64,000 nucleotides of DNA from an uncultured Carboxylicivirga sp. GTDB lineage: Bacteria > Bacteroidota > Bacteroidia > Bacteroidales > Marinilabiliaceae. A model generated the notes under the pieces. It was given only the letters and a program-made list of their open reading frames with translations, was not told the origin of the DNA and ran no database searches. The translations under genes were made by a program, and so were the position numbers. Below, piece by piece: positions 1-64,000 of this stretch. The first letter of the stretch is position 1, and every line of letters starts with the position of its first letter. The stretch is taken from NCBI RefSeq assembly GCF_963668385.1, contig NZ_OY764327.1, positions 2,728,001 through 2,792,000 on the forward strand, given 5' to 3'.

Positions 1-1229
1 TCTTTCGATTTTTTTGAAGTGCCTTCTACCAACACTTCAAATGTTTGGCCTATATCTTTTTTATTATTTTCTAACGATAATTCAGTTTGAAGATCAATAA
101 TCTCTTGAAGACGCCGTGATTTTACATCTTCCGGAACATTATCTTCGAGGTGCTTACTTGCATAAGTACCTGGTCGTTCTGAATATTTAAACATAAAAGC
201 CGAATCATATCCTGCCCATTTCATCAATTCTAATGTTTGTTGATGATCTTCTTCTGTTTCGCTGTGGAAACCACAAAAAACATCGGTAGATAATCCACAT
301 CCGGGTAAGATGGTTTTAATGGCAGTAATTCGATCCATGTACCATTCGCGATCGTATTTGCGATTCATTAGCTTTAATATGCGGCTGCTTCCCGATTGTA
401 AAGGTAGATGGATGAATTTACAAATATTTTCATGTTTAGCCATCACTTTCAATGTTTCGTCGCACATATCTTTTGGATGAGATGTAGTAAAACGAATTCT
501 CATATCGGGAAAATTACCAGCCACATAATTCAATAAACCCGGAAAATTTAATTTGTTACAGTTATCATCATTCCAGTTATATGAATTAACATTTTGGCCA
601 AGTAATGTAACTTCTTTAAATCCTTTATTATATAAATCCTGTATTTCGTTTTTAATACTTTCTGGCTGGCGGCTTCTTTCTCGTCCACGTGTATATGGTA
701 CAATACAGTACGAACAGAAATTATTGCATCCCCTCATGATAGAAACAAAACCTGAGATGCGATTTTTACTAATGCGCGAAGGAACTACATCTGCATATGT
801 TTCGGTTGTTGATAACTCAACATTAATTGCTTTTTCTCCGTTTTCGGCCATCCCAACCAAATTTGGCAAATCCATATAAGCATCGGGACCAACAACAATG
901 TTGGCACCTTTCTCAAACAGCTGATCTTTTACGCGCTCAGCCATGCAACCAATAATACCAATTATCAGATTGGGATTATTTTTACGCATTGCAGTTAACT
1001 GTTGCAAGCGTCCCATAACTCTTTGTTCGGCATTATCTCTGATGGAGCAAGTGTTAATAAATATAGCATCAGCCTCTTCCATTGTGTGGGTCATTCCGTA
1101 CCCATCCATTTCCATAACTGAGGCAACAACCTCGCTGTCTGCTACATTCATTTGGCATCCGTAAGTCTCAATAAAAAGTTTTTTATCTGAGTTTACCGAT
1201 TTTAATGGTTTTACGTTATTAAAGTTCAT
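1..1229 (-). CDS. miaB: tRNA-2-methylthio-N6-dimethylallyladenosine synthase (partial, C-terminus off window)
   Basis: This radical SAM enzyme adds a methylthio group to i6A37 of tRNAs that read UNN codons. The translated 409 residues begin MNFNNVKPLKSVNSDKKLFIETYGCQMN. They contain the N-terminal UPF0004 domain (first cluster cysteine in ETYGCQMN), NTCSIRDNAEQR, a further cysteine in GIIGCMAE, and the radical SAM motif RGCNNFCSYC followed by PYTRGRERSR. The visible end (EVLVEGTSKKS) is the start of the TRAM domain, so only a short C-terminal part is missing. The ATG at 1229 is preceded by a good Bacteroidota promoter. MiaB is distinguished from MtaB/RimO by the GQNVNSY and FTTSHP contexts. 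Confidence 0.95.
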   Translation of the reverse strand, partial: MNFNNVKPLKSVNSDKKLFIETYGCQMNVADSEVVASVMEMDGYGMTHTMEEADAIFINTCSIRDNAEQRVMGRLQQLTAMRKNNPNLIIGIIGCMAERVKDQLFEKGANIVVGPDAYMDLPNLVGMAENGEKAINVELSTTETYADVVPSRISKNRISGFVSIMRGCNNFCSYCIVPYTRGRERSRQPESIKNEIQDLYNKGFKEVTLLGQNVNSYNWNDDNCNKLNFPGLLNYVAGNFPDMRIRFTTSHPKDMCDETLKVMAKHENICKFIHLPLQSGSSRILKLMNRKYDREWYMDRITAIKTILPGCGLSTDVFCGFHSETEEDHQQTLELMKWAGYDSAFMFKYSERPGTYASKHLEDNVPEDVKSRRLQEIIDLQTELSLENNKKDIGQTFEVLVEGTSKKSK

Positions 1230-1272
1230 GTTCTATCTTATCTGGAGTTTTGCACTTCCTTGTTTGCGGCTG

Positions 1273-1303
1273 CAAATGTAACGCTTCCTTTATGATTGGC
1301 CAA
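1273..1303 (-). promoter_or_regulatory. Bacteroidota-type promoter of miaB
   Basis: Read on the minus strand it has TTG (1303-1301), exactly 20 bases, then TACATTTG (1280-1273). This matches the TTG-N19/21-TAnnTTTG pattern of Bacteroidota primary sigma promoters, about 45 bp upstream of the miaB start. Confidence 0.6.
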
Positions 1304-1446
1304 TATAAATAATTGTTTTAATTGGTATTAACATTATTTCCAAAAAATGGAAATGATTAAAAGGTTAGTTGGATAATGTTTTGAAGAGTAAATAAATCCA
1401 TCAAAAATTTATTACATTTATAATACAAAATCAAAATCCATTTACC

Positions 1447-2289
1447 ATGAAAAGAGTATTAATTCCAATTGATTTTTCAGAAGCATCAATCAATGCATTA
1501 GAGTATGGTTTAGCTATTGCTAATCATATCAATGCTAATGTGCGATTGATGCATGTTAAAACTGGTTTACATTATGCTCCAACGTATGCCAAAAATCAGG
1601 CTGAATATATGATTAATGATAAGTCAGACGGTTGGCTCAAAGATTTGATTGTAAAATACGATAGTGAATATGTTGTACCGGGTGGTAAATTTGATTTTAA
1701 AGTAAGAGAAGGTAATGTAGTGCACGAAATAAATAACCAGGCAAAATACGATGACTCAAGTGTTATTGTAATGGGATCACACGGAGCTTCTGGTTTTCAA
1801 AGTAAATGGATTGGAAGTAATGCCTACAGTTTAGTGGCACATGCACCTTGTCCTGTTATTGTTTTAAGTCAGGAAATGAAGTGGAACGGTGGAATTCGGA
1901 AGATTGTTGTACCTATTGATTTTTCAAAAGCCAGCCGTAAAAAAATTCCAGTTGTTGCAGGAGTGGCTGCTGCATTCAAATCAAAGATATTTTTAGTGGC
2001 TGTTCGCGAAACTCAATTACAATTCATTTTGAAGAGAATAACTTTATTTAATCGTCAAGTTGAAAAATACTTTATAAGCAGAGCAGGAACCGAAGTTGAA
2101 AAAACTGTTTTGGTAGGAGGTAAGCCCGTTCAAAAAATTATCGAATATGCTGAAGAAAAAGAAGCCGATTTAATAACGGTTCATGTTAATCATTCATCAG
2201 CACCTTTTGCCAACTTTTTTAAACCTTTTGCTAATGAATTGATTAATAATGCAACTAAGCCTGTACTTGTAATACCTACCTACGAGTAG
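1447..2289 (+). CDS. Tandem universal stress protein (UspA family)
   Basis: A 280-residue cytoplasmic protein made of two Usp domains (about 1-145 and 153-280). Each starts with the family signature VLIPIDFSEAS / IVVPIDFSKAS. The first domain keeps the nucleotide-binding loop (VMGSHGASG followed by G-S) and ends APCPVIVL. The second ends TKPVLVIP and lacks the glycine-rich loop, so only the N-terminal half probably binds ATP. It is transcribed divergently from miaB and has a single-gene layout. Function is inferred from the family only: stress or starvation survival, with partner unknown. Confidence 0.9.
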   Translation: MKRVLIPIDFSEASINALEYGLAIANHINANVRLMHVKTGLHYAPTYAKNQAEYMINDKSDGWLKDLIVKYDSEYVVPGGKFDFKVREGNVVHEINNQAKYDDSSVIVMGSHGASGFQSKWIGSNAYSLVAHAPCPVIVLSQEMKWNGGIRKIVVPIDFSKASRKKIPVVAGVAAAFKSKIFLVAVRETQLQFILKRITLFNRQVEKYFISRAGTEVEKTVLVGGKPVQKIIEYAEEKEADLITVHVNHSSAPFANFFKPFANELINNATKPVLVIPTYE

Positions 2290-2307
2290 TTAATATGTGT
2301 TGATGTG

Positions 2308-2339
2308 TTGATTAAAAATAATAAGTTTGTTTATCTTTG
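2308..2339 (+). promoter_or_regulatory. Bacteroidota-type promoter of SPOR gene
   Basis: TTG at 2308-2310, a 21-base spacer and TATCTTTG at 2332-2339. The predicted transcript would start near 2346, inside the longer open frame that begins at 2305. This supports the ATG at 2365 as the true start of the downstream gene. Confidence 0.5.
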
Positions 2340-2364
2340 TGGCTTCCAAAAAAAGAGGATCAAA

Positions 2365-2802
2365 ATGAAGCAGTTTGTTATCCTAATATTTACGTTATTA
2401 GCATCTTCATTATTAGTGGATGCTCAGGATTTTGTAGAAGAAGTACAGACAGTAAAAGAAGGTCAGGGCGTTATTACTATTCATCAGGATCAGGGTATTG
2501 ATTTCTTGATGCAAACAATGGTGAAAGAAAACTCACGTCAGGATGGTGTTGATGGATGGCAAATTCAACTCTATTCTGGATCAGGACCCGAGGGAAAGAA
2601 GCAGGCAATGGATGTTAAAACGAAATTGCTGGAAGAATTCCCGGATGTTAAAATAACAACAACATATAATCCGCCCTTTTGGAGAGTGCGTGTAGGAAAT
2701 TATCGTCATAAGTACGAAACATTGCCTTTACTCAAGGATTTAAAAGAGTTTTTTCCGAACTGTTATGCGGTTAAGGGAACAGTTAAATTAAAAGATTTGT
2801 AA
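2365..2802 (+). CDS. Secreted SPOR-domain protein
   Basis: A 145-residue protein with an N-terminal signal peptide (MKQFVILIFTLLASSLLVDAQ, cut after DAQ) and a C-terminal SPOR-like domain of about 75 residues (WQIQLYSGSGPEGKKQA to NCYAVKGTVKL). SPOR domains bind glycan strands stripped of stem peptides, so a periplasmic cell-envelope role is likely. The open frame extends 20 codons upstream, but that part lies before the promoter, so the ATG at 2365 is preferred. A terminator hairpin follows. Confidence 0.8.
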   Translation: MKQFVILIFTLLASSLLVDAQDFVEEVQTVKEGQGVITIHQDQGIDFLMQTMVKENSRQDGVDGWQIQLYSGSGPEGKKQAMDVKTKLLEEFPDVKITTTYNPPFWRVRVGNYRHKYETLPLLKDLKEFFPNCYAVKGTVKLKDL

Positions 2803-2812
2803 ATAATATTAT

Positions 2813-2842
2813 AAAGCCGGGTCATTCCGGCTTCTTTGTTTT
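2813..2842 (+). terminator. Rho-independent terminator after SPOR gene
   Basis: AAGCCGG, a six-base loop (gtcatt), CCGGCTT, then a T-rich run (ctttgttttg), 10 bp after the stop codon. Confidence 0.65.
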
Positions 2843-2854
2843 GTAAATCCCAAC

Positions 2855-2885
2855 TTGGGTGATTAAAGAATTGAATTTAAATTTG
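2855..2885 (+). promoter_or_regulatory. Bacteroidota-type promoter of purF-like gene
   Basis: TTG at 2855-2857, a 20-base spacer and TAAATTTG at 2878-2885, leaving a leader of about 18-20 bases before the ATG at 2910. Confidence 0.55.
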
Positions 2886-2909
2886 CGCATCATTTTTTAA
2901 GGAAACAAC

Positions 2910-4811
2910 ATGAGTGATCAGATTAAGCACGAGTGCGGTATCGTACTGATACGATTATTGAAGCCGTTGGAGTATTATCAGGAGAAGTACGGTACATGGA
3001 GGTATGGTTTAAATAAGCTGTACTTGTTAATGGAGAAACAGCACAATCGTGGGCAGGATGGTGCAGGGGCAGTGAACTTAAAGTTAGATCAGGAGGCTGG
3101 GAAAAAATATTTTTTCAGACAACGATCAAATAAAACGAATCCTATTAAGGATATTTTCGAAAAAATTAATGAGCCATTTATTAAAATTCAGGATCATCAG
3201 CCTGAGTTATTGAACGATTCCAACTATGCAAAAGAAAATTTGCCTTTTGCCGGAGAATTATATTTGGGTCACTTACGCTATGGAACTTTTGGTAATCATA
3301 GTATTGAGTATGTACATCCTGTGATGCGCGAAAACAACTGGCGATCACGAAACCTTGTAATGGCTGGAAACTTCAACTTAACTAATGTTGATGAAATATT
3401 TAAGTCGCTATTTGATTTAGGTCAACATCCTAAAGATTATACCGATACTGTTACAATTCTGGAAAATGTTGGTCACTTCTTAGATGAAGAAAACGAAATG
3501 TTGTTCAGAAAACATAAGAATGAAGGTTTAACCAATCGCGAAATCTCATTTGGTATTGAAGAAGAATTGGATGTTCGAAAAATTTTGGAGCGTTCAAGTC
3601 GTAGATGGGATGGAGGTTATGCTTTGGCAGGTATGATTGGTCATGGTGATGCATTTGTAACTCGCGATCCTTGGGGAATTCGTCCTGCATGGTATTATCA
3701 GGATGATGAGATTGTAGTGGTAGCATCAGAACGTCCGGTTATTCAAACGGCCATGAATGTGCGTTCGGTTCAGGTACAGGAACTAAAACCAGGGCATGCA
3801 TTAATTATCAAGAAAGATGGTACGGTAACTGAAGAATTGGTTCGAGTACCTCAAAAACGTACTTCATGTTCTTTTGAGCGTATTTATTTCTCGCGAGGTA
3901 GTGATAAAAAAATCTACCTTGAACGTAAATCTCTCGGTCGTTTATTAGCAAAAACTCTTTTAGAAAAAGTTAATTACGACATTGAAAATACTGTTTTCTC
4001 ATATATTCCAAATACGGCCGAAACTGCCTTCTATGGTATGATGGATGGTATTCGTCAGGAATTAGATCAAGAGAAAAAGAGAAAAATACTTGAGAAAGGT
4101 AAAGATATCACTCCTGAAGAACTGGATAAAATTTTAGCGGTAGAACCTAGGGTAGAAAAAATAGCCATTAAAGACGTTAAGATGCGTACTTTCATTGCAG
4201 ATGATAATAGTCGCGATGACATGGTAGCACACGTTTACGACGTAACTTATGGTATTGTTAAAAACGGCGTTGATACCTTGGTAATTATTGATGATTCGAT
4301 TGTAAGGGGTACTACCTTAAAGAAAAGTATTCTTAAGATTTTGGATAGACTTCATCCTAAGAAAATCATTGTAGTATCATCAGCACCTCAAATTCGTTTC
4401 CCAGACTGTTATGGTATTGATATGGCTAAGTTGAAAGACTTTTGTGCTTTTTCGGCAGCCATAGAACTATTGAAAGATAATGGAATGGAGAATGTGATTG
4501 ACGATGTATATAAGAAATGTAAGGAACAGCAAAATCTTCCGAAAGAAGAGATTGTTAATTATGTAAAAGAAATTTACAAGCCATTTACACCTGAACAAAT
4601 TTCAGATAAGATAGCAAAAATGCTTCGCCCTGATGATATTGATGCTGAAGTAGAATTAGTCTACCAAACAATCGAAAATCTTCACGAAGCTTGTCCTGAT
4701 GATAGAGGAGATTGGTATTTTACTGGAGATTATCCAACTGCTGGTGGAAATAAGGTGGTGAATACTTCGTTTATCAACTTTGTTGAAGGAAACAGTGGAA
4801 GAGCTTATTAA
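2910..4811 (+). CDS. purF: Amidophosphoribosyltransferase, long Bacteroidota form
   Basis: A 633-residue class II glutamine amidotransferase fused to a type I phosphoribosyltransferase. It would make 5-phosphoribosylamine from PRPP and glutamine, the first step of purine synthesis. The catalytic cysteine is Cys9 (HECGI). GHLRYGTFG and RDPWGIRPA are glutaminase-domain motifs, and the PRPP loop is VIIDDSIVRGTTLKKS. The protein is about 130 residues longer than ordinary PurF; many Bacteroidota carry this long form beside a standard-length one, and whether both work in purine synthesis is not visible here. It has its own promoter and a strong shared terminator. Confidence 0.85.
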   Translation: MSDQIKHECGIVLIRLLKPLEYYQEKYGTWRYGLNKLYLLMEKQHNRGQDGAGAVNLKLDQEAGKKYFFRQRSNKTNPIKDIFEKINEPFIKIQDHQPELLNDSNYAKENLPFAGELYLGHLRYGTFGNHSIEYVHPVMRENNWRSRNLVMAGNFNLTNVDEIFKSLFDLGQHPKDYTDTVTILENVGHFLDEENEMLFRKHKNEGLTNREISFGIEEELDVRKILERSSRRWDGGYALAGMIGHGDAFVTRDPWGIRPAWYYQDDEIVVVASERPVIQTAMNVRSVQVQELKPGHALIIKKDGTVTEELVRVPQKRTSCSFERIYFSRGSDKKIYLERKSLGRLLAKTLLEKVNYDIENTVFSYIPNTAETAFYGMMDGIRQELDQEKKRKILEKGKDITPEELDKILAVEPRVEKIAIKDVKMRTFIADDNSRDDMVAHVYDVTYGIVKNGVDTLVIIDDSIVRGTTLKKSILKILDRLHPKKIIVVSSAPQIRFPDCYGIDMAKLKDFCAFSAAIELLKDNGMENVIDDVYKKCKEQQNLPKEEIVNYVKEIYKPFTPEQISDKIAKMLRPDDIDAEVELVYQTIENLHEACPDDRGDWYFTGDYPTAGGNKVVNTSFINFVEGNSGRAY

Positions 4812-4831
4812 TTAACCATATATAAATTGAG

Positions 4832-4860
4832 AAAAGGCCGGTTTTTCCGGCCTTTTTTTT
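4832..4860. terminator. Bidirectional terminator between purF and serine hydrolase
   Basis: AAAAGGCCGG, loop ttttt, CCGGCCTT followed by eight T, with A-rich sequence on the other side. It sits between two convergent genes and can stop transcription from both. Confidence 0.85.
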
Positions 4861-5998
4861 AATGTAATAATTCCAGTCCTGTTGAAATATAACTATATAT
4901 TTCTGAGGGATGATGATTGATTTTAGTATCACTCCGTTTATGACCTAAACGAACAATAATTGCATTTTTTTCGGGAATTGAGAAGATATATTGTCCAAGA
5001 ATTCCTCTTGCATAGGGGATTTGTAGACCATTATAATTAACAATCCAATACTGAAATCCATAAAAATCCAATGCATCACCGTCTTCTGTTCGTAGATAGT
5101 TGGCCGGAGATGTTGCAGATTTTATATAATCTTCGCTTATAATTTGCTGATTGCGCCAGTACCCATTGTGATTGATTAAAGCTCCTAACAATGCAAAATC
5201 GCGTGCATTGGAATTAAAACAGCAGTATGCTTTTTCTGTTCCGTCTTTTTTATCAAGCGACCAAAGTGCAGAATGTTTCGCACCCAGTGGTTGCCAGAGC
5301 TTTTCGGCAGCATAGGTGCTTAAATTTTTACCTGTTGCTCTATTAACTACTTGGGCTAGTAGTTGGGTATCACCACTTTTGTAGGCGTAGATTTTGCCAG
5401 GTGTATCAATTATTTTTATGTCTTCAGCTAAACCAACCAGGTCATCGCCATAATAGGCTTTGGTAGTCATAGATAATGGGCTCGAATAGCTTTCGTCCCA
5501 GTTTGAACCACTGCTCATTGTTAATAAGTTTCGAATGGTTAACTCGTTGTTTTTACCTTCTTTCAAATAAGGTAAAAAATCACTTACTTTTTCATCAACC
5601 GATTGAATATAGCCATCGTCTATTGCAGCACCAATAAGCAACGAAACAATACTTTTTGCAGCAGAAAAAGAGTTGGAATAGGAGATTGCATCGTAATCAT
5701 CCCAGTATTCCTCATAAACAATGCTATCATTTTGGATTACCAAGTATGCAATTGTTTGATAATGTTCAAGTGTATCACGTTCGTTACTGGCTAACTCTAC
5801 CTGGTTATAAGTAGTGCTTTCAGGCCATTCAAATGGATGATTAGAAGCTTTTACTTCACGATTTTCAAATATTTTGTAATCCTCAATACCCGGAAACCAA
5901 TAGGTAAATGCCATGCGCAAATGATGAGGCATTAAAAACCATATTCCAATTAGAAGGATGATAATAAAAGAGAATTTGAATCTACGAGTTGATGCCAT
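4859..5998 (-). CDS. Membrane-anchored serine hydrolase, beta-lactamase/PBP4 family
   Basis: A 379-residue class C beta-lactamase-like protein. It has one N-terminal membrane segment (about residues 8-24) and then an extracytoplasmic domain with the SxxK nucleophile (SFSAAKSIVSL). The second motif is YKSGD in place of YxN, and the region usually holding the KTG or HxG box reads RGILGQYI, so it is a divergent esterase or peptidase rather than a classical lactamase. It starts 10 bp after the stop of the upstream oxidoreductase gene, so the two are probably co-transcribed. The substrate cannot be predicted. Confidence 0.8.
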   Translation of the reverse strand: MASTRRFKFSFIIILLIGIWFLMPHHLRMAFTYWFPGIEDYKIFENREVKASNHPFEWPESTTYNQVELASNERDTLEHYQTIAYLVIQNDSIVYEEYWDDYDAISYSNSFSAAKSIVSLLIGAAIDDGYIQSVDEKVSDFLPYLKEGKNNELTIRNLLTMSSGSNWDESYSSPLSMTTKAYYGDDLVGLAEDIKIIDTPGKIYAYKSGDTQLLAQVVNRATGKNLSTYAAEKLWQPLGAKHSALWSLDKKDGTEKAYCCFNSNARDFALLGALINHNGYWRNQQIISEDYIKSATSPANYLRTEDGDALDFYGFQYWIVNYNGLQIPYARGILGQYIFSIPEKNAIIVRLGHKRSDTKINHHPSEIYSYISTGLELLH

Positions 5999-6008
5999 GT
6001 CTAAATAT

Positions 6009-7493
6009 TTAGTCGGGAGTCCACTCTCTGATTTGGATTAAATCAGGAAATGCCTCTTGTTTGTATATCGATTTGTTATTTATGGTTCGCAAACATTCTT
6101 GAATTCCTTCCGGAATACTTGGGTGAGGATAAAATATTTTTAAAACTTCCTGTATACTATTTCCCTGGTTGATTAAATGTGCTACAGAGACGATAAAAGC
6201 TGAAGCTTGTGGGCCTGCTGCCCTCATTCCAAGTATGCGTTGATCGCTATCATTACTTACTAATATTTTTACAAAGCCATTGGTGTTGCGCATTGCAATG
6301 GCACGAGTCACTAATTTATTAGAGTAAAAAGCTGCTTTATAAGGAATTTTCTTTTGTTGTAGCATTTTTTCATTTGCTCCAACAGCCGCTACTTCGGGTT
6401 TGAAAAACATAAGTGTTGACATGTGCGAATAATCGAGCGGATATTGTGGAATATCGCCTATTTTTTCAGCAGCTAATCTTCCCTGAAACTCTGCCACGCT
6501 GTATAATTGCGTATGACCAGTAACATCACCTGCCGCATACACATGACAATGCCCTTTGCTGTCGTGTAGAACACAATCATCTTGTATCGGGATTGTACCG
6601 TTTGTGTTTATTTCGATATTTAGTTTTTCTAATCCCAGATTTTCGGTATTTGGTACACGTCCAATAGCAACCAATGCAACATCTACTTCTATTACTTTGC
6701 TATGTCCATCCTGATAATCCAGAACAACTTCGAGGTATTTCGAGTGCTTTTTAATATGACGTAAAGTGGCCGTATGATGGATTTGAACACCATTGTCTTC
6801 CAAATTTTTCGACACAAATGAACTAACATCGTCATCTTCGTATGGTAATACTCGGTTGGCTCTATCGAGTAAATGAACTTCGGTTTGCTTAAAGTTGGAA
6901 AAGATTGTAGCAAATTCACAGCCTATTACACCGGATCCAATAATTAACATACGTTCCGGGAATTTCTTCAAATTTAAAATTCCATCTGATGTTATGATTC
7001 TCTCACCATCAATTTGAAGTTCATCATATTCTCTGGGGCGCGAACCTGTTGCAATTACAAAGTTTTGACCAAATAACTCTTTGGTTGAGCCATCATTTAT
7101 TACTTCTACTGAGTTGATGGTTTTAAACCGTGCCCAACCATATTCGATGGATAAAGAACCTTTAGCGCATTTTTCAGATGAGAATGTTTCTATCTGACTA
7201 AGCATCTGATATTGCTTCTCTTTTGCAGCTCTAATAACTGTTTTTTTTACTTCATCAAAATCAACACTTAAAGAACCAGATCTGAATCCTCTATCAGTGC
7301 GAGCTGCTACAGCATAATCCATCGAAAGTTCGTACATGGTTTTAGAGGTTAAAACACCGTTCATAATTCCGGTACCACCGATGTGTTTGCCTTCGATAAT
7401 GCAAACATGTAATCCGTAATCTAATGCCCGCATAGCTGCTGAAAATCCGGCAGGTCCGCTTCCTATTACTATTAAATCAAATTGGTTATTCAT
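6009..7493 (-). CDS. FAD-dependent pyridine-nucleotide oxidoreductase, SthA/dihydrolipoamide dehydrogenase-like
   Basis: A 494-residue flavoprotein: FAD loop VIGSGPAGFSAA at the N-terminus, NAD(P)-binding loop IIGSGVIGCEFA mid-protein, second FAD motif HVYAAGDVTG, and a C-terminal dimerisation domain with FYPHPSIPEG. The stretch that carries the redox-active CxxxxC pair in lipoamide dehydrogenases reads GGTGIMNGVLTSK here, so both cysteines are absent. The soluble transhydrogenase SthA also lacks a working disulfide, which makes transhydrogenase-type hydride transfer the nearest guess, but the active partner is unknown. It heads a two-gene transcript with the serine hydrolase. Confidence 0.8.
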   Translation of the reverse strand: MNNQFDLIVIGSGPAGFSAAMRALDYGLHVCIIEGKHIGGTGIMNGVLTSKTMYELSMDYAVAARTDRGFRSGSLSVDFDEVKKTVIRAAKEKQYQMLSQIETFSSEKCAKGSLSIEYGWARFKTINSVEVINDGSTKELFGQNFVIATGSRPREYDELQIDGERIITSDGILNLKKFPERMLIIGSGVIGCEFATIFSNFKQTEVHLLDRANRVLPYEDDDVSSFVSKNLEDNGVQIHHTATLRHIKKHSKYLEVVLDYQDGHSKVIEVDVALVAIGRVPNTENLGLEKLNIEINTNGTIPIQDDCVLHDSKGHCHVYAAGDVTGHTQLYSVAEFQGRLAAEKIGDIPQYPLDYSHMSTLMFFKPEVAAVGANEKMLQQKKIPYKAAFYSNKLVTRAIAMRNTNGFVKILVSNDSDQRILGMRAAGPQASAFIVSVAHLINQGNSIQEVLKIFYPHPSIPEGIQECLRTINNKSIYKQEAFPDLIQIREWTPD

Positions 7494-7521
7494 ATTTGGG
7501 ATGATTATGAATATATATAAA

Positions 7522-7560
7522 CAAAAAGAGCTGCAATTGTTTGATTGCAGCTCTTTTTAT
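7522..7560 (-). terminator. Terminator after the GNAT gene
   Basis: A near-perfect hairpin AAAAAGAGCTGCAAT / ATTGCAGCTCTTTTT with a short loop, flanked by A/T runs on both sides. It lies between the end of the GNAT gene and the start of the oxidoreductase gene, and its symmetry would let it work in both directions. Confidence 0.8.
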
Positions 7561-7574
7561 TCTGTAAATAAATT

Positions 7575-8522
7575 TTATTTATGCGGTTCGTCAGGCTTAA
7601 ACGTTGTAACATGTCGCCCAACTTTTTGCTTGTACAGCTCATTGATAGTAATGATAATACCTGTTTCTTCCACATCTCCAAAACGATCGTTAATGGCAGT
7701 GCCGAATGTTTTCATAGATGGTGATAAATTCATGTAAGCATTGATAAGTGGTGGAATGTTTTCACCAAATTCACGTACTTTTTTTGTCAGAATTTTATAA
7801 TCATCTGCAAATGTATCGTTCGGGAAGATTTCTTTGATATCATCAGGTGTTAAGCCTATTTGAACAGGTTTGTGAGGATAAATTAACTTATCATCATCTC
7901 TGAAATGTTTACTCATAAAACCAAGAATCAAATCTCTTGCATTTTTATTAAAATGAGTATACATGGTAACTTTACCAAAGAAATACTTCATTTCGGGATG
8001 GCTCACAATTAAAGAACCTAAACCGTCCCACAGGTTATCTAAAGCAAAAAGGCTTTTTGCTCCGGCTTTAGATGATTGATAAATGGGTTGAACGAATGAA
8101 CGTCCCAACTCAATCATATGAGGAAGATATTCTTTAATGAACTTTTCTGAAAAATGGAATAGTCTTGAAGTAGCTAACGTAACGTTGCCATTTTCATCAA
8201 CCGGAATATCTTTACCTAACAGGTAGCGATATCCACCCAGAATTTCTCTTTCTTCCGGATCCCATACTATCAGTTGTCGATAAGGTACTTCAGCAATATC
8301 ATAGTCATCTATGTCAGCATCTTTACCTGTTCCTCCACCTGCCATACGAAAGCTCACTTCTCTTAATCGCCCTACTTCTTTCATTAAAGCAGGTGCTTCA
8401 TGAGCTGTAAAATCGTAAATTTTATTATTCCCCTTGTTGGTATTCCTAACAAAAGTTTCCTGAGTTAATTCTGCCTCAAGCTCTTCGCGAGGTACAGGAG
8501 GTATTATCTCTTTTGATCTCAT
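7575..8522 (-). CDS. glsB: GNAT-family N-acyltransferase, GlsB/OlsB-like (glycine lipid synthesis)
   Basis: A 315-residue acyltransferase of the OlsB-like GNAT group, with motifs LREVSFRMAGGGTGKD, EILGGYRYLLG, ATSRLFHFSEKF and LGRSFVQPIYQ. In Bacteroides the GlsB protein attaches a 3-hydroxy fatty acid to glycine, and the partner GlsA then adds a second acyl chain to give glycine lipids. The gene directly upstream (34 bp gap) is a PlsC-type acyltransferase that fits GlsA, so the pair is named by family and context. An ornithine-lipid role cannot be excluded from sequence alone. Confidence 0.7.
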   Translation of the reverse strand: MRSKEIIPPVPREELEAELTQETFVRNTNKGNNKIYDFTAHEAPALMKEVGRLREVSFRMAGGGTGKDADIDDYDIAEVPYRQLIVWDPEEREILGGYRYLLGKDIPVDENGNVTLATSRLFHFSEKFIKEYLPHMIELGRSFVQPIYQSSKAGAKSLFALDNLWDGLGSLIVSHPEMKYFFGKVTMYTHFNKNARDLILGFMSKHFRDDDKLIYPHKPVQIGLTPDDIKEIFPNDTFADDYKILTKKVREFGENIPPLINAYMNLSPSMKTFGTAINDRFGDVEETGIIITINELYKQKVGRHVTTFKPDEPHK

Positions 8523-8556
8523 TCACTAATTTTGTTAATGCTAATACAAATTTAGT

Positions 8557-9411
8557 TTATTTTTTCAAGGCATAAACTTCATCTCTGATTTTTTGAGCCC
8601 ATTCATTAGCTGTTTTTGTTTTATCAAGTTCTTCAGGCGAGATGGGTTTGCCAAAAGTGATGGTGATAACTTTGTTATATTGTTGATACAGTTCGTCTAC
8701 CAGATATAACATTTCAATGTTAGCTTTAATTCCCAATCTTTTTCTCCAATTCGAGAGATTGTAAAAGAAATTTGTGTTTTCGCCCGAGATATGCACAGGT
8801 ATAATAGTTCGGTTATGTTTTTGAGCTTTGGTAATGAAGGTTTTTTTCCATTCCAGATCTTTAATTACACCATTTTTTCTTCTTGAAACAAGGCCTGCCG
8901 GAAACATCAAAATTTGATTATTGCTGGCATACGCTTCTTCAATCATTCGGGCAGCTTCTTTGGGATGTCCTCCATGTTTATTAATCGGTAAGAAAATAGA
9001 GTGTAAATTTTTGATATTCATTAAAATATCGTTTACTGGAAACTTAAGCTGTTTATAAAACTTACCAACAGCTGCTACGAATATCATACCATCCATTCCT
9101 CCCAGTGGATGATTCGAAGCAAAAACAAAACGTCCTTCCTTAGGCAGGTTTTCTTCGCCTTTAATGATGTATTTAGTTCCAAAGTTTTTAACAATGGCTT
9201 CTGCATATTCTATTCCATATATATGCGAATGGTTTGAAATAAACTCATTTATTTGCTCTTGGTGAGTTATTCTTTTTAAGTAATTAATAAGAAACTTTGG
9301 AATGTACTTTTTTAAACCTGGGTTTTTATCTTCAAATACTTTGTCGATATCAATCAATTTTGCCGGCTGCGTATTTTCGCTCATCTTAAAACTTAAAAAA
9401 TTAGAAGGCAA
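8557..9411 (-). CDS. glsA: PlsC-like O-acyltransferase, GlsA-like
   Basis: A 284-residue 1-acylglycerol-3-phosphate acyltransferase-fold protein with the catalytic box NHPLGGMDG (His and Asp of HX4-5D) and the later MFPAGLVSRR box. It lies first in a two-gene operon with the GNAT gene. In Bacteroidota this pairing is typical of glycine-lipid synthesis, where this enzyme O-acylates the hydroxyl of the N-acyl chain. The alternative is a general lysophospholipid acyltransferase; the gene order favours the glycine-lipid role. Confidence 0.7.
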   Translation of the reverse strand: MPSNFLSFKMSENTQPAKLIDIDKVFEDKNPGLKKYIPKFLINYLKRITHQEQINEFISNHSHIYGIEYAEAIVKNFGTKYIIKGEENLPKEGRFVFASNHPLGGMDGMIFVAAVGKFYKQLKFPVNDILMNIKNLHSIFLPINKHGGHPKEAARMIEEAYASNNQILMFPAGLVSRRKNGVIKDLEWKKTFITKAQKHNRTIIPVHISGENTNFFYNLSNWRKRLGIKANIEMLYLVDELYQQYNKVITITFGKPISPEELDKTKTANEWAQKIRDEVYALKK

Positions 9412-9429
9412 AGTTTAGAAAAAAATCTT

Positions 9430-9487
9430 AAAAATGGGAGTGTATTAAATTTCATCCTTAGATTTAAATGTATTAGCTCCCATTTTA
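9430..9487 (-). terminator. Possible terminator after amidohydrolase gene
   Basis: AAAATGGGAG and CTCCCATTTT form a 10-bp stem with a long, partly paired loop of about 35 bases, directly after the amidohydrolase stop on the minus strand. The large loop makes this less certain. Confidence 0.4.
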
Positions 9488-9503
9488 CCGATTGAGATTT
9501 AAG

Positions 9504-11219
9504 TTAATTTAGATGAAATACCGTTTTACCTTCTTTAATTGATTCTAATACATGGATATCGTGAATTTCCAATGGATCAATTTTTAGTGGATTTTCATTT
9601 AAAATAACAAAGTCAGCTAACTTTCCAACAGCAATAGTACCTTTACTTTCTTCCTCGAAATACTGAAATGCTGCCCAATCGGTTAAGGTTTTTAATCCTT
9701 CATAAACCGTTATTCTTTGTTCGGGACCTAATATTTTTCCACTTCGGGTAACTCTGTTTACTGTTGCATCTAAAACCCGCATTGAATTAGGAAAAGTAAC
9801 TGGAGCATCGTGGTGCGAAGTAATTGTAAGGCCAGCATCAATAACATCGCGACAGGGAGAAATGTAATCAGCTCTTCCTTCACCTAATACGGATTCCCGA
9901 TGCCAGTCTCCCCAATAAAAGGTGTGCATTGGGAATAATGATGGTAGTATTTTTAACTTAACCAGTTCGGGGATTTGATCATGACGGAGAGTCTGTCCGT
10001 GAACCATAACAGTTCTATGGTCATCATATCCAAACTCATGTTCTGCTTCTTTTACAGCTGATATATATTGGTCTATGGCGGCATCTCCGTTAGTATGAGC
10101 TAAAATCTGCCATTTATTCTTAAATGCTGTTTTAACGTAATCGCTTGCTTTATCGTCACTCATGATTGGATAGCCTTCATAACAACCCGATTTACCTTCG
10201 GGGTTAACATGGTAACATTTAGTTAGCCAAGCTGTTTTTCCTTGTGGCGAACCATCTAATGTAAGTTTTACACCGCCAACTCTGAATTTATTTTTATAAA
10301 TATGTGATGGGGTATAAGTTCCTTCTGTAATAAAATCGGTACCAAGAGTCATGTCGGGATAAGCTACTATATCAATATAATAAAGATTTGAGTCGGCAGC
10401 AGCTCTTAAGGCTGCAAGTTGTTCAATGGTTGTTCTTCCATCTTGTGCTGTTAAATATCCATTTTTTGCATACTCTTCTTGTCCTTTATTGATGGCTTTG
10501 ACTGCTAATTCTGCATCCATTTTACCTAATAAAGGGAAAAGTATTTTATATAGAGCGGCTTCCTCCAGGACTCCGTTAGGATTGCCATTTTCATCTTTTC
10601 GAATCACACCACCTTTAGGATCCATTGTATCTGCAGTATAACCAGCCAGTTCAAGTCCTTTACTGTTAATAACTCCTAAATGACCTGATTGATGAATGAT
10701 TAGAACAGGAACATCGGTACTTATTTTATCTAAATCAGTGGCTTTGGGGTGATTTTTTTCGGCTAGTTGAGAATCATCATATCCATTACCTATAATCCAA
10801 CCCAATTTTCCAAACATGTATTTACCGTCTTCAGAATCTTTGTAAGAATTAACTGTTTCAACAATGGTGTTTACATCTGCTCCAGGTCCGTCTGGAGGAG
10901 GTAAAATATTTGCACACATGGCGGTAAATCCAACATTGAAAAAGTGTCCATGTCCATCTAAAAATGCAGGAAGCATCGTTTTACCTTGAAGGTCGACCAT
11001 TGTTGCGTGATTAAACTTTTTGATGGCTTCGTCTTTTTTGCCGATAAAAACAATTTTTTGGTTTTGTCTTACAACTGACTCTACATATTGAGGCTGATCA
11101 TTTTCCATGGTAATAATATCACCATTGAAATAAATAGTTTGATCTGTGTTTTTTTTGTCTGTTTGACAGGATATTGTAATCAAACAAATGAGTACTAATA
11201 TTGCAATTCTACTTTTCAT
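9504..11219 (-). CDS. Amidohydrolase lipoprotein (YtcJ-like, Amidohydro_3)
   Basis: A 571-residue metal-dependent hydrolase with a lipoprotein signal (LICLITISC, lipid on Cys18). Metal-binding motifs are visible: FLDGHGHFF (HxH), HQSGHLG, ILAHTNGDAAID, MVHGQTLRH and TSHHDAPV. This is the pattern of YtcJ/NfdA-type periplasmic amidohydrolases whose substrates are mostly unknown. It stands alone, with a possible hairpin terminator and no obvious partner genes. Confidence 0.85.
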   Translation of the reverse strand: MKSRIAILVLICLITISCQTDKKNTDQTIYFNGDIITMENDQPQYVESVVRQNQKIVFIGKKDEAIKKFNHATMVDLQGKTMLPAFLDGHGHFFNVGFTAMCANILPPPDGPGADVNTIVETVNSYKDSEDGKYMFGKLGWIIGNGYDDSQLAEKNHPKATDLDKISTDVPVLIIHQSGHLGVINSKGLELAGYTADTMDPKGGVIRKDENGNPNGVLEEAALYKILFPLLGKMDAELAVKAINKGQEEYAKNGYLTAQDGRTTIEQLAALRAAADSNLYYIDIVAYPDMTLGTDFITEGTYTPSHIYKNKFRVGGVKLTLDGSPQGKTAWLTKCYHVNPEGKSGCYEGYPIMSDDKASDYVKTAFKNKWQILAHTNGDAAIDQYISAVKEAEHEFGYDDHRTVMVHGQTLRHDQIPELVKLKILPSLFPMHTFYWGDWHRESVLGEGRADYISPCRDVIDAGLTITSHHDAPVTFPNSMRVLDATVNRVTRSGKILGPEQRITVYEGLKTLTDWAAFQYFEEESKGTIAVGKLADFVILNENPLKIDPLEIHDIHVLESIKEGKTVFHLN

Positions 11220-11309
11220 ACGAGGGGTGTTTAGTTAAAATAATATTGAGTTGTAAAGTTATATTATTAATCTGTTTAGTTATTAATTTAGAAGCAATAA
11301 TGGAGTTGG

Positions 11310-11888
11310 TTATTGAGTAATAATGGAATTAATTAAATGTTGAATGAAATCTCTTTTAGTAAATATTGAAGGTTTAACAAAAGTGAAATCACTATGCTCT
11401 TTTGTTGAACGATTGAAATATGGTAATAATAGTCGATGAAAGGGCTCTGATCCAATTTCCATTAATTCTGCTTTGATAACTTGTAATTTTAAAATGGTAT
11501 TATATCGAACAACCTTTTCATCGAATTGATTATTATTAGATATGTCCGATTTAATTATTCCATTCATATCAATCATTTTAATACTAGTAGACTTTCCATT
11601 TTTTGCTAGAAATTTTATTGAGTCTTCCTTATAAAAGCAAATTTCTTTATTGAAACCAGATTTTGGTGATTTAAGCTCTAAAATTAAATAATAGATAGTA
11701 TCGGTTTGGCATATATTTTTCTCAAAACTAATATTCAGATAATATGTGTCGCTATAGTCATTTAAATATCCACTTACTGTTTTGGGTTTGGTTGTAAATA
11801 CTTTAGTGTTTTTGTTAGTAGCTTGTGAAAGGCAATAGACTGAATTAGTAAGTATAAAACAACTTATTAAGAAGATAACTTTTTTCAT
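11310..11888 (-). CDS. Secreted protein of unknown function
   Basis: 192 residues with a clear signal peptide (MKKVIFLISCFILTNSVYC) and no domain I recognise. The mature part alternates polar and hydrophobic residues (YYLILELKSPKSGFNKEICFY), suggesting a beta-rich fold. It is a single gene between the amidohydrolase and the T9SS protein. The 217 bp before the next gene holds nothing I can name. Confidence 0.6.
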   Translation of the reverse strand: MKKVIFLISCFILTNSVYCLSQATNKNTKVFTTKPKTVSGYLNDYSDTYYLNISFEKNICQTDTIYYLILELKSPKSGFNKEICFYKEDSIKFLAKNGKSTSIKMIDMNGIIKSDISNNNQFDEKVVRYNTILKLQVIKAELMEIGSEPFHRLLLPYFNRSTKEHSDFTFVKPSIFTKRDFIQHLINSIITQ

Positions 11889-12105
11889 TATTAATAATTA
11901 ATTTTTTAGTAGATCACTGTTACTTAGTCAAAAGGTTATGGTTATATGTAACTGTCTTGTGAAACAGGTTAACAGTTTTATAGTTTCATTCGAAATTTTT
12001 ATAAGTCTAATATTGAACTTTATTTCTCTTAGTAAAAGAGATTATTGTTTGGTAGATCGATGTAATCCATAAACTTAAATTTCATCTAATGGAATATAGA
12101 GATTA

Positions 12106-14118
12106 TTATTTTTTTACTATCTTCTTTATGATCATTTGCTTATTAGATAATATACTAATGATATATATACCACTATGAAAACCGGATAAATCAATGACTT
12201 CTTTCTGCATAACGTCGCTTTTTTCAAAAATTTTCTTCCCAGTAATATCAGAAATTAACAACTTTTGAATTTTATGATCAGAAAAATTAATGTTAAAAAC
12301 TCCATGTGTTGGATTTGGGAAGATTGAAATTTCTTCTGGATCAATAGTTTGAGTGCCAAGTTTAATGCCAATAGTTACATCAAAACTACAACTATTCACA
12401 AGCCCAGCATCATCTGTTATTATCCAATTAACTGTAGTTACTCCAACTGAGAACTGACTACCTTCAAGACTTGATGAATTATTATAATCGTTTGTTATAC
12501 TTGCAACTCCGCAATTATCATTAGTTTCAATTGGGTCAAATTCAGTGCCTTTTACAGTGTAGTAATCTGTTTGATCAAGAAATATAACTGTATCAGTTCT
12601 ACAAATGATAATAGGGTTCACGGTTAATTCAGCGGCATTACTTATTACATTTCCAAGGCTATGCTTAAGAATACAACGATATTGATAATTATTCATTTCG
12701 GCAGTTACAGCATTGATAATAAGAGTTGATGTTTTTGAATTACTATAAATTGCGTCTTCTTCTATATTTTTAAAGTTGATGCCACCATACGAGCTTACTT
12801 GCCATTGATAAGATTCAACATTATCAGCAGTAACAGAGAAATATGTTGTAGTGTTTATACAAATGTTATTTTGGTTATCTGGTTGATTTTTAATTATTAC
12901 TGCTGGTTTTTGGCGTTTGTAAATTCGAACATGACCAGCTTTGGAACCATTTCCATTGTTATAAGGAGCTCCAATTGCTACAATAGAACCATCTGAACTC
13001 AGACTAACTGAATGGCCTGAGTTATCATAAGAACCTTCTCCAAGAATATCATCTCCAATTTGTGTCCAAGTATCATTTTGATTTTCATAAATGCTAACAT
13101 GACCTGCATTTGTACCATTTAAATCAGTATTAATATCGCCAATTGCCACAATTGTACCAGCAGAATTTAAACTTACTGAATAACCAAATTCATCATTCCA
13201 TGTATATATATGATTCTCTATGTCTTGTCCAATTTGAGTCCATGTATTGTTTTGGTTTTTATACATACAGACATTATCACCAGGAATTCCGATAGCTACC
13301 GTAGATCCGTCAGAATTTATGCTTAAAGAAGAAGAATTTTTTGGTTCAATATCTTTGCCTATTTTGCTCCATTTATTGTTTTCATATTTATAAATGCGAA
13401 CATAATTATTATGGCTATTGGCAGTTCCGATTCCTGTTGTTCCTAATGCTAAGAAAGAACCATCGGAATTCAAAGACACTGACTTGCCAATTTCATCATT
13501 TTCAGACTCACCATCAATATCCTGTCCTATTTGAGTCCATATCTCATTAATGTATTTAAAGACACGAACATGACCAGCTCGGTCCCCGGCATCTTCATTC
13601 CTAGGAGCTCCAATTGACACTGTAGATCCATCGGCACTTAAACTGATCGAAGAACCAGAATAATCTCCGAATGCCTCTCCATTAATATTCTGACCAATTT
13701 GTGTCCAGGCACCATTTGTGTTTTCATACACTTGAACTTGACCTGAATTCCAACCATTTTCATCGCTATAAGGAGTCCCTATCGCCACAATATTACCATC
13801 AGCACTTAAACTTATCGATCTACCAAAATTATTACCTGATATATCACTTCCTAAGATATTTTGTCCAATTTGATTCCATACTCCATCTTCATTATTATAG
13901 ATACTAACATAGCCATTAGGACCTTGTGAATTGGCAGAATTATATGGGGCTCCAATTGCAACGATCAAACCATCAGAATTTAAACATACAGAATAGCCAA
14001 AGTTAGCGTTTGTGGATTGACCGTCAATATCTTCCCCAACCTGGGTCCATATTTTTTGAGCTTTAACTGAGAAAACAAATGTTACTAAACTGAATATTAT
14101 AAATGTTATTATTTTCAT
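12106..14118 (-). CDS. T9SS-exported beta-propeller and Ig-like protein
   Basis: 670 residues: a signal peptide (to VKAQ), then about seven repeats of the form WTQIGxDIxGE ... GxSVSLSxDGSxVAIGAPxN ... GHVxIYxx (residues 20-390, FG-GAP-like propeller). An Ig-like segment with YQWQVSS follows (about 400-490), then an HYR-like domain (TVNWIITDDAGLVNSCSFDVTI), and a C-terminal type IX sorting domain (ISIFPNPTHGVFNINF to IIKKIVKK). It is therefore expected on or outside the cell surface. Adhesion or carbohydrate binding is a guess. It ends the ordinary chromosome before the cassette region. Confidence 0.85.
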   Translation of the reverse strand: MKIITFIIFSLVTFVFSVKAQKIWTQVGEDIDGQSTNANFGYSVCLNSDGLIVAIGAPYNSANSQGPNGYVSIYNNEDGVWNQIGQNILGSDISGNNFGRSISLSADGNIVAIGTPYSDENGWNSGQVQVYENTNGAWTQIGQNINGEAFGDYSGSSISLSADGSTVSIGAPRNEDAGDRAGHVRVFKYINEIWTQIGQDIDGESENDEIGKSVSLNSDGSFLALGTTGIGTANSHNNYVRIYKYENNKWSKIGKDIEPKNSSSLSINSDGSTVAIGIPGDNVCMYKNQNNTWTQIGQDIENHIYTWNDEFGYSVSLNSAGTIVAIGDINTDLNGTNAGHVSIYENQNDTWTQIGDDILGEGSYDNSGHSVSLSSDGSIVAIGAPYNNGNGSKAGHVRIYKRQKPAVIIKNQPDNQNNICINTTTYFSVTADNVESYQWQVSSYGGINFKNIEEDAIYSNSKTSTLIINAVTAEMNNYQYRCILKHSLGNVISNAAELTVNPIIICRTDTVIFLDQTDYYTVKGTEFDPIETNDNCGVASITNDYNNSSSLEGSQFSVGVTTVNWIITDDAGLVNSCSFDVTIGIKLGTQTIDPEEISIFPNPTHGVFNINFSDHKIQKLLISDITGKKIFEKSDVMQKEVIDLSGFHSGIYIISILSNKQMIIKKIVKK

Positions 14119-14840
14119 AGTTATGGGGCAGAATCTGATTTATTAGTGTATTTGTAATTTCAGAGTCAATCCAGTTTATTTATTAGTTATAAATGAACTG
14201 GATTGTTCTTGTTTTCTTATGTTTTTGCTGATTCAATTATAATAAAGTTAGTTAATGGCACTACAATAACAGTTTGCGATAATTTGTTAGAATGAAGGGT
14301 AATTGACGGAAATACAGTGTGTTGTGCAAAGTCTAAAGGTAGCTAAAGTCCGTTGCCCTTGCTACCTTTATAAGTGTTAATAAAATATTGTATCATGAAA
14401 AAAAAGCTATACCAGAATCGATAAGCTCGTTCTTCATTATCCAAATTTAACGAATTATCTATTAATCTGGAAAGACATATTTACGTTGCTGGGAAAAAAT
14501 CCTATGGTAAAGGTCAGCGGATTACTATTTTGTCTCTTGATAGCTGCAGGCCTCCACCTATAGAAATGCTTCAATACCTCACACCAAAATAAAACCGTAA
14601 GGTGAATGGGATGGCTATGCTTGAATCAAATGTGAGTAACCAAAATTTGACTTAAAAAGTAAGAATGTGAATTTAATGGCTTAATTTCTCTAAAATAGCG
14701 AAGCAACTTCTTTAAATCTGGGCCATTATCTATCAATCCCCATAACATCTATTAGCGATTTCTATCCGGTTGTCGGCAACACACGCGCTCAGCCTTTGGT
14801 TTTCAACCAGGCAGAACGCTTAGTTATTGTAGTTAGTTTT
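14119..14840. other. Gene-poor junction between chromosome and cassette array
   Basis: 722 bp without a complete gene. A start-less plus-strand open stretch at 14425-14592 (ending GKKSYGKGQRITILSLDSCRPPP...) reads like a gene remnant. No attC-like palindrome with the array's arm rule is seen before the leftmost cassette gene. Its expected partner arm (GTTagcgggc) is absent, so the distal end of the array has probably decayed here. Confidence 0.4.
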
Positions 14841-15425
14841 TTATAGTTTTTCGACATTTTTTGAAGTTAAGACAAAATCTCCTTCATTATTATGTCTCAA
14901 TTCATATTCAACTTTAAATCTTTCTAAACCGTTGACTTCTACTTCTTGTGTTTGCACAAATTTATCAACGATTAATGGTTTTAATTTTGGATTTTTCAAA
15001 TAATAGTACTCCATGTATTTCAAAATTTTCCATTCCTCTTCAGTTATTTTATCCTTTCTTTTAAATAAGGTTTTAATGACTGCTGGTTTGGGTACTTTTG
15101 GAAGTTCTCCTTTTAAATCCCAGTTGTAACTATACTTTAGAAATATGTAGGTCTCTTTACTTATTAGAGTTATATTATCTGTGCTATCTGTTTTGAAATC
15201 CTTGTATTCAATCATGTTAATTTTCGGATTACACATCAATGATATTGAACCTTCATAAATTCTGAGTTTTTGAATTAATTTCATATCATTTTCTTCATTT
15301 GTGAAAAATTTGATTGGAGATATTATTGTATGTCCAAGAGTGTCCACTGAAGTCGAGTCTTGTGCTACAATTCTATTTGTAGTGATAATCAAGATGGCGA
15401 TAAGGAGGATTTGATATTTTTTCAT
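14841..15425 (-). CDS. Secreted protein of unknown function (leftmost cassette gene)
   Basis: 194 residues with a signal peptide (MKKYQILLIAILIITTNRIVAQ). The mature protein is charged, with repeated Lys/Glu, and I recognise no family. Its upstream arm gcccgctAAC is intact beside the site at 15466, but no matching attC lies after its stop codon, so this distal-most unit can no longer be excised as a normal cassette. Confidence 0.55.
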   Translation of the reverse strand: MKKYQILLIAILIITTNRIVAQDSTSVDTLGHTIISPIKFFTNEENDMKLIQKLRIYEGSISLMCNPKINMIEYKDFKTDSTDNITLISKETYIFLKYSYNWDLKGELPKVPKPAVIKTLFKRKDKITEEEWKILKYMEYYYLKNPKLKPLIVDKFVQTQEVEVNGLERFKVEYELRHNNEGDFVLTSKNVEKL

Positions 15426-15465
15426 GTATATTCTTTAATATGTGCGGTTTTTGAAAATGCCCGCT

Positions 15466-15592
15466 AACGGCTCGAATATTGGGTGTTTGATATTCTAAAT
15501 ATCATGACTGTCAGTTTGCTATATGTTTTGTTAAATGCTGCCATGTTAAAATTTAGTACTATGCACCAAATGACCTATATTTATTTTATGTT
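15466..15592 (-). repeat. attC-like site 1 (degenerate)
   Basis: Begins AACGGCTCGAATATTGGG and ends gacctatatttattttatGTT, resembling the site at 46575. The outward arm GTTttttttcG has no partner, because the far end of its cassette is fused to another unit near 15.9-16.26 kb. Confidence 0.6.
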
Positions 15593-15699
15593 TTTTTTCG
15601 ATATATATTCATGTAAATATCAAAATTCTTAATCGTATAAAAAGGGTATAGAACAATTTTTGAACAATACTGATAAATCAATTGCTCTACACCCAATGT

Positions 15700-15891
15700 T
15701 TAATCTTTATACCTAAATCTCAAAAATAAATATGGAATAATCGGCAAAAACCAACCGATTAAGACCCATAATGCAATTAATTTGTTGGCATTAACCTTAT
15801 ATGTTTTATAGCATAGGAATGAGGTCATAATACCTAATATAGCGTATAAACTTATAAATATTTTAAAACCTAAAGTAGTATAAAATGACAT
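15700..15891 (-). CDS. Small two-helix membrane protein
   Basis: 63 residues with two hydrophobic segments (about 8-28 and 38-56) joined by a short basic loop (YKTYKVNANK), ending in a basic tail. The pattern is close to small PLDc_N-like or phospholipase-D-nuclease-N-terminal membrane proteins (IALWVLIGWFLPIIPYLFL), but I cannot assign it firmly. It is the gene of the degenerate leftmost attC. Confidence 0.55.
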   Translation of the reverse strand: MSFYTTLGFKIFISLYAILGIMTSFLCYKTYKVNANKLIALWVLIGWFLPIIPYLFLRFRYKD

Positions 15892-15903
15892 AATTGTAAT
15901 ATT

Positions 15904-16092
15904 TTAGTACACATCATCAACATCAAAAACATGCCTAACAATTGAAACACCTCCGCATGTTACCACATTAAAATTAGGCAAAAACCACCAGTAATCAACA
16001 CAATCCGTAAATTCTTCATAATAATGTCCATTCGTTGATTTCAAACTTGAAAAAAGAGTAAAATCTTTTTGTCGGTCAGAATAAATTAAAGT
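15904..16092 (-). pseudogene. Start-less C-terminal gene fragment
   Basis: An open stretch of 62 codons between an in-frame TAG (16093-16095) and TAA. It encodes a protein-like sequence (SLKSTNGHYYEEFTDCVDYW ... VVTCGGVSIVRHVFDVDDVY) but has no ATG. Its upstream end merges into the non-coding cassette sequence that is also found at 34.3 and 44.0 kb. It is probably the tail of a cassette gene fused to another cassette by deletion. Confidence 0.5.
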
Positions 16093-16262
16093 CTAGATTT
16101 GAACGTTTTGTAAATATTATATTTTGTTCACGTTTGAAAATCAATTTCAAAAAGCACACAAGTCAGTCAAGTTAATAGTTTCAAGTTCAGTGAATCTTTC
16201 AAAACCCAATAGCTAAACATACAAATTAAGCAACACTTCGTTAACTTACCGCAATAAGCTGC
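16057..16262. repeat. Partial third copy of a repeated non-coding cassette
   Basis: About 200 bp nearly identical to 34301-34521 and 43963-44182, ending in the same arm (caaTaagctgcAAC). The left half of the cassette and its attC are missing here. Confidence 0.7.
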
Positions 16263-16386
16263 AACGTTTGCTGGATGAAGTCGTGGCGCGTTAGTCGTGG
16301 TGTCGTGTCACCCGATAGGGGGACTAAGACGGTAGACTAAAGTGTCAGGACGAGCCGACCGAGCCATGCTTTATTTCCAGCGTGTT
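16263..16386 (-). repeat. attC site, main family
   Basis: AAC, GCTGGA and TGGCGCG arms on the left; CGAGCCA, TCCAGC and GTT on the right. Outward arm GTTagttgctG pairs with cTtgcaactAAT before the next site. Serves the gene ending at 16345, whose last 14 codons lie inside it. Confidence 0.85.
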
Positions 16387-16872
16387 AGTTGCTGGGCTTT
16401 TCTTGATAATTTCTATTATTGCTTTTTTAAAATTCACTCTACTACCAAATCTATTATATATTCTTTTAGTGTCATTGGAGTATACAATAATCATTCTATC
16501 TGATTCTGAAAATCCTCCGTGTCCAGCTTGCCCTAACAAAGTCTGAATTATTAATTGAATCCAATTAGTAGAACCTTCGGAATAAGAGACAGAATTTATG
16601 TCACTCAAATTGAATTCATTATAATCGTTCAGTTTTTGTATTAATCCTCGTTTTTCAATTATAAATCTGTTCTCAAATAATATAAGTCTTGGAAATCTAA
16701 TGTTTATTAGTCCAAATATGGCTGCAAAGGTGATCGGTAACGAAATAATCCCAACGAATTTTATTGAATATAATGACAGTAGAGTTAAGGATGTCAAAAG
16801 GATAATTGCAAAGTATCGATAATAGTTCTGTCCTCTTAATACATAATATGGTTTTGTAGAAGTTTGTTTCAT
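16345..16872 (-). CDS. Membrane protein with PH-like domain
   Basis: 175 residues from the ATG at 16872; the open frame begins 12 codons earlier inside the neighbouring attC remnant, which is an unlikely start. Two membrane segments (about 20-60) precede a soluble domain with FPRLILFENRFIIEKRG and DINSVSYSEGSTNW, reminiscent of bacterial PH domains. The C-terminal tail (ATNTLEIKHGSVGSS) is encoded by the attC itself, so the original stop may have been lost at insertion. Function unknown. Confidence 0.65.
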   Translation of the reverse strand: MKQTSTKPYYVLRGQNYYRYFAIILLTSLTLLSLYSIKFVGIISLPITFAAIFGLINIRFPRLILFENRFIIEKRGLIQKLNDYNEFNLSDINSVSYSEGSTNWIQLIIQTLLGQAGHGGFSESDRMIIVYSNDTKRIYNRFGSRVNFKKAIIEIIKKSPATNTLEIKHGSVGSS

Positions 16873-16910
16873 ATGAATTTTTTTTTGTAGGGCATTACAG
16901 CCTTGCAACT

Positions 16911-16959
16911 AATGGTTGCAGGACGAGCAAAGCGCGCCATGCTTTATTTCCAGTGGGTT
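16911..16959 (-). repeat. attC site with internal deletion (main family)
   Basis: Only about 49 bp: a mutated left end (AAT for AAC), then directly the right part (aggacgagcaaagcgcgcca ... TCCAG ... GTT). Outward arm GTTagctaccG pairs with aTggtagctAAC at 17556. The missing left arm should prevent normal folding. Confidence 0.75.
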
Positions 16960-16961
16960 AG

Positions 16962-17525
16962 CTACCGTTTTTTATTTATTCTATCTGATTTTCCTTTTCT
17001 TAGCTCTATTTCATTACCATTCAAGTCATATGTTTTGATATCAAAAATCATCTGCTTGATACTCGTTAGCGTGTCATGATTAAAAATAAGTCTCCTATTT
17101 TCAATAACCTTGGAAAATGTTGTATCTGTCTTAAACTTTAATAATCTAGTGTAAATATCAATTGAATCAGATTGATATGAAGTTAGAGAAACTGAGTCAA
17201 ATTGATTTGGACAATCGCATTTCCATTTTTGTTCAAATTCCTCGATTTTAGTTTGTTGATTTACAGAATCAGATAACCACATAAGTTCTAATGTAGTCTT
17301 AAGTTGATTTGAATTATATTCTATTGAATCTAAATCTGATATATCAATAGGAAAGGCCTGATTTCTGATTCTAAAATCAATTATTTTTGCTCTAAGTATC
17401 TTTTTACATGAGTCTTGCTGCACATATTGAATTATTCCTGAACTTATGTCTTTAAACAGCGGTTCAAGCAACGCTCCGCAACTTGTCATCATTACAACTA
17501 AAAATAAGGTTATAAATACTCTCAT
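16962..17525 (-). CDS. Cassette lipoprotein, paralogue of the 31.0-31.5 kb gene
   Basis: 187 residues from the ATG at 17525 with a lipobox (FLVVMMTSC). The mature part has CKKILRAKIIDFRIRNQAFP followed by DISDLDSIEY. This parallels CEESLISIIFTKRFAELKFP-DNIDQLEHIDW in the lipoprotein at 30974, with similar length and a similar C-terminal beta-rich stretch. The two are likely distant paralogues carried by separate cassettes. The molecular role is unknown; an outer-membrane location is inferred from the signal. Confidence 0.65.
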   Translation of the reverse strand: MRVFITLFLVVMMTSCGALLEPLFKDISSGIIQYVQQDSCKKILRAKIIDFRIRNQAFPIDISDLDSIEYNSNQLKTTLELMWLSDSVNQQTKIEEFEQKWKCDCPNQFDSVSLTSYQSDSIDIYTRLLKFKTDTTFSKVIENRRLIFNHDTLTSIKQMIFDIKTYDLNGNEIELRKGKSDRINKKR

Positions 17526-17555
17526 TAATGATTCTGCATTTTTTGAATGGTAGCT

Positions 17556-17678
17556 AACGAGCAGCTGTATGAATAGTTTGGCATTTCGAAGCACATAAGT
17601 TTCAGTTTACAACAAACATAATTAAAAGCTAATACCTTCGCAAACCACTGTCCGCCAAATTATTTATGACAGCATGTT
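17556..17678 (-). repeat. attC site (divergent family)
   Basis: Starts AACgagcagctgtatgaat and ends tatttatgacagcatGTT, with an inner tttggcatttcgaagc ... gtccgccaaat pairing. Outward arm GTTgccagtaG matches aTtaacggcAAC before 18609 less perfectly than most. Its cassette carries the two genes at 17691-18548. Confidence 0.7.
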
Positions 17679-17690
17679 GCCAGTAGTTTT

Positions 17691-17918
17691 TTATTCATAT
17701 ACGGCAGCTCCTCTCAAAATATCGGCAAAGACTTTATAATCTTGTTTATCCGAATCAAAATCCTGTCCTGTATTTTTATAATATCCTTGAATATCTTGCG
17801 TATAAGCTATCATTGCCCCCAAAAAACTATCAAGGTCTGTATTCTCATAATCCTCAGGTCTTGAATTCAATTCATCTCTTAAGTCGCTTAGAATATCAAT
17901 AAATTCTGCTTTTTTCAT
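17691..17918 (-). CDS. Small acidic protein, DUF7660-like
   Basis: 75 residues, acidic and helical, starting MKKAEFIDILSDLRDELNSRPEDYENTDLDSFLGAMIAY. This pattern (short helix, then N-x-D-L-x-x-F-L-x-A) resembles DUF7660 proteins; I am moderately sure. It starts immediately after the stop of the membrane protein gene with no gap, so translation is likely coupled and the two may be partners. Confidence 0.6.
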   Translation of the reverse strand: MKKAEFIDILSDLRDELNSRPEDYENTDLDSFLGAMIAYTQDIQGYYKNTGQDFDSDKQDYKVFADILRGAAVYE

Positions 17919-18548
17919 CTAGTCAATTAGTTTGTTGCTGTGTCCATTTTTTATCTCAATATCAATAATCTTTAAACAAAGCCATTCATTATCTGAGAGC
18001 TTTTCTGATTTTAATACCATTTCAACTACTCTTTTGTCTTTTTTTAAATCCTCGTATTTAAACTCTGAAGCTTTCGTGAAATCAACACTGTCCATATAGA
18101 TTATATTCCATATGCTACTCCCATCTTTGATGTCTGTCTCAAAATTTATATAATCATACATATTTGAAATTGAGTCCCTGTGAGTCGAAGCCTGAGTCAA
18201 GTCTCCCAAATTAATTTTTCCGTCATATTCTCTAAACATCAGGTTGCCAGTCAAGGTAAAAATCTGCCCTATTTCTACTAATTGCTCAGGCGATGTACTA
18301 GCCTCATAGAGTTTCTTGAGGTTTTCTTCAGAAGTCATGGCGTCAAATTCACTTGTAGACTCTTTAATTGAACTAATTGTCATCCAGACGTAAACGCTAA
18401 TCAGGACGAAAATACCAAGTGGAATTAAAATCAATTTACCCCGTTTTCTAAGAATAATTGCAAAAATCAACGAACCTATCAACAACGCTATTATTATCAA
18501 AACTATCGGCATGAATCCACTATATGCAGTTACTGAAATATTATCCAT
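17919..18548 (-). CDS. Membrane protein of unknown function
   Basis: 209 residues with two N-terminal membrane segments (about 13-33 and 40-58) and a mostly helical acidic C-terminal domain (TSEFDAMTSEENLKKLYEAS to IEIKNGHSNKLID). It is first gene of a two-gene cassette, its stop abutting the start of the small DUF7660-like gene. No known family recognised. Confidence 0.6.
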   Translation of the reverse strand: MDNISVTAYSGFMPIVLIIIALLIGSLIFAIILRKRGKLILIPLGIFVLISVYVWMTISSIKESTSEFDAMTSEENLKKLYEASTSPEQLVEIGQIFTLTGNLMFREYDGKINLGDLTQASTHRDSISNMYDYINFETDIKDGSSIWNIIYMDSVDFTKASEFKYEDLKKDKRVVEMVLKSEKLSDNEWLCLKIIDIEIKNGHSNKLID

Positions 18549-18608
18549 TTATTTTTTTCTTTCTTATCAGTAATTTGGCTTGCAGTTCGGTTTCTCTAAA
18601 TTAACGGC

Positions 18609-18795
18609 AACGACCAGGCTATGAAGCGTAAGTGAACATTAACCAGAAATCACTTTCGAACTTTGCGGAGCCAAAACGTTGGATTTGTTTTTATCTTTTT
18701 CATTTCAAAAGCCAAATCAACGATTTGGCGTTGCTCGCCGAAGCCACGAACCAACCAAAATGAGTCGGCTCACTTATGCTTTATGAGCCATTGTT
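18609..18795 (-). repeat. Long attC site with inner hairpin
   Basis: 187 bp, with an inner hairpin GCCAAATC-aac-GATTTGGC at 18711-18729. Outward arm GTTgtacccaG pairs with aTtgggtacAAC at 19431. Serves the gene at 18805. Confidence 0.8.
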
Positions 18796-18804
18796 GTACC
18801 CAGT

Positions 18805-19356
18805 TTATTCTTTATAAATTTTTCTCTTTTCATTTTTTTTCTTTGTCTTAAAAGCTCTTTTAACATCATGCAGGTTATAAAGACCTTTCTTAACTGAATT
18901 CTCTAGATTAAACCTTAAGTCTGAAATTCGTTGATAATACTTTTTTCCTATCAATTCCATTTCTTCTCTCGATTTGCCATGCACATGATTATTCAGATTG
19001 AAAAATAAATGGTTTAACTTCTCAAGTTGTTTTACTGTTTCATCGTCAATCCATAAACTGTAAGCAATTGCAATAAACAAGTTCTGCTGATATTCAATAA
19101 ACTTAGTTTCACCTTCATTAAAAATCATATGGTATGCTTTACCATCACTATCCATCGCGTCACCTTTCAGAACAGCAATTTGGTTCTCAATATGTTGATA
19201 AGCCGATAGTCTCTTTTTTAAGATTTCTTTATAGTACTCTGTCTTAAAGTCATATTTCTTAAGTTTTAATGTAGTGAAATATGAAACTATTGCAGAAACC
19301 AATCCTGCAATAACAGAACTTGTCAAAATAATTTTAATCAATTCTATTTGTTGCAT
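18805..19356 (-). CDS. Single-pass membrane protein with helical domain
   Basis: 183 residues: one N-terminal membrane helix (IILTSSVIAGLVSAIVSYFTT), then a long helical, charged domain (KKYDFKTEYYKEILKKRLSAYQHIENQIAVLKG). A similar layout is seen in many accessory-region proteins annotated only as hypothetical. It ends in a very basic tail. It is the sole gene of its cassette; function unknown. Confidence 0.6.
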   Translation of the reverse strand: MQQIELIKIILTSSVIAGLVSAIVSYFTTLKLKKYDFKTEYYKEILKKRLSAYQHIENQIAVLKGDAMDSDGKAYHMIFNEGETKFIEYQQNLFIAIAYSLWIDDETVKQLEKLNHLFFNLNNHVHGKSREEMELIGKKYYQRISDLRFNLENSVKKGLYNLHDVKRAFKTKKKNEKRKIYKE

Positions 19357-19430
19357 TGAAGTTTATTGTCTTTTGCTTTAATATAATCTATTTCAAATAT
19401 CTTCTAATGTGCTACGTCAAAATTGGGTAC

Positions 19431-19499
19431 AACGGCTCGGCTATGCGCAGTGTGCCTGTGTTGCGCCTGCGGCAGGCATATTGCGTATTAGCCATTGTT
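19431..19499 (-). repeat. Short attC site
   Basis: 69 bp: AACgGCTcGGCTA ... TAGCCatTGTT with a GC-rich inner stem (gcgcctgcggcaggc). Outward arm GTTaggttttcG pairs with caTgaaacctAAC before 21533, one extra base bulged. It closes a three-gene cassette. Confidence 0.75.
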
Positions 19500-19514
19500 A
19501 GGTTTTCGTGCTTT

Positions 19515-19949
19515 TTAATCAAATGTCACTATTTCAATTGTATTATTATCGCACTCCTTATGATATGCATCAGTTTTAATTAGTTCCATACCATCTGTTA
19601 AATACGGTTCGATTTTATCGTGTATTTTTGCAAGTATTTCAAACACATCATTATTATCATAGTTGTCGCAAAACCAAACATTTACCCAAACAGTTTTAGT
19701 ACGAGTTTCAATTTTAGAAAGTAAATGAAAAGGAATTAATTCAAGATTACTAATAAATTCATTCTCTTCAACTAGAACATGAACATTCTTAGTACTTTTA
19801 GTGAGTTGCGTCAAATCTGCTATATCAACACTTATTATTCCATATGAAAATACATTTCTAATTAAAGACTCTAATGCATTCTTCAACTTTTGATTAGAAA
19901 TTGAATTACAAACAATGTTATCATTAAATACTTTCTCTACAGTCCACAT
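19515..19949 (-). CDS. Unknown protein, third gene of a three-gene cassette
   Basis: 144 residues with no signal peptide, soluble and acidic (MWTVEKVFNDNIVCNSISNQKLKNALESLIRN). I see no known motif. It lies 9 bp downstream of the UDG-like gene and shares its cassette, so it may be a partner or immunity factor; that is only inferred from position. Confidence 0.5.
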   Translation of the reverse strand: MWTVEKVFNDNIVCNSISNQKLKNALESLIRNVFSYGIISVDIADLTQLTKSTKNVHVLVEENEFISNLELIPFHLLSKIETRTKTVWVNVWFCDNYDNNDVFEILAKIHDKIEPYLTDGMELIKTDAYHKECDNNTIEIVTFD

Positions 19950-19958
19950 AGCTTACAA

Positions 19959-20810
19959 TTATTGATGAATAATAATCTCTTCTGCTATCTTTGGAATCAA
20001 TTTCTTCCAATCCTTTGTTTGATTTCTACTAAATCCGATTACTGGGTATTCCTTTTCTTTAATCTTTTTATTTTTAAATATAACATCTGTATTAGGTCTC
20101 CAATAATCTGTAAAATCTTCAAAAGCTTCTTTACCCATACACACAATCAATTTAGGTTGAACAAGACTCACCAAATCATTCATTTTCCGTATAAAAAACC
20201 TTTTAACAGTCTTTTCACAAATAGATTTATCATCTTTTTTATGTTGCTTCCAAAGTTCTTGTAGCTCTTTTTCATCTGCGAGCAATTTATGAATAGCTTT
20301 TAAATCTTTTGTATCGGTAGTTGATATAGGATATAAATTTGTATACATTATATTTTGACCAAAGTTATCATACCAAAATGGTAAAGAATTGTCACTATAT
20401 CCTTCCTTTCCATATTTTTCTGGAAATCTTAACCTACCAAGTTCATACAACAAGTCAATACTATTAGCTACAAAGGAATTATTACTAGTTTTATTTCTTT
20501 GGTACCATGCTGATTTTTTCCTTGCATTTCCTGTTTCATACCAATTCAAACGCTCCATATCTCTTTCATATTCCCCAATCATCCTTAATACAGGCTTGTT
20601 ACTATTTTTTTTATATGCACCAGGGCCTGGATTAATAGCAATAAATAAAATTTCAGGTTGATAAATAATAGGGCTTTGAACTGTCATAATTCCCTTATAG
20701 AGTTTTTTATACTCATCTTGAGTATAGTTTTTTTGTAGAAACTTCTTTATTGGTAAAATTGAGTCCTCAAGTTCCTTATAGTTTTCCTTAAGTTGGTTGT
20801 CTATAATCAT
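19959..20810 (-). CDS. Uracil-DNA-glycosylase-superfamily protein
   Basis: 283 residues with UDG-fold signatures. ILFIAINPGPGAY (residues 54-65) holds the first catalytic-type loop. QPKLIVCMGKEAFEDF is the strand followed by the glycine turn, and YPVIGFSRNQT is in the place of the second active-site loop. Asparagine 60 is in the position used for catalysis in several UDG families. The specificity (uracil, xanthine or none) cannot be told. The gene sits between a protein phosphatase-like gene and an unknown gene in one cassette, so a DNA-modification or anti-phage role is possible but unproven. Confidence 0.7.
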   Translation of the reverse strand: MIIDNQLKENYKELEDSILPIKKFLQKNYTQDEYKKLYKGIMTVQSPIIYQPEILFIAINPGPGAYKKNSNKPVLRMIGEYERDMERLNWYETGNARKKSAWYQRNKTSNNSFVANSIDLLYELGRLRFPEKYGKEGYSDNSLPFWYDNFGQNIMYTNLYPISTTDTKDLKAIHKLLADEKELQELWKQHKKDDKSICEKTVKRFFIRKMNDLVSLVQPKLIVCMGKEAFEDFTDYWRPNTDVIFKNKKIKEKEYPVIGFSRNQTKDWKKLIPKIAEEIIIHQ

Positions 20811-20821
20811 TCTGTTTTATT

Positions 20822-21493
20822 TTAATCAATATTTTCCTGAAATGTCAGTTCCATTTTATTTAATTCTACACAGCATAAATTTCCATATTCTGCTTCTCCT
20901 TTCAAATAGCATCCATTATCAATATTAAGTACTTTTGTAGTAGGAAAATTTTGCAACATTTTTTTTATTTCATATTTCTTCTTGGGGATATGCCCATGGA
21001 TAATCTTTCTACTTTTAAGCCATTCATAATTTATAGATTTATACCAATCAGTAATCCAACAAACACTTCGTATATCTTCAATTGGATTATTAATCTCAAA
21101 ATTTAAACCTGCATGAACAAAGATAAATTCATTATTAACGCTTAAAGATTTTAGGTTGCTAAACCATTTTATATATTTTGGATTTAATTGATTCAGATGT
21201 TTAATGTTAAAACTCTTTAAGGTTTCTTTTGCTCCTGCAGTCCATCCATCTAACTCAATTGAATCAAAAACCATTTCTTCATGATTACCTTTTAATGCAA
21301 TTATGTTATATCCTTGGCTTTGCAGTTCAATTATATAATCTACTACTTGTTTACTTTTAGAACCCCTATTAATAAAATCACCTAAAAGATAAAGCTCGTC
21401 ATTTTTTGATAAACTAATCTTGTTTAATAACTCTTTAAATGTCAGTGCACATCCATGTATATCGGAAATAGCATATTTATTAGCTCCTATCAT
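20822..21493 (-). CDS. Calcineurin-like metallophosphoesterase (PrpA/ApaH-like)
   Basis: 223 residues with the full metal-binding set: D11-I-H13 (SDIHG), G-D39 (LLGDFINRG), G-N70-H71-E, H127 (FVHAGL) and GH168 (HGHIP). This is the pattern of bacterial PP2B-type serine/threonine phosphatases and diadenosine tetraphosphatases. It is first in the three-gene cassette, 11 bp ahead of the UDG-like gene. Substrate is unknown. Confidence 0.85.
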   Translation of the reverse strand: MIGANKYAISDIHGCALTFKELLNKISLSKNDELYLLGDFINRGSKSKQVVDYIIELQSQGYNIIALKGNHEEMVFDSIELDGWTAGAKETLKSFNIKHLNQLNPKYIKWFSNLKSLSVNNEFIFVHAGLNFEINNPIEDIRSVCWITDWYKSINYEWLKSRKIIHGHIPKKKYEIKKMLQNFPTTKVLNIDNGCYLKGEAEYGNLCCVELNKMELTFQENID

Positions 21494-21532
21494 TCGAGTA
21501 TTTTTTTATGTACTGCTGAGAGCATGAAACCT

Positions 21533-21656
21533 AACGTTTGCTGGATGAAGTCGTGGCGCGTTAGTCGTGGTGTCGTGTCACCCGATAGGGGGACTAAGAC
21601 AGTTGACTAAAGTGTCAGGACGAGCCGACCGAGCCATGCTTTATTTCCAGCGTGTT
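21533..21656 (-). repeat. attC site, main family
   Basis: 124 bp. Outward arm GTTagcccttGttg pairs with caaTaagggctAAC before 22162, 13 of 14 bases with G opposite T. Serves the gene at 21673. Confidence 0.9.
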
Positions 21657-21672
21657 AGCCCTTGTTGTTTTA

Positions 21673-22113
21673 TTAATAATCTAAAAATGTTGCAACACGA
21701 ATAATGTCTGCATAATTGTCAAGTAGACTTATTTCTGAAATAAATTCAGATTCCGTCATTAATTTCAAATTCGTAATGGGATACAGATGCTTGGTCTTAG
21801 AAATAATTTTTCTTTTTAATTCATCCAATGAAATCTGAATACCACTATTTGTCGTACTGAAAATAACTTGTAACCTTGATTGTCCAAAAAATTTAAATAA
21901 AGGCCCTGTCTTACTTAAAATTTTATGGGTAATTATTTTGATATAATACCCATTGCTGTCAATTAAGATTCTTTTGTAATGCTTGTCAAGATCATTTTCA
22001 TTAATATGATGAATTGCATCTTTTTCTTCTTCTAAAATCTCTACAAATCCTTTTTCCCCATTGAAAACCCAATCTGTAAGTTCGATCAATGGATATTTTA
22101 TTTCACTAGTCAA
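21673..22113 (-). CDS. Unknown soluble cassette protein
   Basis: 146 residues, no signal or membrane segment (MTSEIKYPLIELTDWVFNG). The sequence alternates strands and charged helices and includes the stretch GPLFKFFGQSRLQVIFSTTNSGIQISLDELKRKI. No family recognised. Single-gene cassette. Confidence 0.55.
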   Translation of the reverse strand: MTSEIKYPLIELTDWVFNGEKGFVEILEEEKDAIHHINENDLDKHYKRILIDSNGYYIKIITHKILSKTGPLFKFFGQSRLQVIFSTTNSGIQISLDELKRKIISKTKHLYPITNLKLMTESEFISEISLLDNYADIIRVATFLDY

Positions 22114-22161
22114 TTATTTTCAATATTTATGAAATGAACGTTTGGTTATTCAATAAGGGCT

Positions 22162-22285
22162 AACGTTTGCTGGATGAAGTCGTGGCGCGTTAGTCGTGGT
22201 GTCGTGTCACCCGATAGGGAGACTAAGACAGTAGACAAAGGCGTCAGGACGAGGCGGACGAGCCATGCTTTATTTCCAGCGTGTT
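22162..22285 (-). repeat. attC site, main family
   Basis: 124 bp; the variant interior carries agggagactaagacagtagacaaaggcg. Outward arm GTTggtggttGtaa pairs with ttaTaaccaccAAC before 23216. Confidence 0.9.
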
Positions 22286-22298
22286 GGTGGTTGTAATT

Positions 22299-23189
22299 TT
22301 ATTTCCAGAAATAATTCAACGTCCGTAATGAGTCTAAAAGGTCATTTTTGACCCCTAATTCTTTATTTAATTCACTAAATACATTATTTAGTTCAAGAGT
22401 GTCACCAAAATAGTATCCGTATAAATAGTTAATGTATAGGCTATTATTAAGTTCCTTTTCTTTTAGTAATACGGATGCAAAAGTAGTGTCACTAATTTCG
22501 TATGCTAAATTTATTCGCTTTAAACTAATAGCATTTCCAACTGAATGAGTGCTTGGAACCTCATACAAAATTTCAAGCGCTCTAAGAGAATCGCCGTAAC
22601 CAAGGTACTTTTCTGATTGAATCAGACTACCATTAGCCTGTTGTCTTTCTTTGGAAACTGCGGTATATTTTGTGTTCAGTTTTAAAAAGTTTTCTAGATT
22701 ATCACTTTGCCAAAATTCATCTCTGTATGAATAATAGTCAGATAATTTCGGAACACTGTCTTTAAGTTCAATTCTATATTTCCAAAAGTCAACATTTTTA
22801 TCAAATGTCATCGAATATATAATTTCAACATGGCGTGGGTAATATATTATCTTAGATAGTTTTAGGTTGCCATTATTGAATTTTAATTTGTTTATAAGGT
22901 CGATATTTACATAGTAAACTTGTTTGCCAATTTCTTCTTCAAAAAAATGGTTTAGTAGATTCCGTTCAATCTTATTTGAGGTCTTTACTCTTCTTTTAAA
23001 CAGCTGATTGTCCCAGACTTTCTCTATTAATTCATACTCGTAATTGTTAAGGCTTTTCGTTAATGTAAAAGCAAAGTCCTTAATTGTCTGTTTTTCTATC
23101 TCAGTTAAAGGAATTACCTCTTTTACTCTATCCTTACTGTTGTTACATGATATTAGAAGAGTGAATACTCCTATAATAAAAAACCTCAT
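22299..23189 (-). CDS. Cassette lipoprotein of unknown function
   Basis: 296 residues with a lipobox (VFTLLISC, Cys15). The mature protein begins with an acidic helix (EIEKQTIKDFAFTLTKSLNNYE), continues with beta-rich sequence, and ends in helices that resemble degenerate TPR-like units (YGDSLRALEILYEVPSTHSVGNAISLKRINLAYE). No named domain. The outer-membrane lipoprotein location is inferred from the signal. Confidence 0.6.
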   Translation of the reverse strand: MRFFIIGVFTLLISCNNSKDRVKEVIPLTEIEKQTIKDFAFTLTKSLNNYEYELIEKVWDNQLFKRRVKTSNKIERNLLNHFFEEEIGKQVYYVNIDLINKLKFNNGNLKLSKIIYYPRHVEIIYSMTFDKNVDFWKYRIELKDSVPKLSDYYSYRDEFWQSDNLENFLKLNTKYTAVSKERQQANGSLIQSEKYLGYGDSLRALEILYEVPSTHSVGNAISLKRINLAYEISDTTFASVLLKEKELNNSLYINYLYGYYFGDTLELNNVFSELNKELGVKNDLLDSLRTLNYFWK

Positions 23190-23215
23190 ATTCTGCGTTT
23201 TTTTTTATAACCACC

Positions 23216-23338
23216 AACGTTTGCTGGATGAAGTCGTGGCGCATTAGTCGTGGTGTCGTGTCACCCGATAGGTGACTAAGACAGTAGACAAAGGCGTCAG
23301 GACGAGCAACCCGCGCCATGCTTTATTTCCAGCGTGTT
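23216..23338 (-). repeat. attC site, main family
   Basis: 123 bp, one G shorter in the inner run than its relatives. Outward arm GTTatagcctGttg pairs with caaTaggctatAAC before 23965. The stop codon of its gene overlaps the GTT. Confidence 0.9.
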
Positions 23339-23942
23339 ATAGCCTGTTGTTATAGAATTTCCACCATTTCTTACCAACCTTTATTTCATTCCCATCAAAG
23401 TCAACAAGATATTCATTTGAATCAAAGTCTATAAGTCTAATTTGATGTTCTTCAATAGTTACTTCTTGTTTTCCAGATAGATTTATCCAATTTTCTCTAC
23501 CACTAAACCTCCACTTAATTTCACCGTCCTTATTAATTCTGACAATATCCAATTCTCCATGTACTAATAAGTCTCTTTCAAGCTTGTAAATTGCAAGACA
23601 ACATACCGAATCAACTTCTTTAGACCAATTTAAAGAAAGGTCAGGGATATTTATTGAATAAACAAAATCTCTGGCTATGATATAAATTACAGAATCCAGA
23701 ATTACATATGAAGATTCAGATTCTATTGTCACACCATGAGGTTCACAAATTATTGCGCTTTTAATAAGGTTTAATTCTTCATATATATTGATTACAGTTT
23801 TTGTACTACTTATATTTCTAGAGAATAAACCTAAGTTTTCCGGATATATAAGGTCGTATGAATTTATGTTATCTGTTGAGTTCGGAGTATAAGTTGAATC
23901 ACTAAGTATTTCAATCGTATAATTCTCAAATACTGTTTTCAT
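23337..23942 (-). CDS. Small beta-propeller-like protein
   Basis: 201 residues without a signal peptide. Repeated blade-like stretches (VIYIIARDFVYSINIPDLSLNWSKEV, LLVHGELDIVRINKDGEIKWRFSG, HQIRLIDFDSNEYLVDFDGNEI) resemble half a PQQ/WD-type propeller, too short for a closed one. The stop codon sits on the GTT of its attC. Function unknown. Confidence 0.6.
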   Translation of the reverse strand: MKTVFENYTIEILSDSTYTPNSTDNINSYDLIYPENLGLFSRNISSTKTVINIYEELNLIKSAIICEPHGVTIESESSYVILDSVIYIIARDFVYSINIPDLSLNWSKEVDSVCCLAIYKLERDLLVHGELDIVRINKDGEIKWRFSGRENWINLSGKQEVTIEEHQIRLIDFDSNEYLVDFDGNEIKVGKKWWKFYNNRL

Positions 23943-23964
23943 GCGGTGTATTTCAATAGGCTAT

Positions 23965-24087
23965 AACGTTTGCTGGATGAAGTCGTGGCGAATTGGTCGT
24001 GGTGTCGTGTCACGCGGTAGCGATGACAGGACGCTAGACAAAGGCGTCAGGACGAGCCAACCTAGCCATGCTTTATTCCAGCGTGTT
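23965..24087 (-). repeat. attC site, main family (variant interior)
   Basis: Interior reads tcacgcggtagcgatgacaggacgctagac instead of the usual run, shared only with the site at 44183. Outward arm GTTaccgcctG pairs with aTaggcggtAAC before 24605. Confidence 0.9.
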
Positions 24088-24101
24088 ACCGCCTGTTTGT
24101 T

Positions 24102-24572
24102 TTAATTTGCACGAGGAATTAAGCCATTTATCCAATCTTGCTTCTGTTTCTCGGCACCTCCTAAAAAGAGGAAATTGGATTTTTCTAAGTCAACAAGTCC
24201 AAATGCAATTACCATATATTCAGTATCAAGAAATTCTTTTTCTTTTTCATCAGGTTCTGCAAGATTTAAATAACCAACTACTCTTATTTTATCACCGACT
24301 TTATTCGATTTGTTATTAAACATTAAAACAGTCCAAATATATTTTTTAGGTCCGACTTTAAGTTTGTAAAAAGGAGTATTATTTCTACTATTCACAGTTT
24401 TTTCAATTTGTCCGTCATATGCTATGACTTTACCTTTATATTTTTCCAGATATTTGAAGTTGTCTTGATTAATATTGGTAGGAAATGATTTCTCAGTTAT
24501 TTCTGTTGTATTCTGTGCTGATAATTCTAAAAAAGATAATGTCAATAGAATAATTAATAGTGATTTCTTCAT
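24102..24572 (-). CDS. Secreted OB-fold-like protein
   Basis: 156 residues from the ATG at 24572; the longer frame starts inside the next attC and is rejected. Signal peptide MKKSLLIILLTLSFLELSAQ. The mature core (YLEKYKGKVIAYDGQIEKTVNSR ... YIWTVLMFNNKSNKVGDKIRVVGYL) has the strand pattern of periplasmic OB-fold nucleic-acid-binding-like domains. Function unknown. Confidence 0.6.
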   Translation of the reverse strand: MKKSLLIILLTLSFLELSAQNTTEITEKSFPTNINQDNFKYLEKYKGKVIAYDGQIEKTVNSRNNTPFYKLKVGPKKYIWTVLMFNNKSNKVGDKIRVVGYLNLAEPDEKEKEFLDTEYMVIAFGLVDLEKSNFLFLGGAEKQKQDWINGLIPRAN

Positions 24573-24604
24573 ATTAATGGATTTGGTGCTTTTTAATAGG
24601 CGGT

Positions 24605-24791
24605 AACGGTTTAAATAAGGGGTCGTAGGCTGATTTGGAAAACAAAGCGACCAAAATCCCACTAAGCCGAAGCTTTTGTTTTGGTTATAAATTTATCATT
24701 TTCACTAGCCGAAGCAAAAGCTTCGGCGAACTTATTAAAAGAGCAAAAGTTCCTAATTTATGCTGACAGCCTATGCCCTTTATTTATTGTT
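24605..24791 (-). repeat. Long attC site with covarying inner hairpin
   Basis: 187 bp. The inner hairpin is GCCGAAGC-aaaa-GCTTCGGC, differing from the GCCAAATC/GATTTGGC of its relatives by paired changes. Outward arm GTTaccagctGtta pairs with taaTtgctggtAAC before 25866. Confidence 0.8.
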
Positions 24792-24799
24792 ACCAGCTG

Positions 24800-25855
24800 T
24801 TATTTTTCAATTATTTCAAATCTGTCAACTGAAATATGCTTATTCCCCTCGTAGCCATCAATTCTAATTAACCTACCACTAGGGTCATATGCATATCTTT
24901 TAGTATCTCCCCAGACCAAATCCATAGCATAACCAAATCCATTATATCCATTATGTTTTACTCTTGTCTCGCTCTGTAATAACTTTCTCGAATTATAACA
25001 TTTAATAAAATAAGATAGCGTATCTTTTTTTGCGTTGAATACTAATTCTTCCAGTTTCAAGCCATTATTACTGTATTTTTTAATTTCATAACCAGTATAT
25101 ACCCCATTTACATAATATTTGATTTCTGTGGAATCATTATAGTATTTATATTTTTTCTCACGAGTTGTTCCTGTTATCATTCTTAATGAATCGTCTAACT
25201 CAGTACTGCTAGGCTTGAACGCTTGAAATTCAAATACATTTGGATTTTTAATGTCAACCCACTTCTTTCTTGCTAGCTTATTATTACTATTATAAAAGAA
25301 ATATACTTTTTCATCTAAATACCTATCTTCTTTATTGAAGTCATCATATAACTCAATTAATGAATCTAGTCCTAGCTTATTTTTATGAATAATAAGTCCT
25401 GGAAGTTTCTCATTTAAATCCCATTCCAAATTTTCTGGATTTACAACTTCATACATCGAAGAGTATTTGTTGTATAACTCATTATATGTATTGTTGTCAC
25501 GTTTTCCTTTTTTGTAAGATTCTTCATATGCTTTGTAAAACAGCGTCGTTATACTATCATTTTTGGGACTAATGAATGTGTCTCCTTTTATGTTCGTTAT
25601 TTCATTTCGATTGTTGTATTCATAAATAGTTACTTTTTGCCTGTCATCTTCATATCCTGAATATGTTATATAGTGTTTCCCAAAATCATTGAACCAATAG
25701 GAACTAATTAACTTCTCATTTTTATCATCATAGTGGAAGTAATGGTTAACATGACTAATTGACTTGCCATAGGAAACAGTGTCAATTCTTGGATAATCTT
25801 GTCCAAAAACAATTAATGGAAAGAAAAATAATATTATATGTGAAATTGTTTTCAT
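24800..25855 (-). CDS. Secreted protein of unknown function
   Basis: 351 residues with a signal peptide (MKTISHIILFFFPLIVFGQ). Short YD-like units recur: FYNSNNKLARKKWVDIKN, KKYKYYNDSTEIKYYVNGVYTG, RYAYDPSGRLIRIDGYEG. They suggest a beta-rich RHS-like strand architecture, although it is far shorter than RHS toxins. Single-gene cassette; no toxin domain visible. Confidence 0.6.
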   Translation of the reverse strand: MKTISHIILFFFPLIVFGQDYPRIDTVSYGKSISHVNHYFHYDDKNEKLISSYWFNDFGKHYITYSGYEDDRQKVTIYEYNNRNEITNIKGDTFISPKNDSITTLFYKAYEESYKKGKRDNNTYNELYNKYSSMYEVVNPENLEWDLNEKLPGLIIHKNKLGLDSLIELYDDFNKEDRYLDEKVYFFYNSNNKLARKKWVDIKNPNVFEFQAFKPSSTELDDSLRMITGTTREKKYKYYNDSTEIKYYVNGVYTGYEIKKYSNNGLKLEELVFNAKKDTLSYFIKCYNSRKLLQSETRVKHNGYNGFGYAMDLVWGDTKRYAYDPSGRLIRIDGYEGNKHISVDRFEIIEK

Positions 25856-25865
25856 AATTGCTGGT

Positions 25866-25989
25866 AACGTTTGGCATATGGCCAGAACCGCCTTTTTGTC
25901 AATTTATACTTCGCCAATAGAATTCACAGCTCTTCAAAATCTCACCTATCTGTCTGACAGAGTGTCGGATTTGGCTATAATGCCCTGTT
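25866..25989 (-). repeat. attC site (own family)
   Basis: AACgtttGGCATAtggcc ... ggcTATAATGCCctGTT. Outward arm GTTagtggcctG pairs with aTggccactAAC at 26652 with one extra T. The final codons of its gene lie inside it. Confidence 0.8.
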
Positions 25990-26619
25990 AGTGGCCTGTT
26001 TTTTTACTACAATCTTATTTTGGCAATTATGTTCCACATGTTTGATGAACTCATTGACGGTTTTTACAAAATCTTTTCTTGAAAATTCTTCTTTCGCCTT
26101 TTGAGCTAAACTTATTGCTTCATCACATTCTTGCAGGTTATAATGTGATATTGCTAAATTAAAACAAAGTACTCCTTTTGCTGAACTATCATTAATGTCA
26201 AGCTTAATTGCCTTAGTTAATAATCTTTTAGCTTTCAAGGATTGATTAGTTTCATTTAGAAGAACTCCGTAGTTTAAATATGTTTCAAAATAATTACTGT
26301 CAACCTTTAAGGCTTTTTCATAACATTCAATTGATAAGTCATTATTACCTAATTCATGCTCAACATTACCTAAAGCATTAAGGATTCTTTTATTATTAGG
26401 TTCATTTTTACTGGCTTCTTTCAGGAATTTATGGGCCTTCTTGTAATCACCGTTTTCTATTTTTTCAATACCCTTGTAATAGTTTTCTTTTGCTGCTGAA
26501 TTAGTAATCAGTTCGGGAAAATTATGATTTACGACTTTGTAATCATTAGTCTTTGTTTCTTTACCAATACATGAAGTAAATAAAAGTAGAATGATAATAT
26601 GGGTTAAAATTGCTTTCAT
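25975..26619 (-). CDS. TPR-repeat lipoprotein
   Basis: 214 residues, lipobox LLLFTSC (Cys17), then three to four tetratricopeptide repeats (YYKGIEKIENGDYKKAHKFLKEA, ILNALGNVEHELGNNDLSIECYEKAL, TYLNYGVLLNETNQSLKAKRLLTKAI, CFNLAISHYNLQECDEAISLAQKA). TPR lipoproteins act as protein-protein adaptors in the envelope. The extreme C-terminus (KKQATNRAL) runs into the attC. Partner unknown. Confidence 0.75.
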   Translation of the reverse strand: MKAILTHIIILLLFTSCIGKETKTNDYKVVNHNFPELITNSAAKENYYKGIEKIENGDYKKAHKFLKEASKNEPNNKRILNALGNVEHELGNNDLSIECYEKALKVDSNYFETYLNYGVLLNETNQSLKAKRLLTKAIKLDINDSSAKGVLCFNLAISHYNLQECDEAISLAQKAKEEFSRKDFVKTVNEFIKHVEHNCQNKIVVKKQATNRAL

Positions 26620-26651
26620 ACATCTTTATTTTGGTTTGTAAAATGGCCACT

Positions 26652-26836
26652 AACGTTTGGCTAGATGAAGCGTATGGCGATTTAACGAACCTAACCTTCT
26701 AAAACACTACTGAGCCAAATCTTTTATTTGTTTTTATCTTTTCATTTCTATAGCCAAATCAAAGATTTGGCGGTGTTCGATCACCCAATTAAACCTCTAA
26801 AAATCTCGAACGCCATATGCTTTATACTAGCGTGTT
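26652..26836 (-). repeat. Long attC site with inner hairpin
   Basis: 185 bp, AACgtttGGCTAGATgaagcgtatgg ... catatgctttatactagcgtGTT, with an inner hairpin GCCAAATC-aaa-GATTTGGC. Outward arm GTTgtgccatGctg pairs with cagTttggcacAAC before 28185. Confidence 0.8.
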
Positions 26837-26875
26837 GTGCCATGCTGTTTTTTTTCTGGTAAACCTACTTGTATT

Positions 26876-28141
26876 TCAATTATTGACTTTAACTAACATA
26901 TTTACAAAGTCTATATCTAAAATACTATAATTATCTATGACTGCTTTACCAATGACGCCATCATATTTCTGACCCGCAACAAAAGCTGTATTTCCGTAAT
27001 ACACCTTTTGCGCTGTAATTGGTTTCTCATTTATTTTTAAAGATAAATTTTCTTTCCAGAGATAATTATTAATAACTGTGTCAGATACTGTTATGAATCG
27101 TTGCTCCTCAGAATGGGAGTCTTGGAAGAGTGGTTTGAATTCAATATTTTTTTCATCAATTATGATATCGCCTGTATTTCCAGAGTCATATTGAAATATA
27201 CCATCAATATCATTAACGGATAGATTAAAGAATAATAAACCATTGTCAAGAACCATATTGCTAAGTATATCTTTATGTTCTGGCTGATAAAATGTTAATT
27301 CCATTTTGTTGAAGTTAAACCTTATGCCTTTTAAAAGTCTCAGTGTTTCACTTCCAATGATTAAATCTGCTTTTCTTTGTGTAATATTCAAGTCGGATGG
27401 GACTATATAAAATAAAGCATTTCTAACTGTATTATTCCCAATTTCGAAAGTGTCTAAAATGCCTATTTTACCTGTAATCTTACCTTCATTACCTTGATAT
27501 GAATCTAATATGGTCGTTATTCCAAGTTTTTTAGCTATTTCTTCGGTTGCATAATTCATATTTGCTCCAGTATCAAATATCGCAAGGTCTGAAAAGTTGT
27601 TTTTATGAATGGTTAGATAAATAAGACCATTGATGGTATCGACAGGTATTGGAGCCTTGCTCGCATCAAATGTAACTTTATGTTTTGGAAGCTTTTTTAA
27701 TGCGTCAAACTTAAGTGTTGCTTCTTTCAATTGGTTAATGTTATCGGGAGGTAAAATATTGGAAAGAGTTTTAAGCATGTATGAATATATCTCATGTGAT
27801 TTGTCATACTGTTGAACGCTTGCGTAGTTTTTAGCTAATAAGTCAAGGTAGGGTATTATGTCCAGTTTTAAACTTTCCGCATGTTCATTTGCAATTATTT
27901 CCAGTCTATCAATAGCTTGTTGTGGTTTATTGAAATGTGTATATAAGTAGCTTTCCGTTCTTAGTTGGAAAAAATCATTGAAAGATGACTTTTCTTTTTC
28001 ATATAACTCTTTAACATCAAACCACTTTTTATTATTAATTAGTTCTAAAATGTCAACACCTGAATAATCATTTTGTCCATTTGATAGGAAAGTACTTATC
28101 AATAGTAAATAACATAGGAACCTTATTTTCTTGCTTTTCAT
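26876..28141 (-). CDS. Secreted retropepsin-like aspartic protease
   Basis: 421 residues from the ATG at 28141, with a signal peptide (to LSNGQ). A helical repeat region (about 30-150) precedes two retropepsin-like halves. The first catalytic motif is D190-T-G-A (AIFDTGANMNYATEEIAKKLGI) and the second is D319-S-G-N (GIFQYDSGNTGDIIIDE), where the Ser replaces the usual Thr as in many bacterial members. IIGSETLRLLKGIRFNFNKMELTFY is the typical end of the first lobe. It would act in the periplasm or at the surface; substrate unknown. Confidence 0.8.
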   Translation of the reverse strand: MKSKKIRFLCYLLLISTFLSNGQNDYSGVDILELINNKKWFDVKELYEKEKSSFNDFFQLRTESYLYTHFNKPQQAIDRLEIIANEHAESLKLDIIPYLDLLAKNYASVQQYDKSHEIYSYMLKTLSNILPPDNINQLKEATLKFDALKKLPKHKVTFDASKAPIPVDTINGLIYLTIHKNNFSDLAIFDTGANMNYATEEIAKKLGITTILDSYQGNEGKITGKIGILDTFEIGNNTVRNALFYIVPSDLNITQRKADLIIGSETLRLLKGIRFNFNKMELTFYQPEHKDILSNMVLDNGLLFFNLSVNDIDGIFQYDSGNTGDIIIDEKNIEFKPLFQDSHSEEQRFITVSDTVINNYLWKENLSLKINEKPITAQKVYYGNTAFVAGQKYDGVIGKAVIDNYSILDIDFVNMLVKVNN

Positions 28142-28146
28142 GTGTT

Positions 28147-29109
28147 CTATTTTATTTTGAGCGTTGTGGGAATCAGTTTGGCACAACGGCTCGAATATGC
28201 GTAGTGCGGGATTTCAAGGCATTTCACTATCAAACCACTACGTTGTTTATTAAATGCTTTAAAGTTTAAATTTACTAAATCGCCCCGCATTACGTATATT
28301 TGTTGGGCTTTCGTTATTTCTTCCGCCATCTGTTCATATAGCGAATCTATTTCAGTCCAATCAGTTTTTATATCTGAATCATTCTCTAAAAATTGAAGTT
28401 TTTGCAAAAAATCAGTTTCTCTTTCCTGATGTTCTGCTCTTAGCCTATTTTTATCCAATTGTATATCTTTCCAGTCCTTTTCTTCTGTTTGTGAAATTTG
28501 ACACAACATTGATTCAAAAAATCGAACTCCAAAATCTTTCACTTGTTTAATAAAATCAACATAATCCATCTCATACATACCGTTGGATGTTGTCCATAAA
28601 ACAGCTCCATTCTCAAGTTTATGGTCAGATTGCCAAGCAATTCTAATCTTATCATTATTTCTAAAGAAATAGATATTAGGACCTCCTAATAAATGCCCTG
28701 AATTAAGATTGCGATTGGAAATCCAAGAATTCAACGTGTCATATTTGTCAAAGTAGAAATCACTTAAATCGTCATCATCTGTATCATTAATATCCAACCA
28801 CTTTTGAGAATCTAATTGGAATCTGCTTAGATTACCTGCTAAATCATAAAATTTATCAGGTACACTTTCTCCAATATTTTTAAATAAATCTGAAAAGTCT
28901 TCTAAAAATCGAGAAATCTGATAATCATTGTATTTAGTCGGTTTGTCCCCAAAATATGCTAATGCATCATCCGTATATTCATAAATTGTAGTTTCACCAA
29001 ATTCTATCCATAAATCACCATCTGTCAATCCAAACCAATGTAAACTCAAATCAGGTGATTGTCCAAAAGGTACTATACTATCTATATTTTTTAATCTAAA
29101 GTTTATCAT
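28147..29109 (-). CDS. DUF5984-like protein reading through its attC
   Basis: 320 residues, no signal, opening MINFRLKNIDSIVPFGQSPDLSLHWFGLTDGDLWIEFGE, which matches the layout of DUF5984 proteins (HWFGLTDG, then IRIAWQSDH and WTTSNGMYEMDYVDFIKQV). The reading frame has no stop at the cassette end. It continues through attC positions 28304-28185 and ends 37 bp beyond, adding about 50 residues (IYVMRGDLVNLNFKAFNKQR...) that are attC-encoded. The natural protein probably ended near residue 270. Function unknown. Confidence 0.65.
   Translation of the reverse strand: MINFRLKNIDSIVPFGQSPDLSLHWFGLTDGDLWIEFGETTIYEYTDDALAYFGDKPTKYNDYQISRFLEDFSDLFKNIGESVPDKFYDLAGNLSRFQLDSQKWLDINDTDDDDLSDFYFDKYDTLNSWISNRNLNSGHLLGGPNIYFFRNNDKIRIAWQSDHKLENGAVLWTTSNGMYEMDYVDFIKQVKDFGVRFFESMLCQISQTEEKDWKDIQLDKNRLRAEHQERETDFLQKLQFLENDSDIKTDWTEIDSLYEQMAEEITKAQQIYVMRGDLVNLNFKAFNKQRSGLIVKCLEIPHYAYSSRCAKLIPTTLKIK
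28185..28304 (-). repeat. attC site, gctcgaatatgcg family
   Basis: 120 bp, AACgGCTCGAATATGCGtagtgcgggattt ... gccccGCATTACGTATATTTGTT. Outward arm GTTgggctttcG pairs with caTgaagcccAAC at 29137. The gene upstream reads through the whole site. Confidence 0.85.
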
Positions 29110-29136
29110 ATTGCAGTGTCGTCGATAATGAAGCCC

Positions 29137-29258
29137 AACGGTGGCAATATGCGGAGGCCGGGATTTAGAAGCTCCAACTTGTCAAACCGTTGTGAACTTG
29201 AGTAAATGCACAAAGGTTTAAACTGCCTGCATCCCCCGGCTTACGTATATTGCGTGTT
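29137..29258 (-). repeat. attC site, ggcaatatgcggagg family
   Basis: AACggTGGCAATATGCGGAGGCCGGGATTT ... CCCCCGGCTTACGTATATTGCGTGTT, near-identical to the site at 53989. Outward arm GTTgtgtggcG pairs with aTgctacacAAC before 30248. Confidence 0.85.
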
Positions 29259-29266
29259 GTGTGGCG

Positions 29267-30205
29267 TTATTCTTCTTCCTCTATTTCATTATAAATATCA
29301 ATAATATGCGATAAGAATGATTCATACTCATTTTCATCATCTAATATTTTTCGTGGAACTTTTAGAATTAATTGTCCATATGGAGAAATAATCTCGAATC
29401 CATTTTCTGTAAAAAAATTAAACTTCTCAATATCAAACTCCTCAATATCTCTTTCTAAATCACAATAAATAAAATATTCATCAAATGGTAAATTATCATC
29501 ATAATATTCATAAATGCCAATGATATTTTCATCATTTTTTCTAATTGGAATATTTAAAAAAGGAAAGTTCCTCTCAAAAAAGCCGGTTCTATTTGTAACC
29601 TTAGCTGGGGATTTAATTGTACTTAGAAATTCAAAGTTTTCATTTAAAACTTCATTGGTTCTATCAACAATGTCACTTACCCAGTCATCTCTTTCAACTA
29701 GTGTACGATTTCCTGACTTCCTAAAACTATTCCACTCATCAAGCTTTGTAATTATATTTTCAAAAGAAATACAATGGTCACTATTTTCTTCATTTTCAAA
29801 CAGTCTAATTTCTACTCCTGCTAAATTAGCAGCAATAAGTGTTGCTTCATCAACTGTTTTTCCTATAAGAATCATTTTAGGACAAAAGTAATTTATACCA
29901 AATTCTTCTTCCCACTCCTCTTTTCTTTCGTCATTTAGTAAGTTTATATAACCTCTATATTCAAGTATTTGAGCAATAGCATCTCTATTTAAGCTTTCTT
30001 TTTTTAATTCAACTATTACAGGTCTATTATCTCTAGTATCTTTAAAAAGTAAATCAATATATCTATTGTCATTACAGCCAATATTTATTTGACGCCCCTT
30101 TTCTTTTCTACTTCCTAAAATATTAGGGATTATAAATCTTTCATCTAATAACCAAGGACTTTTATAAATAATTTCTTCTATTTCTGATTCTGTAAGATTA
30201 TTCAT
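29267..30205 (-). CDS. NucS-like PD-(D/E)XK nuclease
   Basis: 312 residues. The N-terminus (TESEIEEIIYKSPWLLDERF) and the core (RYID51LLFKDTRDNRPVIVE66LK68KESLNRDAIAQILEYRGYI) give a D-x14-E-x-K endonuclease site of the DUF91/NucS type, with the downstream Q-x3-Y. The C-terminal half (from about 170) is acidic and unknown. NucS-like enzymes cut mismatched or branched DNA; stand-alone relatives occur in defence islands. Here it is a single-gene cassette, so a defence or DNA-processing role is a reasonable but unproved idea. Confidence 0.7.
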   Translation of the reverse strand: MNNLTESEIEEIIYKSPWLLDERFIIPNILGSRKEKGRQINIGCNDNRYIDLLFKDTRDNRPVIVELKKESLNRDAIAQILEYRGYINLLNDERKEEWEEEFGINYFCPKMILIGKTVDEATLIAANLAGVEIRLFENEENSDHCISFENIITKLDEWNSFRKSGNRTLVERDDWVSDIVDRTNEVLNENFEFLSTIKSPAKVTNRTGFFERNFPFLNIPIRKNDENIIGIYEYYDDNLPFDEYFIYCDLERDIEEFDIEKFNFFTENGFEIISPYGQLILKVPRKILDDENEYESFLSHIIDIYNEIEEEE

Positions 30206-30247
30206 TTTTTCTAGTTTTTAAATTGAGCGACATGGTAAATGCTACAC

Positions 30248-30372
30248 AACGGTTTGCTGGATGAAGTCGTGGCGCATTAGTCGTGGTGTCGTGTCACCCG
30301 TTAGGGGGACTAAGACGGTAGACTAAGGTGTCAGGACGAGTAAACCTCGCCATGCTTTATTTCCAGCGTGTT
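30248..30372 (-). repeat. attC site, main family
   Basis: 125 bp with an extra G after AAC. Outward arm GTTgggcactGgct pairs with agcTtgtgcccAAC before the AACggtttg site at 30839. Confidence 0.88.
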
Positions 30373-30385
30373 GGGCACTGGCTTT

Positions 30386-30820
30386 TTAAATTGGCCATTG
30401 ATACTCATCATTATTTTTGAATGGTACACCAAGTTCAATATTGGTTACTCTTTCGTATTCAACCTTTAAAGTGAGCCAATCACGTTCAAGGAAATAAGTA
30501 GTAAAAAAATCATATTCTTCTTTTTCCCAAGATTCTAGTTTAGTTTCAAACTGTTTTGCGACGTCAATAATTTTACAGTCTATAACTTTGGAATCATTTA
30601 TAGTTAAATTCATATTTGAGCTTCGGATATAGCCAAGCCGATCACCTTCGCTTTGATAAAAAGTCAGTCTAATTTTCTGGTCTGTATATTCCCAGATTAG
30701 TTCGTTGTCATCAACTGAATCAATTATTATTCTGTTTGGCTTACCTATGATCTTTTCGATTTCAGGTCGAGTCATTCCGAATTTTATTTTATCAATTCCT
30801 ATTTTAGTTAGAATTTTCAT
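30386..30820 (-). CDS. Small protein with SmpA/BLIP-like start
   Basis: 144 residues from the ATG at 30820; the 45 codons upstream in the open frame are attC sequence. It opens MKILTKIGIDKIKFGMTRPEIEKIIGKPNRI, the helix-turn-helix beginning typical of SmpA/OmlA/BLIP-fold domains (KFGM-x3-E-V-x2-ilGxP), followed by beta strands. No signal peptide, so cytoplasmic. Function unknown. Confidence 0.65.
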   Translation of the reverse strand: MKILTKIGIDKIKFGMTRPEIEKIIGKPNRIIIDSVDDNELIWEYTDQKIRLTFYQSEGDRLGYIRSSNMNLTINDSKVIDCKIIDVAKQFETKLESWEKEEYDFFTTYFLERDWLTLKVEYERVTNIELGVPFKNNDEYQWPI

Positions 30821-30838
30821 CTTCTCAAGCTTGTGCCC

Positions 30839-30961
30839 AACGGTTTGTGTAAGAGCAGTGGCGGATTTCGAATGATTTTCTGTCCGCAGGACACGAAAAT
30901 CGGACGAGAGCCGACACCTCAAACATTTTGCTACGCCCGCCATTGCTTTTGACACGTTGTT
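30839..30961 (-). repeat. attC site (own family)
   Basis: AACggttTGTGTaagAGCAGTGGCGGatttc ... gcCCGCCATTGCTtttGACACgttGTT. Outward arm GTTggctgatGcat pairs with atgTtgcagccAAC before 31596, fixing the second of two possible GTT triplets as the boundary. Confidence 0.8.
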
Positions 30962-30973
30962 GGCTGATGCATT

Positions 30974-31549
30974 TTATTTGTTTTTCTTTTTAGATATAAT
31001 TCTACCATTTGAGTCTGCAATTTCAATGTAAAAGTCAATCCGAGTAGTGTCAAAGTCAGAAATCATTGGTTCAAATAACAAATCTGGCTTCACTGACATG
31101 ATCCAACTATTATGCGAGATAATCTTAAAAGAGTCCTCTAACATTTCTAACATTGCAGTTCTTTTCCAATAAAACTTAATCGAGTCTAGAGAATAGGGGT
31201 GCATTATTATCGTGTCAAAATTTAACTTACAATTATTCCAATCTGAAATAAATTCTTCTCCAGAGATTCTTAAACTGTCTTGTAATTCGCCTAATTCAAA
31301 TCCAGATTCTCGGATTGTGTCAATCAAATTTTTCCAGTCAATATGCTCAAGTTGATCAATATTGTCAGGGAACTTAAGTTCTGCAAAACGCTTCGTAAAG
31401 ATGATTGATATTAGACTCTCCTCACAGCTATCTAGTCCTACATTGTCACTTGATATAGATTCAACTATCGGATTTAGCACTGGTCTATATAGAATTGCAC
31501 AGCTTGAAAATACGATAGACAAAAATATATAGTAGATAATAGGTTTCAT
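30974..31549 (-). CDS. Cassette lipoprotein, paralogue of the 17.0-17.5 kb gene
   Basis: 191 residues from the ATG at 31549 (the longer frame starts inside attC), lipobox SIVFSSC (Cys14). The C-x2-SLISIIFTKRFAELKFPDNIDQLEHIDW stretch parallels the lipoprotein at 16962. It ends in a beta-rich tail (FDTTRIDFYIEIADSNGRII). Role unknown. Confidence 0.65.
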   Translation of the reverse strand: MKPIIYYIFLSIVFSSCAILYRPVLNPIVESISSDNVGLDSCEESLISIIFTKRFAELKFPDNIDQLEHIDWKNLIDTIRESGFELGELQDSLRISGEEFISDWNNCKLNFDTIIMHPYSLDSIKFYWKRTAMLEMLEDSFKIISHNSWIMSVKPDLLFEPMISDFDTTRIDFYIEIADSNGRIISKKKNK

Positions 31550-31595
31550 TTTATTTCTAACAGTTGATTTGATATGTATGCGCAATGTTGCAGCC

Positions 31596-31719
31596 AACGT
31601 TTGCTGGATGAAGTCGTGGCGCGTTAGTCGTGGTGTCGTGTCACCCGTTAGGGGGACTAAGACGGTAGACTAAAGTGTCAGGACGAGCAAAGCGCGCCAT
31701 GCTTTATTTCCAGCGGGTT
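31596..31719 (-). repeat. attC site, main family
   Basis: 124 bp. Outward arm GTTgtaaaccG pairs with aTggtttacAAC before 32191. TGGCGCG on the left can pair fully with CGCGCCA on the right. Confidence 0.9.
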
Positions 31720-31733
31720 GTAAACCGTTTTTA

Positions 31734-32120
31734 TTACTCATCAATATGTTTATCTGTCCGAAAATATCTATAAGTTGATGCCAAAAATTCCAAATTGATG
31801 ATTTCTTTCATTACTAAGCTATCAGAATCAAGTTTCAATAGTTCATATTTTCTGTTTCCTAAAGTCAATTGATTTGCCTTTAGTTTATATTTTGCTGAGT
31901 AGGTTTCTGGTCCTTGTTTTACTTTAATAGTCCCATTTTTATTAAATAACAAAAGAACTTCGATAGGTTCTGCATTGGCTTGTCCAATTTGTATTAATGG
32001 TTCAGTTGGTTTTTCTTTTACTCTTTCCCAAGTTCCAATTAGTTGCTTTTCTTTTTTCTGAGCACATGAAGTAATTGTCAGGAAAGTAATAATAATTGAA
32101 GTCAAAATATTTTTAGTCAT
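31734..32120 (-). CDS. Lipocalin-like lipoprotein
   Basis: 128 residues, lipobox FLTITSC (Cys20). The mature part starts QLIGTWERVKE and shows alternating strands (EVLLLFNKNGTIKVKQGPETYSAKYKLKANQLTLGNRKYELLKL) ending VMKEI. This is the pattern of the short lipocalin-like/DUF4488-type proteins frequent in Bacteroidota. A small hydrophobic ligand is possible; none can be named. Confidence 0.65.
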   Translation of the reverse strand: MTKNILTSIIITFLTITSCAQKKEKQLIGTWERVKEKPTEPLIQIGQANAEPIEVLLLFNKNGTIKVKQGPETYSAKYKLKANQLTLGNRKYELLKLDSDSLVMKEIINLEFLASTYRYFRTDKHIDE

Positions 32121-32190
32121 TTTACTATTATTGTGATTTGATATTTGTTCTTTTTATATGTGAAGTTGAGCGACTTGGTTAATGGTTTAC

Positions 32191-32314
32191 AACGGTCACT
32201 TGTATGTGGTCGGGCGGGATTTCGGAAAGAAATCCTGTCAGACCCGCAGGAAAGTGGGCACGAGGTCTGACTTGTCAGACCGCTAAACCCCCCGCCTGCC
32301 ATATACAATTTGTT
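32191..32314 (-). repeat. attC site (own family)
   Basis: AACggtcactTGTATGTGGtcGGGCGGG ... CCCGCCtgCCATATACAatttGTT. Outward arm GTTaccacacG pairs with aTgtgtggtAAC before 33327. Confidence 0.8.
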
Positions 32315-32330
32315 ACCACACGTTTTTTAT

Positions 32331-32909
32331 TTATGTTGTTGTCCATTTAAACCAGTGTTTTTTAATTTTTTTCCATGAGGTTAAATCTCCACATCCATTC
32401 CAAGAAGGTTCATCATCTGTTAAACTATATGCAAATCCGTAACAGTTGTCAATCATTCCACTAATTAAAAACAAAACATGTTTCTTTTCTTCCGGAACAT
32501 AACTAACGTGTACAATAAGATTCTTTTTTTGTAAAATTTGATTTGCTTCTTCAATTGTTATTTGGTCTGTCAGAATTTGATTTGCAACCTTTTCGAGAAT
32601 TTCGTCATAATTTGACAGATATATTTTTTCTCTGATACTATTAATTCCCCAAGTCACAGGAAGCAAAGCAACATAAAAGCCGACAGCAAGAATACTTAAA
32701 ATCAGTTTTTTCTTTAATCCTTTATCTGCGATTAGAAAAGCTATAAATCCAACAAGTCCGGCAAGTCCACCATAAATAAATACCATTGCAATTATAAATG
32801 GATTACTTTGTCCCAATTTGTTAGTAAACTCAATTATTAAGAATATAAGTCCGGGACTTAGAAATAGAAGAAGTCCAGATTTAGCGATTATTTGTCTTGG
32901 TGAATTCAT
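32331..32909 (-). CDS. Membrane protein of unknown function
   Basis: 192 residues with three membrane segments (about 9-27, 37-61 and 68-86) and a soluble C-terminal domain (EEANQILQKKNLIVHVSYVPEEKKHVLFLISGMIDNCYGFAYS). It shares a cassette with the small protein gene at 32936. No family recognised. Confidence 0.55.
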   Translation of the reverse strand: MNSPRQIIAKSGLLLFLSPGLIFLIIEFTNKLGQSNPFIIAMVFIYGGLAGLVGFIAFLIADKGLKKKLILSILAVGFYVALLPVTWGINSIREKIYLSNYDEILEKVANQILTDQITIEEANQILQKKNLIVHVSYVPEEKKHVLFLISGMIDNCYGFAYSLTDDEPSWNGCGDLTSWKKIKKHWFKWTTT

Positions 32910-32935
32910 TATTTCAAAATACGTCGTAATAGTCT

Positions 32936-33289
32936 TTATTTACCTCTTCTGTTTAGAGGTATTTCTATGTCATTATTAAAGTCATGTAAAACCAACGAAT
33001 CGCTGGTCAGTTTTAAAATCAGAAATTTTTCGATATAATTCTCACTGTTAGTTGTAATTATTGTATCCTTTTTTAATTGATATTTTACCCAAATATCTGA
33101 GTCTGGGTAATAAATTGAATCTTCATAGATTCCAAAATATGCATTTTCTATTTCTACATCTCCACCGTATGCTCCTTTTAGGTTCTCGATATTGATTTTT
33201 AATTTTTCCTCCTTGATTTGTGTAAAGGAAAAAAGGACAAGAACAATTAATATAGATGCGATTAAATTTTGGATTTTAATATTAGTCAT
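32936..33289 (-). CDS. Small secreted or membrane-anchored protein
   Basis: 117 residues; an N-terminal hydrophobic stretch (LIASILIVLVLFSFT) acts as signal or anchor, followed by a beta-rich domain (GGDVEIENAYFGIYEDSIYYPDSDIWVKYQLKKDTI). It lies 26 bp upstream of the membrane protein in the same cassette. Unknown role. Confidence 0.55.
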   Translation of the reverse strand: MTNIKIQNLIASILIVLVLFSFTQIKEEKLKINIENLKGAYGGDVEIENAYFGIYEDSIYYPDSDIWVKYQLKKDTIITTNSENYIEKFLILKLTSDSLVLHDFNNDIEIPLNRRGK

Positions 33290-33326
33290 TCAATTTTGGT
33301 TTTGTCTTTGTTTCAAAATGTGTGGT

Positions 33327-33447
33327 AACGTTTGCAGTATATTTCGGGCGGCATTAACCCCTGCGAACCTATCGCCCGTTATAAAGTTAATAGGAATTAC
33401 AAACCTTCCAAATTGCACTTCTTGCCGACTGAAATATACTGTGTGTT
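33327..33447 (-). repeat. attC site (own family)
   Basis: AACgtttGCAGTATATTTCGGGCGGC ... GAAATATACtgtgtGTT. Outward arm GTTaccacacG is identical to that of the site at 32191 and pairs with aTgtgtggtAAC before 34065, so two neighbouring cassettes carry the same arm sequence. Confidence 0.8.
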
Positions 33448-34045
33448 ACCACACGTTTTTATTTTTAATCTCATAACTGTATGGATTCTCAGAGTCCATT
33501 TCACCATCATGATAGATTAATAATTCAAGGTGATTTTCATTTAATTCCAATGACTCGATTTTATATATTCCTTTTAAGCAAATATTATTGTCACGATAGA
33601 TAGATCTCTCTAAAATTCCGAATTCTGATTTAGTCATTTTAATATTTTCTCCACATGCCAAAAATCCGCCAATAAATGTTTCTATTTTGTAAGTGTCATT
33701 GATTCTGTATTCATACAAAGTTTCTCCAAATAAGAGAGTATAAATACTAACTATAATCAATGGAAGAAGGAGAATAACTTTAAGAATCTTTTTTCTTGAA
33801 TACTTGACTATGCTAAAAAATAATAAACATGAAAATATAAAAGTCAGTCCGATAATAGAATTCGAATAAATTCCTTTGAGCCTATAGTCAATAAATAAAA
33901 GAGTAGTGAAAATCAGAGATGTTATAGTTGTTAATATTAATATTCTTGAAATTATTTTCTCCAATTTAGGAATCTGCTTTTTAATCAACAATGGAATGCA
34001 GTTGAGTCCAACTATTGCGATTATGAATATTAGGATTGCTTCCAT
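33446..34045 (-). CDS. Four-helix membrane protein
   Basis: 199 residues with four membrane segments within the first 106 residues and a soluble C-terminal domain (ETFIGGFLACGENIKMTKSEFGILERSIYRDNNICLKGIYKIESLELNENHLELLIY). The stop codon overlaps the GTT of its attC. Unknown family. Confidence 0.55.
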   Translation of the reverse strand: MEAILIFIIAIVGLNCIPLLIKKQIPKLEKIISRILILTTITSLIFTTLLFIDYRLKGIYSNSIIGLTFIFSCLLFFSIVKYSRKKILKVILLLPLIIVSIYTLLFGETLYEYRINDTYKIETFIGGFLACGENIKMTKSEFGILERSIYRDNNICLKGIYKIESLELNENHLELLIYHDGEMDSENPYSYEIKNKNVW

Positions 34046-34064
34046 TTTTTCTTAAATGTGTGGT

Positions 34065-34188
34065 AACGTTTGCTGGATGAAGTCGTGGCGCATTAGTCGT
34101 GGTGTCGTGTCACCCGTTAGGGGGACTAAGACGGTAGACTAAGGTGTCAGGACGAGGCGAACGAGCCATGCTTTATTTCCAGCGTGTT
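34065..34188 (-). repeat. attC site, main family
   Basis: Outward arm GTTgcagcttGttg pairs with caaTaagctgcAAC before 34522. Heads the first full copy of the repeated non-coding cassette. Confidence 0.9.
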
Positions 34189-34521
34189 GCAGCTTGTTGT
34201 TTATTGCTCCAAGTGTAGCAAAAGTTATTTTTATTATTTTCTAAGTCCTTACTCAAAAGCTATTTGTCCCAATACGATTTGTCAATCAAACTCCTAAAAA
34301 AAATGCTTGTCAAAGAGTCAAATCTTTTTGCCGGTCACGATAAATGAAAGTCCTGGTTTGAGCGCTTTGTAAATCTTATATTTTGTTCACGTTTGAAAAT
34401 CAATTCCAAAAAGCACACAAGCAAGTCAAATTAATAGTTTCAAGTTCAGTGAATCTTTCAAAACCCAATAGCTAAACATACAAATTAAGCAACACTTCGT
34501 TAACTCACCGCAATAAGCTGC
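34189..34521. other. Non-coding cassette, copy 1
   Basis: 333 bp without a convincing reading frame on either strand; the reverse strand has only short frames with early stops. It is almost identical to 43851-44182, and its right two thirds recurs at 16057-16262. The right half can be read as DRQKDLTL followed by a stop, matching the beginning of the 16.0 kb fragment, so it may be a decayed gene. A structured RNA or a promoter cassette is the other option. Confidence 0.6.
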
Positions 34522-34645
34522 AACGTTTGCTGGATGAAGTCGTGGCGCGTTAGTCGTGGTGTCGTGTCACCCGTTAGGGGGACTAAGACGGTAGACAAAG
34601 GCGTCAGGACGAGCAAAGCGCGCCATGCTTTATTTCCAGCCTGTT
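34522..34645 (-). repeat. attC site, main family
   Basis: Right end reads TCCAGCctGTT. Outward arm GTTggggccaGttt pairs with aaaTtggccccAAC before 35423. Serves the overlapping gene pair at 34655-35402. Confidence 0.9.
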
Positions 34646-34654
34646 GGGGCCAGT

Positions 34655-34963
34655 TTATTCTCTTTTGAATTCGATGATTTCTTCGTCAATCTCAAGCAAT
34701 ATCGATGGATTCAGAATTATTTCTCCCTGATAAAAACCTTCACAACGCCAATTTAAAACATCAACATTACATGTGTAATATGTACTTATTTTTTCGTCTT
34801 TTTTGGATGGTGAAAAATCAAATGACCAGTATAAGTTCTGTTTTACATCATCAAATATTAACCTATATGATGATAACTTGAAATCACTAATATTATTAGA
34901 AATATATTCTTCCGCTATTGTCTTTGCTTTATCAAGTGTTATCAACTGTGCACTTTCCATCAA
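34655..34963 (-). CDS. PepSY-like small protein, second of an overlapping pair
   Basis: 102 residues; LITLDKAKTIAEEYISNNISDFKLSSYRLIFDDVKQNLYWSFDF has the helix-strand-strand pattern of a PepSY-type domain. It overlaps the 3' end of the secreted-protein gene by 32 bases in another frame. Either the two are translationally coupled, or one ancestral gene was split by a frameshift; the second protein has no signal of its own, which slightly favours a split. Confidence 0.5.
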   Translation of the reverse strand: MMESAQLITLDKAKTIAEEYISNNISDFKLSSYRLIFDDVKQNLYWSFDFSPSKKDEKISTYYTCNVDVLNWRCEGFYQGEIILNPSILLEIDEEIIEFKRE

Positions 34964-35402
34964 TGTCCTTATGCAAGTTTAGATTAGGAAAATTCAATCT
35001 AATCAGTTGTCCATATGAATCAATTGCAATCAGAAGGTAGTGCAAACCAATTCCTAAAGATAAATCTTGCCATTCGTAAAGTGCTGAAAATTTTGGGACC
35101 TGTCCGATTTCATAAATAATAGCAGGGTGTTTTTTTAGCAAAGATTTTATGTCAACACTTATTGCGTAAATGAATTTTAAATTTTGAAAATGTTCTTTTG
35201 TCCTAGTTTTTAGTTGATTTTCTATAGCTTCTTTTAAGTCTGGAGGAACTTCTGAAAGCGTGTCATAATTGACAATACAACTAGTGTCTCTAAAACCACT
35301 TGAAAGAACCGTAGTTTCTGAATTATAAATCAATTCCTGACCACCAACGTATTCCATGTTGAGAAAAAGAATCAATATTAATATGGTTAGCTTATGTGAC
35401 AT
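34932..35402 (-). CDS. Secreted protein of unknown function
   Basis: 156 residues with an N-terminal signal (MSHKLTILILILFLNMEYVGGQ). The mature part includes PPDLKEAIENQLKTRTKEHFQNLKFIYAISVDI. No family recognised. It overlaps the PepSY-like gene by 32 bases; see that entry for the frameshift alternative. Confidence 0.5.
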   Translation of the reverse strand: MSHKLTILILILFLNMEYVGGQELIYNSETTVLSSGFRDTSCIVNYDTLSEVPPDLKEAIENQLKTRTKEHFQNLKFIYAISVDIKSLLKKHPAIIYEIGQVPKFSALYEWQDLSLGIGLHYLLIAIDSYGQLIRLNFPNLNLHKDIDGKCTVDNT

Positions 35403-35422
35403 GTATTTTTCAAATTGGCCCC

Positions 35423-35546
35423 AACGTTGGCTGGATGAAGTCGTGGCGCATTAGTCGAGGTGTCGTGTCACCCGATAGGGGGACTAAGACGGTAGACTAA
35501 GGTGTCAGGACGAGCAACGCGCGCCATGCTTTATTTCCAGCTTGTT
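35423..35546 (-). repeat. attC site, main family
   Basis: Left end AACgttgGCTGGA and right TCCAGCttGTT. Outward arm GTTgtgccgtcG pairs with caTgcggcacAAC before 36188 with one bulged base. Confidence 0.88.
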
Positions 35547-35567
35547 GTGCCGTCGTACTTTTTGAAT

Positions 35568-36125
35568 TTATTTCTTCGCATTGCCATATTGTTTCATCGT
35601 CACACCAGCTTCATCATATTCAGTCCAATTCCCAATCGGAGTTCCCATGTCATACTCTCCTTTTTTCCATTCATCTCCATTTTCTTTGTAATGAACACAG
35701 TAACCATGTACCATATTATCTTTGGCATAACCATCTATTTCAATTTCTCCATTTTCATAGAATAATTTATAAACACCATTTTTCTTGCCATTTTGTATAA
35801 AACTCAATTCATGCAGTTGCCCACTTTCATAATATATCTTCATCGTATCAATCTGAAGACCATCTTTATAAGTCATTTTTTTGTGAATCTTTCCAGTCTT
35901 ATAAAATATCTTTGATATCCCATTTTGCTTTCCTTTTTTATACATTAATTCTCCTTGAAGTTCTCCTGTTGGATAATACAGCCTAACAATACCTTCTGGT
36001 CTATCTTTTTTTCCAGAATACTCAAGTTTTAATGTTCCGTCCTTATAAAATTCCTTATTCTCAAAATCCTGAGCATTAGAAATTGTAAAAATCAATCCAA
36101 AAATTACGATAAAAACTTGTCTCAT
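35568..36125 (-). CDS. Secreted MORN-repeat (YwqK-type) protein
   Basis: 185 residues from the ATG at 36125, signal peptide MRQVFIVIFGLIFTISNAQ. About seven MORN-variant repeats of 22-24 residues follow: EFYKDGTLKLEYSGKKDRPEG, LYYPTGELQGELMYKKGKQNG, IFYKTGKIHKKMTYKDG, IYYESGQLHELSFIQNGKKNG, LFYENGEIEIDGYAKDN, HYKENGDEWKKGEYDMG. Such proteins are often annotated as toxin-antitoxin system YwqK antitoxin, but here it is probably a periplasmic repeat protein. Single-gene cassette. Confidence 0.8.
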   Translation of the reverse strand: MRQVFIVIFGLIFTISNAQDFENKEFYKDGTLKLEYSGKKDRPEGIVRLYYPTGELQGELMYKKGKQNGISKIFYKTGKIHKKMTYKDGLQIDTMKIYYESGQLHELSFIQNGKKNGVYKLFYENGEIEIDGYAKDNMVHGYCVHYKENGDEWKKGEYDMGTPIGNWTEYDEAGVTMKQYGNAKK

Positions 36126-36187
36126 TTTATAGTTTGTCTTTATTATCAATTGTTTATCATTTGTAGGTCGTTCTGAGTATGCGGCAC

Positions 36188-36371
36188 AACGGTGGCTAGA
36201 TGAAGCGTATGGAGATTGAACGAACCAACCTTTCAAAACACTACTTAGCCAAAGCTTTTATTTGTTTTTATCTTTTCATAATTAAAGCCAAATCAAAGAT
36301 TTGGCGGTGTTCAATAGCCCTACTCAACTTCCTATTAATTACTAACTCCATATGCTTTATTCTAGCGTGTT
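36188..36371 (-). repeat. Long attC site with inner hairpin
   Basis: 184 bp, close to the site at 26652 (GGCTAGATgaagcgtatgg) with an inner hairpin GCCAAATC-aaa-GATTTGGC at 36287-36305. Outward arm GTTgtacacaGtac pairs with gtaTtgtgtacAAC before 36839. Confidence 0.82.
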
Positions 36372-36386
36372 GTACACAGTACTTTA

Positions 36387-36797
36387 TTAATCTCCAAGTT
36401 GTTCTTTTTTTATAAGAAACCACTTAGAGTCAAGTTTCTTAAAGTAATATTTCACATTAACTTCTGTTTCAATTCCGATCCATTGAAATAGTCTCTCATT
36501 AGTTTCTCGCAATTTACCTTCAAAGTTGTCTTATATCTTAGGTCTATAATTGTCGTTAGCAAATAGGTAGTCATGTTCCCAATGTTCTTTGTCAACAGAT
36601 TTTGTAATTATTTTACCTCCTATTTCTTCAGGATTTTCCCAAGTCCTAAATACAAGAGGGAATTTAATTCTTTCTAATTGAAAGTCCTTATCCGTAGCGA
36701 ATTTGAAAAGAAATGTGTCAAAATTATTATCATAGTCCTGAGCGCATAATAGACTGTTCTGTACTATAATTAAAAGGAAGAATAAAGTCATTTTCAT
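36387..36797 (-). pseudogene. DUF4348-like gene interrupted by an in-frame stop
   Basis: The 88-codon frame from the ATG at 36797 ends at TAA (36531-36533), but the same frame continues for another 47 codons to a second TAA at 36387. It encodes DNFEGKLRETNERLFQWIGI and VKYYFKKLDSKWFLIKKEQ. Joined, the 136-codon product has a signal peptide (to LLCAQ) and the features of DUF4348 secreted proteins (FLFKFATDKDFQLERIKFPLVF, then a C-terminal strand pair). A single nonsense change explains the interruption. The stretch is otherwise undamaged, so the change is recent, or the stop is suppressed or a sequencing error. Confidence 0.75.
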
Positions 36798-36838
36798 TTT
36801 ATTAATGTGCTTTATAATTGGGTGCAGGTATTGTGTAC

Positions 36839-36962
36839 AACGGTGGCTGGATGAAGTCGTGGCGCATTAGTCGTGGTGTCGTGTCACCCGATAGGGGGAC
36901 TAAGACGGTAGACTAAAGTGTCAGGACGAGCAACCCGCGCCATGCTTTATTTCCAGCGTGTT
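36839..36962 (-). repeat. attC site, main family
   Basis: Left end AACggtgGCTGGA. Outward arm GTTgggcgctGgct pairs with agcTtgcgcccAAC before 37569. Confidence 0.88.
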
Positions 36963-36976
36963 GGGCGCTGGCTTTA

Positions 36977-37552
36977 TTATTTTCTCAGATTATTGATTTT
37001 GATATTAAATTGGTGATTATGTTTTGTCGTATCTCCAAATTCAGTCAGACAATAATTAGTTACTAATAAAATACTATCAATATTAGTAGGTTTTATGTTC
37101 GAGAATTTGAGTGTAAGCGTATCATCTTTTAATATATATTTCCCGTAATGCATTTCTCTTGATAAGAATGCTCCTGCATTATATTCAAATGTATTATCTT
37201 CCCTAAGCTTTAAAGACACTCCAGTGACAGTATGTTCACAGTAACCGTATAACACAACAGGGCTTTTAATTTTTTCGATAATTGTTTCTACAGGTCGAAA
37301 TACTACTATTGCAGATGCAATTATTGCAATAATTAACGGCAAAATAAATCCTTTATCTTTTGTTCGGATTATCTTAACTAATCCAAGAATAAAAAATCCT
37401 GCAAGTAAAAGTCCTTCAAATGCAGCTCCAAGAATCAGAAATGCTCCTGTCCAACCTTCAATCCATTCAGCTAAATAAGTCAGTCCGATAAGCAAAATGG
37501 AAAGGAAAATGATTGCAGTCTTAGAAGTCCATATTTTATTAAATATCTTCAT
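36977..37552 (-). CDS. Membrane protein with soluble C-terminal domain
   Basis: 191 residues with three membrane segments (about 12-30, 36-60, 69-87) and a beta-rich domain with a fold-like pattern SLKLREDNTFEYNAGAFLSREMHYGKYILKDDTLTLKFSNI. This resembles the lipocalin-like read-out of small Bacteroidota envelope proteins (x-LRxDNTFEY ... GKYxLKDDTLTL). Unknown function. Confidence 0.6.
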   Translation of the reverse strand: MKIFNKIWTSKTAIIFLSILLIGLTYLAEWIEGWTGAFLILGAAFEGLLLAGFFILGLVKIIRTKDKGFILPLIIAIIASAIVVFRPVETIIEKIKSPVVLYGYCEHTVTGVSLKLREDNTFEYNAGAFLSREMHYGKYILKDDTLTLKFSNIKPTNIDSILLVTNYCLTEFGDTTKHNHQFNIKINNLRK

Positions 37553-37568
37553 TTTTTAGCTTGCGCCC

Positions 37569-37693
37569 AACGGCCTGCTGGATGAATTGAAGCAGGATTT
37601 CGGGCAGATTCTTTGTCCGACCAGGACAAATGAATCAACGGGAATCCCGCTGGCCAAAATTCTGCTGACTGCTTTGATTTATTCCAGCTTGTT
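37569..37693 (-). repeat. attC site, gaattgaagcagg family
   Basis: AACggccTGCTGGATgaattGAAGCAGgattt ... CTGCTTTGattTATTCCAGcttGTT, related to the site at 45957. Outward arm GTTgcaagttGttg pairs with caaTgacttgcAAC before 38096. Confidence 0.82.
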
Positions 37694-38095
37694 GCAAGTT
37701 GTTGATTTTCTCTGTCAGAACCTCTGTTTCATAGTCCTAAATTAAAATTCCTAATGACTGACAAATTTGGTCTGACAGAGTCTTTTCTCAAACATTCTAG
37801 TCTGTTGTCCTAAAACCATTCGGGTCTTGTCCGAAGTCAGAAAAGTCAGTCCCGATTTTTCAGTCAAACAATTAAATTCCGCCATTCAACCAAGTCTGTC
37901 GTAAAACCACAAACTACAATAAGCTCGCTTTTACTTTTTAATAATTTTTATTCTTTGATTCAAACTATTCTAGTCCTATAACATTTTTTTGACCTGTCCT
38001 TTTTAAACTAAATCCAAGTCCTAATACTTTGATTTAAACTAAGATTGCCTTAATAACTTAATACAGATAATGTTGCAACTGGAGCAATGACTTGC
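37694..38095. other. Gene-less cassette
   Basis: About 400 bp between two attC sites whose outer arms match each other, so it is a complete unit. Every frame is broken by stops and I see no promoter I would trust. A recurring aGTCCta/aaGTCcta motif (tagtcctaaa, tagtcctata, aagtcctaat) appears along it. It may be a dead gene or an RNA. Confidence 0.5.
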
Positions 38096-38218
38096 AACGG
38101 TTGCTGGATGAAGTCGTGGCGCGTTAGTCGTGGTGTCGTGTCACCCGATAGGGGGACTAAGACAGTAGACAAAGGCGTCAGGATGAGCAAACCCAGCCAT
38201 GCTTTATTCCAGCGTGTT
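38096..38218 (-). repeat. attC site, main family
   Basis: Left end AACggttGCTGGA. Outward arm GTTatacgcaGgca pairs with tgcTtgcgtatAAC before 38689. Confidence 0.88.
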
Positions 38219-38232
38219 ATACGCAGGCATTT

Positions 38233-38673
38233 TTATGTTTGTCCTATGTTAGTCCGCTTGTTCAAAATCCAATTTCCAAAAAACCAGGTTAAATCACTTT
38301 CCCATACTTCAACATAATCTTCAGATCTAAAATATTCATAAATTATAGCATGAAAAGGGAATTTGAAGTCTACTGATATTTCTACAATTGCATTGTTCTT
38401 AACAGCTATATAATTAATATCCTCAATAGAATCCTTTAAGAAATCAACAGTCTTATAATGGTCTTCTAAATAGTCATTGATTTTTACTTTTTCTGAGTTC
38501 TGAAAGTCATAATTCGAAATAACGCCAAGCTTATTTATATTTCCAACAAGCGGGTCGTGGTATTTATAATAGTTAACGTTGATACTTTCTTTTCCGTCAA
38601 GGTAATAAGAACCTATTTGGTAAGAGAAAAGGAGAAGTGAAATAGTCAGTATTACTTTAAATATGTACTTCAT
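38233..38673 (-). CDS. Membrane-anchored protein of unknown function
   Basis: 146 residues from the ATG at 38673; upstream codons of the open frame are attC. A hydrophobic N-terminus (YIFKVILTISLLLFSYQIGSYYL) acts as signal or anchor, followed by a soluble domain with VNYYKYHDPLVGNINKLGVISNYDF and ending WFFGNWILNKR. No family recognised. Single-gene cassette. Confidence 0.55.
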   Translation of the reverse strand: MKYIFKVILTISLLLFSYQIGSYYLDGKESINVNYYKYHDPLVGNINKLGVISNYDFQNSEKVKINDYLEDHYKTVDFLKDSIEDINYIAVKNNAIVEISVDFKFPFHAIIYEYFRSEDYVEVWESDLTWFFGNWILNKRTNIGQT

Positions 38674-38688
38674 TTTTTGCTTGCGTAT

Positions 38689-38811
38689 AACGGCTCGAAT
38701 ATGCGTAGTGCGGGATTTCAAGGCACTTCACTGTCAAACCGCTGTTTTGTTTATTAAATGCTTAAAAGCTCAAATTTAGCAAATCGCCCGCATTACGTAT
38801 ATTTATTGTGC
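38689..38811 (-). repeat. attC site interrupted by IS
   Basis: gctcgaatatgcg family, AACgGCTCGAATATGCG ... CGCATTACGTATATTTattgtgc, directly abutting the left end of the IS. The GTT expected at its right end reads ATT. On the other side of the IS, at 40510-40512, a GTT with arm GTTgtgtgctGttg matches caaTagcacacAAC before 42482, so the cassette's true right boundary lies there. Confidence 0.7.
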
Positions 38812-40501
38812 CTGTTGCACAAATCGTTTTTTATAAAATTATATGTGTTAGTATTGATTCTATTCATAAAATAGAAAGTTGTATTCTCAATATATTTGTT
38901 CTTGTTATGATTTGTAAAAATGTAAGATAAGTGTCTAAAATGTTTAAAAATAGAGCAAAATGGGTCAATAAATTGGCTTTTTGAGTCATTACCTGAGACT
39001 CAATCTTATCAATGCTATATTTTAATAGTTTTTTCAAGTTGTAGGCACAAGCAGCCATATGAACCACCTTATTTGCTTGTTTCAATCCTAAAGTATTAAT
39101 CTTGCGTAAACCCATAAACTGAGTTAAAGTACCCCAGGCTGGCTCAACCGTGGCTTGCCGTTTGCCTTTCATGCGTTTGCCAAACAAGCTATTTACACGT
39201 TTGTTATTTCTAAGATATTGATCCAAATAAGCAGTTATTGCAATCTTTTTTTCAAACGATTTACCTATGCAAGCCTTCTTTTGAGGACAGTTTTTACAAT
39301 CGCTTCTTTTGGTGTAATAATGATTTTGTAATGAATCGTTGCTGTATTTTTGTTTTTTGAATACCACTTTGACTCCCTGCGGACAAATCCAATGGTTCTG
39401 ATCTTTTATGAAGGTAAAACCTTCGGGTCCTCCTTTAAACGTACCGTGCTTAGGGATGTAACTAACCAGTTTTTGGTCTTCTAAAAAGTGATAGTTTTCG
39501 CCACTGCTATAGCCGGCATCAGCCAAAATAGTTGTCCATAATAATCCGGATCTTATTAGTCTTTCTTTTGTTCGATCAACAATGTCCTGTAAGTTTTTAC
39601 TGTCGACTCTGTCTGCATGATAAGCCTGAACATCACTTATTATATTGTGTGAGGTATCTACCGTAATGTTTCCGTGATAATTCAACTTTCGAGCTTTTCC
39701 AGGCTTTACGCTGATACGTGCATCGGGGTCGGTAGGGCTATAATGCGTTTTGTTACTGGTGTATTTTGATCGTTTGGATTTGGCTCCTTGACGTGTATTC
39801 TGCTCGGTGGACCATTTCTTTTGACGAGCAGCTATCTCATTGAGTTCGTCTTTAGTGGCCGAAACTTTTCTTTGTGAAGCTTGAGCTTTATCCTTCTTGG
39901 CTTTTCTCACGGCTTGCTGATCACCATGAGAAATGGCTCTTATTTTAGATAAATGTTCTTCCAGTTCTTCTTCCGGAACTTTTAACTCCAGACTATCCAT
40001 ACTTGCATTGGCCTTGATAGGGGCGGCATCGGTAGCCTGAGTATGTCCGCTAACCAAACCACTGTCAACACACAATTTAAATATACGAGTAAATACCTTT
40101 TCGAAAATATCTTCGGGAAATAACTGACGGGTGCGGCTAACAGTGCTGTGCCAAGGCAAGGGTTCGTCAATATCATATCCCAGAAAATACAATATATCCA
40201 GACGCATTGAACAATGCTCAATTAATTTACGATCACTAATGATATTCTCTAGATAGCCCACAATGCATAACTTGAAAAAGACACGAGGATCAATGCTTTT
40301 TTGACCGCAATTACCATAATAAGCTTCGGTGTCTTTTAGTAAAAAATCCAGATTCAATACTGACTTTAAGCGGCGGTAGAAGTTATGCTCTGGAACAACT
40401 TGACTGAGCTGAAAACTAACAAATAGCTAAGCCTGATATTCTTTATTGCCTTGCATGCCTTAAGTTAATAATTTTTTGGCGATTTGCTAGTTGTGCAACA
40501 G
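38812..40501 (-). mobile_element. IS1182-type insertion sequence
   Basis: About 1.69 kb bounded by the inverted repeat CTGTTGCACAA (38812-38822) and TTGTGCAACAG (40491-40501); the similarity continues inward as aaatcg on both sides. It holds one transposase gene. No clean target duplication is seen. It inserted in the right arm of an attC, and its right end supplies the last 19 codons and stop of the radical SAM gene. Confidence 0.75.
38864..40357 (-). CDS. IS1182 family transposase
   Basis: 497 residues with the IS1182/DUF772 layout. The N-terminal domain is DPRVFFKLCIVGYLENIISDRKLIEHCSMRLDILYFLGYD, followed by HSTVSRTRQLFPEDIFE. The DDE core has the first Asp in QATDAAPIKANAS, the second in TTILADAGYSSGENYHFLED and the Glu in KRQATVEPAWGTLTQFMGLRKINTLG. 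A CxxC pair region (CKNCPQKKAC) is also typical. The length is complete and no frameshift is visible, so it may be active. Confidence 0.9.
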   Translation of the reverse strand: MNLDFLLKDTEAYYGNCGQKSIDPRVFFKLCIVGYLENIISDRKLIEHCSMRLDILYFLGYDIDEPLPWHSTVSRTRQLFPEDIFEKVFTRIFKLCVDSGLVSGHTQATDAAPIKANASMDSLELKVPEEELEEHLSKIRAISHGDQQAVRKAKKDKAQASQRKVSATKDELNEIAARQKKWSTEQNTRQGAKSKRSKYTSNKTHYSPTDPDARISVKPGKARKLNYHGNITVDTSHNIISDVQAYHADRVDSKNLQDIVDRTKERLIRSGLLWTTILADAGYSSGENYHFLEDQKLVSYIPKHGTFKGGPEGFTFIKDQNHWICPQGVKVVFKKQKYSNDSLQNHYYTKRSDCKNCPQKKACIGKSFEKKIAITAYLDQYLRNNKRVNSLFGKRMKGKRQATVEPAWGTLTQFMGLRKINTLGLKQANKVVHMAACAYNLKKLLKYSIDKIESQVMTQKANLLTHFALFLNILDTYLTFLQIITRTNILRIQLSIL

Positions 40502-41900
40502 TTACTATTGTTGTGTGCTGTTGTTGTTCTATCTCGTCTTTTTTAATTTCACTTAATAATAATTCCAATAAAGGTAGCATATTCTTTAATCCACCAATAT
40601 TAATAATCACGTTCCACAATTCCTCAAATTTTTTCCATCCTCCTGTATAAAACAAATGTTTCATCTGATGTTTAAACGAATCATGAGAAAACGAAGCTTT
40701 AAAAACATTGCTCCATTTATAGAATTCTTTATATGCCCACCAATAGCCTTTTTCTAATTCAGTTGCTGTTAATCCTTTTGTTTCATATACAACATGTCTT
40801 GTATCATACATGTCCCAATCATTTGTTATTATCCTACCACTATTTACCATAGAATCAAAAAGTCGCGTTCCAGGATATGGAGTTAATATATGATAAGTTG
40901 CTGTTGTTATTGCATTTTCTATTCCCCAATCTACTGTTCTTTTAAAAACATCAGTATCGTCATGGTCAAGACCAAAAACAAAACTGCCATTAATCATAAT
41001 ACCCAATTCATGTAATCTCTGAGCAGCTATTTCGTAATCAAGTTTAAGATTTTGGCTTTTGTTACTTTGTTTTAGGTTTTCAGGAGAAAACGTTTCAAAT
41101 CCAACAAATAAACTTCTCAATCCAGCTTGAGCAGCTTTTTCTATTAAATCTCCTTCAAGAATTGACTTTACAGTTGCAGCTCCTTGAAAAACTCGATTCA
41201 TTCCTTTCATTCCTTCAAAAAGCTCAGATGCTAATTTAGGATTGCCAAGTAAATGGTCATCAAGAAAGTAAAGATGTTTTCCTTTTAATCGTGAAATTTC
41301 TGTTAGAATTTCGTCAACTCTTTGGGTATAAAAAGATTTTCCTCCTTTGAAAAATGCATCCTTATAGCAAAAATCACAATGGTGAGGACATCCTCTTGAC
41401 ATAACCAACGAATTTGGAACAAGATACTTTTCTCTTTTTATTAAATCTCTGCGGACAGAGGGTATATTCTGAATAGTACGATTGTCAGTTGAAATATACC
41501 TTTTCTTTATTCTCTTAGCTTTAAAATCTTTTAGGAATTCAGGGAAAGTCTGCTCTGCAGGACCAATAAAAATTGTATCTGCATAGTTTTCGGCTTCTTC
41601 TGGCAATGAAGTTACATGTAAACCGCCAAGTGCGACAAATATTCCTCTATCTCGATATTGTTTTGCAATGGAATAAGCCCTTTTAGCATTGGTAATATAA
41701 ACTTGTATTAAAACTAAATCAGGAGAATCGTTCAGATTTAGCTTTTCAACATGTTGGTCTTGCAATTCAATTTCATCAGTATCATCAAGTAATGCGGCTA
41801 AGGTTGCCAGTCCAAGCGGTGGAAAAAGAGAGTATTTAATCGGTCTCCAAAATGCACTTTTTGCTTCAGTTAAAGAGGGTAATATTAGTTTAACTTTCAT
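40443..41900 (-). CDS. B12-binding-domain radical SAM protein
   Basis: 485 residues: an N-terminal cobalamin-binding-like Rossmann domain (LPSLTEAKSAFW ... IFVALGGLHVTSLPEEAENYADTIFIGPAE), then the radical SAM core with the cluster motif RGCPHHCDFCYKD. GFETFSPENLKQSNK and GSFVFGLDHDD follow, with a DUF4070-like C-terminal region (YHILTPYPGTRLFDSM). Related enzymes methylate or rearrange lipids and polyketides; the substrate here is unknown. The last 19 codons come from the adjacent IS end, so the C-terminus is altered. It overlaps no gene but directly abuts the sugar transferase gene. Confidence 0.8.
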   Translation of the reverse strand: MKVKLILPSLTEAKSAFWRPIKYSLFPPLGLATLAALLDDTDEIELQDQHVEKLNLNDSPDLVLIQVYITNAKRAYSIAKQYRDRGIFVALGGLHVTSLPEEAENYADTIFIGPAEQTFPEFLKDFKAKRIKKRYISTDNRTIQNIPSVRRDLIKREKYLVPNSLVMSRGCPHHCDFCYKDAFFKGGKSFYTQRVDEILTEISRLKGKHLYFLDDHLLGNPKLASELFEGMKGMNRVFQGAATVKSILEGDLIEKAAQAGLRSLFVGFETFSPENLKQSNKSQNLKLDYEIAAQRLHELGIMINGSFVFGLDHDDTDVFKRTVDWGIENAITTATYHILTPYPGTRLFDSMVNSGRIITNDWDMYDTRHVVYETKGLTATELEKGYWWAYKEFYKWSNVFKASFSHDSFKHQMKHLFYTGGWKKFEELWNVIINIGGLKNMLPLLELLLSEIKKDEIEQQQHTTIVTVAQLANRQKIINLRHARQ

Positions 41901-42449
41901 TTACTTTAAATTCTTGTTAGACCAAATTACATTACGAACTCTTGTTTTACCGAAAAGATTCATTGTGAATGAAATCAGGATAATTCCTAAATCTGTTAAT
42001 AAGTTAGAGTTTTCCGTATATTTTTTATCCCAAAACCATGAAGTCTTTTTGTTTTGTCCACCATAAATCTGTGCAAATCCAGATATTCCTGGTTTAACTG
42101 ACCACCTTAATGAATGATATTCACCATCCCAATTAAGCCGTTTAATGTCGTAATATGTCAATGCTCTTGGCCCCACAATGCTCATGTCACCTTTTAGAAC
42201 ATTGAAAAACTGAGGTATTTCATCTAGTCCTGTTTTGCGCAAAATTATTCCTGTTTTTGTTGGCACTTCGTCAATCATAGTTTGAAATTTCATTATCATA
42301 AACGGTTTTCCTTTTAGTCCAATGCGTTCTTGTTTAAAAATTATTCGATGTCTCTCTTTAAACACAATTATTAAGGAAATTATTATGATTGGCAACCCAA
42401 ATATCAATAATGCAATTAGTGAAAATGTAATATCAAAAAGTCTTTTCAT
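41901..42449 (-). CDS. Bacterial sugar transferase (small phosphoglycosyl transferase, WcaJ/PglC-like)
   Basis: 182 residues: an N-terminal re-entrant membrane helix (LFDITFSLIALLIFGLPIIIISLIIVF), KQERIGLKGKPFMIMKFQTM, the catalytic D-E pair (RKTGLDEIPQFFNVLKGDMSIVGPRAL) and the conserved WSVKPGISGFAQIYGG. Such enzymes transfer a sugar phosphate to undecaprenyl phosphate to start a surface glycan. Its stop is immediately followed by the radical SAM start, implying a coupled pair inside one cassette, which is unusual cargo for an integron. Confidence 0.85.
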   Translation of the reverse strand: MKRLFDITFSLIALLIFGLPIIIISLIIVFKERHRIIFKQERIGLKGKPFMIMKFQTMIDEVPTKTGIILRKTGLDEIPQFFNVLKGDMSIVGPRALTYYDIKRLNWDGEYHSLRWSVKPGISGFAQIYGGQNKKTSWFWDKKYTENSNLLTDLGIILISFTMNLFGKTRVRNVIWSNKNLK

Positions 42450-42481
42450 TTTATGTACGGTCTCTCATTTCAATAGCACAC

Positions 42482-42605
42482 AACGTTTGCTGGATGAAGT
42501 CGTGGCGCGTTAGTCGTGGTGTCGTGTCACCCGCTAGGGGGACTAAGACAGTAGACAAAGGCGTCAGGACGAGCAAAGCGCGCCATGCTTTATTTCCAGC
42601 GGGTT
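42482..42605 (-). repeat. attC site, main family
   Basis: Right end TCCAGCggGTT. Outward arm GTTgtgccctGttt pairs with aaaTagggcacAAC before 43148. CGCG-type arms are fully paired (TGGCGCG/CGCGCCA). Confidence 0.9.
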
Positions 42606-42634
42606 GTGCCCTGTTTTTTATTAGTATTTTCAAA

Positions 42635-43099
42635 TCACCACAATTTCCACCAAGGTTTTCTTTCTTGTCCTTGTCTACTTGTCAAATTGTTTTGAGAACT
42701 ATCGATAGGTCTTAATTCGCCACTATCTGGAAATAATATTTCTCCATTGTCACTACTTACGTTGAAGAAACCAACCCTATATTTTGCCGCTGAACTAATC
42801 ATTGTCTTATATGCTTGTTCTGCGACAGACCACGCGAAAGCAACATAAATTATGTCATTACCAATACTATAGTCTGATAGATTTGGATTATCATCATCTT
42901 CACTTGCAAATGGTCCGTTCATGGCAGGAAATGTCTTTATCATTTCCATGAACCAATTAGATAGTTCTGCTGAAGTATTAGCTGGATCATTATAGTTATG
43001 CTTCTCAGTCCATTCTGTTTGGTCATGATACCATTTCATAAAAGCAGTCCTTGTTTTGGGAGCTGATTCCTGTTTAAATACCATTAAGTCATAACTCAT
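42635..43099 (-). CDS. Soluble cassette protein, MSYDLMVF type
   Basis: 154 residues from the ATG at 43099, opening MSYDLMVFKQESAPKTRTAFMKWYHDQTEW. Proteins with this start form a widespread family of unknown function in accessory regions. Other conserved-looking parts are MIKTFPAMNGPF, DYSIGNDIIYVAFAWSVAEQAY and GFFNVSSDNGEILFP. No signal peptide. Function unknown. Confidence 0.65.
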   Translation of the reverse strand: MSYDLMVFKQESAPKTRTAFMKWYHDQTEWTEKHNYNDPANTSAELSNWFMEMIKTFPAMNGPFASEDDDNPNLSDYSIGNDIIYVAFAWSVAEQAYKTMISSAAKYRVGFFNVSSDNGEILFPDSGELRPIDSSQNNLTSRQGQERKPWWKLW

Positions 43100-43147
43100 A
43101 TTGTTCTTATTTATTGGGTTACAATAAGCAGTTCTCAAATAGGGCAC

Positions 43148-43271
43148 AACGGTTGCTGGATGAAGTCGTGGCGCGTTAGTCGTGGTGTCGTGTCACCCGA
43201 TAGGGGGACTAAGACGGTAGACTAAAGTGTCAGGACGAGTCGACCGAGCCATGCTTTATTTCCAGCGGGTT
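43148..43271 (-). repeat. attC site, main family
   Basis: Outward arm GTTggcgtgtcG pairs with caTgcacgccAAC before 43727 with one bulged base. Right part carries cgagtcgaccgagcca. Confidence 0.88.
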
Positions 43272-43285
43272 GGCGTGTCGTTATT

Positions 43286-43699
43286 TTATTTTAATTGTTG
43301 CCAAATATTATTTTTTTCAGCCTCTTTATATAAAGTTTTCAATCGTTTCTGGATCTGCTTATCTGCTTTTCTATAATCACGTTTTGACCATTCTGCACCA
43401 AGGCAATTAACAGACTTGTCAGTCATAATAAGTTTGATACTTTTAATTTCTGATATTACTATCAATTCGTCTGTTAGTCCGATATAAGAAAACACTAAAG
43501 TGTCTCCAATATTGGTTTCGATTTCAAAGTTTCCATGCTTGTCCGTCAAAACATGTTGTCCTGATTTTGTGTTTTTTACATTAACTGCAATTAATTCTGT
43601 CAGTTTATCATCTACAACTTTTCCCTTTGTCAAAATTGATTGGCAATAAATTGAATTAATGGTCAATATAAAGACCAACATTAAAAGTGATTTCTTCAT
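43286..43699 (-). CDS. Secreted CarboxypepD_reg-like protein
   Basis: 137 residues from the ATG at 43699, signal peptide MKKSLLMLVFILTINSIYCQ. The domain ILTKGKVVDDKLTELIAVNVKNTKSGQHVLTDKHGNFEIETNIGDTLVFSYIGL is the carboxypeptidase-D regulatory-like fold found at the start of SusC/TonB-dependent receptors. Here it stands alone with a short basic C-terminal helix. Role unknown. Confidence 0.75.
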   Translation of the reverse strand: MKKSLLMLVFILTINSIYCQSILTKGKVVDDKLTELIAVNVKNTKSGQHVLTDKHGNFEIETNIGDTLVFSYIGLTDELIVISEIKSIKLIMTDKSVNCLGAEWSKRDYRKADKQIQKRLKTLYKEAEKNNIWQQLK

Positions 43700-43726
43700 A
43701 TTTGCAGGATTTTCACAATGCACGCC

Positions 43727-43850
43727 AACGTTTGCTGGATGAAGTCGTGGCGCGTTAGTCGTGGTGTCGTGTCACCCGATAGGGGGACTAAGACGGTAGA
43801 CTAAGGTGTTAGGACGAGCAAAGCGCGCCATGCTTTATTTCCAGCGTGTT
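43727..43850 (-). repeat. attC site, main family
   Basis: Interior has aaggtgttaggacgag. Outward arm GTTgcagcttGttg pairs with caaTaagctgcAAC before 44183. Confidence 0.9.
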
Positions 43851-44182
43851 GCAGCTTGTTGTTTATTGCTCCAAGTGTAGCAAAAGTTATTTTTATTATT
43901 TTCTAAGTCCTTACTCAAAAGCTATTTGTCCCAATACGATTTGTCAATAAAACTCCTAAAAAAATGCTTGTCAAAGAGTCAAATCTTTTTGCCGGTCACG
44001 ATAAATGAAAGTCCTGGTTTGAGCGCTTTGTAAATCTTATATTTTGTTCATGTTTGAAAATCAATTCCAAAAAGCACACAAGCAAGTCAAATTAATAGTT
44101 TCAAGTTCAGTGAATCTTTCAAAACCCAATAGCTAAACATACAAATTAAGCACCACTTCGTTAACTCACCGCAATAAGCTGC
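43851..44182. other. Non-coding cassette, copy 2
   Basis: Nearly identical to 34189-34521, with only a few substitutions and one A fewer in an A run. No credible reading frame. Two copies nearly 10 kb apart with different neighbours show that the whole unit, not just the attC, was duplicated or acquired twice. Confidence 0.6.
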
Positions 44183-44305
44183 AACGTTTGCTGGATGAAG
44201 TCGTGGCGCATTAGTCGTGGTGTCGTGTCACGCGGTAGCGATGACAGGACGCTAGACAAAGGCGTCAGGACGAGCCAACCGAGCCATGCTTTATTCCAGC
44301 GTGTT
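44183..44305 (-). repeat. attC site, main family (variant interior)
   Basis: Same tcacgcggtagcgatgacag interior as the site at 23965. Outward arm GTTaggcaacGtta pairs with taaTgttgcctAAC before 44987, 13 of 14. Confidence 0.9.
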
Positions 44306-44885
44306 AGGCAACGTTATTTAACCGTTTTAAGAGATTCTCAATAATATTCTTTTCATCTTTTAAAAAAGATTCTTTTAGTTTTATCAATCTCAACTGATTA
44401 TCCTGCATTGTAAGTTCAATATTATTTTTATTCGTATTGACTATAGCACTTTTAATTTCTCCAATCCATATATCAGATTCAAATAAGTCACTAAATAGAA
44501 TTCTGTCGGAATCTACTCTTAATGAATTTCTTTGTTTTGTGAAAAAGCCACGAACTGTGGTAATTGTGGAGAATAGTAATCCAAGTCCAGGAGTAATATT
44601 TATTTGTCCCCACTGTAAGATTAATGCTATTAAAAATGCTATGACCAAAATTATATACAGTATGGTATCTAAATCTAGATATGTCCTTGTTTCCAGTAAA
44701 TAAATTCCTTTTGGTTTAATGTAAATAAGATATTCGGAACCAAAAAATAACAGTTCAAAGAAAAGTATTGCACTAAATATATAAATAGAGTCTAAAATAA
44801 AATCCTCTGGTTTATTTATGATTAAATAAGTTACTATAATCAAAGATAGATAGCTAAGTAGAGTCATTAACTTTCTGATATTCAT
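44304..44885 (-). CDS. Membrane protein with PH-like C-terminal domain
   Basis: 193 residues with three to four membrane segments in the first 115 residues and a C-terminal domain RNSLRVDSDRILFSDLFESDIWIGEIKSAIVNTNKNNIELTMQDNQLRLIKL. Its strand order resembles bacterial PH domains, as in the cassette proteins at 16345 and 47802. The stop codon touches the GTT of its attC. Function unknown. Confidence 0.6.
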   Translation of the reverse strand: MNIRKLMTLLSYLSLIIVTYLIINKPEDFILDSIYIFSAILFFELLFFGSEYLIYIKPKGIYLLETRTYLDLDTILYIILVIAFLIALILQWGQINITPGLGLLFSTITTVRGFFTKQRNSLRVDSDRILFSDLFESDIWIGEIKSAIVNTNKNNIELTMQDNQLRLIKLKESFLKDEKNIIENLLKRLNNVA

Positions 44886-44986
44886 TTAGTGTTTGGTTCT
44901 AATTTTACAACTTATAATTTAGCTTATTTAGCTAATATTATGAATAGTGTTTTTTAATACGCTCCGTTATTTACCTAATGTTGCCT

Positions 44987-45110
44987 AACGTTTGCTGGAT
45001 GAAGTCGTGGCGCGTTAGTCGTGGTGTCGTGTCACCCGTTAGGGGGACTAAGACGGTAGACTAAGGTGTCAGGACGAGCAAAGCGCGCCATGCTTTATTT
45101 CCAGCGTGTT
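44987..45110 (-). repeat. attC site, main family
   Basis: Outward arm GTTggcacccGtta pairs with taaTgggtgccAAC before 45492. First of two tandem copies of a minisatellite cassette. Confidence 0.9.
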
Positions 45111-45148
45111 GGCACCCGTTATTTTTTTGTATAATAAAATTATTCACC

Positions 45149-45451
45149 GTGTCCCATAGGATAGCATGTGATGATGTCAGGATAGATACAAATTGTTTTA
45201 GGATAGCATGTGATGATGTCAGGATAGATACTAATTGTTTCAGGATAGCATGTGATGATGTCAGGATAGATACTAATTGTTTCAGGATAGTATGTGATGA
45301 TATCAGGATAGATGCTAATTGTCTCAGGATAGTATGTGATAGTCCCAATACAGATGCTAAAGATCCAATGATAGACTTAGAACGTATAAGTGTTAATGTT
45401 AACTTTTTCAAGGTAATTCTAATTGGTAAAAAGATGGATACTGAAAATTGA
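45149..45451 (+). CDS. Heptad-repeat protein or minisatellite, copy 1
   Basis: The cassette interior is built of 21-base units, alternating aggatagcatgtgatgatgtc types with aggatagatactaattgtttc types (42-base pairs, 4.5 copies). They then degrade but keep the 21-base period up to a TGA. Read on the plus strand from GTG this gives RIACDDV-RIDTNCF repeats and ends exactly at a unit border, 100 residues. The minus strand is also open (ILKQLVS-ILTSSHA repeats from a TTG). Neither start is an ATG, so coding is uncertain. The plus strand is preferred because the stop coincides with the repeat frame. Confidence 0.35.
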   Translation: MSHRIACDDVRIDTNCFRIACDDVRIDTNCFRIACDDVRIDTNCFRIVCDDIRIDANCLRIVCDSPNTDAKDPMIDLERISVNVNFFKVILIGKKMDTEN

Positions 45452-45491
45452 TCATTGTCTTTCTATTTAAATGCATGCACTAATGGGTGCC

Positions 45492-45615
45492 AACGTTTGC
45501 TGGATGAAGTCGTGGCGCGTTAGTCGTGGTGTCGTGTCACCCGATAGGGGGACTAAGACAGTAGACAAAGGCGTCAGGACGAGCAACGCGCGCCATGCTT
45601 TATTTCCAGCGTGTT
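45492..45615 (-). repeat. attC site, main family
   Basis: Same outward arm as the site at 44987 (GTTggcacccG), pairing with aTgggtgccAAC before 45957. Second copy of the minisatellite cassette. Confidence 0.9.
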
Positions 45616-45652
45616 GGCACCCGTTATTTTTTTGTATAATAAAATTATTCAC

Positions 45653-45914
45653 CGTGTCCCATAGGATAGCATGTGATGATGTCAGGATAGATACAAATTG
45701 TTTTAGGATAGCATGTGATGATGTCAGGATAGATACTAATTGTTTCAGGATAGTATGTGATGATATCAGGATAGATGCTAATTGTCTCAGGATAGTATGT
45801 GATAGTCCCAATACAGATGCTAAAGATCCAATGATAGTCTTAGAAAGTATAAGTGTTAATGTTAACTTTTTCAAGGTAATTCTAATTGGTATAAAGATGG
45901 ATGCTGAAAATTGA
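45653..45914 (+). repeat. Heptad-repeat minisatellite, copy 2
   Basis: The same 21/42-base repeat as in the previous cassette but with one complete 42-base unit fewer (3.5 copies). A few substitutions change D to V, R to S, K to I and T to A in the plus-strand reading. Loss of a whole unit keeps both reading frames open. Confidence 0.7.
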
Positions 45915-45956
45915 TCATTGTCCTTTGCTATTTAAATGCACGCACTAATGGGTGCC

Positions 45957-46081
45957 AACGGTCGGCTGGACGAACCGAAGCAGGATTTTCGGCAGATTAT
46001 TTGTCCGCCGAGGACAATATAATCAACGGGAATCCCGCTGACCAAAACATTACTGACTGCTTTGGTTTGTTCCAGCTTGTT
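45957..46081 (-). repeat. attC site, gaaccgaagcagg family
   Basis: AACggtcgGCTGGAcgaaccGAAGCAGg ... CTGCTTTGgtttgtTCCAGCttGTT, related to the site at 37569. Outward arm GTTgccatttcG pairs with caTtgccAAC-type end tgaaTggcAAC before 46575 (one base bulged). Confidence 0.8.
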
Positions 46082-46137
46082 GCCATTTCGTTATTTTATA
46101 TTTGAATCTAAATGATTTTCACAATTGCTGTTCAACT

Positions 46138-46533
46138 TTATGTGGTTTGTTTTGATATGTCCTGAATTTTATAAAACAAAATAGAGTTAAACGCAATAAA
46201 CAGCATAGCTAACAAAAATCCATAATTCATAGTTAACCAAGTCGAAGCTCCATAACTATGAGCAATTAATACAAATAAAAGAAATATTCTGGATAGCTTC
46301 TGTGGTAAGTAATAACCAATAAATCCTATTGTAATTATCCAAGCTCCACAAAGGATAAATATTCCTGAAACATGATTTTGCATAAATAGTTGTCCTATAG
46401 GATTTGCCTCATTTGCTTTTTGAAGATTTCCATTCCAATAATCTTTGGGCTGTCCTGCTATTGTAACTGTCGTATCGATAAAGCTTGTCCATAAAGCAGG
46501 AATTAATAGTACTAGTTTTTCTTTCTTTTTCAA
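46138..46533 (-). CDS. Four-helix membrane protein
   Basis: 131 residues, four membrane segments. LVLLIPALWTSFIDTTVTIAGQPKDYWNGNLQKANEANPIGQLFM precedes a hydrophobic core (GIFILCGAWIITIGFIGYYL). The N-terminal segment with D and NEANP between helices 1 and 2 resembles small membrane proteins of unknown function. Single-gene cassette. Confidence 0.6.
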   Translation of the reverse strand: MKKKEKLVLLIPALWTSFIDTTVTIAGQPKDYWNGNLQKANEANPIGQLFMQNHVSGIFILCGAWIITIGFIGYYLPQKLSRIFLLFVLIAHSYGASTWLTMNYGFLLAMLFIAFNSILFYKIQDISKQTT

Positions 46534-46574
46534 TAAAATAAGGTTATGGTACGATAGTATTTATAATGAATGGC

Positions 46575-46697
46575 AACGTTGATAATATGGGGCGTTTGGC
46601 ATTTCAAAGCTCCAAAGTATCAAACCGCTATATATTTTATTAATTGTAAACATGTTTAAAATTAGCACTATCCGCCAAATGACCTATATTTAGTGTT
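46575..46697 (-). repeat. attC site (gataatatgggg family)
   Basis: AACgttgATAATATGGGGCGTTTGGCatttcaaagc ... tatcCGCCAAATGACCTATATTTagtGTT. Outward arm GTTacctaacGttt pairs with aaaTgttaggtAAC before 47625. Confidence 0.8.
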
Positions 46698-46699
46698 AC

Positions 46700-47596
46700 C
46701 TAACGTTTTTTATTCGATTTCTTATAAAGCTTTTTCAAATCTGATTCATTACCAGAATATTTAAAATAATCAGGTTTACTCATAATCGAAGACCAATATA
46801 TTTTATTAGTCAAATTAGACTCGTTTTCTGCTGCGCTTGCATTCATATGTGCGGTCAATGCAGCATAAAGATTACTTAAATGTCTTGCTTTATACATTTC
46901 AATATCTTTATGACCAATCCATTGAAAATCTTCATAGTCAAAATCGGTATATTCATAATATGCCTTACCATTAAACGTTGGCATTTTATCTGCAAACTCA
47001 ATTATTTTTTTATTATTCTTCATGAACTGCAAAACCTTAAATCTAGTTGTAAATGCGTTTAAAAGATTGAAATAGAGAGCAGACTTTTCGAAATCCGTCT
47101 CAAGCCCATATGAATTTAAATTAAAATCAATTTTACTAAAATCAACCGTATTAAATAGTTTTGCAATTGTGCCTTGAATCCTGAAATAATAATTATCAAT
47201 TAACCACCTTTTATCAATAGAATCAGCAAGCACTTTTTTAGCAATTTCCATACTCGGTTTTGGTTGATTCTCTTTATCCGTCAAATTATAGTGGATTTCT
47301 CTAATTACATACCATAGTATCAAGTCCGAATCATTTGGCTTAGTAAGATATTTTTCATCTATAATATCCATGCTTCCTTTTGCCATTACTTGCATAACAT
47401 CAATAATGTTATTTAGCTTGTCTGTTCGAAATTCTTCTAGTTCATTAACTGCATTTTCACTTGACAACATAACATTCTTGGAATAGTATTCACCAAGTCC
47501 AACAAGTTTATCTAAATCCGCTTGTTCTAACTGTATTTGACTAAATCCAGTTACACTTATTAGTATCAATAAAATCAGATTGCAAAGTTTCTTCAT
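46700..47596 (-). CDS. Secreted protein of unknown function
   Basis: 298 residues with a signal peptide (MKKLCNLILLILISVTGFSQ) and an all-helical mature part (GLGEYYSKNVMLSSENAVNELEEFRTDKLNNIIDVMQVM ... LSNLYAALTAHMNASAAENES). The stop codon is 3 bp from the attC GTT. I recognise no family. Confidence 0.55.
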   Translation of the reverse strand: MKKLCNLILLILISVTGFSQIQLEQADLDKLVGLGEYYSKNVMLSSENAVNELEEFRTDKLNNIIDVMQVMAKGSMDIIDEKYLTKPNDSDLILWYVIREIHYNLTDKENQPKPSMEIAKKVLADSIDKRWLIDNYYFRIQGTIAKLFNTVDFSKIDFNLNSYGLETDFEKSALYFNLLNAFTTRFKVLQFMKNNKKIIEFADKMPTFNGKAYYEYTDFDYEDFQWIGHKDIEMYKARHLSNLYAALTAHMNASAAENESNLTNKIYWSSIMSKPDYFKYSGNESDLKKLYKKSNKKR

Positions 47597-47624
47597 ATGT
47601 ATGTCGTTTCTTAAAATGTTAGGT

Positions 47625-47748
47625 AACGTTTGCTGGATGAAGTCGTGGCGCGTTAGTCGTGGTGTCGTGTCGCCCGTTAGGGGGACAAAGACAGTAGACT
47701 AAGGTGTCAGGACGAGCAACGCGCGCCATGCTTTATTTCCAGCGTGTT
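47625..47748 (-). repeat. attC site, main family
   Basis: Variant cgcccgttagggggacaaagacag interior. Outward arm GTTatgccctGtt pairs with aaTagggcatAAC before 48271. Confidence 0.9.
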
Positions 47749-47801
47749 ATGCCCTGTTGTTTTTATGTTATTAAAAAAGCAAAGATTGAAATTTTCTCTG
47801 A

Positions 47802-48215
47802 TTATTTTGAGAATAGTGTTTTGCTAGGGTCTAAATTTAATTCTCCCAACAATTTATTTAATTCCTCAAGTGAATCTTCGTCAATAATAGTAGTGTTAAT
47901 TTTAAATTCCTTATTGTTTGTCTTTAATGTGTATACCCCAGCAAACTTTTTTATTGAATTTATATCATTGAGATTTATTTTCTTTCGATAGTCATATAGT
48001 ACATTCTTTCGAATAATTCCATTTTCAATAATCAGATATTGATTTATTGAGTCATATAAGTAATGTCCAATATATAGGAGTCCAATTACTAAATAAAGGA
48101 AGTCTGACCATTGATATGTTTCCTTAGTATGAAGAACAAAAAATCCAAGAATTATCCATACTAGTCCAAGAATAAGATTAGTATATAACCGAGTTTTTTT
48201 CAATTTAATTTTCAT
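47802..48215 (-). CDS. Membrane protein with bacterial PH-like domain
   Basis: 137 residues: two membrane segments (about 10-28 and 37-55), then QYLIIENGIIRKNVLYDYRKKINLNDINSIKKFAGVYTLKTNNKEFKINTTIID, a compact strand pattern typical of bPH_2-like domains (x-I-x-NGIIRK ... INLNDIxSI). Cassette gene; function unknown. Confidence 0.65.
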   Translation of the reverse strand: MKIKLKKTRLYTNLILGLVWIILGFFVLHTKETYQWSDFLYLVIGLLYIGHYLYDSINQYLIIENGIIRKNVLYDYRKKINLNDINSIKKFAGVYTLKTNNKEFKINTTIIDEDSLEELNKLLGELNLDPSKTLFSK

Positions 48216-48270
48216 AGTTGTTTTAGGTTAGATTTTATTACTCTTGATTAATTATTCTCTAATAGGGCAT

Positions 48271-48458
48271 AACGGTGAGTATAAGAAACGTAAGTGATTT
48301 CGAAGCTCTTACCTATCAAGTTGCACTGAGCCAAATTTGCGTTTTGACACAAATTTAAAATATTAAACAAACCCGTCAAATCGCAGATTTGGCGGAGCTA
48401 AATAAATGCTCAAAAGCTTCGTAAACCACTGAGCCACTTATGTTTTTTATACATTGTT
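48271..48458 (-). repeat. Long attC site with inner hairpin
   Basis: 188 bp with inner hairpin GTCAAATC-gca-GATTTGGC. Outward arm GTTggcggtaGtt pairs with aaTtaccgccAAC before 49523. Confidence 0.8.
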
Positions 48459-48466
48459 GGCGGTAG

Positions 48467-49426
48467 TTAATATAGTTCTTGTATTATTTTGTTTTCTTTA
48501 ATATCTATTTTAATTATTATTTTTTCTCTTGACCCCACAAGTATATACTTATCATCAAGGCTAATATCAAAACACTCTAATTGTAAATTATTCGTGTTTA
48601 ATACTTTTAAAACTTCTCTGGTTTTAGAATTGAATACAACCATTTTTCTATCCCAACTTATTGATATGAAAGAGTTCTCATTATTTAGATATTTTAGCTG
48701 CAACACTGAACTTTTATGATATGGGATTGAACCTTTATTATTCCCAGTGTTCAAATCCCATACTTTTATAAGCCCATCAGATCCACTTGAAATAAACTCA
48801 TCTGAAAAAGGACTTATGGCAACTGTTAGAACATTTGAACTATGAGCTGTATATGTGTGTTTTTTTCTTGTATTCAAATCCCATATATCTATTTTACCAC
48901 CCATCAATCCAGCAACCAATTTATCTTCATTTTTTGAAATAGCCATTGATAAAATTCGGTCACTTGCATATAGTGTATAGAATAAAGAATAATCTAATAC
49001 ATTCCAGATTGATATTATTCCGTCTTCGCTGCAAGAATATAGATATTTGCCCTGATTACCATAAACTACTTGTCTAACAATTGAATTATGATTATCTAAT
49101 TTTGTTTTTATTTTATTTGTACCAACGTCATAAATTAGTATTGTTTTATCCCAAAAACCACAAGCAAATGAGCTATTATCTTTTGAAAAAGCTAAACTCA
49201 TAGCTATTTTATTAGAATCTTGAATAGCTAAAAGTTGATTACAAGTCTTAGTATCCCACAATTTTATAGTATTATCAAAACTTGATGACAGAGCTCTGCT
49301 ACCATCCTGATTGAAAATAATAGCTGTAACTTTATCTGAATGAGCTGTCTTTTTATTAAGCTCCTGTCCCCTGAGTATAAGTAAAGATGAAAGGAAAATT
49401 GTTATTAAAAATAGTTTTTTTACCAT
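48467..49426 (-). CDS. Secreted WD40-repeat protein
   Basis: 319 residues, signal peptide MVKKLFLITIFLSSLLILRGQ, then about seven WD40 blades (TAHSDKVTAIIFNQDGSRALSSSFDNTIKLWDTKT, SCSEDGIISIWNV, HSSNVLTVAISPFSDEFISSGSDGLIKVWDLNTG and others), enough for one closed propeller. WD40 propellers are protein-binding platforms; here it would be periplasmic or surface-exposed. Single-gene cassette. Confidence 0.85.
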   Translation of the reverse strand: MVKKLFLITIFLSSLLILRGQELNKKTAHSDKVTAIIFNQDGSRALSSSFDNTIKLWDTKTCNQLLAIQDSNKIAMSLAFSKDNSSFACGFWDKTILIYDVGTNKIKTKLDNHNSIVRQVVYGNQGKYLYSCSEDGIISIWNVLDYSLFYTLYASDRILSMAISKNEDKLVAGLMGGKIDIWDLNTRKKHTYTAHSSNVLTVAISPFSDEFISSGSDGLIKVWDLNTGNNKGSIPYHKSSVLQLKYLNNENSFISISWDRKMVVFNSKTREVLKVLNTNNLQLECFDISLDDKYILVGSREKIIIKIDIKENKIIQELY

Positions 49427-49522
49427 AAATCAATATTTTATCAAAATCATATAAAAATATATAGACCATTTTATTTACTCATCATATCCACACTTTAAAT
49501 TTGGCACCCCTGAATTACCGCC

Positions 49523-49646
49523 AACGTTTGCTGGATGAAGTCGTGGCGCGTTAGTCGTGGTGTCGTGTCACCCGATAGGGGGACTAAGACAGTAGACAAA
49601 GGCGTCAGGACGAGCAACGCGCGCCATGCTTTATTTCCAGCGTGTT
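49523..49646 (-). repeat. attC site, main family
   Basis: Outward arm GTTaccgcctGttt pairs with aaaTaggcggtAAC before 50065. Heads a gene-less cassette. Confidence 0.9.
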
Positions 49647-50064
49647 ACCGCCTGTTTATTTTGCTTGTATTTAGCTTATCGTTAATAATATCAGGTCAAT
49701 TCCAAATATTATAGTGTCAGAATTGATAAAAGTCCTATGAATTAATGCACACTTCGTGTCCCTTAGTCCCAAAATAGGTTAGGTTGTTGGTCAGGCTAAA
49801 TTTAACAAAAAAACACACTTTTGAAATTCTATTTTTGATTATGGTCATTAATTTAAAGTCTGTCTAGATTTGATAATGGGAGAGAAGATGTATTAAAAGT
49901 CCTGAAATATAGTTGCTCAAAATGTCATTTATTAAAATTTCAATTTACTTGAAGTCAGAAAATAACGACAGAAGGTTAATCAAGTTGAACTATTCTAAGC
50001 GAAGTCTGAATTGTAAGTTTTTATTGGCGTTATGTTTTTGGTACGTTTTGCCTAAATAGGCGGT
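49647..50064. other. Gene-less cassette
   Basis: 418 bp with matching end arms and no credible frame on either strand. Short elements (aaagtcctatgaatt, aaagtcctgaaat) echo the agtcct motif of the gene-less cassette at 37694. No terminator or clear promoter is seen. Confidence 0.5.
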
Positions 50065-50187
50065 AACGTTTGTTGCAAGAAGCGTAGCAGAATCACGGTG
50101 ATTGCCGTCCGCAGGACGATTAAGCAATCTGCGCGATTCTGTGATGATCCAAGACCATGCATACTGCTATGATTTTTGCAACGTGTT
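50065..50187 (-). repeat. attC site (own family)
   Basis: AACgtttgTTGCAAgaagcgtaGCAGaatcacgg ... aTACTGCtatgatttTTGCAAcgtGTT. Outward arm GTTatgcgctG pairs with tTagcgcatAAC before 50645. Confidence 0.8.
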
Positions 50188-50644
50188 ATGCGCTGCCGGT
50201 TTTGTTATTTAAATTATTAATCGTTCTTAAAATCTGGTTAAACCTATTGAGATCCCGACACACTTCCCAAAACAGCCAACTATTAAAGCACCTCACCATT
50301 TTTGGCCAAATTTATGCAAAAGATCAGAGGCCCAACTAAACTTCCAAACTAAGCAATTTGCAAGTCAGAAGGAGCGGGGCGGCCATTTGTTTAACCGAGT
50401 GTGCTGACAATTTATACAACAGCTTAAACAGCCCGTAAATGTTGATGAGCACACTTTCAAAATTATGCGAAATCCTAATAAAGATGTTTAGCCGAGAGCG
50501 TTTCAAAAACAGGAAATGCTTGATAACCTAAATTGCCTAAATAATTAAGCTTGCGCGATGGCCGTGGGCTGCGCAAATTCATCTTTCGCCCGACTTTCGT
50601 AAAAAATCCTCCCAATAGTCATTGCTGTTCGTCGGTTAGCGCAT
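50188..50644. other. Gene-less cassette of higher GC
   Basis: 457 bp without a credible gene. It has a noticeably more GC-rich texture than its neighbours (gcgcgatggccgtgggctgcgc, ggagcggggcggcc). Ends match as cassette arms. It may be a decayed gene captured from a different background. Confidence 0.45.
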
Positions 50645-50767
50645 AACGTTTGCTGGATGAAGTCGTGGCGCATTAGTCGTGGTGTCGTGTCACCCGATAG
50701 GGGGACTAAGACGGTAGACTAAGGTGTCAGGACGAGCAAACCGAGCCATGCTTTATTCCAGCGTGTT
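50645..50767 (-). repeat. attC site, main family
   Basis: Right part gcaaaccgagccatgctttaTTCCAGC. Outward arm GTTacgccctGttg pairs with caaTagggcgtAAC before 51207. Confidence 0.9.
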
Positions 50768-50921
50768 ACGCCCTGTTGGTTTTTTGTTTCAAGTTAGTTT
50801 AATTTCCCAATTGGACATAATTCTCCCACTTAGGTTCCTTGTAATTATTCGATCAAATTATTGTCCGAATATACAAGTTAGTCCGTGTTTATTGAGCTGG
50901 TCTCGCTCTTATATATCAAAT

Positions 50922-51149
50922 CTATTTTATTCGTTTTGCTCTACGATCTAAATTTTGTTTTTCAGAACGTTTTTGTCTGAAGTCCTCTAATTTAATTTTC
51001 GAACAAAGCTTATTAAACTGGATTTCTTTGTCTAATTCAGTCTGTATTATTTTTCGAGTTTTTGCGAGTCCTGCTGGTTGTCCTGTTGATGTATTAATTT
51101 CAATTTTATATGCTGGTTTTCTCCGTCCGTCCGACTTTTGAGAATTCAT
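50922..51149 (-). CDS. Small basic protein
   Basis: 75 residues, strongly basic and helical (MNSQKSDGRRKPAYKIEINTSTGQPAGLAKTRKIIQTELDKEIQ ... QKRSEKQNLDRRAKRIK). Nucleic-acid binding would fit the charge, but no motif is recognised. It lies 155 bp from its attC, farther than most cassette genes, and that spacer looks empty. Confidence 0.5.
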   Translation of the reverse strand: MNSQKSDGRRKPAYKIEINTSTGQPAGLAKTRKIIQTELDKEIQFNKLCSKIKLEDFRQKRSEKQNLDRRAKRIK

Positions 51150-51206
51150 TCACGTCTGTTTTTATTTGTTAATGATTCTTATGCACTGAGTTTTACAATA
51201 GGGCGT

Positions 51207-51326
51207 AACGGCTCGAATATGCGTAGTGCGGGATTTCAAGGCACTTCACTGTCAAACCGCTACGCTTTTTATTAAATGCTTTAAAGTTCAATTTTGCCAC
51301 ATCACCCCGCATTACGTATATTTGTT
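51207..51326 (-). repeat. attC site, gctcgaatatgcg family
   Basis: Nearly identical to the site at 28185 and the left part of that at 38689. Outward arm GTTgggcgtaGtat pairs with ataTtacgcccAAC before 52258. The GIY-YIG gene ends within it. Confidence 0.87.
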
Positions 51327-52205
51327 GGGCGTAGTATTTAATTTATCGTCCTCTATTTCTTTAAGAGTTTTCCCATTATTATCCTTCCAAAAAATCCTAC
51401 CATTAACTGAATACCCAAGAATTACTGCACCTGCTTGAGACGGACTTGTAAATTCATAGTCTTGAATAAATTCGAATCCATTTTTTGTTTTTTCAATATA
51501 TCCCTTTTCAACTAAATCTTTTCTTATTTTAGAGTATGTTGGTGATAATGCAGGAGTCTCATTCTCTTTCATTATACTACCTTTTAGAACAAGTAATCCA
51601 TTTGAAATTAATTTAGAAGTAGCTTTTATTTCTCCAACTTCAAGAATTAGTTTATCATCTTTAGCTTTTGAACTTAATTTGACTGAACTGCTATTTGGTT
51701 TAAAGAAATCAAATCCCATTGATGGTAATAGAATTTTCATATTATCAAAATAGGTATCCATTTCATCTTTTACCATCTGAGGTAAGCTTATCTTATTACC
51801 ATCCTTCTTGTTTACTATTACATATCCCGACTTTTCAATTGTCTCTGAGAGTACTTTTGCTTCTAAGTATTTTGTATGTGAGACTGTCATGTTATCGTCT
51901 TTAGAACTGAATGCAATGATTAGTTCAAAAAATGATTTTTTTTCATCTCTCATATGAGCTGTTATTCTTTCGAAAAGATGGTTTGCTTCACCAATATATA
52001 CTAATGTCTCGTCAGGATTTTCCTCATTTGGTCCAATCAAGTAGTAAATGCCAGGTCTATTCAATTCATCAAATTCTTTCGCGTCAAAAAAGGAATTCCT
52101 AGGTATTTTAATGGCTTGACCTGTCCAATTTGAAACATAAGATAAGCTAATTCCCTCTGGATTTCCACTAACTAAATAGTTTGTTATTGTTATTCCTCTT
52201 TTCAT
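51312..52205 (-). CDS. GIY-YIG nuclease with DUF4357 domain
   Basis: 297 residues. GIY-YIG core: PGIYYLIGPNEENPDETLVYIGEANHLFERITAHMRDE, then the conserved Glu helix (SHTKYLEAKVLSETIEKSG). The C-terminal DUF4357 domain has LISNGLLVLKGS and FTSPSQAGAVILGYSVNGRIFWKDNNGKTL. This domain pair is widespread in accessory and defence-linked loci, and activity as a DNA endonuclease is expected. The final residues (LNTTPNKYT) come from the attC. Confidence 0.85.
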   Translation of the reverse strand: MKRGITITNYLVSGNPEGISLSYVSNWTGQAIKIPRNSFFDAKEFDELNRPGIYYLIGPNEENPDETLVYIGEANHLFERITAHMRDEKKSFFELIIAFSSKDDNMTVSHTKYLEAKVLSETIEKSGYVIVNKKDGNKISLPQMVKDEMDTYFDNMKILLPSMGFDFFKPNSSSVKLSSKAKDDKLILEVGEIKATSKLISNGLLVLKGSIMKENETPALSPTYSKIRKDLVEKGYIEKTKNGFEFIQDYEFTSPSQAGAVILGYSVNGRIFWKDNNGKTLKEIEDDKLNTTPNKYT

Positions 52206-52257
52206 ATTATTCTAATATTTCAAATGGTCAAATGTTTCGTGCACCCATATTACGCCC

Positions 52258-52380
52258 AACGTTTGGCATAAGACCAGTGGTGGATTTTGCGCAGATTTCG
52301 TGTCCGCCAGGACTAAGAAATCAAACAACAATCCGCCCGACCAAAACTATACCGAACCACCATTGGGTTTATGCTTTGTT
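52258..52380 (-). repeat. attC site (own family)
   Basis: AACgtttgGCATAAgaCCAGTGGTGGatttt ... CCACCATTGGGTTTATGCttTGTT. Outward arm GTTagttgctGttg-like end pairs with aTagcaactAAC before 52919. Confidence 0.8.
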
Positions 52381-52843
52381 AGTTGCTGTTATTTTTCAAC
52401 TTATGCCTTAAAATTTTCGATAATAATTTATAATAAAGTTCCCATAAGACAATTGTCGTCCAAATGCTGTATAAAAAATAATTCCATAGTCTTGAGCTCT
52501 CTGCAATTTTAGTAAAACAACTACTATGATAATTAATAGTCTCATTCACATAAATTTTGAAAGTCAATAATAAAATTGAAATAATGAATATTGGAGTAAG
52601 AAGCTTCCATCTTAAAATGCCAAAATGACTTGTTAAACTTTTACATATGTCATAATGAAGTTTAACAAATACTACTGGGAGTGTAAAAACTATCAATAGT
52701 AATCCATAATTCTTTTGTACGATTCCAAATAAGAAACCTATTCCCAATAAAATAAAAACACCAAAAATATAATTGATCACAGATCTGGTATATAACCTAA
52801 GTCTACTTATTAGTTCCATTATTTTCCATACTCTATTTGTCAA
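52379..52843 (-). CDS. Four-helix membrane protein
   Basis: 154 residues with four membrane segments (about 22-41, 46-62, 82-98, 122-140) and basic ends. An alternative start at Met9 (MELISRLRLYTRS) is equally possible. The stop codon overlaps the attC GTT. No family recognised. Confidence 0.5.
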   Translation of the reverse strand: MTNRVWKIMELISRLRLYTRSVINYIFGVFILLGIGFLFGIVQKNYGLLLIVFTLPVVFVKLHYDICKSLTSHFGILRWKLLTPIFIISILLLTFKIYVNETINYHSSCFTKIAESSRLWNYFLYSIWTTIVLWELYYKLLSKILRHKLKNNSN

Positions 52844-52918
52844 CTGTTAATATTAGTCGTAATCATTCTCAATATACTTCTTGAAAGATTATTCTCAATA
52901 ACGTCAGCAATAGCAACT

Positions 52919-53088
52919 AACGGTAATAATATGAGCAGTAGCGGACTATAAAGCGGTTTCGTATCAAGTTGCTAAGTAGCCAAAGCTGCACCTTATCTAA
53001 ATAGTCAAATCGGCAGATTTGGCGGGGTAACTTTGAAAAACTGCCGCCAGAACACCCACAGAAACCGCTATTGCTTATATTTAATGTT
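52919..53088 (-). repeat. Long attC site with inner hairpin
   Basis: 170 bp with inner hairpin GTCAAATC-ggca-GATTTGGC. Outward arm GTTggcggtaGtt pairs with aaTtaccgccAAC before 53989; the same arm occurs at 48456. Confidence 0.8.
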
Positions 53089-53109
53089 GGCGGTAGTTTT
53101 TCTATCATT

Positions 53110-53901
53110 TCAATATCCATCAATATGTCTTCGTTGAAAATTCAATTCAAGTTTATCTGGGTGGGGATAAACAATATACATTGGTTTGTCTGGATATTTA
53201 GTTGCAAAAATAGACTCTATAAGGTTAAAAACAGTTTCGTTTTCATCAAATAATCTATGTCCGATATAAATCGCTTTTATTGTAATCGGTTTATAAAAAG
53301 CTATTCTGTTGTATTTAATTTCATCATCAACTTGGGTAATAATTCTCCATTCTTTTTCATACTTCCAATTGGCTGATTTTGCAGTAAGAAAGTATTCCTT
53401 AGCAAAGGGTGCTGTGTTTTTAACTTTAATGAAGTTATTAAAATATAAAACAGGGTTTAAGGACTTTTTTCTATTCGAGGGGGCAAGATTTACTTGTATA
53501 TGTTCTGTATTTACTTCTAAGGCAAATCCAAAATAGTTATTTGCATAATGTGCCCACATTAAAGGTTCATTTATTTCTTCAGTAAAGCATGTTACACCAT
53601 AGTCAGAAATTCTATTGCCTTTTTGGGAATAATATTTCTCACGATATTCTTTACTTTCAAATTCTACTAGATTACTATTACAATCAAAAGGGTCATTAAA
53701 GTCTTTGGGATTGGATAACCAGAAATAATTTTCATGTAGTGAAGCAATACTTAAGAGATTTGTGTCAAAAAATTTAAAGAGCTTTTCTGGTCTTAATGGA
53801 AATGGTTTATTGTCTTTGTGGATATGCATTCGATTTAAATCTGAATCAAATACGTATTTATATTTACTATTTATAATTATTTCCTTTTCCATAAGATTCA
53901 A
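53110..53901 (-). CDS. DUF2971 protein
   Basis: 263 residues with the DUF2971 pattern: LFKFFDTNLLSIASLHENYFWLSNPKDFNDPFDCN at the start, YGVTCFTEEINEPLMWAHYANNYFGFALEVN in the middle and WKYEKEWRIIT later. DUF2971 proteins are soluble and of unknown activity, and they turn up often in phage, plasmid and defence regions. Single-gene cassette. Confidence 0.85.
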   Translation of the reverse strand: MNLMEKEIIINSKYKYVFDSDLNRMHIHKDNKPFPLRPEKLFKFFDTNLLSIASLHENYFWLSNPKDFNDPFDCNSNLVEFESKEYREKYYSQKGNRISDYGVTCFTEEINEPLMWAHYANNYFGFALEVNTEHIQVNLAPSNRKKSLNPVLYFNNFIKVKNTAPFAKEYFLTAKSANWKYEKEWRIITQVDDEIKYNRIAFYKPITIKAIYIGHRLFDENETVFNLIESIFATKYPDKPMYIVYPHPDKLELNFQRRHIDGY

Positions 53902-53988
53902 TTACTTCTAATTGGTTTTACTGGTATATGAATTAGAATTACCTTTTTTTAATAATTTTAATTCATTGCAACTGGGTTAATTACCGCC

Positions 53989-54110
53989 AACGGTGGCAAT
54001 ATGCGGAGGCCGGGATTTCGAAGCTCCAACCTATCAAACCGTTACAATTTTTATTAAATGTACAAAGGTTTAAATTACCTACATCCCCCGGCTTACGTAT
54101 ATTGCGTGTT
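53989..54110 (-). repeat. attC site, ggcaatatgcggagg family
   Basis: Near copy of the site at 29137. Outward arm GTTagtgcctGtgc pairs with gcaTtggcactAAC before 55124. Serves the two-gene cassette at 54123-55111, the most proximal one. Confidence 0.87.
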
Positions 54111-54122
54111 AGTGCCTGTGCT

Positions 54123-54644
54123 TTATTCATCAAGGTCATAAAGTTTATAAGGATAATCTCTTACAAATCCCCAATCTTTGTCATCACTTATATTATCCTC
54201 TAATTTATGAATATCATATTTTTCTTTAAGTTCTGTCAGGTTAGTTTTGTAATCAAAATCAGCCCGTAAATAGAACCAATAATTTCTTTCTCCACCATAG
54301 GTTTCAATTAGAAATATAAATCCCTCTTTTTTAAAATCGAAAAGATTACAAATTTCACCGTCAAATCCTTCCAATGTCTTATTATAATCAGATTGTGGTA
54401 ATCCATTAGATTTTACTTTATCCAGTTTATGTGTAATATTTAAGAGTCTGGGATACTGTAACTGATATTGTGAAATATTGTCAATATTGGGCTTTCTTAA
54501 ATATAAAGGCAAATCCTCATATGTTATGTCCATTGTTGACCAAGTCATATTATCTATATTTTTTTGGTTTTGACAATTACAAATCAAGCTGCTATTAATC
54601 AACAGGGTAAAAACAAAAAATCTAAATCTTATTAATCCCACCAT
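54123..54644 (-). CDS. Secreted protein of unknown function
   Basis: 173 residues with an N-terminal signal (FRFFVFTLLINSSLICNCQ; the Cys before Gln may alternatively be lipidated). The mature part contains MDITYEDLPLYLRKPNID and a C-terminal FIFLIETYGGERNYWFYLRADFDYKTNLTELKEKY, which resembles DUF695-like or related beta-alpha domains. It overlaps the upstream lipoprotein gene by 13 bases, so the two are probably coupled. Confidence 0.55.
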   Translation of the reverse strand: MVGLIRFRFFVFTLLINSSLICNCQNQKNIDNMTWSTMDITYEDLPLYLRKPNIDNISQYQLQYPRLLNITHKLDKVKSNGLPQSDYNKTLEGFDGEICNLFDFKKEGFIFLIETYGGERNYWFYLRADFDYKTNLTELKEKYDIHKLEDNISDDKDWGFVRDYPYKLYDLDE

Positions 54645-55111
54645 GCACTTATAACTTTAAAATCATCTGGTAAATCAGGAGCATTTATCGGCTTAGTATC
54701 ACCCCAACCTTCATATAACTCATCAGGCATTAAATCTTTTAATAAAATCTGCAATTCTACTTTTGAAAGCGAGGTCACTATATAAACATTATCTGTGTAT
54801 GCCCAATCACCATCATTAATATCTGCAATACGAACATAAATATTATCAACAGAGTCGAGTTGTCTAATTTCTTTAAATTTTAAGTAAAAATCTGATGGAG
54901 AAGGTTGATGCGGATAAAGATTTACTCCAATCGAACCATAATCGTGGTTTCCCTCAAAGAAATCCTCAAGTGTTACAAGAATTTCATTATCTGGATATCC
55001 GAGTAATTCTATTTTCTCAAACAACTTATCTTTTTTACTCATACAACTTGAATTAATTATTATCAATCCAATAATCAGAATCAGTTTATTTATTTGCAGT
55101 ATCGTTCTCAT
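54632..55111 (-). CDS. Cassette lipoprotein, most proximal gene
   Basis: 159 residues, lipobox LIIINSSC (Cys23). A DUF-like domain follows with PDNEILVTLEDFFEGNHDYGSIGVNLYPHQPSPSDFYLKFKEIRQLDSVDNIYVRIADINDGDWAYTDNVYI, and the protein ends GWGDTKPINAPDLPDDFKVISAWWD. It is the first gene read from the array's attI-side end. No function can be named. Confidence 0.6.
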   Translation of the reverse strand: MRTILQINKLILIIGLIIINSSCMSKKDKLFEKIELLGYPDNEILVTLEDFFEGNHDYGSIGVNLYPHQPSPSDFYLKFKEIRQLDSVDNIYVRIADINDGDWAYTDNVYIVTSLSKVELQILLKDLMPDELYEGWGDTKPINAPDLPDDFKVISAWWD

Positions 55112-55123
55112 AGCATTGGCACT

Positions 55124-55243
55124 AACGGTTTTGCGGTATTAACCGTAGCCCTGTTTTTATTTGTTACCATTTGCTTTGATTTGGTTAGTTTTCAACAGTT
55201 TACCGAGATTCTGATTTTGATATAATACCGCATTTTCCTAGTT
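55124..55243 (-). repeat. Palindromic site at the proximal end (attC- or attI-like)
   Basis: AACggtttt-GCGGTATTA ... TAATACCGC-attttccta-GTT, about 120 bp. Its left AAC is the normal start of the first cassette's partner (ggcactAAC). The outward right side (GTTttgggata) breaks the array rule: position 11 is A, not G. This is expected if the sequence to the right is not a cassette but the primary site or an inserted element. Confidence 0.55.
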
Positions 55244-55349
55244 TTGGGATATAAAAGTATGGCAAATTTCATGGTACATGTTTTGGCGAACAACCATAGA
55301 AATCTGCCATACAAAGATTGAATGTATAACCAAAAATTGCTTTTCAGTT

Positions 55350-56597
55350 ATGTCTCACAAAGTTAGCACAGCAATCGTGCTTTTCAAAAAACGGCAGAAG
55401 AAAAATGGTAAGTATCCGGCAAAGCTCCGTTTGACGCACGATAGGAAACAGATGTACTATAACATCGACACCAAAGACCGGGTGTATGAGTTCACCGACG
55501 AGGAGTTCGAAAAAATCACCTCTCCCAAACCAAGAGGCGAGTACAAGGAGATTCAGATTGAGTTTTCTTTGATAGAGGAAAAAGCCCAGAAGATTATCAA
55601 GTCCATGAGGGATTTTTCCTTTGACCGATTCAAGACCCACATCGGTATCACCGGGAGTGATATGAAAAACGTCTATCACTATCTGGACATCAAAACCAAA
55701 GCTTTTGAAAAGAACGGCTATGGGGATAAAACCGCAAAGCCCATGAAAAAGGCTTTACAGCAATTCTTCAAAAGGGAAAAAAATCTGGAATTTAAAGAAA
55801 TCACTGCTACAAAGCTCCGGGAACTGGAGCAATACATGCGAAACAAAGGTATTAAGCCAACCACATATCACCGATACATAGATTCCCTTAAAAGCGTCTT
55901 CTTTATGGCACTGAGGGAAAACATGATTTCAATGGATGTGTTCCCCTTTGGCCGGGAAAAGGACAAATATCTGGCTCCCCGTGTTGTGACCGTTAAACGG
56001 GCGTTGAAACTCAACGAGATTGAGAAAATCTACAATTACCAGCCCGAACCATTTTCACACGAAGACGAGGCTAAAGACTACTGGATGTTCACCTACCTTT
56101 GCAACGGCATCAACATGGTGGATTTGTGCAACCTGAAGTACAAGGATATTGGAACGGACTTCATCTCCTTCATCCGGAGAAAGACAGAGCATTCCTCCGC
56201 CATTAAACGTCCCATTACCATCCCCATCACCGATGACATTAGGGCAATCATCGAGAAACGTGGAAACAAGGATAAATCACCAGACAATTACGTCTTCCCG
56301 GTGATTACCGATGACCTGAGCCACAAGCAAAAGGTGTATAAGATTGCATGGAGGGTGCGCAAGACCAATGTCCACATGGGCAAAATTGGCAAAAAGGTGG
56401 GTGTGGATAAGCACATCACCACCTACACCGCCCGGCACAGTTTTGCCACCATATTGAAACGCTCCGGCGTGTCCACCGAGTTCATCAGCGAGAGCTTAGG
56501 CCATAAAGATGTGACCATCACGGAGACCTACCTTGATAGTTTTGAAAACGACCACAAAAAGGAAATTGCCAAACACCTGACGGCATTCAAGAAATAA
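55350..56597 (+). CDS. Tyrosine recombinase (Bacteroidota integrase type)
   Basis: 415 residues from the ATG at 55350 (MSHKVSTAIVLFKKRQKKNGKYP); the open frame reaches 24 codons farther upstream without a better start. N-terminal arm-binding domain, SAM-like core-binding domain (AMKKALQQFFKREKNLEFKEITATKLRELEQYMRNKG), catalytic domain. R362 (TYTARHSFAT), H385 (SLGHKDVTI) and nucleophile Y394 (ETYLDSF) are present. The place of the first catalytic Arg reads CNGINMVDLCNLKYKDI, as in a known Bacteroidota subgroup. The IntI-specific insertion is not evident. It points away from the cassettes, as intI does, but its base composition matches the downstream element. Confidence 0.9.
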   Translation: MSHKVSTAIVLFKKRQKKNGKYPAKLRLTHDRKQMYYNIDTKDRVYEFTDEEFEKITSPKPRGEYKEIQIEFSLIEEKAQKIIKSMRDFSFDRFKTHIGITGSDMKNVYHYLDIKTKAFEKNGYGDKTAKPMKKALQQFFKREKNLEFKEITATKLRELEQYMRNKGIKPTTYHRYIDSLKSVFFMALRENMISMDVFPFGREKDKYLAPRVVTVKRALKLNEIEKIYNYQPEPFSHEDEAKDYWMFTYLCNGINMVDLCNLKYKDIGTDFISFIRRKTEHSSAIKRPITIPITDDIRAIIEKRGNKDKSPDNYVFPVITDDLSHKQKVYKIAWRVRKTNVHMGKIGKKVGVDKHITTYTARHSFATILKRSGVSTEFISESLGHKDVTITETYLDSFENDHKKEIAKHLTAFKK

Positions 56598-56601
56598 AAC
56601 T

Positions 56602-56638
56602 GAAAGGCTTCCAAGTAAAAACGGAAGCCTTTCTTTTT
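56602..56638 (+). terminator. Terminator after integrase
   Basis: GAAAGGCTTCC, loop aagtaaaaac, GGAAGCCTTTC, then tttttc; perfect 11-bp stem shortly after the integrase stop. Confidence 0.85.
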
Positions 56639-56794
56639 CAATCCCTTTCTGTTTTGCCCTGTCCATCGGCCATTGATACGAATAAAAGTTATTAACAAAG
56701 CCAAAAAAAGTGCGACTGAGTTACGCCAATTCACCGCCGTTAGAACTATAATCATAAGTGAATATTTTAACATTTCAAAAAAGAAATTAAGCTT

Positions 56795-57790
56795 ATGAAT
56801 CAAAGAGAAATGACAACAGAGAATTTTGAGAGGGATAGCCTTACAGCATTTGAGAAGATGCTGCAAGGCTACAAAAAAGCGAAGCAATCATTGGTGTGGG
56901 AATCGAACATGGATGACCTGATTGAGAGAATGACCCATCTGCCAACGGCTCCGTTCCCCACCGAATTGATGAAACTTTTCGATTACAACTATTTGGTATT
57001 ATCCGAAGACATCAGCACCCTTATCCAAAAAGCCCTGCAAATACGTGAACAGATGCAGCACACGCAGCGATTTGTCCACATCGAGGAGAAATACTACTCG
57101 CTGCCCTTTTTGCCCAAAAACACCTTCCTGAAGAAACTGAAAGTCTTTAACAATGAAGGCGAACTGTGCTACCAGCAAATGGGCAAGCTATACATCCGCT
57201 TTAACAGATTGCTAATTTGGATTCTTCCCGGAAGAAAGTCATTTTCCTTCCACGACATCTTCACCTTCAAGCAAAAATCCATCCATCTCCGTGATTTAGA
57301 AATCTACTATTACTCCCCTTTTCTGGATTTGTCCACCACAGACCCCCAATGTTACTACGACTTCTTTTGCGATTACTACGGCAAAACCCAATTCCTCAAA
57401 TACTTCAGCACCAAGGATATTATCAGCTTTGCCCTCGACAACTCATTTGACAACACCCTGCACAACACACCCAAGGCATTGGAGGAAATACTTAAACTCA
57501 CCAGCTCCCAGCAAGTGCTTTGGGCTTACTTCCTTTTCCGGCTCATGGGCATGAAACTCAGGCTGCATATTGATGCGGCCATGATGACACGCTTCCTGCT
57601 AATTGTAAACCGGAACGACCTTGAGGACTACAAAAAATCCTATTTCTACAAGTTGGTATCCAAAGCCCCTTTTGTGAAGGAGGACAAAAAGCTGTTGGCC
57701 GATTTGGAGACCATCCGGCTCCATTTCCAAAAGAGCAAATTGCCCACCGGGGACATCGACAAAGAGATACTGAATCTGATTACCAATTAG
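56795..57790 (+). CDS. Unknown mobile-element protein
   Basis: 331 residues, soluble, helical and aromatic-rich (MLQGYKKAKQSLVWESNMDDLIERMTHLPTAPFPTELMKLFDYNYLVLSEDI ... DLEIYYYSPFLDLSTTDPQCYYDFFCDYYG). No known domain recognised. It is placed between the integrase and the excisionase-like gene, where Bacteroidota integrative elements often keep element-specific proteins. Composition fits the element, not the array. Confidence 0.6.
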   Translation: MNQREMTTENFERDSLTAFEKMLQGYKKAKQSLVWESNMDDLIERMTHLPTAPFPTELMKLFDYNYLVLSEDISTLIQKALQIREQMQHTQRFVHIEEKYYSLPFLPKNTFLKKLKVFNNEGELCYQQMGKLYIRFNRLLIWILPGRKSFSFHDIFTFKQKSIHLRDLEIYYYSPFLDLSTTDPQCYYDFFCDYYGKTQFLKYFSTKDIISFALDNSFDNTLHNTPKALEEILKLTSSQQVLWAYFLFRLMGMKLRLHIDAAMMTRFLLIVNRNDLEDYKKSYFYKLVSKAPFVKEDKKLLADLETIRLHFQKSKLPTGDIDKEILNLITN

Positions 57791-58012
57791 CAATTTCAAA
57801 GGCCAATTACCATTTATTGCTATTTGGTGCAGTTTTCATTATCCGACACTTTTCCGGGAAAACGGGTTTTGAGGCTCAAAAGACCATTTGTATAAATCAC
57901 AATATCAAACGGATATGATTTTTCTTTAAAATATCGGACAGTCCGACGACGGAAATTAGGGCATTGGTGACTTAAAATTGTCCCAGAATTTGGTTCAAAA
58001 AACACATCAAAT

Positions 58013-58315
58013 ATGGACGAACAAAAGAACATCAATGCGGCGGCTTTAAGGAACCTTGAACTACTCAACAAACAGGTAGCGGAACTTCTTCAGGTGCAAC
58101 GCAAGGCGGTTTCAGGTTACGACTACCTGAACGCAAATGAGCTGGCCGATTTACTAGGCGAAAGTATCAAGACAATTTATGCAAGGGTGCATAACAGACA
58201 AATCCCCTTTTACAAGCCGGGTGGAAAGATTCTGCTTTTCAAACTGGACGAAATACGGGAGTGGATAAAATCCGGTCGCCATGCGACTATGGATGAACTG
58301 CGTCAGAACGTGTAA
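58013..58315 (+). CDS. Excisionase-like helix-turn-helix protein
   Basis: 100 residues: a short coiled N-terminus (LRNLELLNKQVAELLQVQRKAV) and a winged HTH of the MerR/HTH_17 type (YLNANELADLLGESIKTIYARVHNRQIPFYKPGGKILLFKLDEIREWIKSGR). Such proteins next to Bacteroidota integrases act as recombination directionality factors or element regulators. About 220 bp of non-coding sequence precedes it. Confidence 0.8.
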   Translation: MDEQKNINAAALRNLELLNKQVAELLQVQRKAVSGYDYLNANELADLLGESIKTIYARVHNRQIPFYKPGGKILLFKLDEIREWIKSGRHATMDELRQNV

Positions 58316-58335
58316 TTGGTCATCACACCAAATCT

Positions 58336-58482
58336 ATGAAAAAAGCGCAGAAACTAAGGGAGGAAAAAGACGGCAAACAGGTAATAAGGCTTTCGCTGGT
58401 AAAGCTCTTTATGAAAAAACGGTCGCACATTCAGTCAGTACCGGAGAACAAGTTTTGCAGGTTTTTAAATCTAACAAAATAG
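58336..58482 (+). CDS. Possible small basic protein
   Basis: 48 residues (MKKAQKLREEKDGKQVIRLSLVKLFMKKRSHIQ ...), starting 20 bp after the HTH gene and ending 8 bp before the DUF4406-like gene. Very basic. It is supported only by its position in the tight gene series and a plausible ATG. Confidence 0.35.
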   Translation: MKKAQKLREEKDGKQVIRLSLVKLFMKKRSHIQSVPENKFCRFLNLTK

Positions 58483-58490
58483 CATTGATT

Positions 58491-58826
58491 ATGGCAATAG
58501 TTTATATCTGTGGGGTTGACAACCCCGATGATGAAAAGGATAGCTGTGTTGACACCGAAAAAGTAAAAGCCCGGCTCAAATCGTTGAAGTGTGCAGTGGT
58601 AAACCCATCGGAAATGGCTTTTTCTAAGATGAGCTGGTCGGATACCCTAAGCAACCGGGTAGAACTGCTTAAAAAGAGCCATGCCGTGTATGTCCTGCCC
58701 AACTGGAGGGACAGCATCATGGCACGCATCGAGCTGACCGTGGCAATGGATTTAAAGCTGCAAACCTTCTTTCATCCCATCAGCAACAAGGAATTAAAAC
58801 AATTAGTAACCACCCTTGACGGATAG
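58491..58826 (+). CDS. DUF4406-like protein
   Basis: 111 residues from the ATG at 58491 (MAIVYICGVDNPDDEKD); the open frame continues upstream over the preceding gene and is not used. KARLKSLKCAVVNPSEMAF and RVELLKKSHAVYVLPNWRDSIMARIELTVAMDLKLQTFF are the two halves of the DUF4406 / nucleoside 2-deoxyribosyltransferase-like fold, common in phages and mobile elements. Activity is not established for the family. Confidence 0.75.
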   Translation: MAIVYICGVDNPDDEKDSCVDTEKVKARLKSLKCAVVNPSEMAFSKMSWSDTLSNRVELLKKSHAVYVLPNWRDSIMARIELTVAMDLKLQTFFHPISNKELKQLVTTLDG

Positions 58827-58836
58827 CAATGGTTCC

Positions 58837-58873
58837 GGTGGGGCTGTACAAGGGCAGCCCCACCACTTTTTTT
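58837..58873 (+). terminator. Terminator after DUF4406-like gene
   Basis: GGTGGGGCTG, loop tacaaggg, CAGCCCCACC and then a run of seven T; perfect 10-bp GC-rich stem. Confidence 0.9.
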
Positions 58874-58897
58874 GTACTCAAACTTAGATTGACAATT

Positions 58898-59191
58898 ATG
58901 GCAACAACATTGCATCCAAATACGGTCTCAAAGCTTTATTATCTCGACAACAGGATAAAAAGCTTCTATGAAAAAAACGGTTATTCATCCATCCCTTTCG
59001 ATGGCCGGAAAGTGCAGGAAATGATTCAGGCATCGCAAAAGGAGCTGGCCGAATTGTTCCTCAAAATATGGGGAAAGAGCATGGGCGCACATCTGCTCGA
59101 TAAGTTTTACGATAACCGGGGCAATGTGCTGGATTTCTACATGAGCCTTGATGGCCAGAACCGCCAGCTCTTATCACAAAAAGACTGGTGA
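58898..59191 (+). CDS. Small mobile-element protein upstream of primase
   Basis: 97 residues from the ATG at 58898 (MATTLHPNTVSKLYYLDNRIKSFYEKNGYSSIPFDGRKVQEMIQASQKELAELFLKIWGKSMGAHLLDKF). No known domain recognised. Its stop overlaps the primase start (TGATG), so translation of the two is coupled and a replication-accessory role is possible. Confidence 0.65.
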   Translation: MATTLHPNTVSKLYYLDNRIKSFYEKNGYSSIPFDGRKVQEMIQASQKELAELFLKIWGKSMGAHLLDKFYDNRGNVLDFYMSLDGQNRQLLSQKDW

Positions 59192-62100
59192 TGATGGATG
59201 CAACCCAAGTAATCGAACACATAAACGGAGAGATAGTCAGTGTCATCTCCAATTTTGTGGAGATGAAGAAAGCCGGAACCAACTTTTCGGCTAGATGTCC
59301 TTTCCACAACGAAAAGTCGGCTTCATTCCATGTGAACCCGGCCAAAGGGATTTACAAGTGTTTTGGCTGCGGCAAAGGTGGCGATGCGGTAAGCTTCATC
59401 AAGGAACACGAAGGTGTTGATTTCAAACAGGCCGTGGAGATTGGGGCGAAAAAGCTCAAGATTGATTTTGAGTGGAAGAAAAGCAAGGACTTTGACCAAG
59501 CCAAATACCAGCACCGGGAAAGCCTGCACATTGCCTGCAACATTGTGGAGCGGTTCTTTGCCGAAAAGCTTTCCCATCCCGAAGCCCAGAAATACCTCCA
59601 AGGGCGTAACATCATTAACCCCTCGCATGGGAGTTTTGAGTTGGGTTACGCCCCTAACGGCAATGAACTGCTGGCCTATGCCCGGCAAAATGGCCTCAAG
59701 ACCGAAATACTGGAGGAAATCGGGGTTCTAAAGAGCAGTGATAACGGGTTGTATGATTTTTTTCGGAACCGTTTAATCTTCCCCATCTCCAATTCACTAG
59801 GCCAGACCATTGCTTTTGCCGGAAGGGATTTAACCGATAACTCCAAAGTCAAGTACCTGAACACGCCCGAAAGCAGCATTTACATCAAAGGAAATGAACT
59901 CTATGCCCTGAATGCCGCCCGGATGGCCATCAAAAACGAAGACCGGGTGTATATTGTGGAGGGCTATACCGATGCGCTGCGGATGCACGCCATTGGCATC
60001 ACCAACACAGTGGCCACCTGTGGGACTGCCCTGACAAATGCCCAGTCTTTGTTATTGAAGCGGTACACAAACAAGGCCACATTAATCTTTGACGGGGACA
60101 ATGCCGGACAACGGGCAACCGAGCGCAATGCCGAAATCCTGATTAAAAACCAGTTCCATGTATCGGTGATGGCTCTGCCCGAAAAGCACGACCCGGACAC
60201 GCTGTTTACCACCAAGGAGCTGTTTCTCCAGCATAACGAACAGCAGACCGACTACATCATCTTCAAAACTCAGCAATTGGCCGAAAAAGCAGCCTCCGAC
60301 CCGGTTTACAAGTCCGAGGCCATCAAGCGCATCTCCAAGCTGATTGCCAACTACGACAAGACCAAACAGGAGGTTTACACCGAGTTTGTGGCCGAACACA
60401 TTAAACCCAAGAAGGCTTGGGTGGATGCCATTAAAGAACTGTCGCAAAACGAAACGCAACCCACCCACCGCTATACTATTCCCCAGCATGTTAGCCTAAA
60501 TGACTTTAACCGATGGGGATTTTATGTGGAGGAAAACTGTTACGTGTTCCGGAACAAGAAAGGCGATGACTTTGTGACCCACTCCAATTTTGTGATGGCT
60601 CCCTTATTCCACATCGAAAGCCCCATCAATGCCAAGCGATTGTACGAAATTAAAAACCGTCATAATCTGGTGAAGATTGTGGAGCTGCCACAACGCGATT
60701 TGGTGAGTATCACCAACTTTAAACTGCAAATAGAATCCTTGGGTAACTTCCTGTGGACAGGCGGAGAAAGCGAACTTAATAAACTAAAGGCATGGCTTTA
60801 CGAGAAAACCAAAAGCTGCAAGGAAGTGGTTCAAATGGGCTGGCAACGGGAAGGCTTCTTTTGCTGGGGCAACGGCATCTTTGACGGGGAGCAGTTTATC
60901 AAAGCCGACAAGTACGGGATTGTGCAGCACAACGAGCGATATTACTACATCCCGGCCTGTTCCGAAATCTATGCCAGTGATGACAGCCTGTTTGAATTTG
61001 AGCGGCACTTCATCCACAACGAGGGCAACATTACTCTTTACGAATACGCCCAGAAATACACAGCGGTATTTGGCAACAACGGCATCATCACCTTGTCGTT
61101 TTTCTTTGCCAGTTTGTTTTTGGACATCATCTCCAGACGGTTCGATAAGTTTCCTATCCTGAACATGTACGGTCAGAAAGGTTCCGGTAAAAACACTTGT
61201 GCTGAAAGCATCCTTTACATGTTTGGCCGCAAAGGAAAAGTCCCCAACCTGCATAACTCCAGTAAACCATCCATTGCCGACCATGTGGCCACCAGCTCCA
61301 ATGCGGTTTGTGTGCTGGATGAGTATCGCAACGACTTGGAAATGGAGAAACGGGAACTCCTGAAAGGCTTTTGGGACAAGACCGGACGAACCCGGATGAA
61401 CATGGACAAGGACAAGAAGAAAGAGACTTCCAAAGTCAATCAAGGGATTATTGTCTGCGGCCAGCAGATTGCCACGGCTGACATTGCCCTGTTTAGCCGT
61501 TTCATTGCTTTGGGTTTCTCCAAAACCATCTTCTCCTTTGAGGAAAAGAGGCATTTTGAAGAGCTGGAGCAAATCAACAAACAGGGATTAACACAGATTA
61601 CCCATCAGCTTTTAAAACACCGGGAGACTTTCAAAAAGAGCTACAATAAAACCGTTGATGCTGTCAGCGACCAGTTCCGGGAGCTATTGGGGACAACTGC
61701 CATTGAGACCCGGATTTTCAATAACTGGTTGACGGTAGCCTCTGCTTATGCCACGGTGGCTAATATTGTGGAGTTGCCGTTTAAGTACGACAGCATCATG
61801 CAGCTTTTTGTAGAGCTGATGGTAACCCAGAACAGTGAAACAGCCAAGAATGATGATTTGGGTATCTTCTGGAAAACGGTTCAATACCTTATCAGCTCCA
61901 ATATTCTCTTTCAGGAAGGCGATTACCGGGTGGTATATGCCGATAAGATAACGCACACCTTTAAAGAGAACGGTGAATGGAAGAAAAGTGAAATCATTTT
62001 GCCAAACCCTCAGAACATCCTCTATTTATCGGTTAGTAGGGTATTTGGCTTGTATAAATCACAGGCTTTGCGTGAGGGTGACAAACCCCTGCCGGATGCC

Positions 62101-62304
62101 ACGGTGGAATATTACCTAAAGAACAGCCCGGCTTTTATTTGCGACACCAAGAAGGTGTACTTTAAAAAGTTCGATGCTAAGAATGGTTATCCCGAATTAG
62201 ATGAGAAAGGAAACAAGAAATTTACCTATACCTCGGCCTTTGTATTTTATCTGGACAAGCTGAATCTGAACATTGCCGATGAACATTTAAACGGGGAAAG
62301 TTGA
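59191..62304 (+). CDS. Primase-helicase fusion (CHC2-TOPRIM plus NTPase)
   Basis: About 1037 residues. CHC2 zinc finger (C36-P-F-H39 ... C57-F-G-C60), then DnaG-like N-terminal region, TOPRIM (VYIVEGYTDALRMHAIG ... TLIFDGDNAGQRATERNAEIL) at about 250-340. A long linker follows, then a C-terminal NTPase with Walker A GQKGSGKNT and Walker B AVCVLDEYRND, and IIVCGQQIATAD with an arginine-rich finger region (LFSRFIALGF). This is a self-contained element replication protein like those of integrative and plasmid-type elements in Bacteroidota. It starts at the ATG overlapping the previous stop and ends at a strong terminator, after which the iteron-like repeats begin. Confidence 0.88.
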   Translation: MMDATQVIEHINGEIVSVISNFVEMKKAGTNFSARCPFHNEKSASFHVNPAKGIYKCFGCGKGGDAVSFIKEHEGVDFKQAVEIGAKKLKIDFEWKKSKDFDQAKYQHRESLHIACNIVERFFAEKLSHPEAQKYLQGRNIINPSHGSFELGYAPNGNELLAYARQNGLKTEILEEIGVLKSSDNGLYDFFRNRLIFPISNSLGQTIAFAGRDLTDNSKVKYLNTPESSIYIKGNELYALNAARMAIKNEDRVYIVEGYTDALRMHAIGITNTVATCGTALTNAQSLLLKRYTNKATLIFDGDNAGQRATERNAEILIKNQFHVSVMALPEKHDPDTLFTTKELFLQHNEQQTDYIIFKTQQLAEKAASDPVYKSEAIKRISKLIANYDKTKQEVYTEFVAEHIKPKKAWVDAIKELSQNETQPTHRYTIPQHVSLNDFNRWGFYVEENCYVFRNKKGDDFVTHSNFVMAPLFHIESPINAKRLYEIKNRHNLVKIVELPQRDLVSITNFKLQIESLGNFLWTGGESELNKLKAWLYEKTKSCKEVVQMGWQREGFFCWGNGIFDGEQFIKADKYGIVQHNERYYYIPACSEIYASDDSLFEFERHFIHNEGNITLYEYAQKYTAVFGNNGIITLSFFFASLFLDIISRRFDKFPILNMYGQKGSGKNTCAESILYMFGRKGKVPNLHNSSKPSIADHVATSSNAVCVLDEYRNDLEMEKRELLKGFWDKTGRTRMNMDKDKKKETSKVNQGIIVCGQQIATADIALFSRFIALGFSKTIFSFEEKRHFEELEQINKQGLTQITHQLLKHRETFKKSYNKTVDAVSDQFRELLGTTAIETRIFNNWLTVASAYATVANIVELPFKYDSIMQLFVELMVTQNSETAKNDDLGIFWKTVQYLISSNILFQEGDYRVVYADKITHTFKENGEWKKSEIILPNPQNILYLSVSRVFGLYKSQALREGDKPLPDATVEYYLKNSPAFICDTKKVYFKKFDAKNGYPELDEKGNKKFTYTSAFVFYLDKLNLNIADEHLNGES

Positions 62305-62326
62305 AGCGGGAAAGAATTAAAAGACG

Positions 62327-62366
62327 GAAGGGTTTCTGGACAAAAAACAGAAACCCTTTCTTTTTG
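62327..62366 (+). terminator. Terminator after primase-helicase
   Basis: AAGGGTTTCTG, loop gacaaaaaa, CAGAAACCCTT followed by TCTTTTTG. Confidence 0.85.
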
Positions 62367-62398
62367 CACTTGAAATCAAGTTTTACCATGCAAAACTG

Positions 62399-62640
62399 GT
62401 TACTTTAGTTACTTTAATTACTTTATTGAGTGATATTAATTGAATAATAAGAGATTAGAAGGTGTTTTCCATTAAAGTAATGTTACTTTAGGTTACTTTA
62501 AGTTACTTTAAAAAACGGCCAAAGACGATTAGGGTACTTTAATTGAGGCTAAGGTACTTTAAGAACTTTGTAGAAACACAGGGCTTATAAATTTATAAAA
62601 CAGCAACTTAACCTCATTAAAGTAACTAAAGTAACTAAAG
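62399..62640. repeat. Iteron-like cluster of TTACTTTA octamers
   Basis: Eleven copies of one octamer: forward TTACTTTA at 62400, 62409, 62418, 62483, 62493, 62503; GTACTTTA at 62534 and 62554; reverse TAAAGTAA at 62473, 62618, 62627, plus a partial copy at 62636. Spacing within groups is 9-10 bases (20 for one pair), so copies lie on the same helix face. It is A/T-rich with no gene. A replication origin for the primase, or an operator for the XRE protein, are the likely roles. Confidence 0.7.
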
Positions 62641-62766
62641 TTCGGGTAATGTAGGTTTATTTAGGATAAAAACTAGCTCCAAATTATTTTGCAGAGTATT
62701 TAGTATTTTCATTTTAGTTTTATAAATTAGCCTCATGGTTAAAAAAATACACGTAATTTGCGTATT

Positions 62767-62985
62767 ATGGCTGAACGAAAGCAGATAAATAGGTTGAAAA
62801 TTGTTCTGGCTGAGCAGAATAAAACAAATAAATGGTTGGCTGAACAGTTGGGGAAAAGTTTAACCACGGTTTCGAGGTGGTGTACCAATGAATCGCAGCC
62901 CGGTATTGAAACCATGATTGAAATAGCAGCGAAACTTAATGTTGATGCTAGAGAACTGATTGTATCAACCAAACATGAAAAATAA
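62767..62985 (+). CDS. XRE-family regulator beside methyltransferase
   Basis: 72 residues from the ATG at 62767 (MAERKQINRLKIVLAEQNKTNKWLAEQLGKSLTTVSRWCTNESQPGIETMIEIAAKLNVDARELIVSTKHEK). A complete Cro/CI-type HTH with the recognition helix around TTVSRWCTN. It ends 12 bp before the methyltransferase ATG, the layout of controller proteins of restriction-modification systems. The octamer cluster just upstream could be its binding region. Confidence 0.85.
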   Translation: MAERKQINRLKIVLAEQNKTNKWLAEQLGKSLTTVSRWCTNESQPGIETMIEIAAKLNVDARELIVSTKHEK

Positions 62986-62997
62986 CACGAAGGAACA

Positions 62998-64000
62998 ATG
63001 CCAACGCTTAATTGGATAGGAAAAGATAAGGTGATTAACCACCACATGAATGTACCATATAAGATTTTAGACCATGTTTACGGGTTCGATAATGGAGAGC
63101 AAGCCCAAAAGGAAACCAATAGCGGAAACAAAATCATTCATGGCGACAACTTAGAAGCCCTAAAAGCTTTACTGCCCGAATACGAAGGAAAGATTAAATG
63201 CATTTATATAGACCCTCCATATAATACTGGAAACGAAGGGTGGGTTTATAACGATAACGTGAATGACCCCAAAATAAAAAAATGGCTAGGTGAAGTAGTT
63301 GGCAAAGAAAGTGAGGATTTGACGCGCCATGACAAATGGTTATGTATGATGTATCCTCGTTTGAAGTTGCTTCATAAGCTTCTTTCTGGCGATGGTTTTA
63401 TTGCCGTTTCAATTGACGACAACGAACTATACAATCTAGGTTTGTTATTAAATGAAATTTTTGGTGTTAGCAAGCGATTGGCTTGCATACCAGTAAAGGC
63501 TGAACCCTCTGGGGGAAAAGGGAAAGAAGCATTAAGAACTGGTCATGAGTATTTACTAATTTATTATAAGACCAACACAAATGGCCTAAAATATGAAACT
63601 AAAGATGTAGAAGGAACTGTACAAAAAGATAATTGGGGTGAATTTGTAAAAGGAAGAGAGCTTAGTAAATGGGGAAGTGAATCGTTAAGAGAAGATAGAG
63701 AAGAAATGTGGTATCCATTAATCGCTCCTGATGGAACAAAGGTCTATCCTATAAGGAATGATGGCAAAGAAGGTCGGTGGAGATGGGGGCAGAAAAATTC
63801 AAATATTCTTCAAATTCTTAAAGACCCGAATTACGCAGTTTGGGAAAAAAGGAAATATGACGAAGGTGTTCTGGTTAATGGGGAATCTGAGAGGTGGTTC
63901 CCTTATGAAAAGGTGCGTGAAAAAGAAAAATCATTTGGATGGAATACATGGTTAGATAAAATCGGATTTAACTCAGTAGGAACAAAACAAATAAAGGAAA
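62998..64000 (+). CDS. Site-specific DNA methyltransferase, type III Mod-like (partial, runs off window)
   Basis: 334 visible residues from the ATG at 62998: MPTLNWIGKDKVINHHMNVPYKILDHVYGF, HGDNLEALKALLPEY, the catalytic motif IYIDPPYNTGNEGWVYND (DPPY, beta-class adenine methyltransferase), LLHKLLSGDGFIAVSIDDNELYNLGLLLNEIFG, GHEYLLIYYKT. The N-terminal NWIGKDKV-NHH and the motif order fit Mod subunits of type III restriction systems. The FxGxG SAM-binding motif should lie beyond the window edge, so completeness and a Res partner cannot be checked. Confidence 0.85.
   Translation, partial: MPTLNWIGKDKVINHHMNVPYKILDHVYGFDNGEQAQKETNSGNKIIHGDNLEALKALLPEYEGKIKCIYIDPPYNTGNEGWVYNDNVNDPKIKKWLGEVVGKESEDLTRHDKWLCMMYPRLKLLHKLLSGDGFIAVSIDDNELYNLGLLLNEIFGVSKRLACIPVKAEPSGGKGKEALRTGHEYLLIYYKTNTNGLKYETKDVEGTVQKDNWGEFVKGRELSKWGSESLREDREEMWYPLIAPDGTKVYPIRNDGKEGRWRWGQKNSNILQILKDPNYAVWEKRKYDEGVLVNGESERWFPYEKVREKEKSFGWNTWLDKIGFNSVGTKQIKE

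What the first reader, a model, noticed from the sequence alone, without database searches (positions are those of the whole stretch)
15466..55126. Cassette-specific complementary arms with an invariant G-T pair at position 11
Seen by eye in 44 of 44 comparable cassettes: bases outward from a site's right GTT are complementary to the bases before the AAC at the far end of the same cassette, e.g. GTTagcccttGttg with caaTaagggctAAC, GTTatagcctGttg with caaTaggctatAAC, GTTaggcaacGtta with taaTgttgcctAAC. The arm sequence differs between cassettes but pairs within each. At position 11 it is always G opposite T (position 12 with one bulged base in six cases), often as GTT-N7-GTT against AAT-N7-AAC. 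The plus (bottom) strand would form a G-T wobble, the other strand an A-C mismatch. Known: R'' and R' complement each other over about 7 bases. Inference: the extended stem exists only in excised circles, and the wobble may mark the recombinogenic strand.
Basis: partly seen in the sequence, partly recalled or inferred. Interest (0 to 1): 0.95.

Follow-up and report, generated by a model that had tools for sequence, protein, structure and literature searches.

The report
Wobble-marked gene cassettes in Bacteroidota
A marine bacterium's chromosome carries dozens of swappable gene cassettes whose two ends can pair with each other and nearly always leave one G-T wobble at the same rung; the same rule turns up in other Bacteroidota, often beside a recombinase that is not the classical integron integrase.

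Summary
In my 44 window cassettes the two arms pair at positions 4-10 (292 of 308; shuffled mean 107), then G faces T at the 11th pair (43 of 44), then pairing resumes at 12-14 and stops. The rule recurs in 223 of 232 candidate cassettes from 40 loci, window included, and in 64 of 68 from other Bacteroidota. Where one base of the GTT arm must bulge, G-T still falls at the 11th pair in 24 of 26 arms. It was absent from 9 cassettes of IntI integrons. Both arms lie inside the mobile unit, so they meet only in the excised circle; the + (bottom) strand folds better in 85 of 86 circle forms. No IntI passes the cut-off in this genome. The recombinase beside the window's array (55278-56597) belongs to a mobile element inserted into an attC-like site. 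A different tyrosine recombinase, 'IntX', lacking the IntI-specific domain, adjoins such arrays in 38 of 51 loci examined. I read this as a Bacteroidota integron-like system with folded, wobble-marked sites. That the recombinase reads the wobble is inference. My literature searches found no description.

The parts
15466..55126 (-). cassette array as a whole (genes read on the - strand; + strand is the 'bottom' strand)
16384..16913 (-). cassette 1, GTT arm to AAC arm (last triplet reads AAT); T.T at 10 then G.T
16957..17558 (-). cassette 2, G.T at 11; near-identical copy in L054
18793..19433 (-). cassette 3, G.T at 11
19497..21535 (-). cassette 4, bulged T, G.T at 11th pair
22283..23218 (-). 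cassette 6, G.T at 11
23336..23967 (-). cassette 7, G.T at 11
24085..24607 (-). cassette 8, G.T at 11
24789..25868 (-). cassette 9, T.T at 10 then G.T
25987..26654 (-). cassette 10, bulged T, G.T at 11th pair
26834..28187 (-). cassette 11, T.T at 10 then G.T
28302..29139 (-). cassette 12, bulged T, G.T at 11th pair
29256..30250 (-). cassette 13, G.T at 11
30370..30841 (-). cassette 14, T.T at 10 then G.T
30959..31598 (-). cassette 15, mismatches at 9 and 10 then G.T
31717..32193 (-). cassette 16, G.T at 11
32312..33329 (-). cassette 17, G.T at 11
33445..34067 (-). cassette 18, G.T at 11
34186..34524 (-). cassette 19, G.T at 11; copies at 43848-44185 and in L054
34643..35425 (-). cassette 20, G.T at 11
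35544..36190 (-). cassette 21, bulged T, G.T at 11th pair
36369..36841 (-). cassette 22, G.T at 11
36960..37571 (-). cassette 23, T.T at 10 then G.T
37691..38098 (-). cassette 24, T.G at 10 then G.T
38216..38691 (-). cassette 25, G.T at 11
38814..40499 (-). cassette 26: the one exception, no G.T; right-hand site truncated to ~10 nt
40510..42484 (-). cassette 27, G.T at 11
42603..43150 (-). cassette 28, G.T at 11
43269..43729 (-). cassette 29, bulged T, G.T at 11th pair
43848..44185 (-). cassette 30, G.T at 11
44303..44989 (-). cassette 31, G.T at 11
45108..45494 (-). cassette 32, G.T at 11
45613..45959 (-). cassette 33, G.T at 11
46079..46577 (-). cassette 34, bulged T, G.T at 11th pair
46695..47627 (-). 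cassette 35, G.T at 11
47746..48273 (-). cassette 36, G.T at 11; copy in L054
48456..49525 (-). cassette 37, G.T at 11
49644..50067 (-). cassette 38, G.T at 11; two copies in L054
50185..50647 (-). cassette 39, G.T at 11; copy in L054; cassettes with the same arms in L093 and L116
50765..51209 (-). cassette 40, G.T at 11
51324..52260 (-). cassette 41, G.T at 11
52378..52921 (-). cassette 42, G.T at 11
53086..53991 (-). cassette 43, G.T at 11
54108..55126 (-). cassette 44, T.T at 10 then G.T; its AAC abuts the mobile element
21536..21653 (+). example of a site body (between AAC and GTT, 118 nt; whole site 124 nt) that folds into the inner stem and travels with the cassette on its right
55127..64000 (+). 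left part of a mobile element of about 50 kb inserted after AAC (right junction near genome 2,833,150, outside the window); not part of the cassette system proper
55278..56597 (+). integrase of that element (P0001): Phage_integrase + Phage_int_SAM_5, Arm-DNA-bind_5 just below its cut-off; Asn in place of the usual Arg I

Best explanation
The window holds part of a large integron-like cassette array. Each mobile unit is a ~120-nt site body plus GTT-gene-AAC, bounded at AAC|G. SHOWN: the two 14-bp ends of a unit complement each other, with G opposite T at the 11th pair; site types differ widely in sequence but keep the fold; units recur in different arrays of the genome. INFERRED: when a cassette is excised as a circle, its + (bottom, non-coding) strand folds into a long hairpin in which body and ends form one double-stranded-looking recombination site. 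The outer arm (GTT + 7 variable pairs + G.T + 3 pairs) would serve as one recombinase half-site and the inner stem, often with its own G.T about 11-12 nt inside AAC, as the other. Because the spacing is kept in base pairs and not in nucleotides, the feature is most simply read in the folded state. The wobble would tell the recombinase that the DNA is folded and that it is the right strand, since the top strand would give A.C. The recombinase is most likely the 'IntX' kind found at the head of such arrays (here genome 2984834-2986300, about 200 kb from the window's array), not the integrase at 55278.
For: Covariation and the fixed G.T. Bulges: aligning arms without scoring pair 11, 26 of 191 distinct arm pairs want a one-base bulge in the GTT arm, and 24 of the 26 then have G.T at pair 11; the bulged base is T in 24 of 26. 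Unit boundaries from shared cassettes. Fold bias and circle gain (86 of 105 cassettes). Inner G.T at 11-12 nt after AAC in 30 of 37 dissimilar sites, and left-G.right-T far commoner than the reverse. No IntI above the curated cut-off in this genome nor in 13 same-genus genomes. Arrays with the rule beside IntX: 1 + 9 of 10 + 13 of 20 + 15 of 20 = 38 of 51 loci; 11 of the 38 rest on a single cassette; of the 13 misses, 6 have under 2.1 kb of contig and one 3.5 kb. 17 of 17 IntX rows lack the IntI-specific insertion and 4 of 4 IntI rows (two nearly identical) have it. Control: 0 of 9 IntI cassettes with G.T at 11.
Against: No activity has been measured. P0001 is the recombinase actually touching the window's array, and its subfamily adjoined arrays in 10 of 19 loci. 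Most of the strand bias does not come from the arms. The inner-stem G.T is missing at 11-12 in 7 of 37 dissimilar sites. Six plausible cassettes break the rule (window 38814, L117 9225, and one each in L142, L146, L148, L156), among them one bulged arm with A-T at pair 11 (L156). In 5 of 20 phylum-level IntX loci and in L154 no array with the rule was seen within about 15 kb. The IntX grouping in the tree is weak (63/85). That the window's own array belongs to the IntX array 200 kb away is inferred from order and strand only.
Confidence: 0.66

Rival explanations
1. The wobble is passive: a fixed weak spot that keeps a long inverted repeat from extruding or blocking replication, or eases strand opening, without being contacted by the recombinase.
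For: A G.T near the outer end of a 14-bp stem limits its stability; an optional T.T or bulged T next to it weakens it further; T-rich unpaired flanks follow it (position 16 is T in 178 of 191 distinct arms).
Against: A passive weak spot need not be G.T in this one orientation at one exact pair in 182 of 191 distinct arm pairs; other mismatches would do. The inner stem repeats G.T pairs with one strand preference.
Confidence: 0.2
2. Position 11 is part of a double-stranded binding motif (GTT-N7-G on one end, GTT-N7-A on the other) that tells the two ends apart; no folding needed.
For: The two bases are each nearly invariant on their own arm.
Against: Seven flanking bases vary but covary; positions 12-14 covary too; bulged arms shift the G by one nucleotide on one arm only while keeping pair register in 24 of 26.
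Confidence: 0.1
3. The integrase at 55278-56597 is the cassette recombinase, giving an integron run by an IntCTnDOT-type enzyme.
For: It abuts the array; 10 of 19 subfamily loci have arrays directly upstream with the same rule; its element's edge lies at AAC|G.
Against: It heads an element of about 50 kb, closely similar in another genome of the genus at both ends and over the stretch compared between, with array cassettes beyond its right junction, which restores a site body; 13 loci of more distant homologues (L103-L115) had no convincing array; IntX adjoins arrays without it.
Confidence: 0.08
4. An ordinary IntI integron whose integrase was lost (a CALIN).
For: Same architecture; a true IntI exists in one order-level relative (G030) and in G043.
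Against: Arrays look recently active (same cassettes in several arrays) in a genus where 14 of 14 genomes examined have no IntI, and the IntI cassettes examined lack the G.T (0 of 9).
Confidence: 0.05

Closest known systems
Sedentary chromosomal integrons with IntI and attC (Vibrio type)
   Same: Cassette arrays, AAC...GTT-bounded hairpin sites, unit boundary at the AAC/GTT triplet, bottom-strand bias, end pairing beyond 7 nt (9-11 reported for IntI cassettes, PMC2727003, passages seen)
   Different: No IntI; recombinase lacks the IntI-specific domain; a nearly invariant G.T at the 11th pair that I did not see in 9 IntI cassettes nor in the papers searched
Simple Xer-like tyrosine recombinases (PMC8138268, section 7 and passages seen)
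   Same: IntX has SAM_4 and Phage_integrase domains, Arg I present, no inserted domain
   Different: Adjoins cassette arrays; the two Xer-like rows of this genome (YR_L001, YR_L002) fall outside the IntX group, which itself is weakly supported
IntCTnDOT integrases of Bacteroidota mobile elements (PMC8138268, passages seen)
   Same: P0001: phylum, domain set, missing Arg I
   Different: Its element inserts at AAC|G of cassette sites
CALIN (attC clusters without integrase; PMC9024848, passages seen)
   Same: Arrays without an IntI
   Different: A non-IntI recombinase is often present at the head of the arrays

Membership tests
Integron (IntI type) | IntI integrase with the IntI-specific additional domain (PMC9668308, passages seen) | tested here: not met
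   TIGR02249 cut-off not reached in own genome or 13 same-genus genomes; insertion absent in 17 of 17 IntX rows
Integron (IntI type) | Tandem cassettes, each an ORF plus a terminal recombination site | tested here: met
Integron (IntI type) | attC-like sites: variable sequence, AAC/GTT ends, foldable single strand | tested here: met
Integron (IntI type) | attI beside the integrase gene | tested here: inconclusive
   A shared AAC-TnnTCTGT-like sequence next to several IntX genes, seen by eye; no function tested
Integron (IntI type) | Recombination through the folded bottom strand of attC | not testable with these tools
   only fold energies
IntCTnDOT integrase (for P0001) | Arm-binding domain, SAM-like core-binding domain, catalytic domain, Bacteroidota host | tested here: met
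   (Arm-DNA-bind_5 E 0.00034, 21.5 bits, just under its cut-off of 22.6; the other two above cut-off); hosts
IntCTnDOT integrase (for P0001) | Arg I often replaced | tested here: met
   Asn in 7 of 7

The most novel reading that the evidence does not exclude
A second kind of integron, widespread in Bacteroidota and run by an Xer-like recombinase without the IntI domain, that recognises folded single-stranded sites by G.T wobble pairs at a fixed helical position in both half-sites, in place of the extrahelical bases that IntI reads.
Probability: 0.4. Interest if true: 0.93.

Novelty: new variant of a known kind. Interest (0 to 1): 0.85.

Why it matters
A published integron finder asks for a tyrosine recombinase plus the IntI-specific domain (PMC9668308, passages seen); this system would fail that test. 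It suggests how a recombinase might know a folded single strand from duplex DNA, and one strand from the other, with a single conserved wobble. It also points to a large reservoir of mobile gene cassettes in Bacteroidota (IntX-like genes in 128 of 393 genomes of the order at E <= 1e-50, and 93 of 395 of the phylum at E <= 1e-55; not every such gene was checked for an array), and offers a test of how much of integron function really needs the IntI domain.

Tried and rejected
First I took the neighbouring integrase P0001 for the cassette recombinase because arrays with the rule lay upstream of its relatives. Reading the genome further showed it to head a mobile element inserted in a cassette site, so I dropped that. 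Rfam gave nothing at gathering scores. A viral-contig scan gave only 4 distant integrases (22-25% identity). Thirteen loci of distant P0001 homologues had no convincing array (L103-L115; one candidate in L110 does show G over A at 11 but its neighbours do not look like sites). The first chain search was too strict and found 11 cassettes; the second mixed in chance pairs, so I curated by hand. In one search the letters of bulged bases are unreliable because one mismatch was allowed. The strict sorting accepts a bulge only if G.T follows, so its 25 bulged arms prove nothing about register; one search repeats the test without scoring pair 11 and gives 24 of 26. Of the 9 misses, three (L117 1879, L119 8039, L154 9294) look like chance pairs not bounded by sites but stay in the count. 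Reversed-sequence controls: 2 hits against 61, 24 hits of which 2 with G.T, against 68 of which 64 with G.T. Fold counts use 86 of 105 cassettes, those with a neighbour 60-260 nt to the left. In one search the nine IntI cassettes were picked by me from a longer list because they match the annotated genes. Window cassettes were curated by hand; those elsewhere were found by script.
Full report
WHAT WAS CHECKED. The array was parsed into cassettes running from a site's right GTT to the AAC at the far end. Forty-four cassettes have recognisable cognate arms; two stretches of the array (about 15590-16266 and 17673-18605) do not and were left out. Aligning each GTT arm with the reverse complement of its AAC arm gives nearly the same picture each time: ten matches, one G against A (that is G opposite T on the + strand), about three more matches, then nothing. 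At positions 4-10, 292 of 308 positions match, against 106.7 on average and 146 at most in 2000 re-dealings; at 12-14, 107 of 132 against 61.9; at 15-20, 53 of 264 against 55.0. Position 11 is G.T in 43 of 44: 29 directly, 8 with a non-Watson-Crick position 10 just before it, 6 after one bulged T. The exception, 38814-40499, lies beside a site cut down to about ten nucleotides.

THE RULE ELSEWHERE. In 61 of 61 cassettes of 12 other array loci the same G.T is present. With more loci the count is 223 of 232 candidates in 40 loci including the window, or 182 of 191 distinct arm pairs. In 20 loci drawn from the rest of the phylum, 64 of 68 candidates carry it, in 15 of the 20 loci, five of which rest on one cassette each. 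When the 191 distinct arm pairs are aligned without scoring pair 11, 26 want a one-base bulge in the GTT arm (T in 24); 24 of these 26 have G.T at the 11th pair although the G is the 12th nucleotide. The two others are an A-T pair in L156 and a likely chance pair in L119. That is the strongest hint that the feature is read in a folded strand: a reader of duplex DNA would have no reason to count pairs between two ends that lie hundreds of bases apart. In 34 further arms position 10 is T.T and in 2 it is T.G, again followed by G.T.

IS IT A GENERAL INTEGRON PROPERTY? Extension of end pairing to 9-11 nt is already published for IntI cassettes (PMC2727003, passages seen). In nine cassettes of two IntI integrons on a Vibrio gangliei plasmid the ends paired over 7-12 nt and none had G.T at position 11. 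Nine is a small control, chosen by me from the script's list to fit the annotated genes.

WHAT MOVES. Near-identical cassettes occur in the window and in another array of the same genome. Where the site on the right is of another type, identity stops 1-5 nt after AAC; where it is of the same type it goes on for 16-49 nt. On the left it enters the site body in each case that aligns end to end, without a mismatch for up to 120-122 nt, with earlier mismatches in other pairs. A rare body type stays with its cassette (50185 and L054 241). So the unit is body + GTT...AAC, the crossover is at AAC|G within a few nucleotides, and both arms belong to the unit. In the array a site is flanked by arms of two different cassettes; the arms of one cassette meet only when it is circular. 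This is the layout of integron cassettes, with the coding strand here being the minus strand.

FOLDING. With DNA parameters the circle form of the + strand is on average 7.5 kcal/mol more stable than the array form (lower in 81 of 86), and the + strand beats the - strand in 85 of 86 circle forms (mean -6.3) and in 84 of 86 array forms (mean -5.2). At least two of the three AAC:GTT pairs form in 86 of 86 circle and 51 of 86 array structures on the + strand. The outer arms alone contribute -1.16 kcal/mol on average (94 of 105), so the larger part of the strand bias sits in the inner stem. There, among 37 dissimilar sites, G on the left opposite T on the right occurs at 11-12 nt after AAC in 30, at 16 in 18 and at 17 in 11, while the reverse orientation is rare. 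Nineteen of the 37 sites also have a bulge on the right strand of the inner stem, nearly always 7-8 nt before GTT. That outer and inner stems are two half-sites, each with a G.T at a like distance, is my inference.

WHICH RECOMBINASE. No IntI reaches the curated cut-off in this genome or in 13 same-genus genomes. The integrase beside the window's array, P0001, has Phage_int_SAM_5 and Phage_integrase domains and an arm-binding domain just below its cut-off, with Asn where tyrosine recombinases usually have Arg I. PMC8138268 (passages seen) describes such integrases from Bacteroidota mobile elements. Its surroundings, up to about 8.3 kb, are 92-96% identical in DNA in four other genomes, one of the same genus and three not (L068-L071), starting within about 15 nt of the AAC|G junction. 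In the same-genus genome G006 I compared both ends and the contig stretch 30-50 kb, mostly 91-97% identical, but not 15.7-30 kb; the element there spans about 49 kb. At the right junction the element's end meets a site body starting GGTTTGCGGTATG in both genomes. So P0001 is best read as the integrase of a mobile element that uses cassette sites as targets.

At the head of another array of this genome lies a different tyrosine recombinase, IntX (genome 2984834-2986300, minus strand): 489 aa, SAM_4 and Phage_integrase domains, Arg I present, in the same direction as the cassettes and about 40 nt from the last AAC. Arrays with the G.T rule adjoin IntX relatives in 9 of 10 further loci of near relatives, 13 of 20 of the order (six of the seven misses are contig ends under 2.1 kb) and 15 of 20 of the phylum. 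In an alignment, 17 of 17 IntX rows lack the inserted IntI-specific stretch that 4 of 4 IntI rows have; Xer-like rows of this genome lack it too. The IntX C-terminus (KSPLD-like) resembles that of IntI by eye. A tree of 24 rows keeps IntI (3 rows) together (100/99) and IntX together only weakly (63/85). The arrays A (window), B, C and D of this genome lie on one strand between about 2743 and 2985 kb, separated by three stretches of about 50 kb. The first holds the P0001 element; the second has DNA related to it (about 68-78%); of the third I know only the P0001-like integrase at its left end. I think they are one large array headed by IntX and split by insertions, but that is inference.

MECHANISM, WITH ITS STATUS. 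Shown by sequence: covarying arms, the fixed G.T, its register in pairs, unit boundaries, reuse of cassettes in several arrays. Computed: fold preference of the + strand, gain in the circle. Inferred: excision as a circle, folding of the bottom strand, binding of the outer and inner stems as half-sites, reading of the wobble, and IntX as the enzyme. The most likely use of the wobble is to mark a folded bottom strand; a passive role as a weak spot is the best rival.

NOVELTY. Ten literature searches of an open-access library without preprints listed no report, by title or opening of abstract, of a G.T rule in attC sites or of a non-IntI integron in Bacteroidota; I looked inside six papers only, one of which was not held. 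PMC9024848 (passages seen) reports In0 in its earlier survey and one complete IntI integron in Bacteroidetes (Salinibacter ruber); PMC8618304 (one passage) lists Bacteroidota among phyla with integrons. Since the IntI-specific domain is treated as defining (PMC9668308, passages seen) and is absent, I do not file the system as an integron of that family; it works like one. I call it a new variant of a known kind.

Noticed in passing
55127-64000 and on to about genome 2,833,150: A mobile element of about 50 kb (integrase, HTH_17, DUF4406, DnaG-like primase, then an N6_N4_Mtase DNA methylase at 62998 on) inserted at AAC|G of a cassette site; related DNA separates other arrays of this genome. An element using cassette sites as its target seems worth its own study.
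   Followed up: partly
genome 2911k, 2973k, 3729k (in L054, L116, L119): Three equal-scoring copies of a 301-aa tyrosine recombinase inside or next to cassette arrays; in L116 (3618-5491) it is followed by an IS91-like transposase (Y2_Tnp, Zn_Tnp_IS91). The other two copies were not checked for the transposase.
   Followed up: partly
62399-62640: Cluster of TTACTTTAGTTACTT-type direct and inverted repeats just after the primase gene, also in L068-L070; possibly a replication origin of the element.
   Followed up: no
L117 13800-14330: Stretch between two sites filled with short tandem repeats (CTGTCAGTCTCAGGTACG-like units, seen by eye) instead of a clear gene.
   Followed up: no
L116 1740-2190 and 10316-10790: Two copies, by eye, of the same segment of about 300 nt following AAC, with TTCTAACTAGGC in place of a normal site start; perhaps another small insertion at cassette sites.
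   Followed up: no
48467-49426: Cassette gene for a WD40-repeat protein.
   Followed up: no
GTT arms of the arrays, position 16: T in 178 of 191 distinct arms, two nucleotides beyond the stem, in a T-rich stretch.
   Followed up: partly
IntX hits: Many IntX genes sit within about 150-500 bp of a contig end on the side where the array would be (seen by eye in the list), as if repeated sites broke the assemblies.
   Followed up: no
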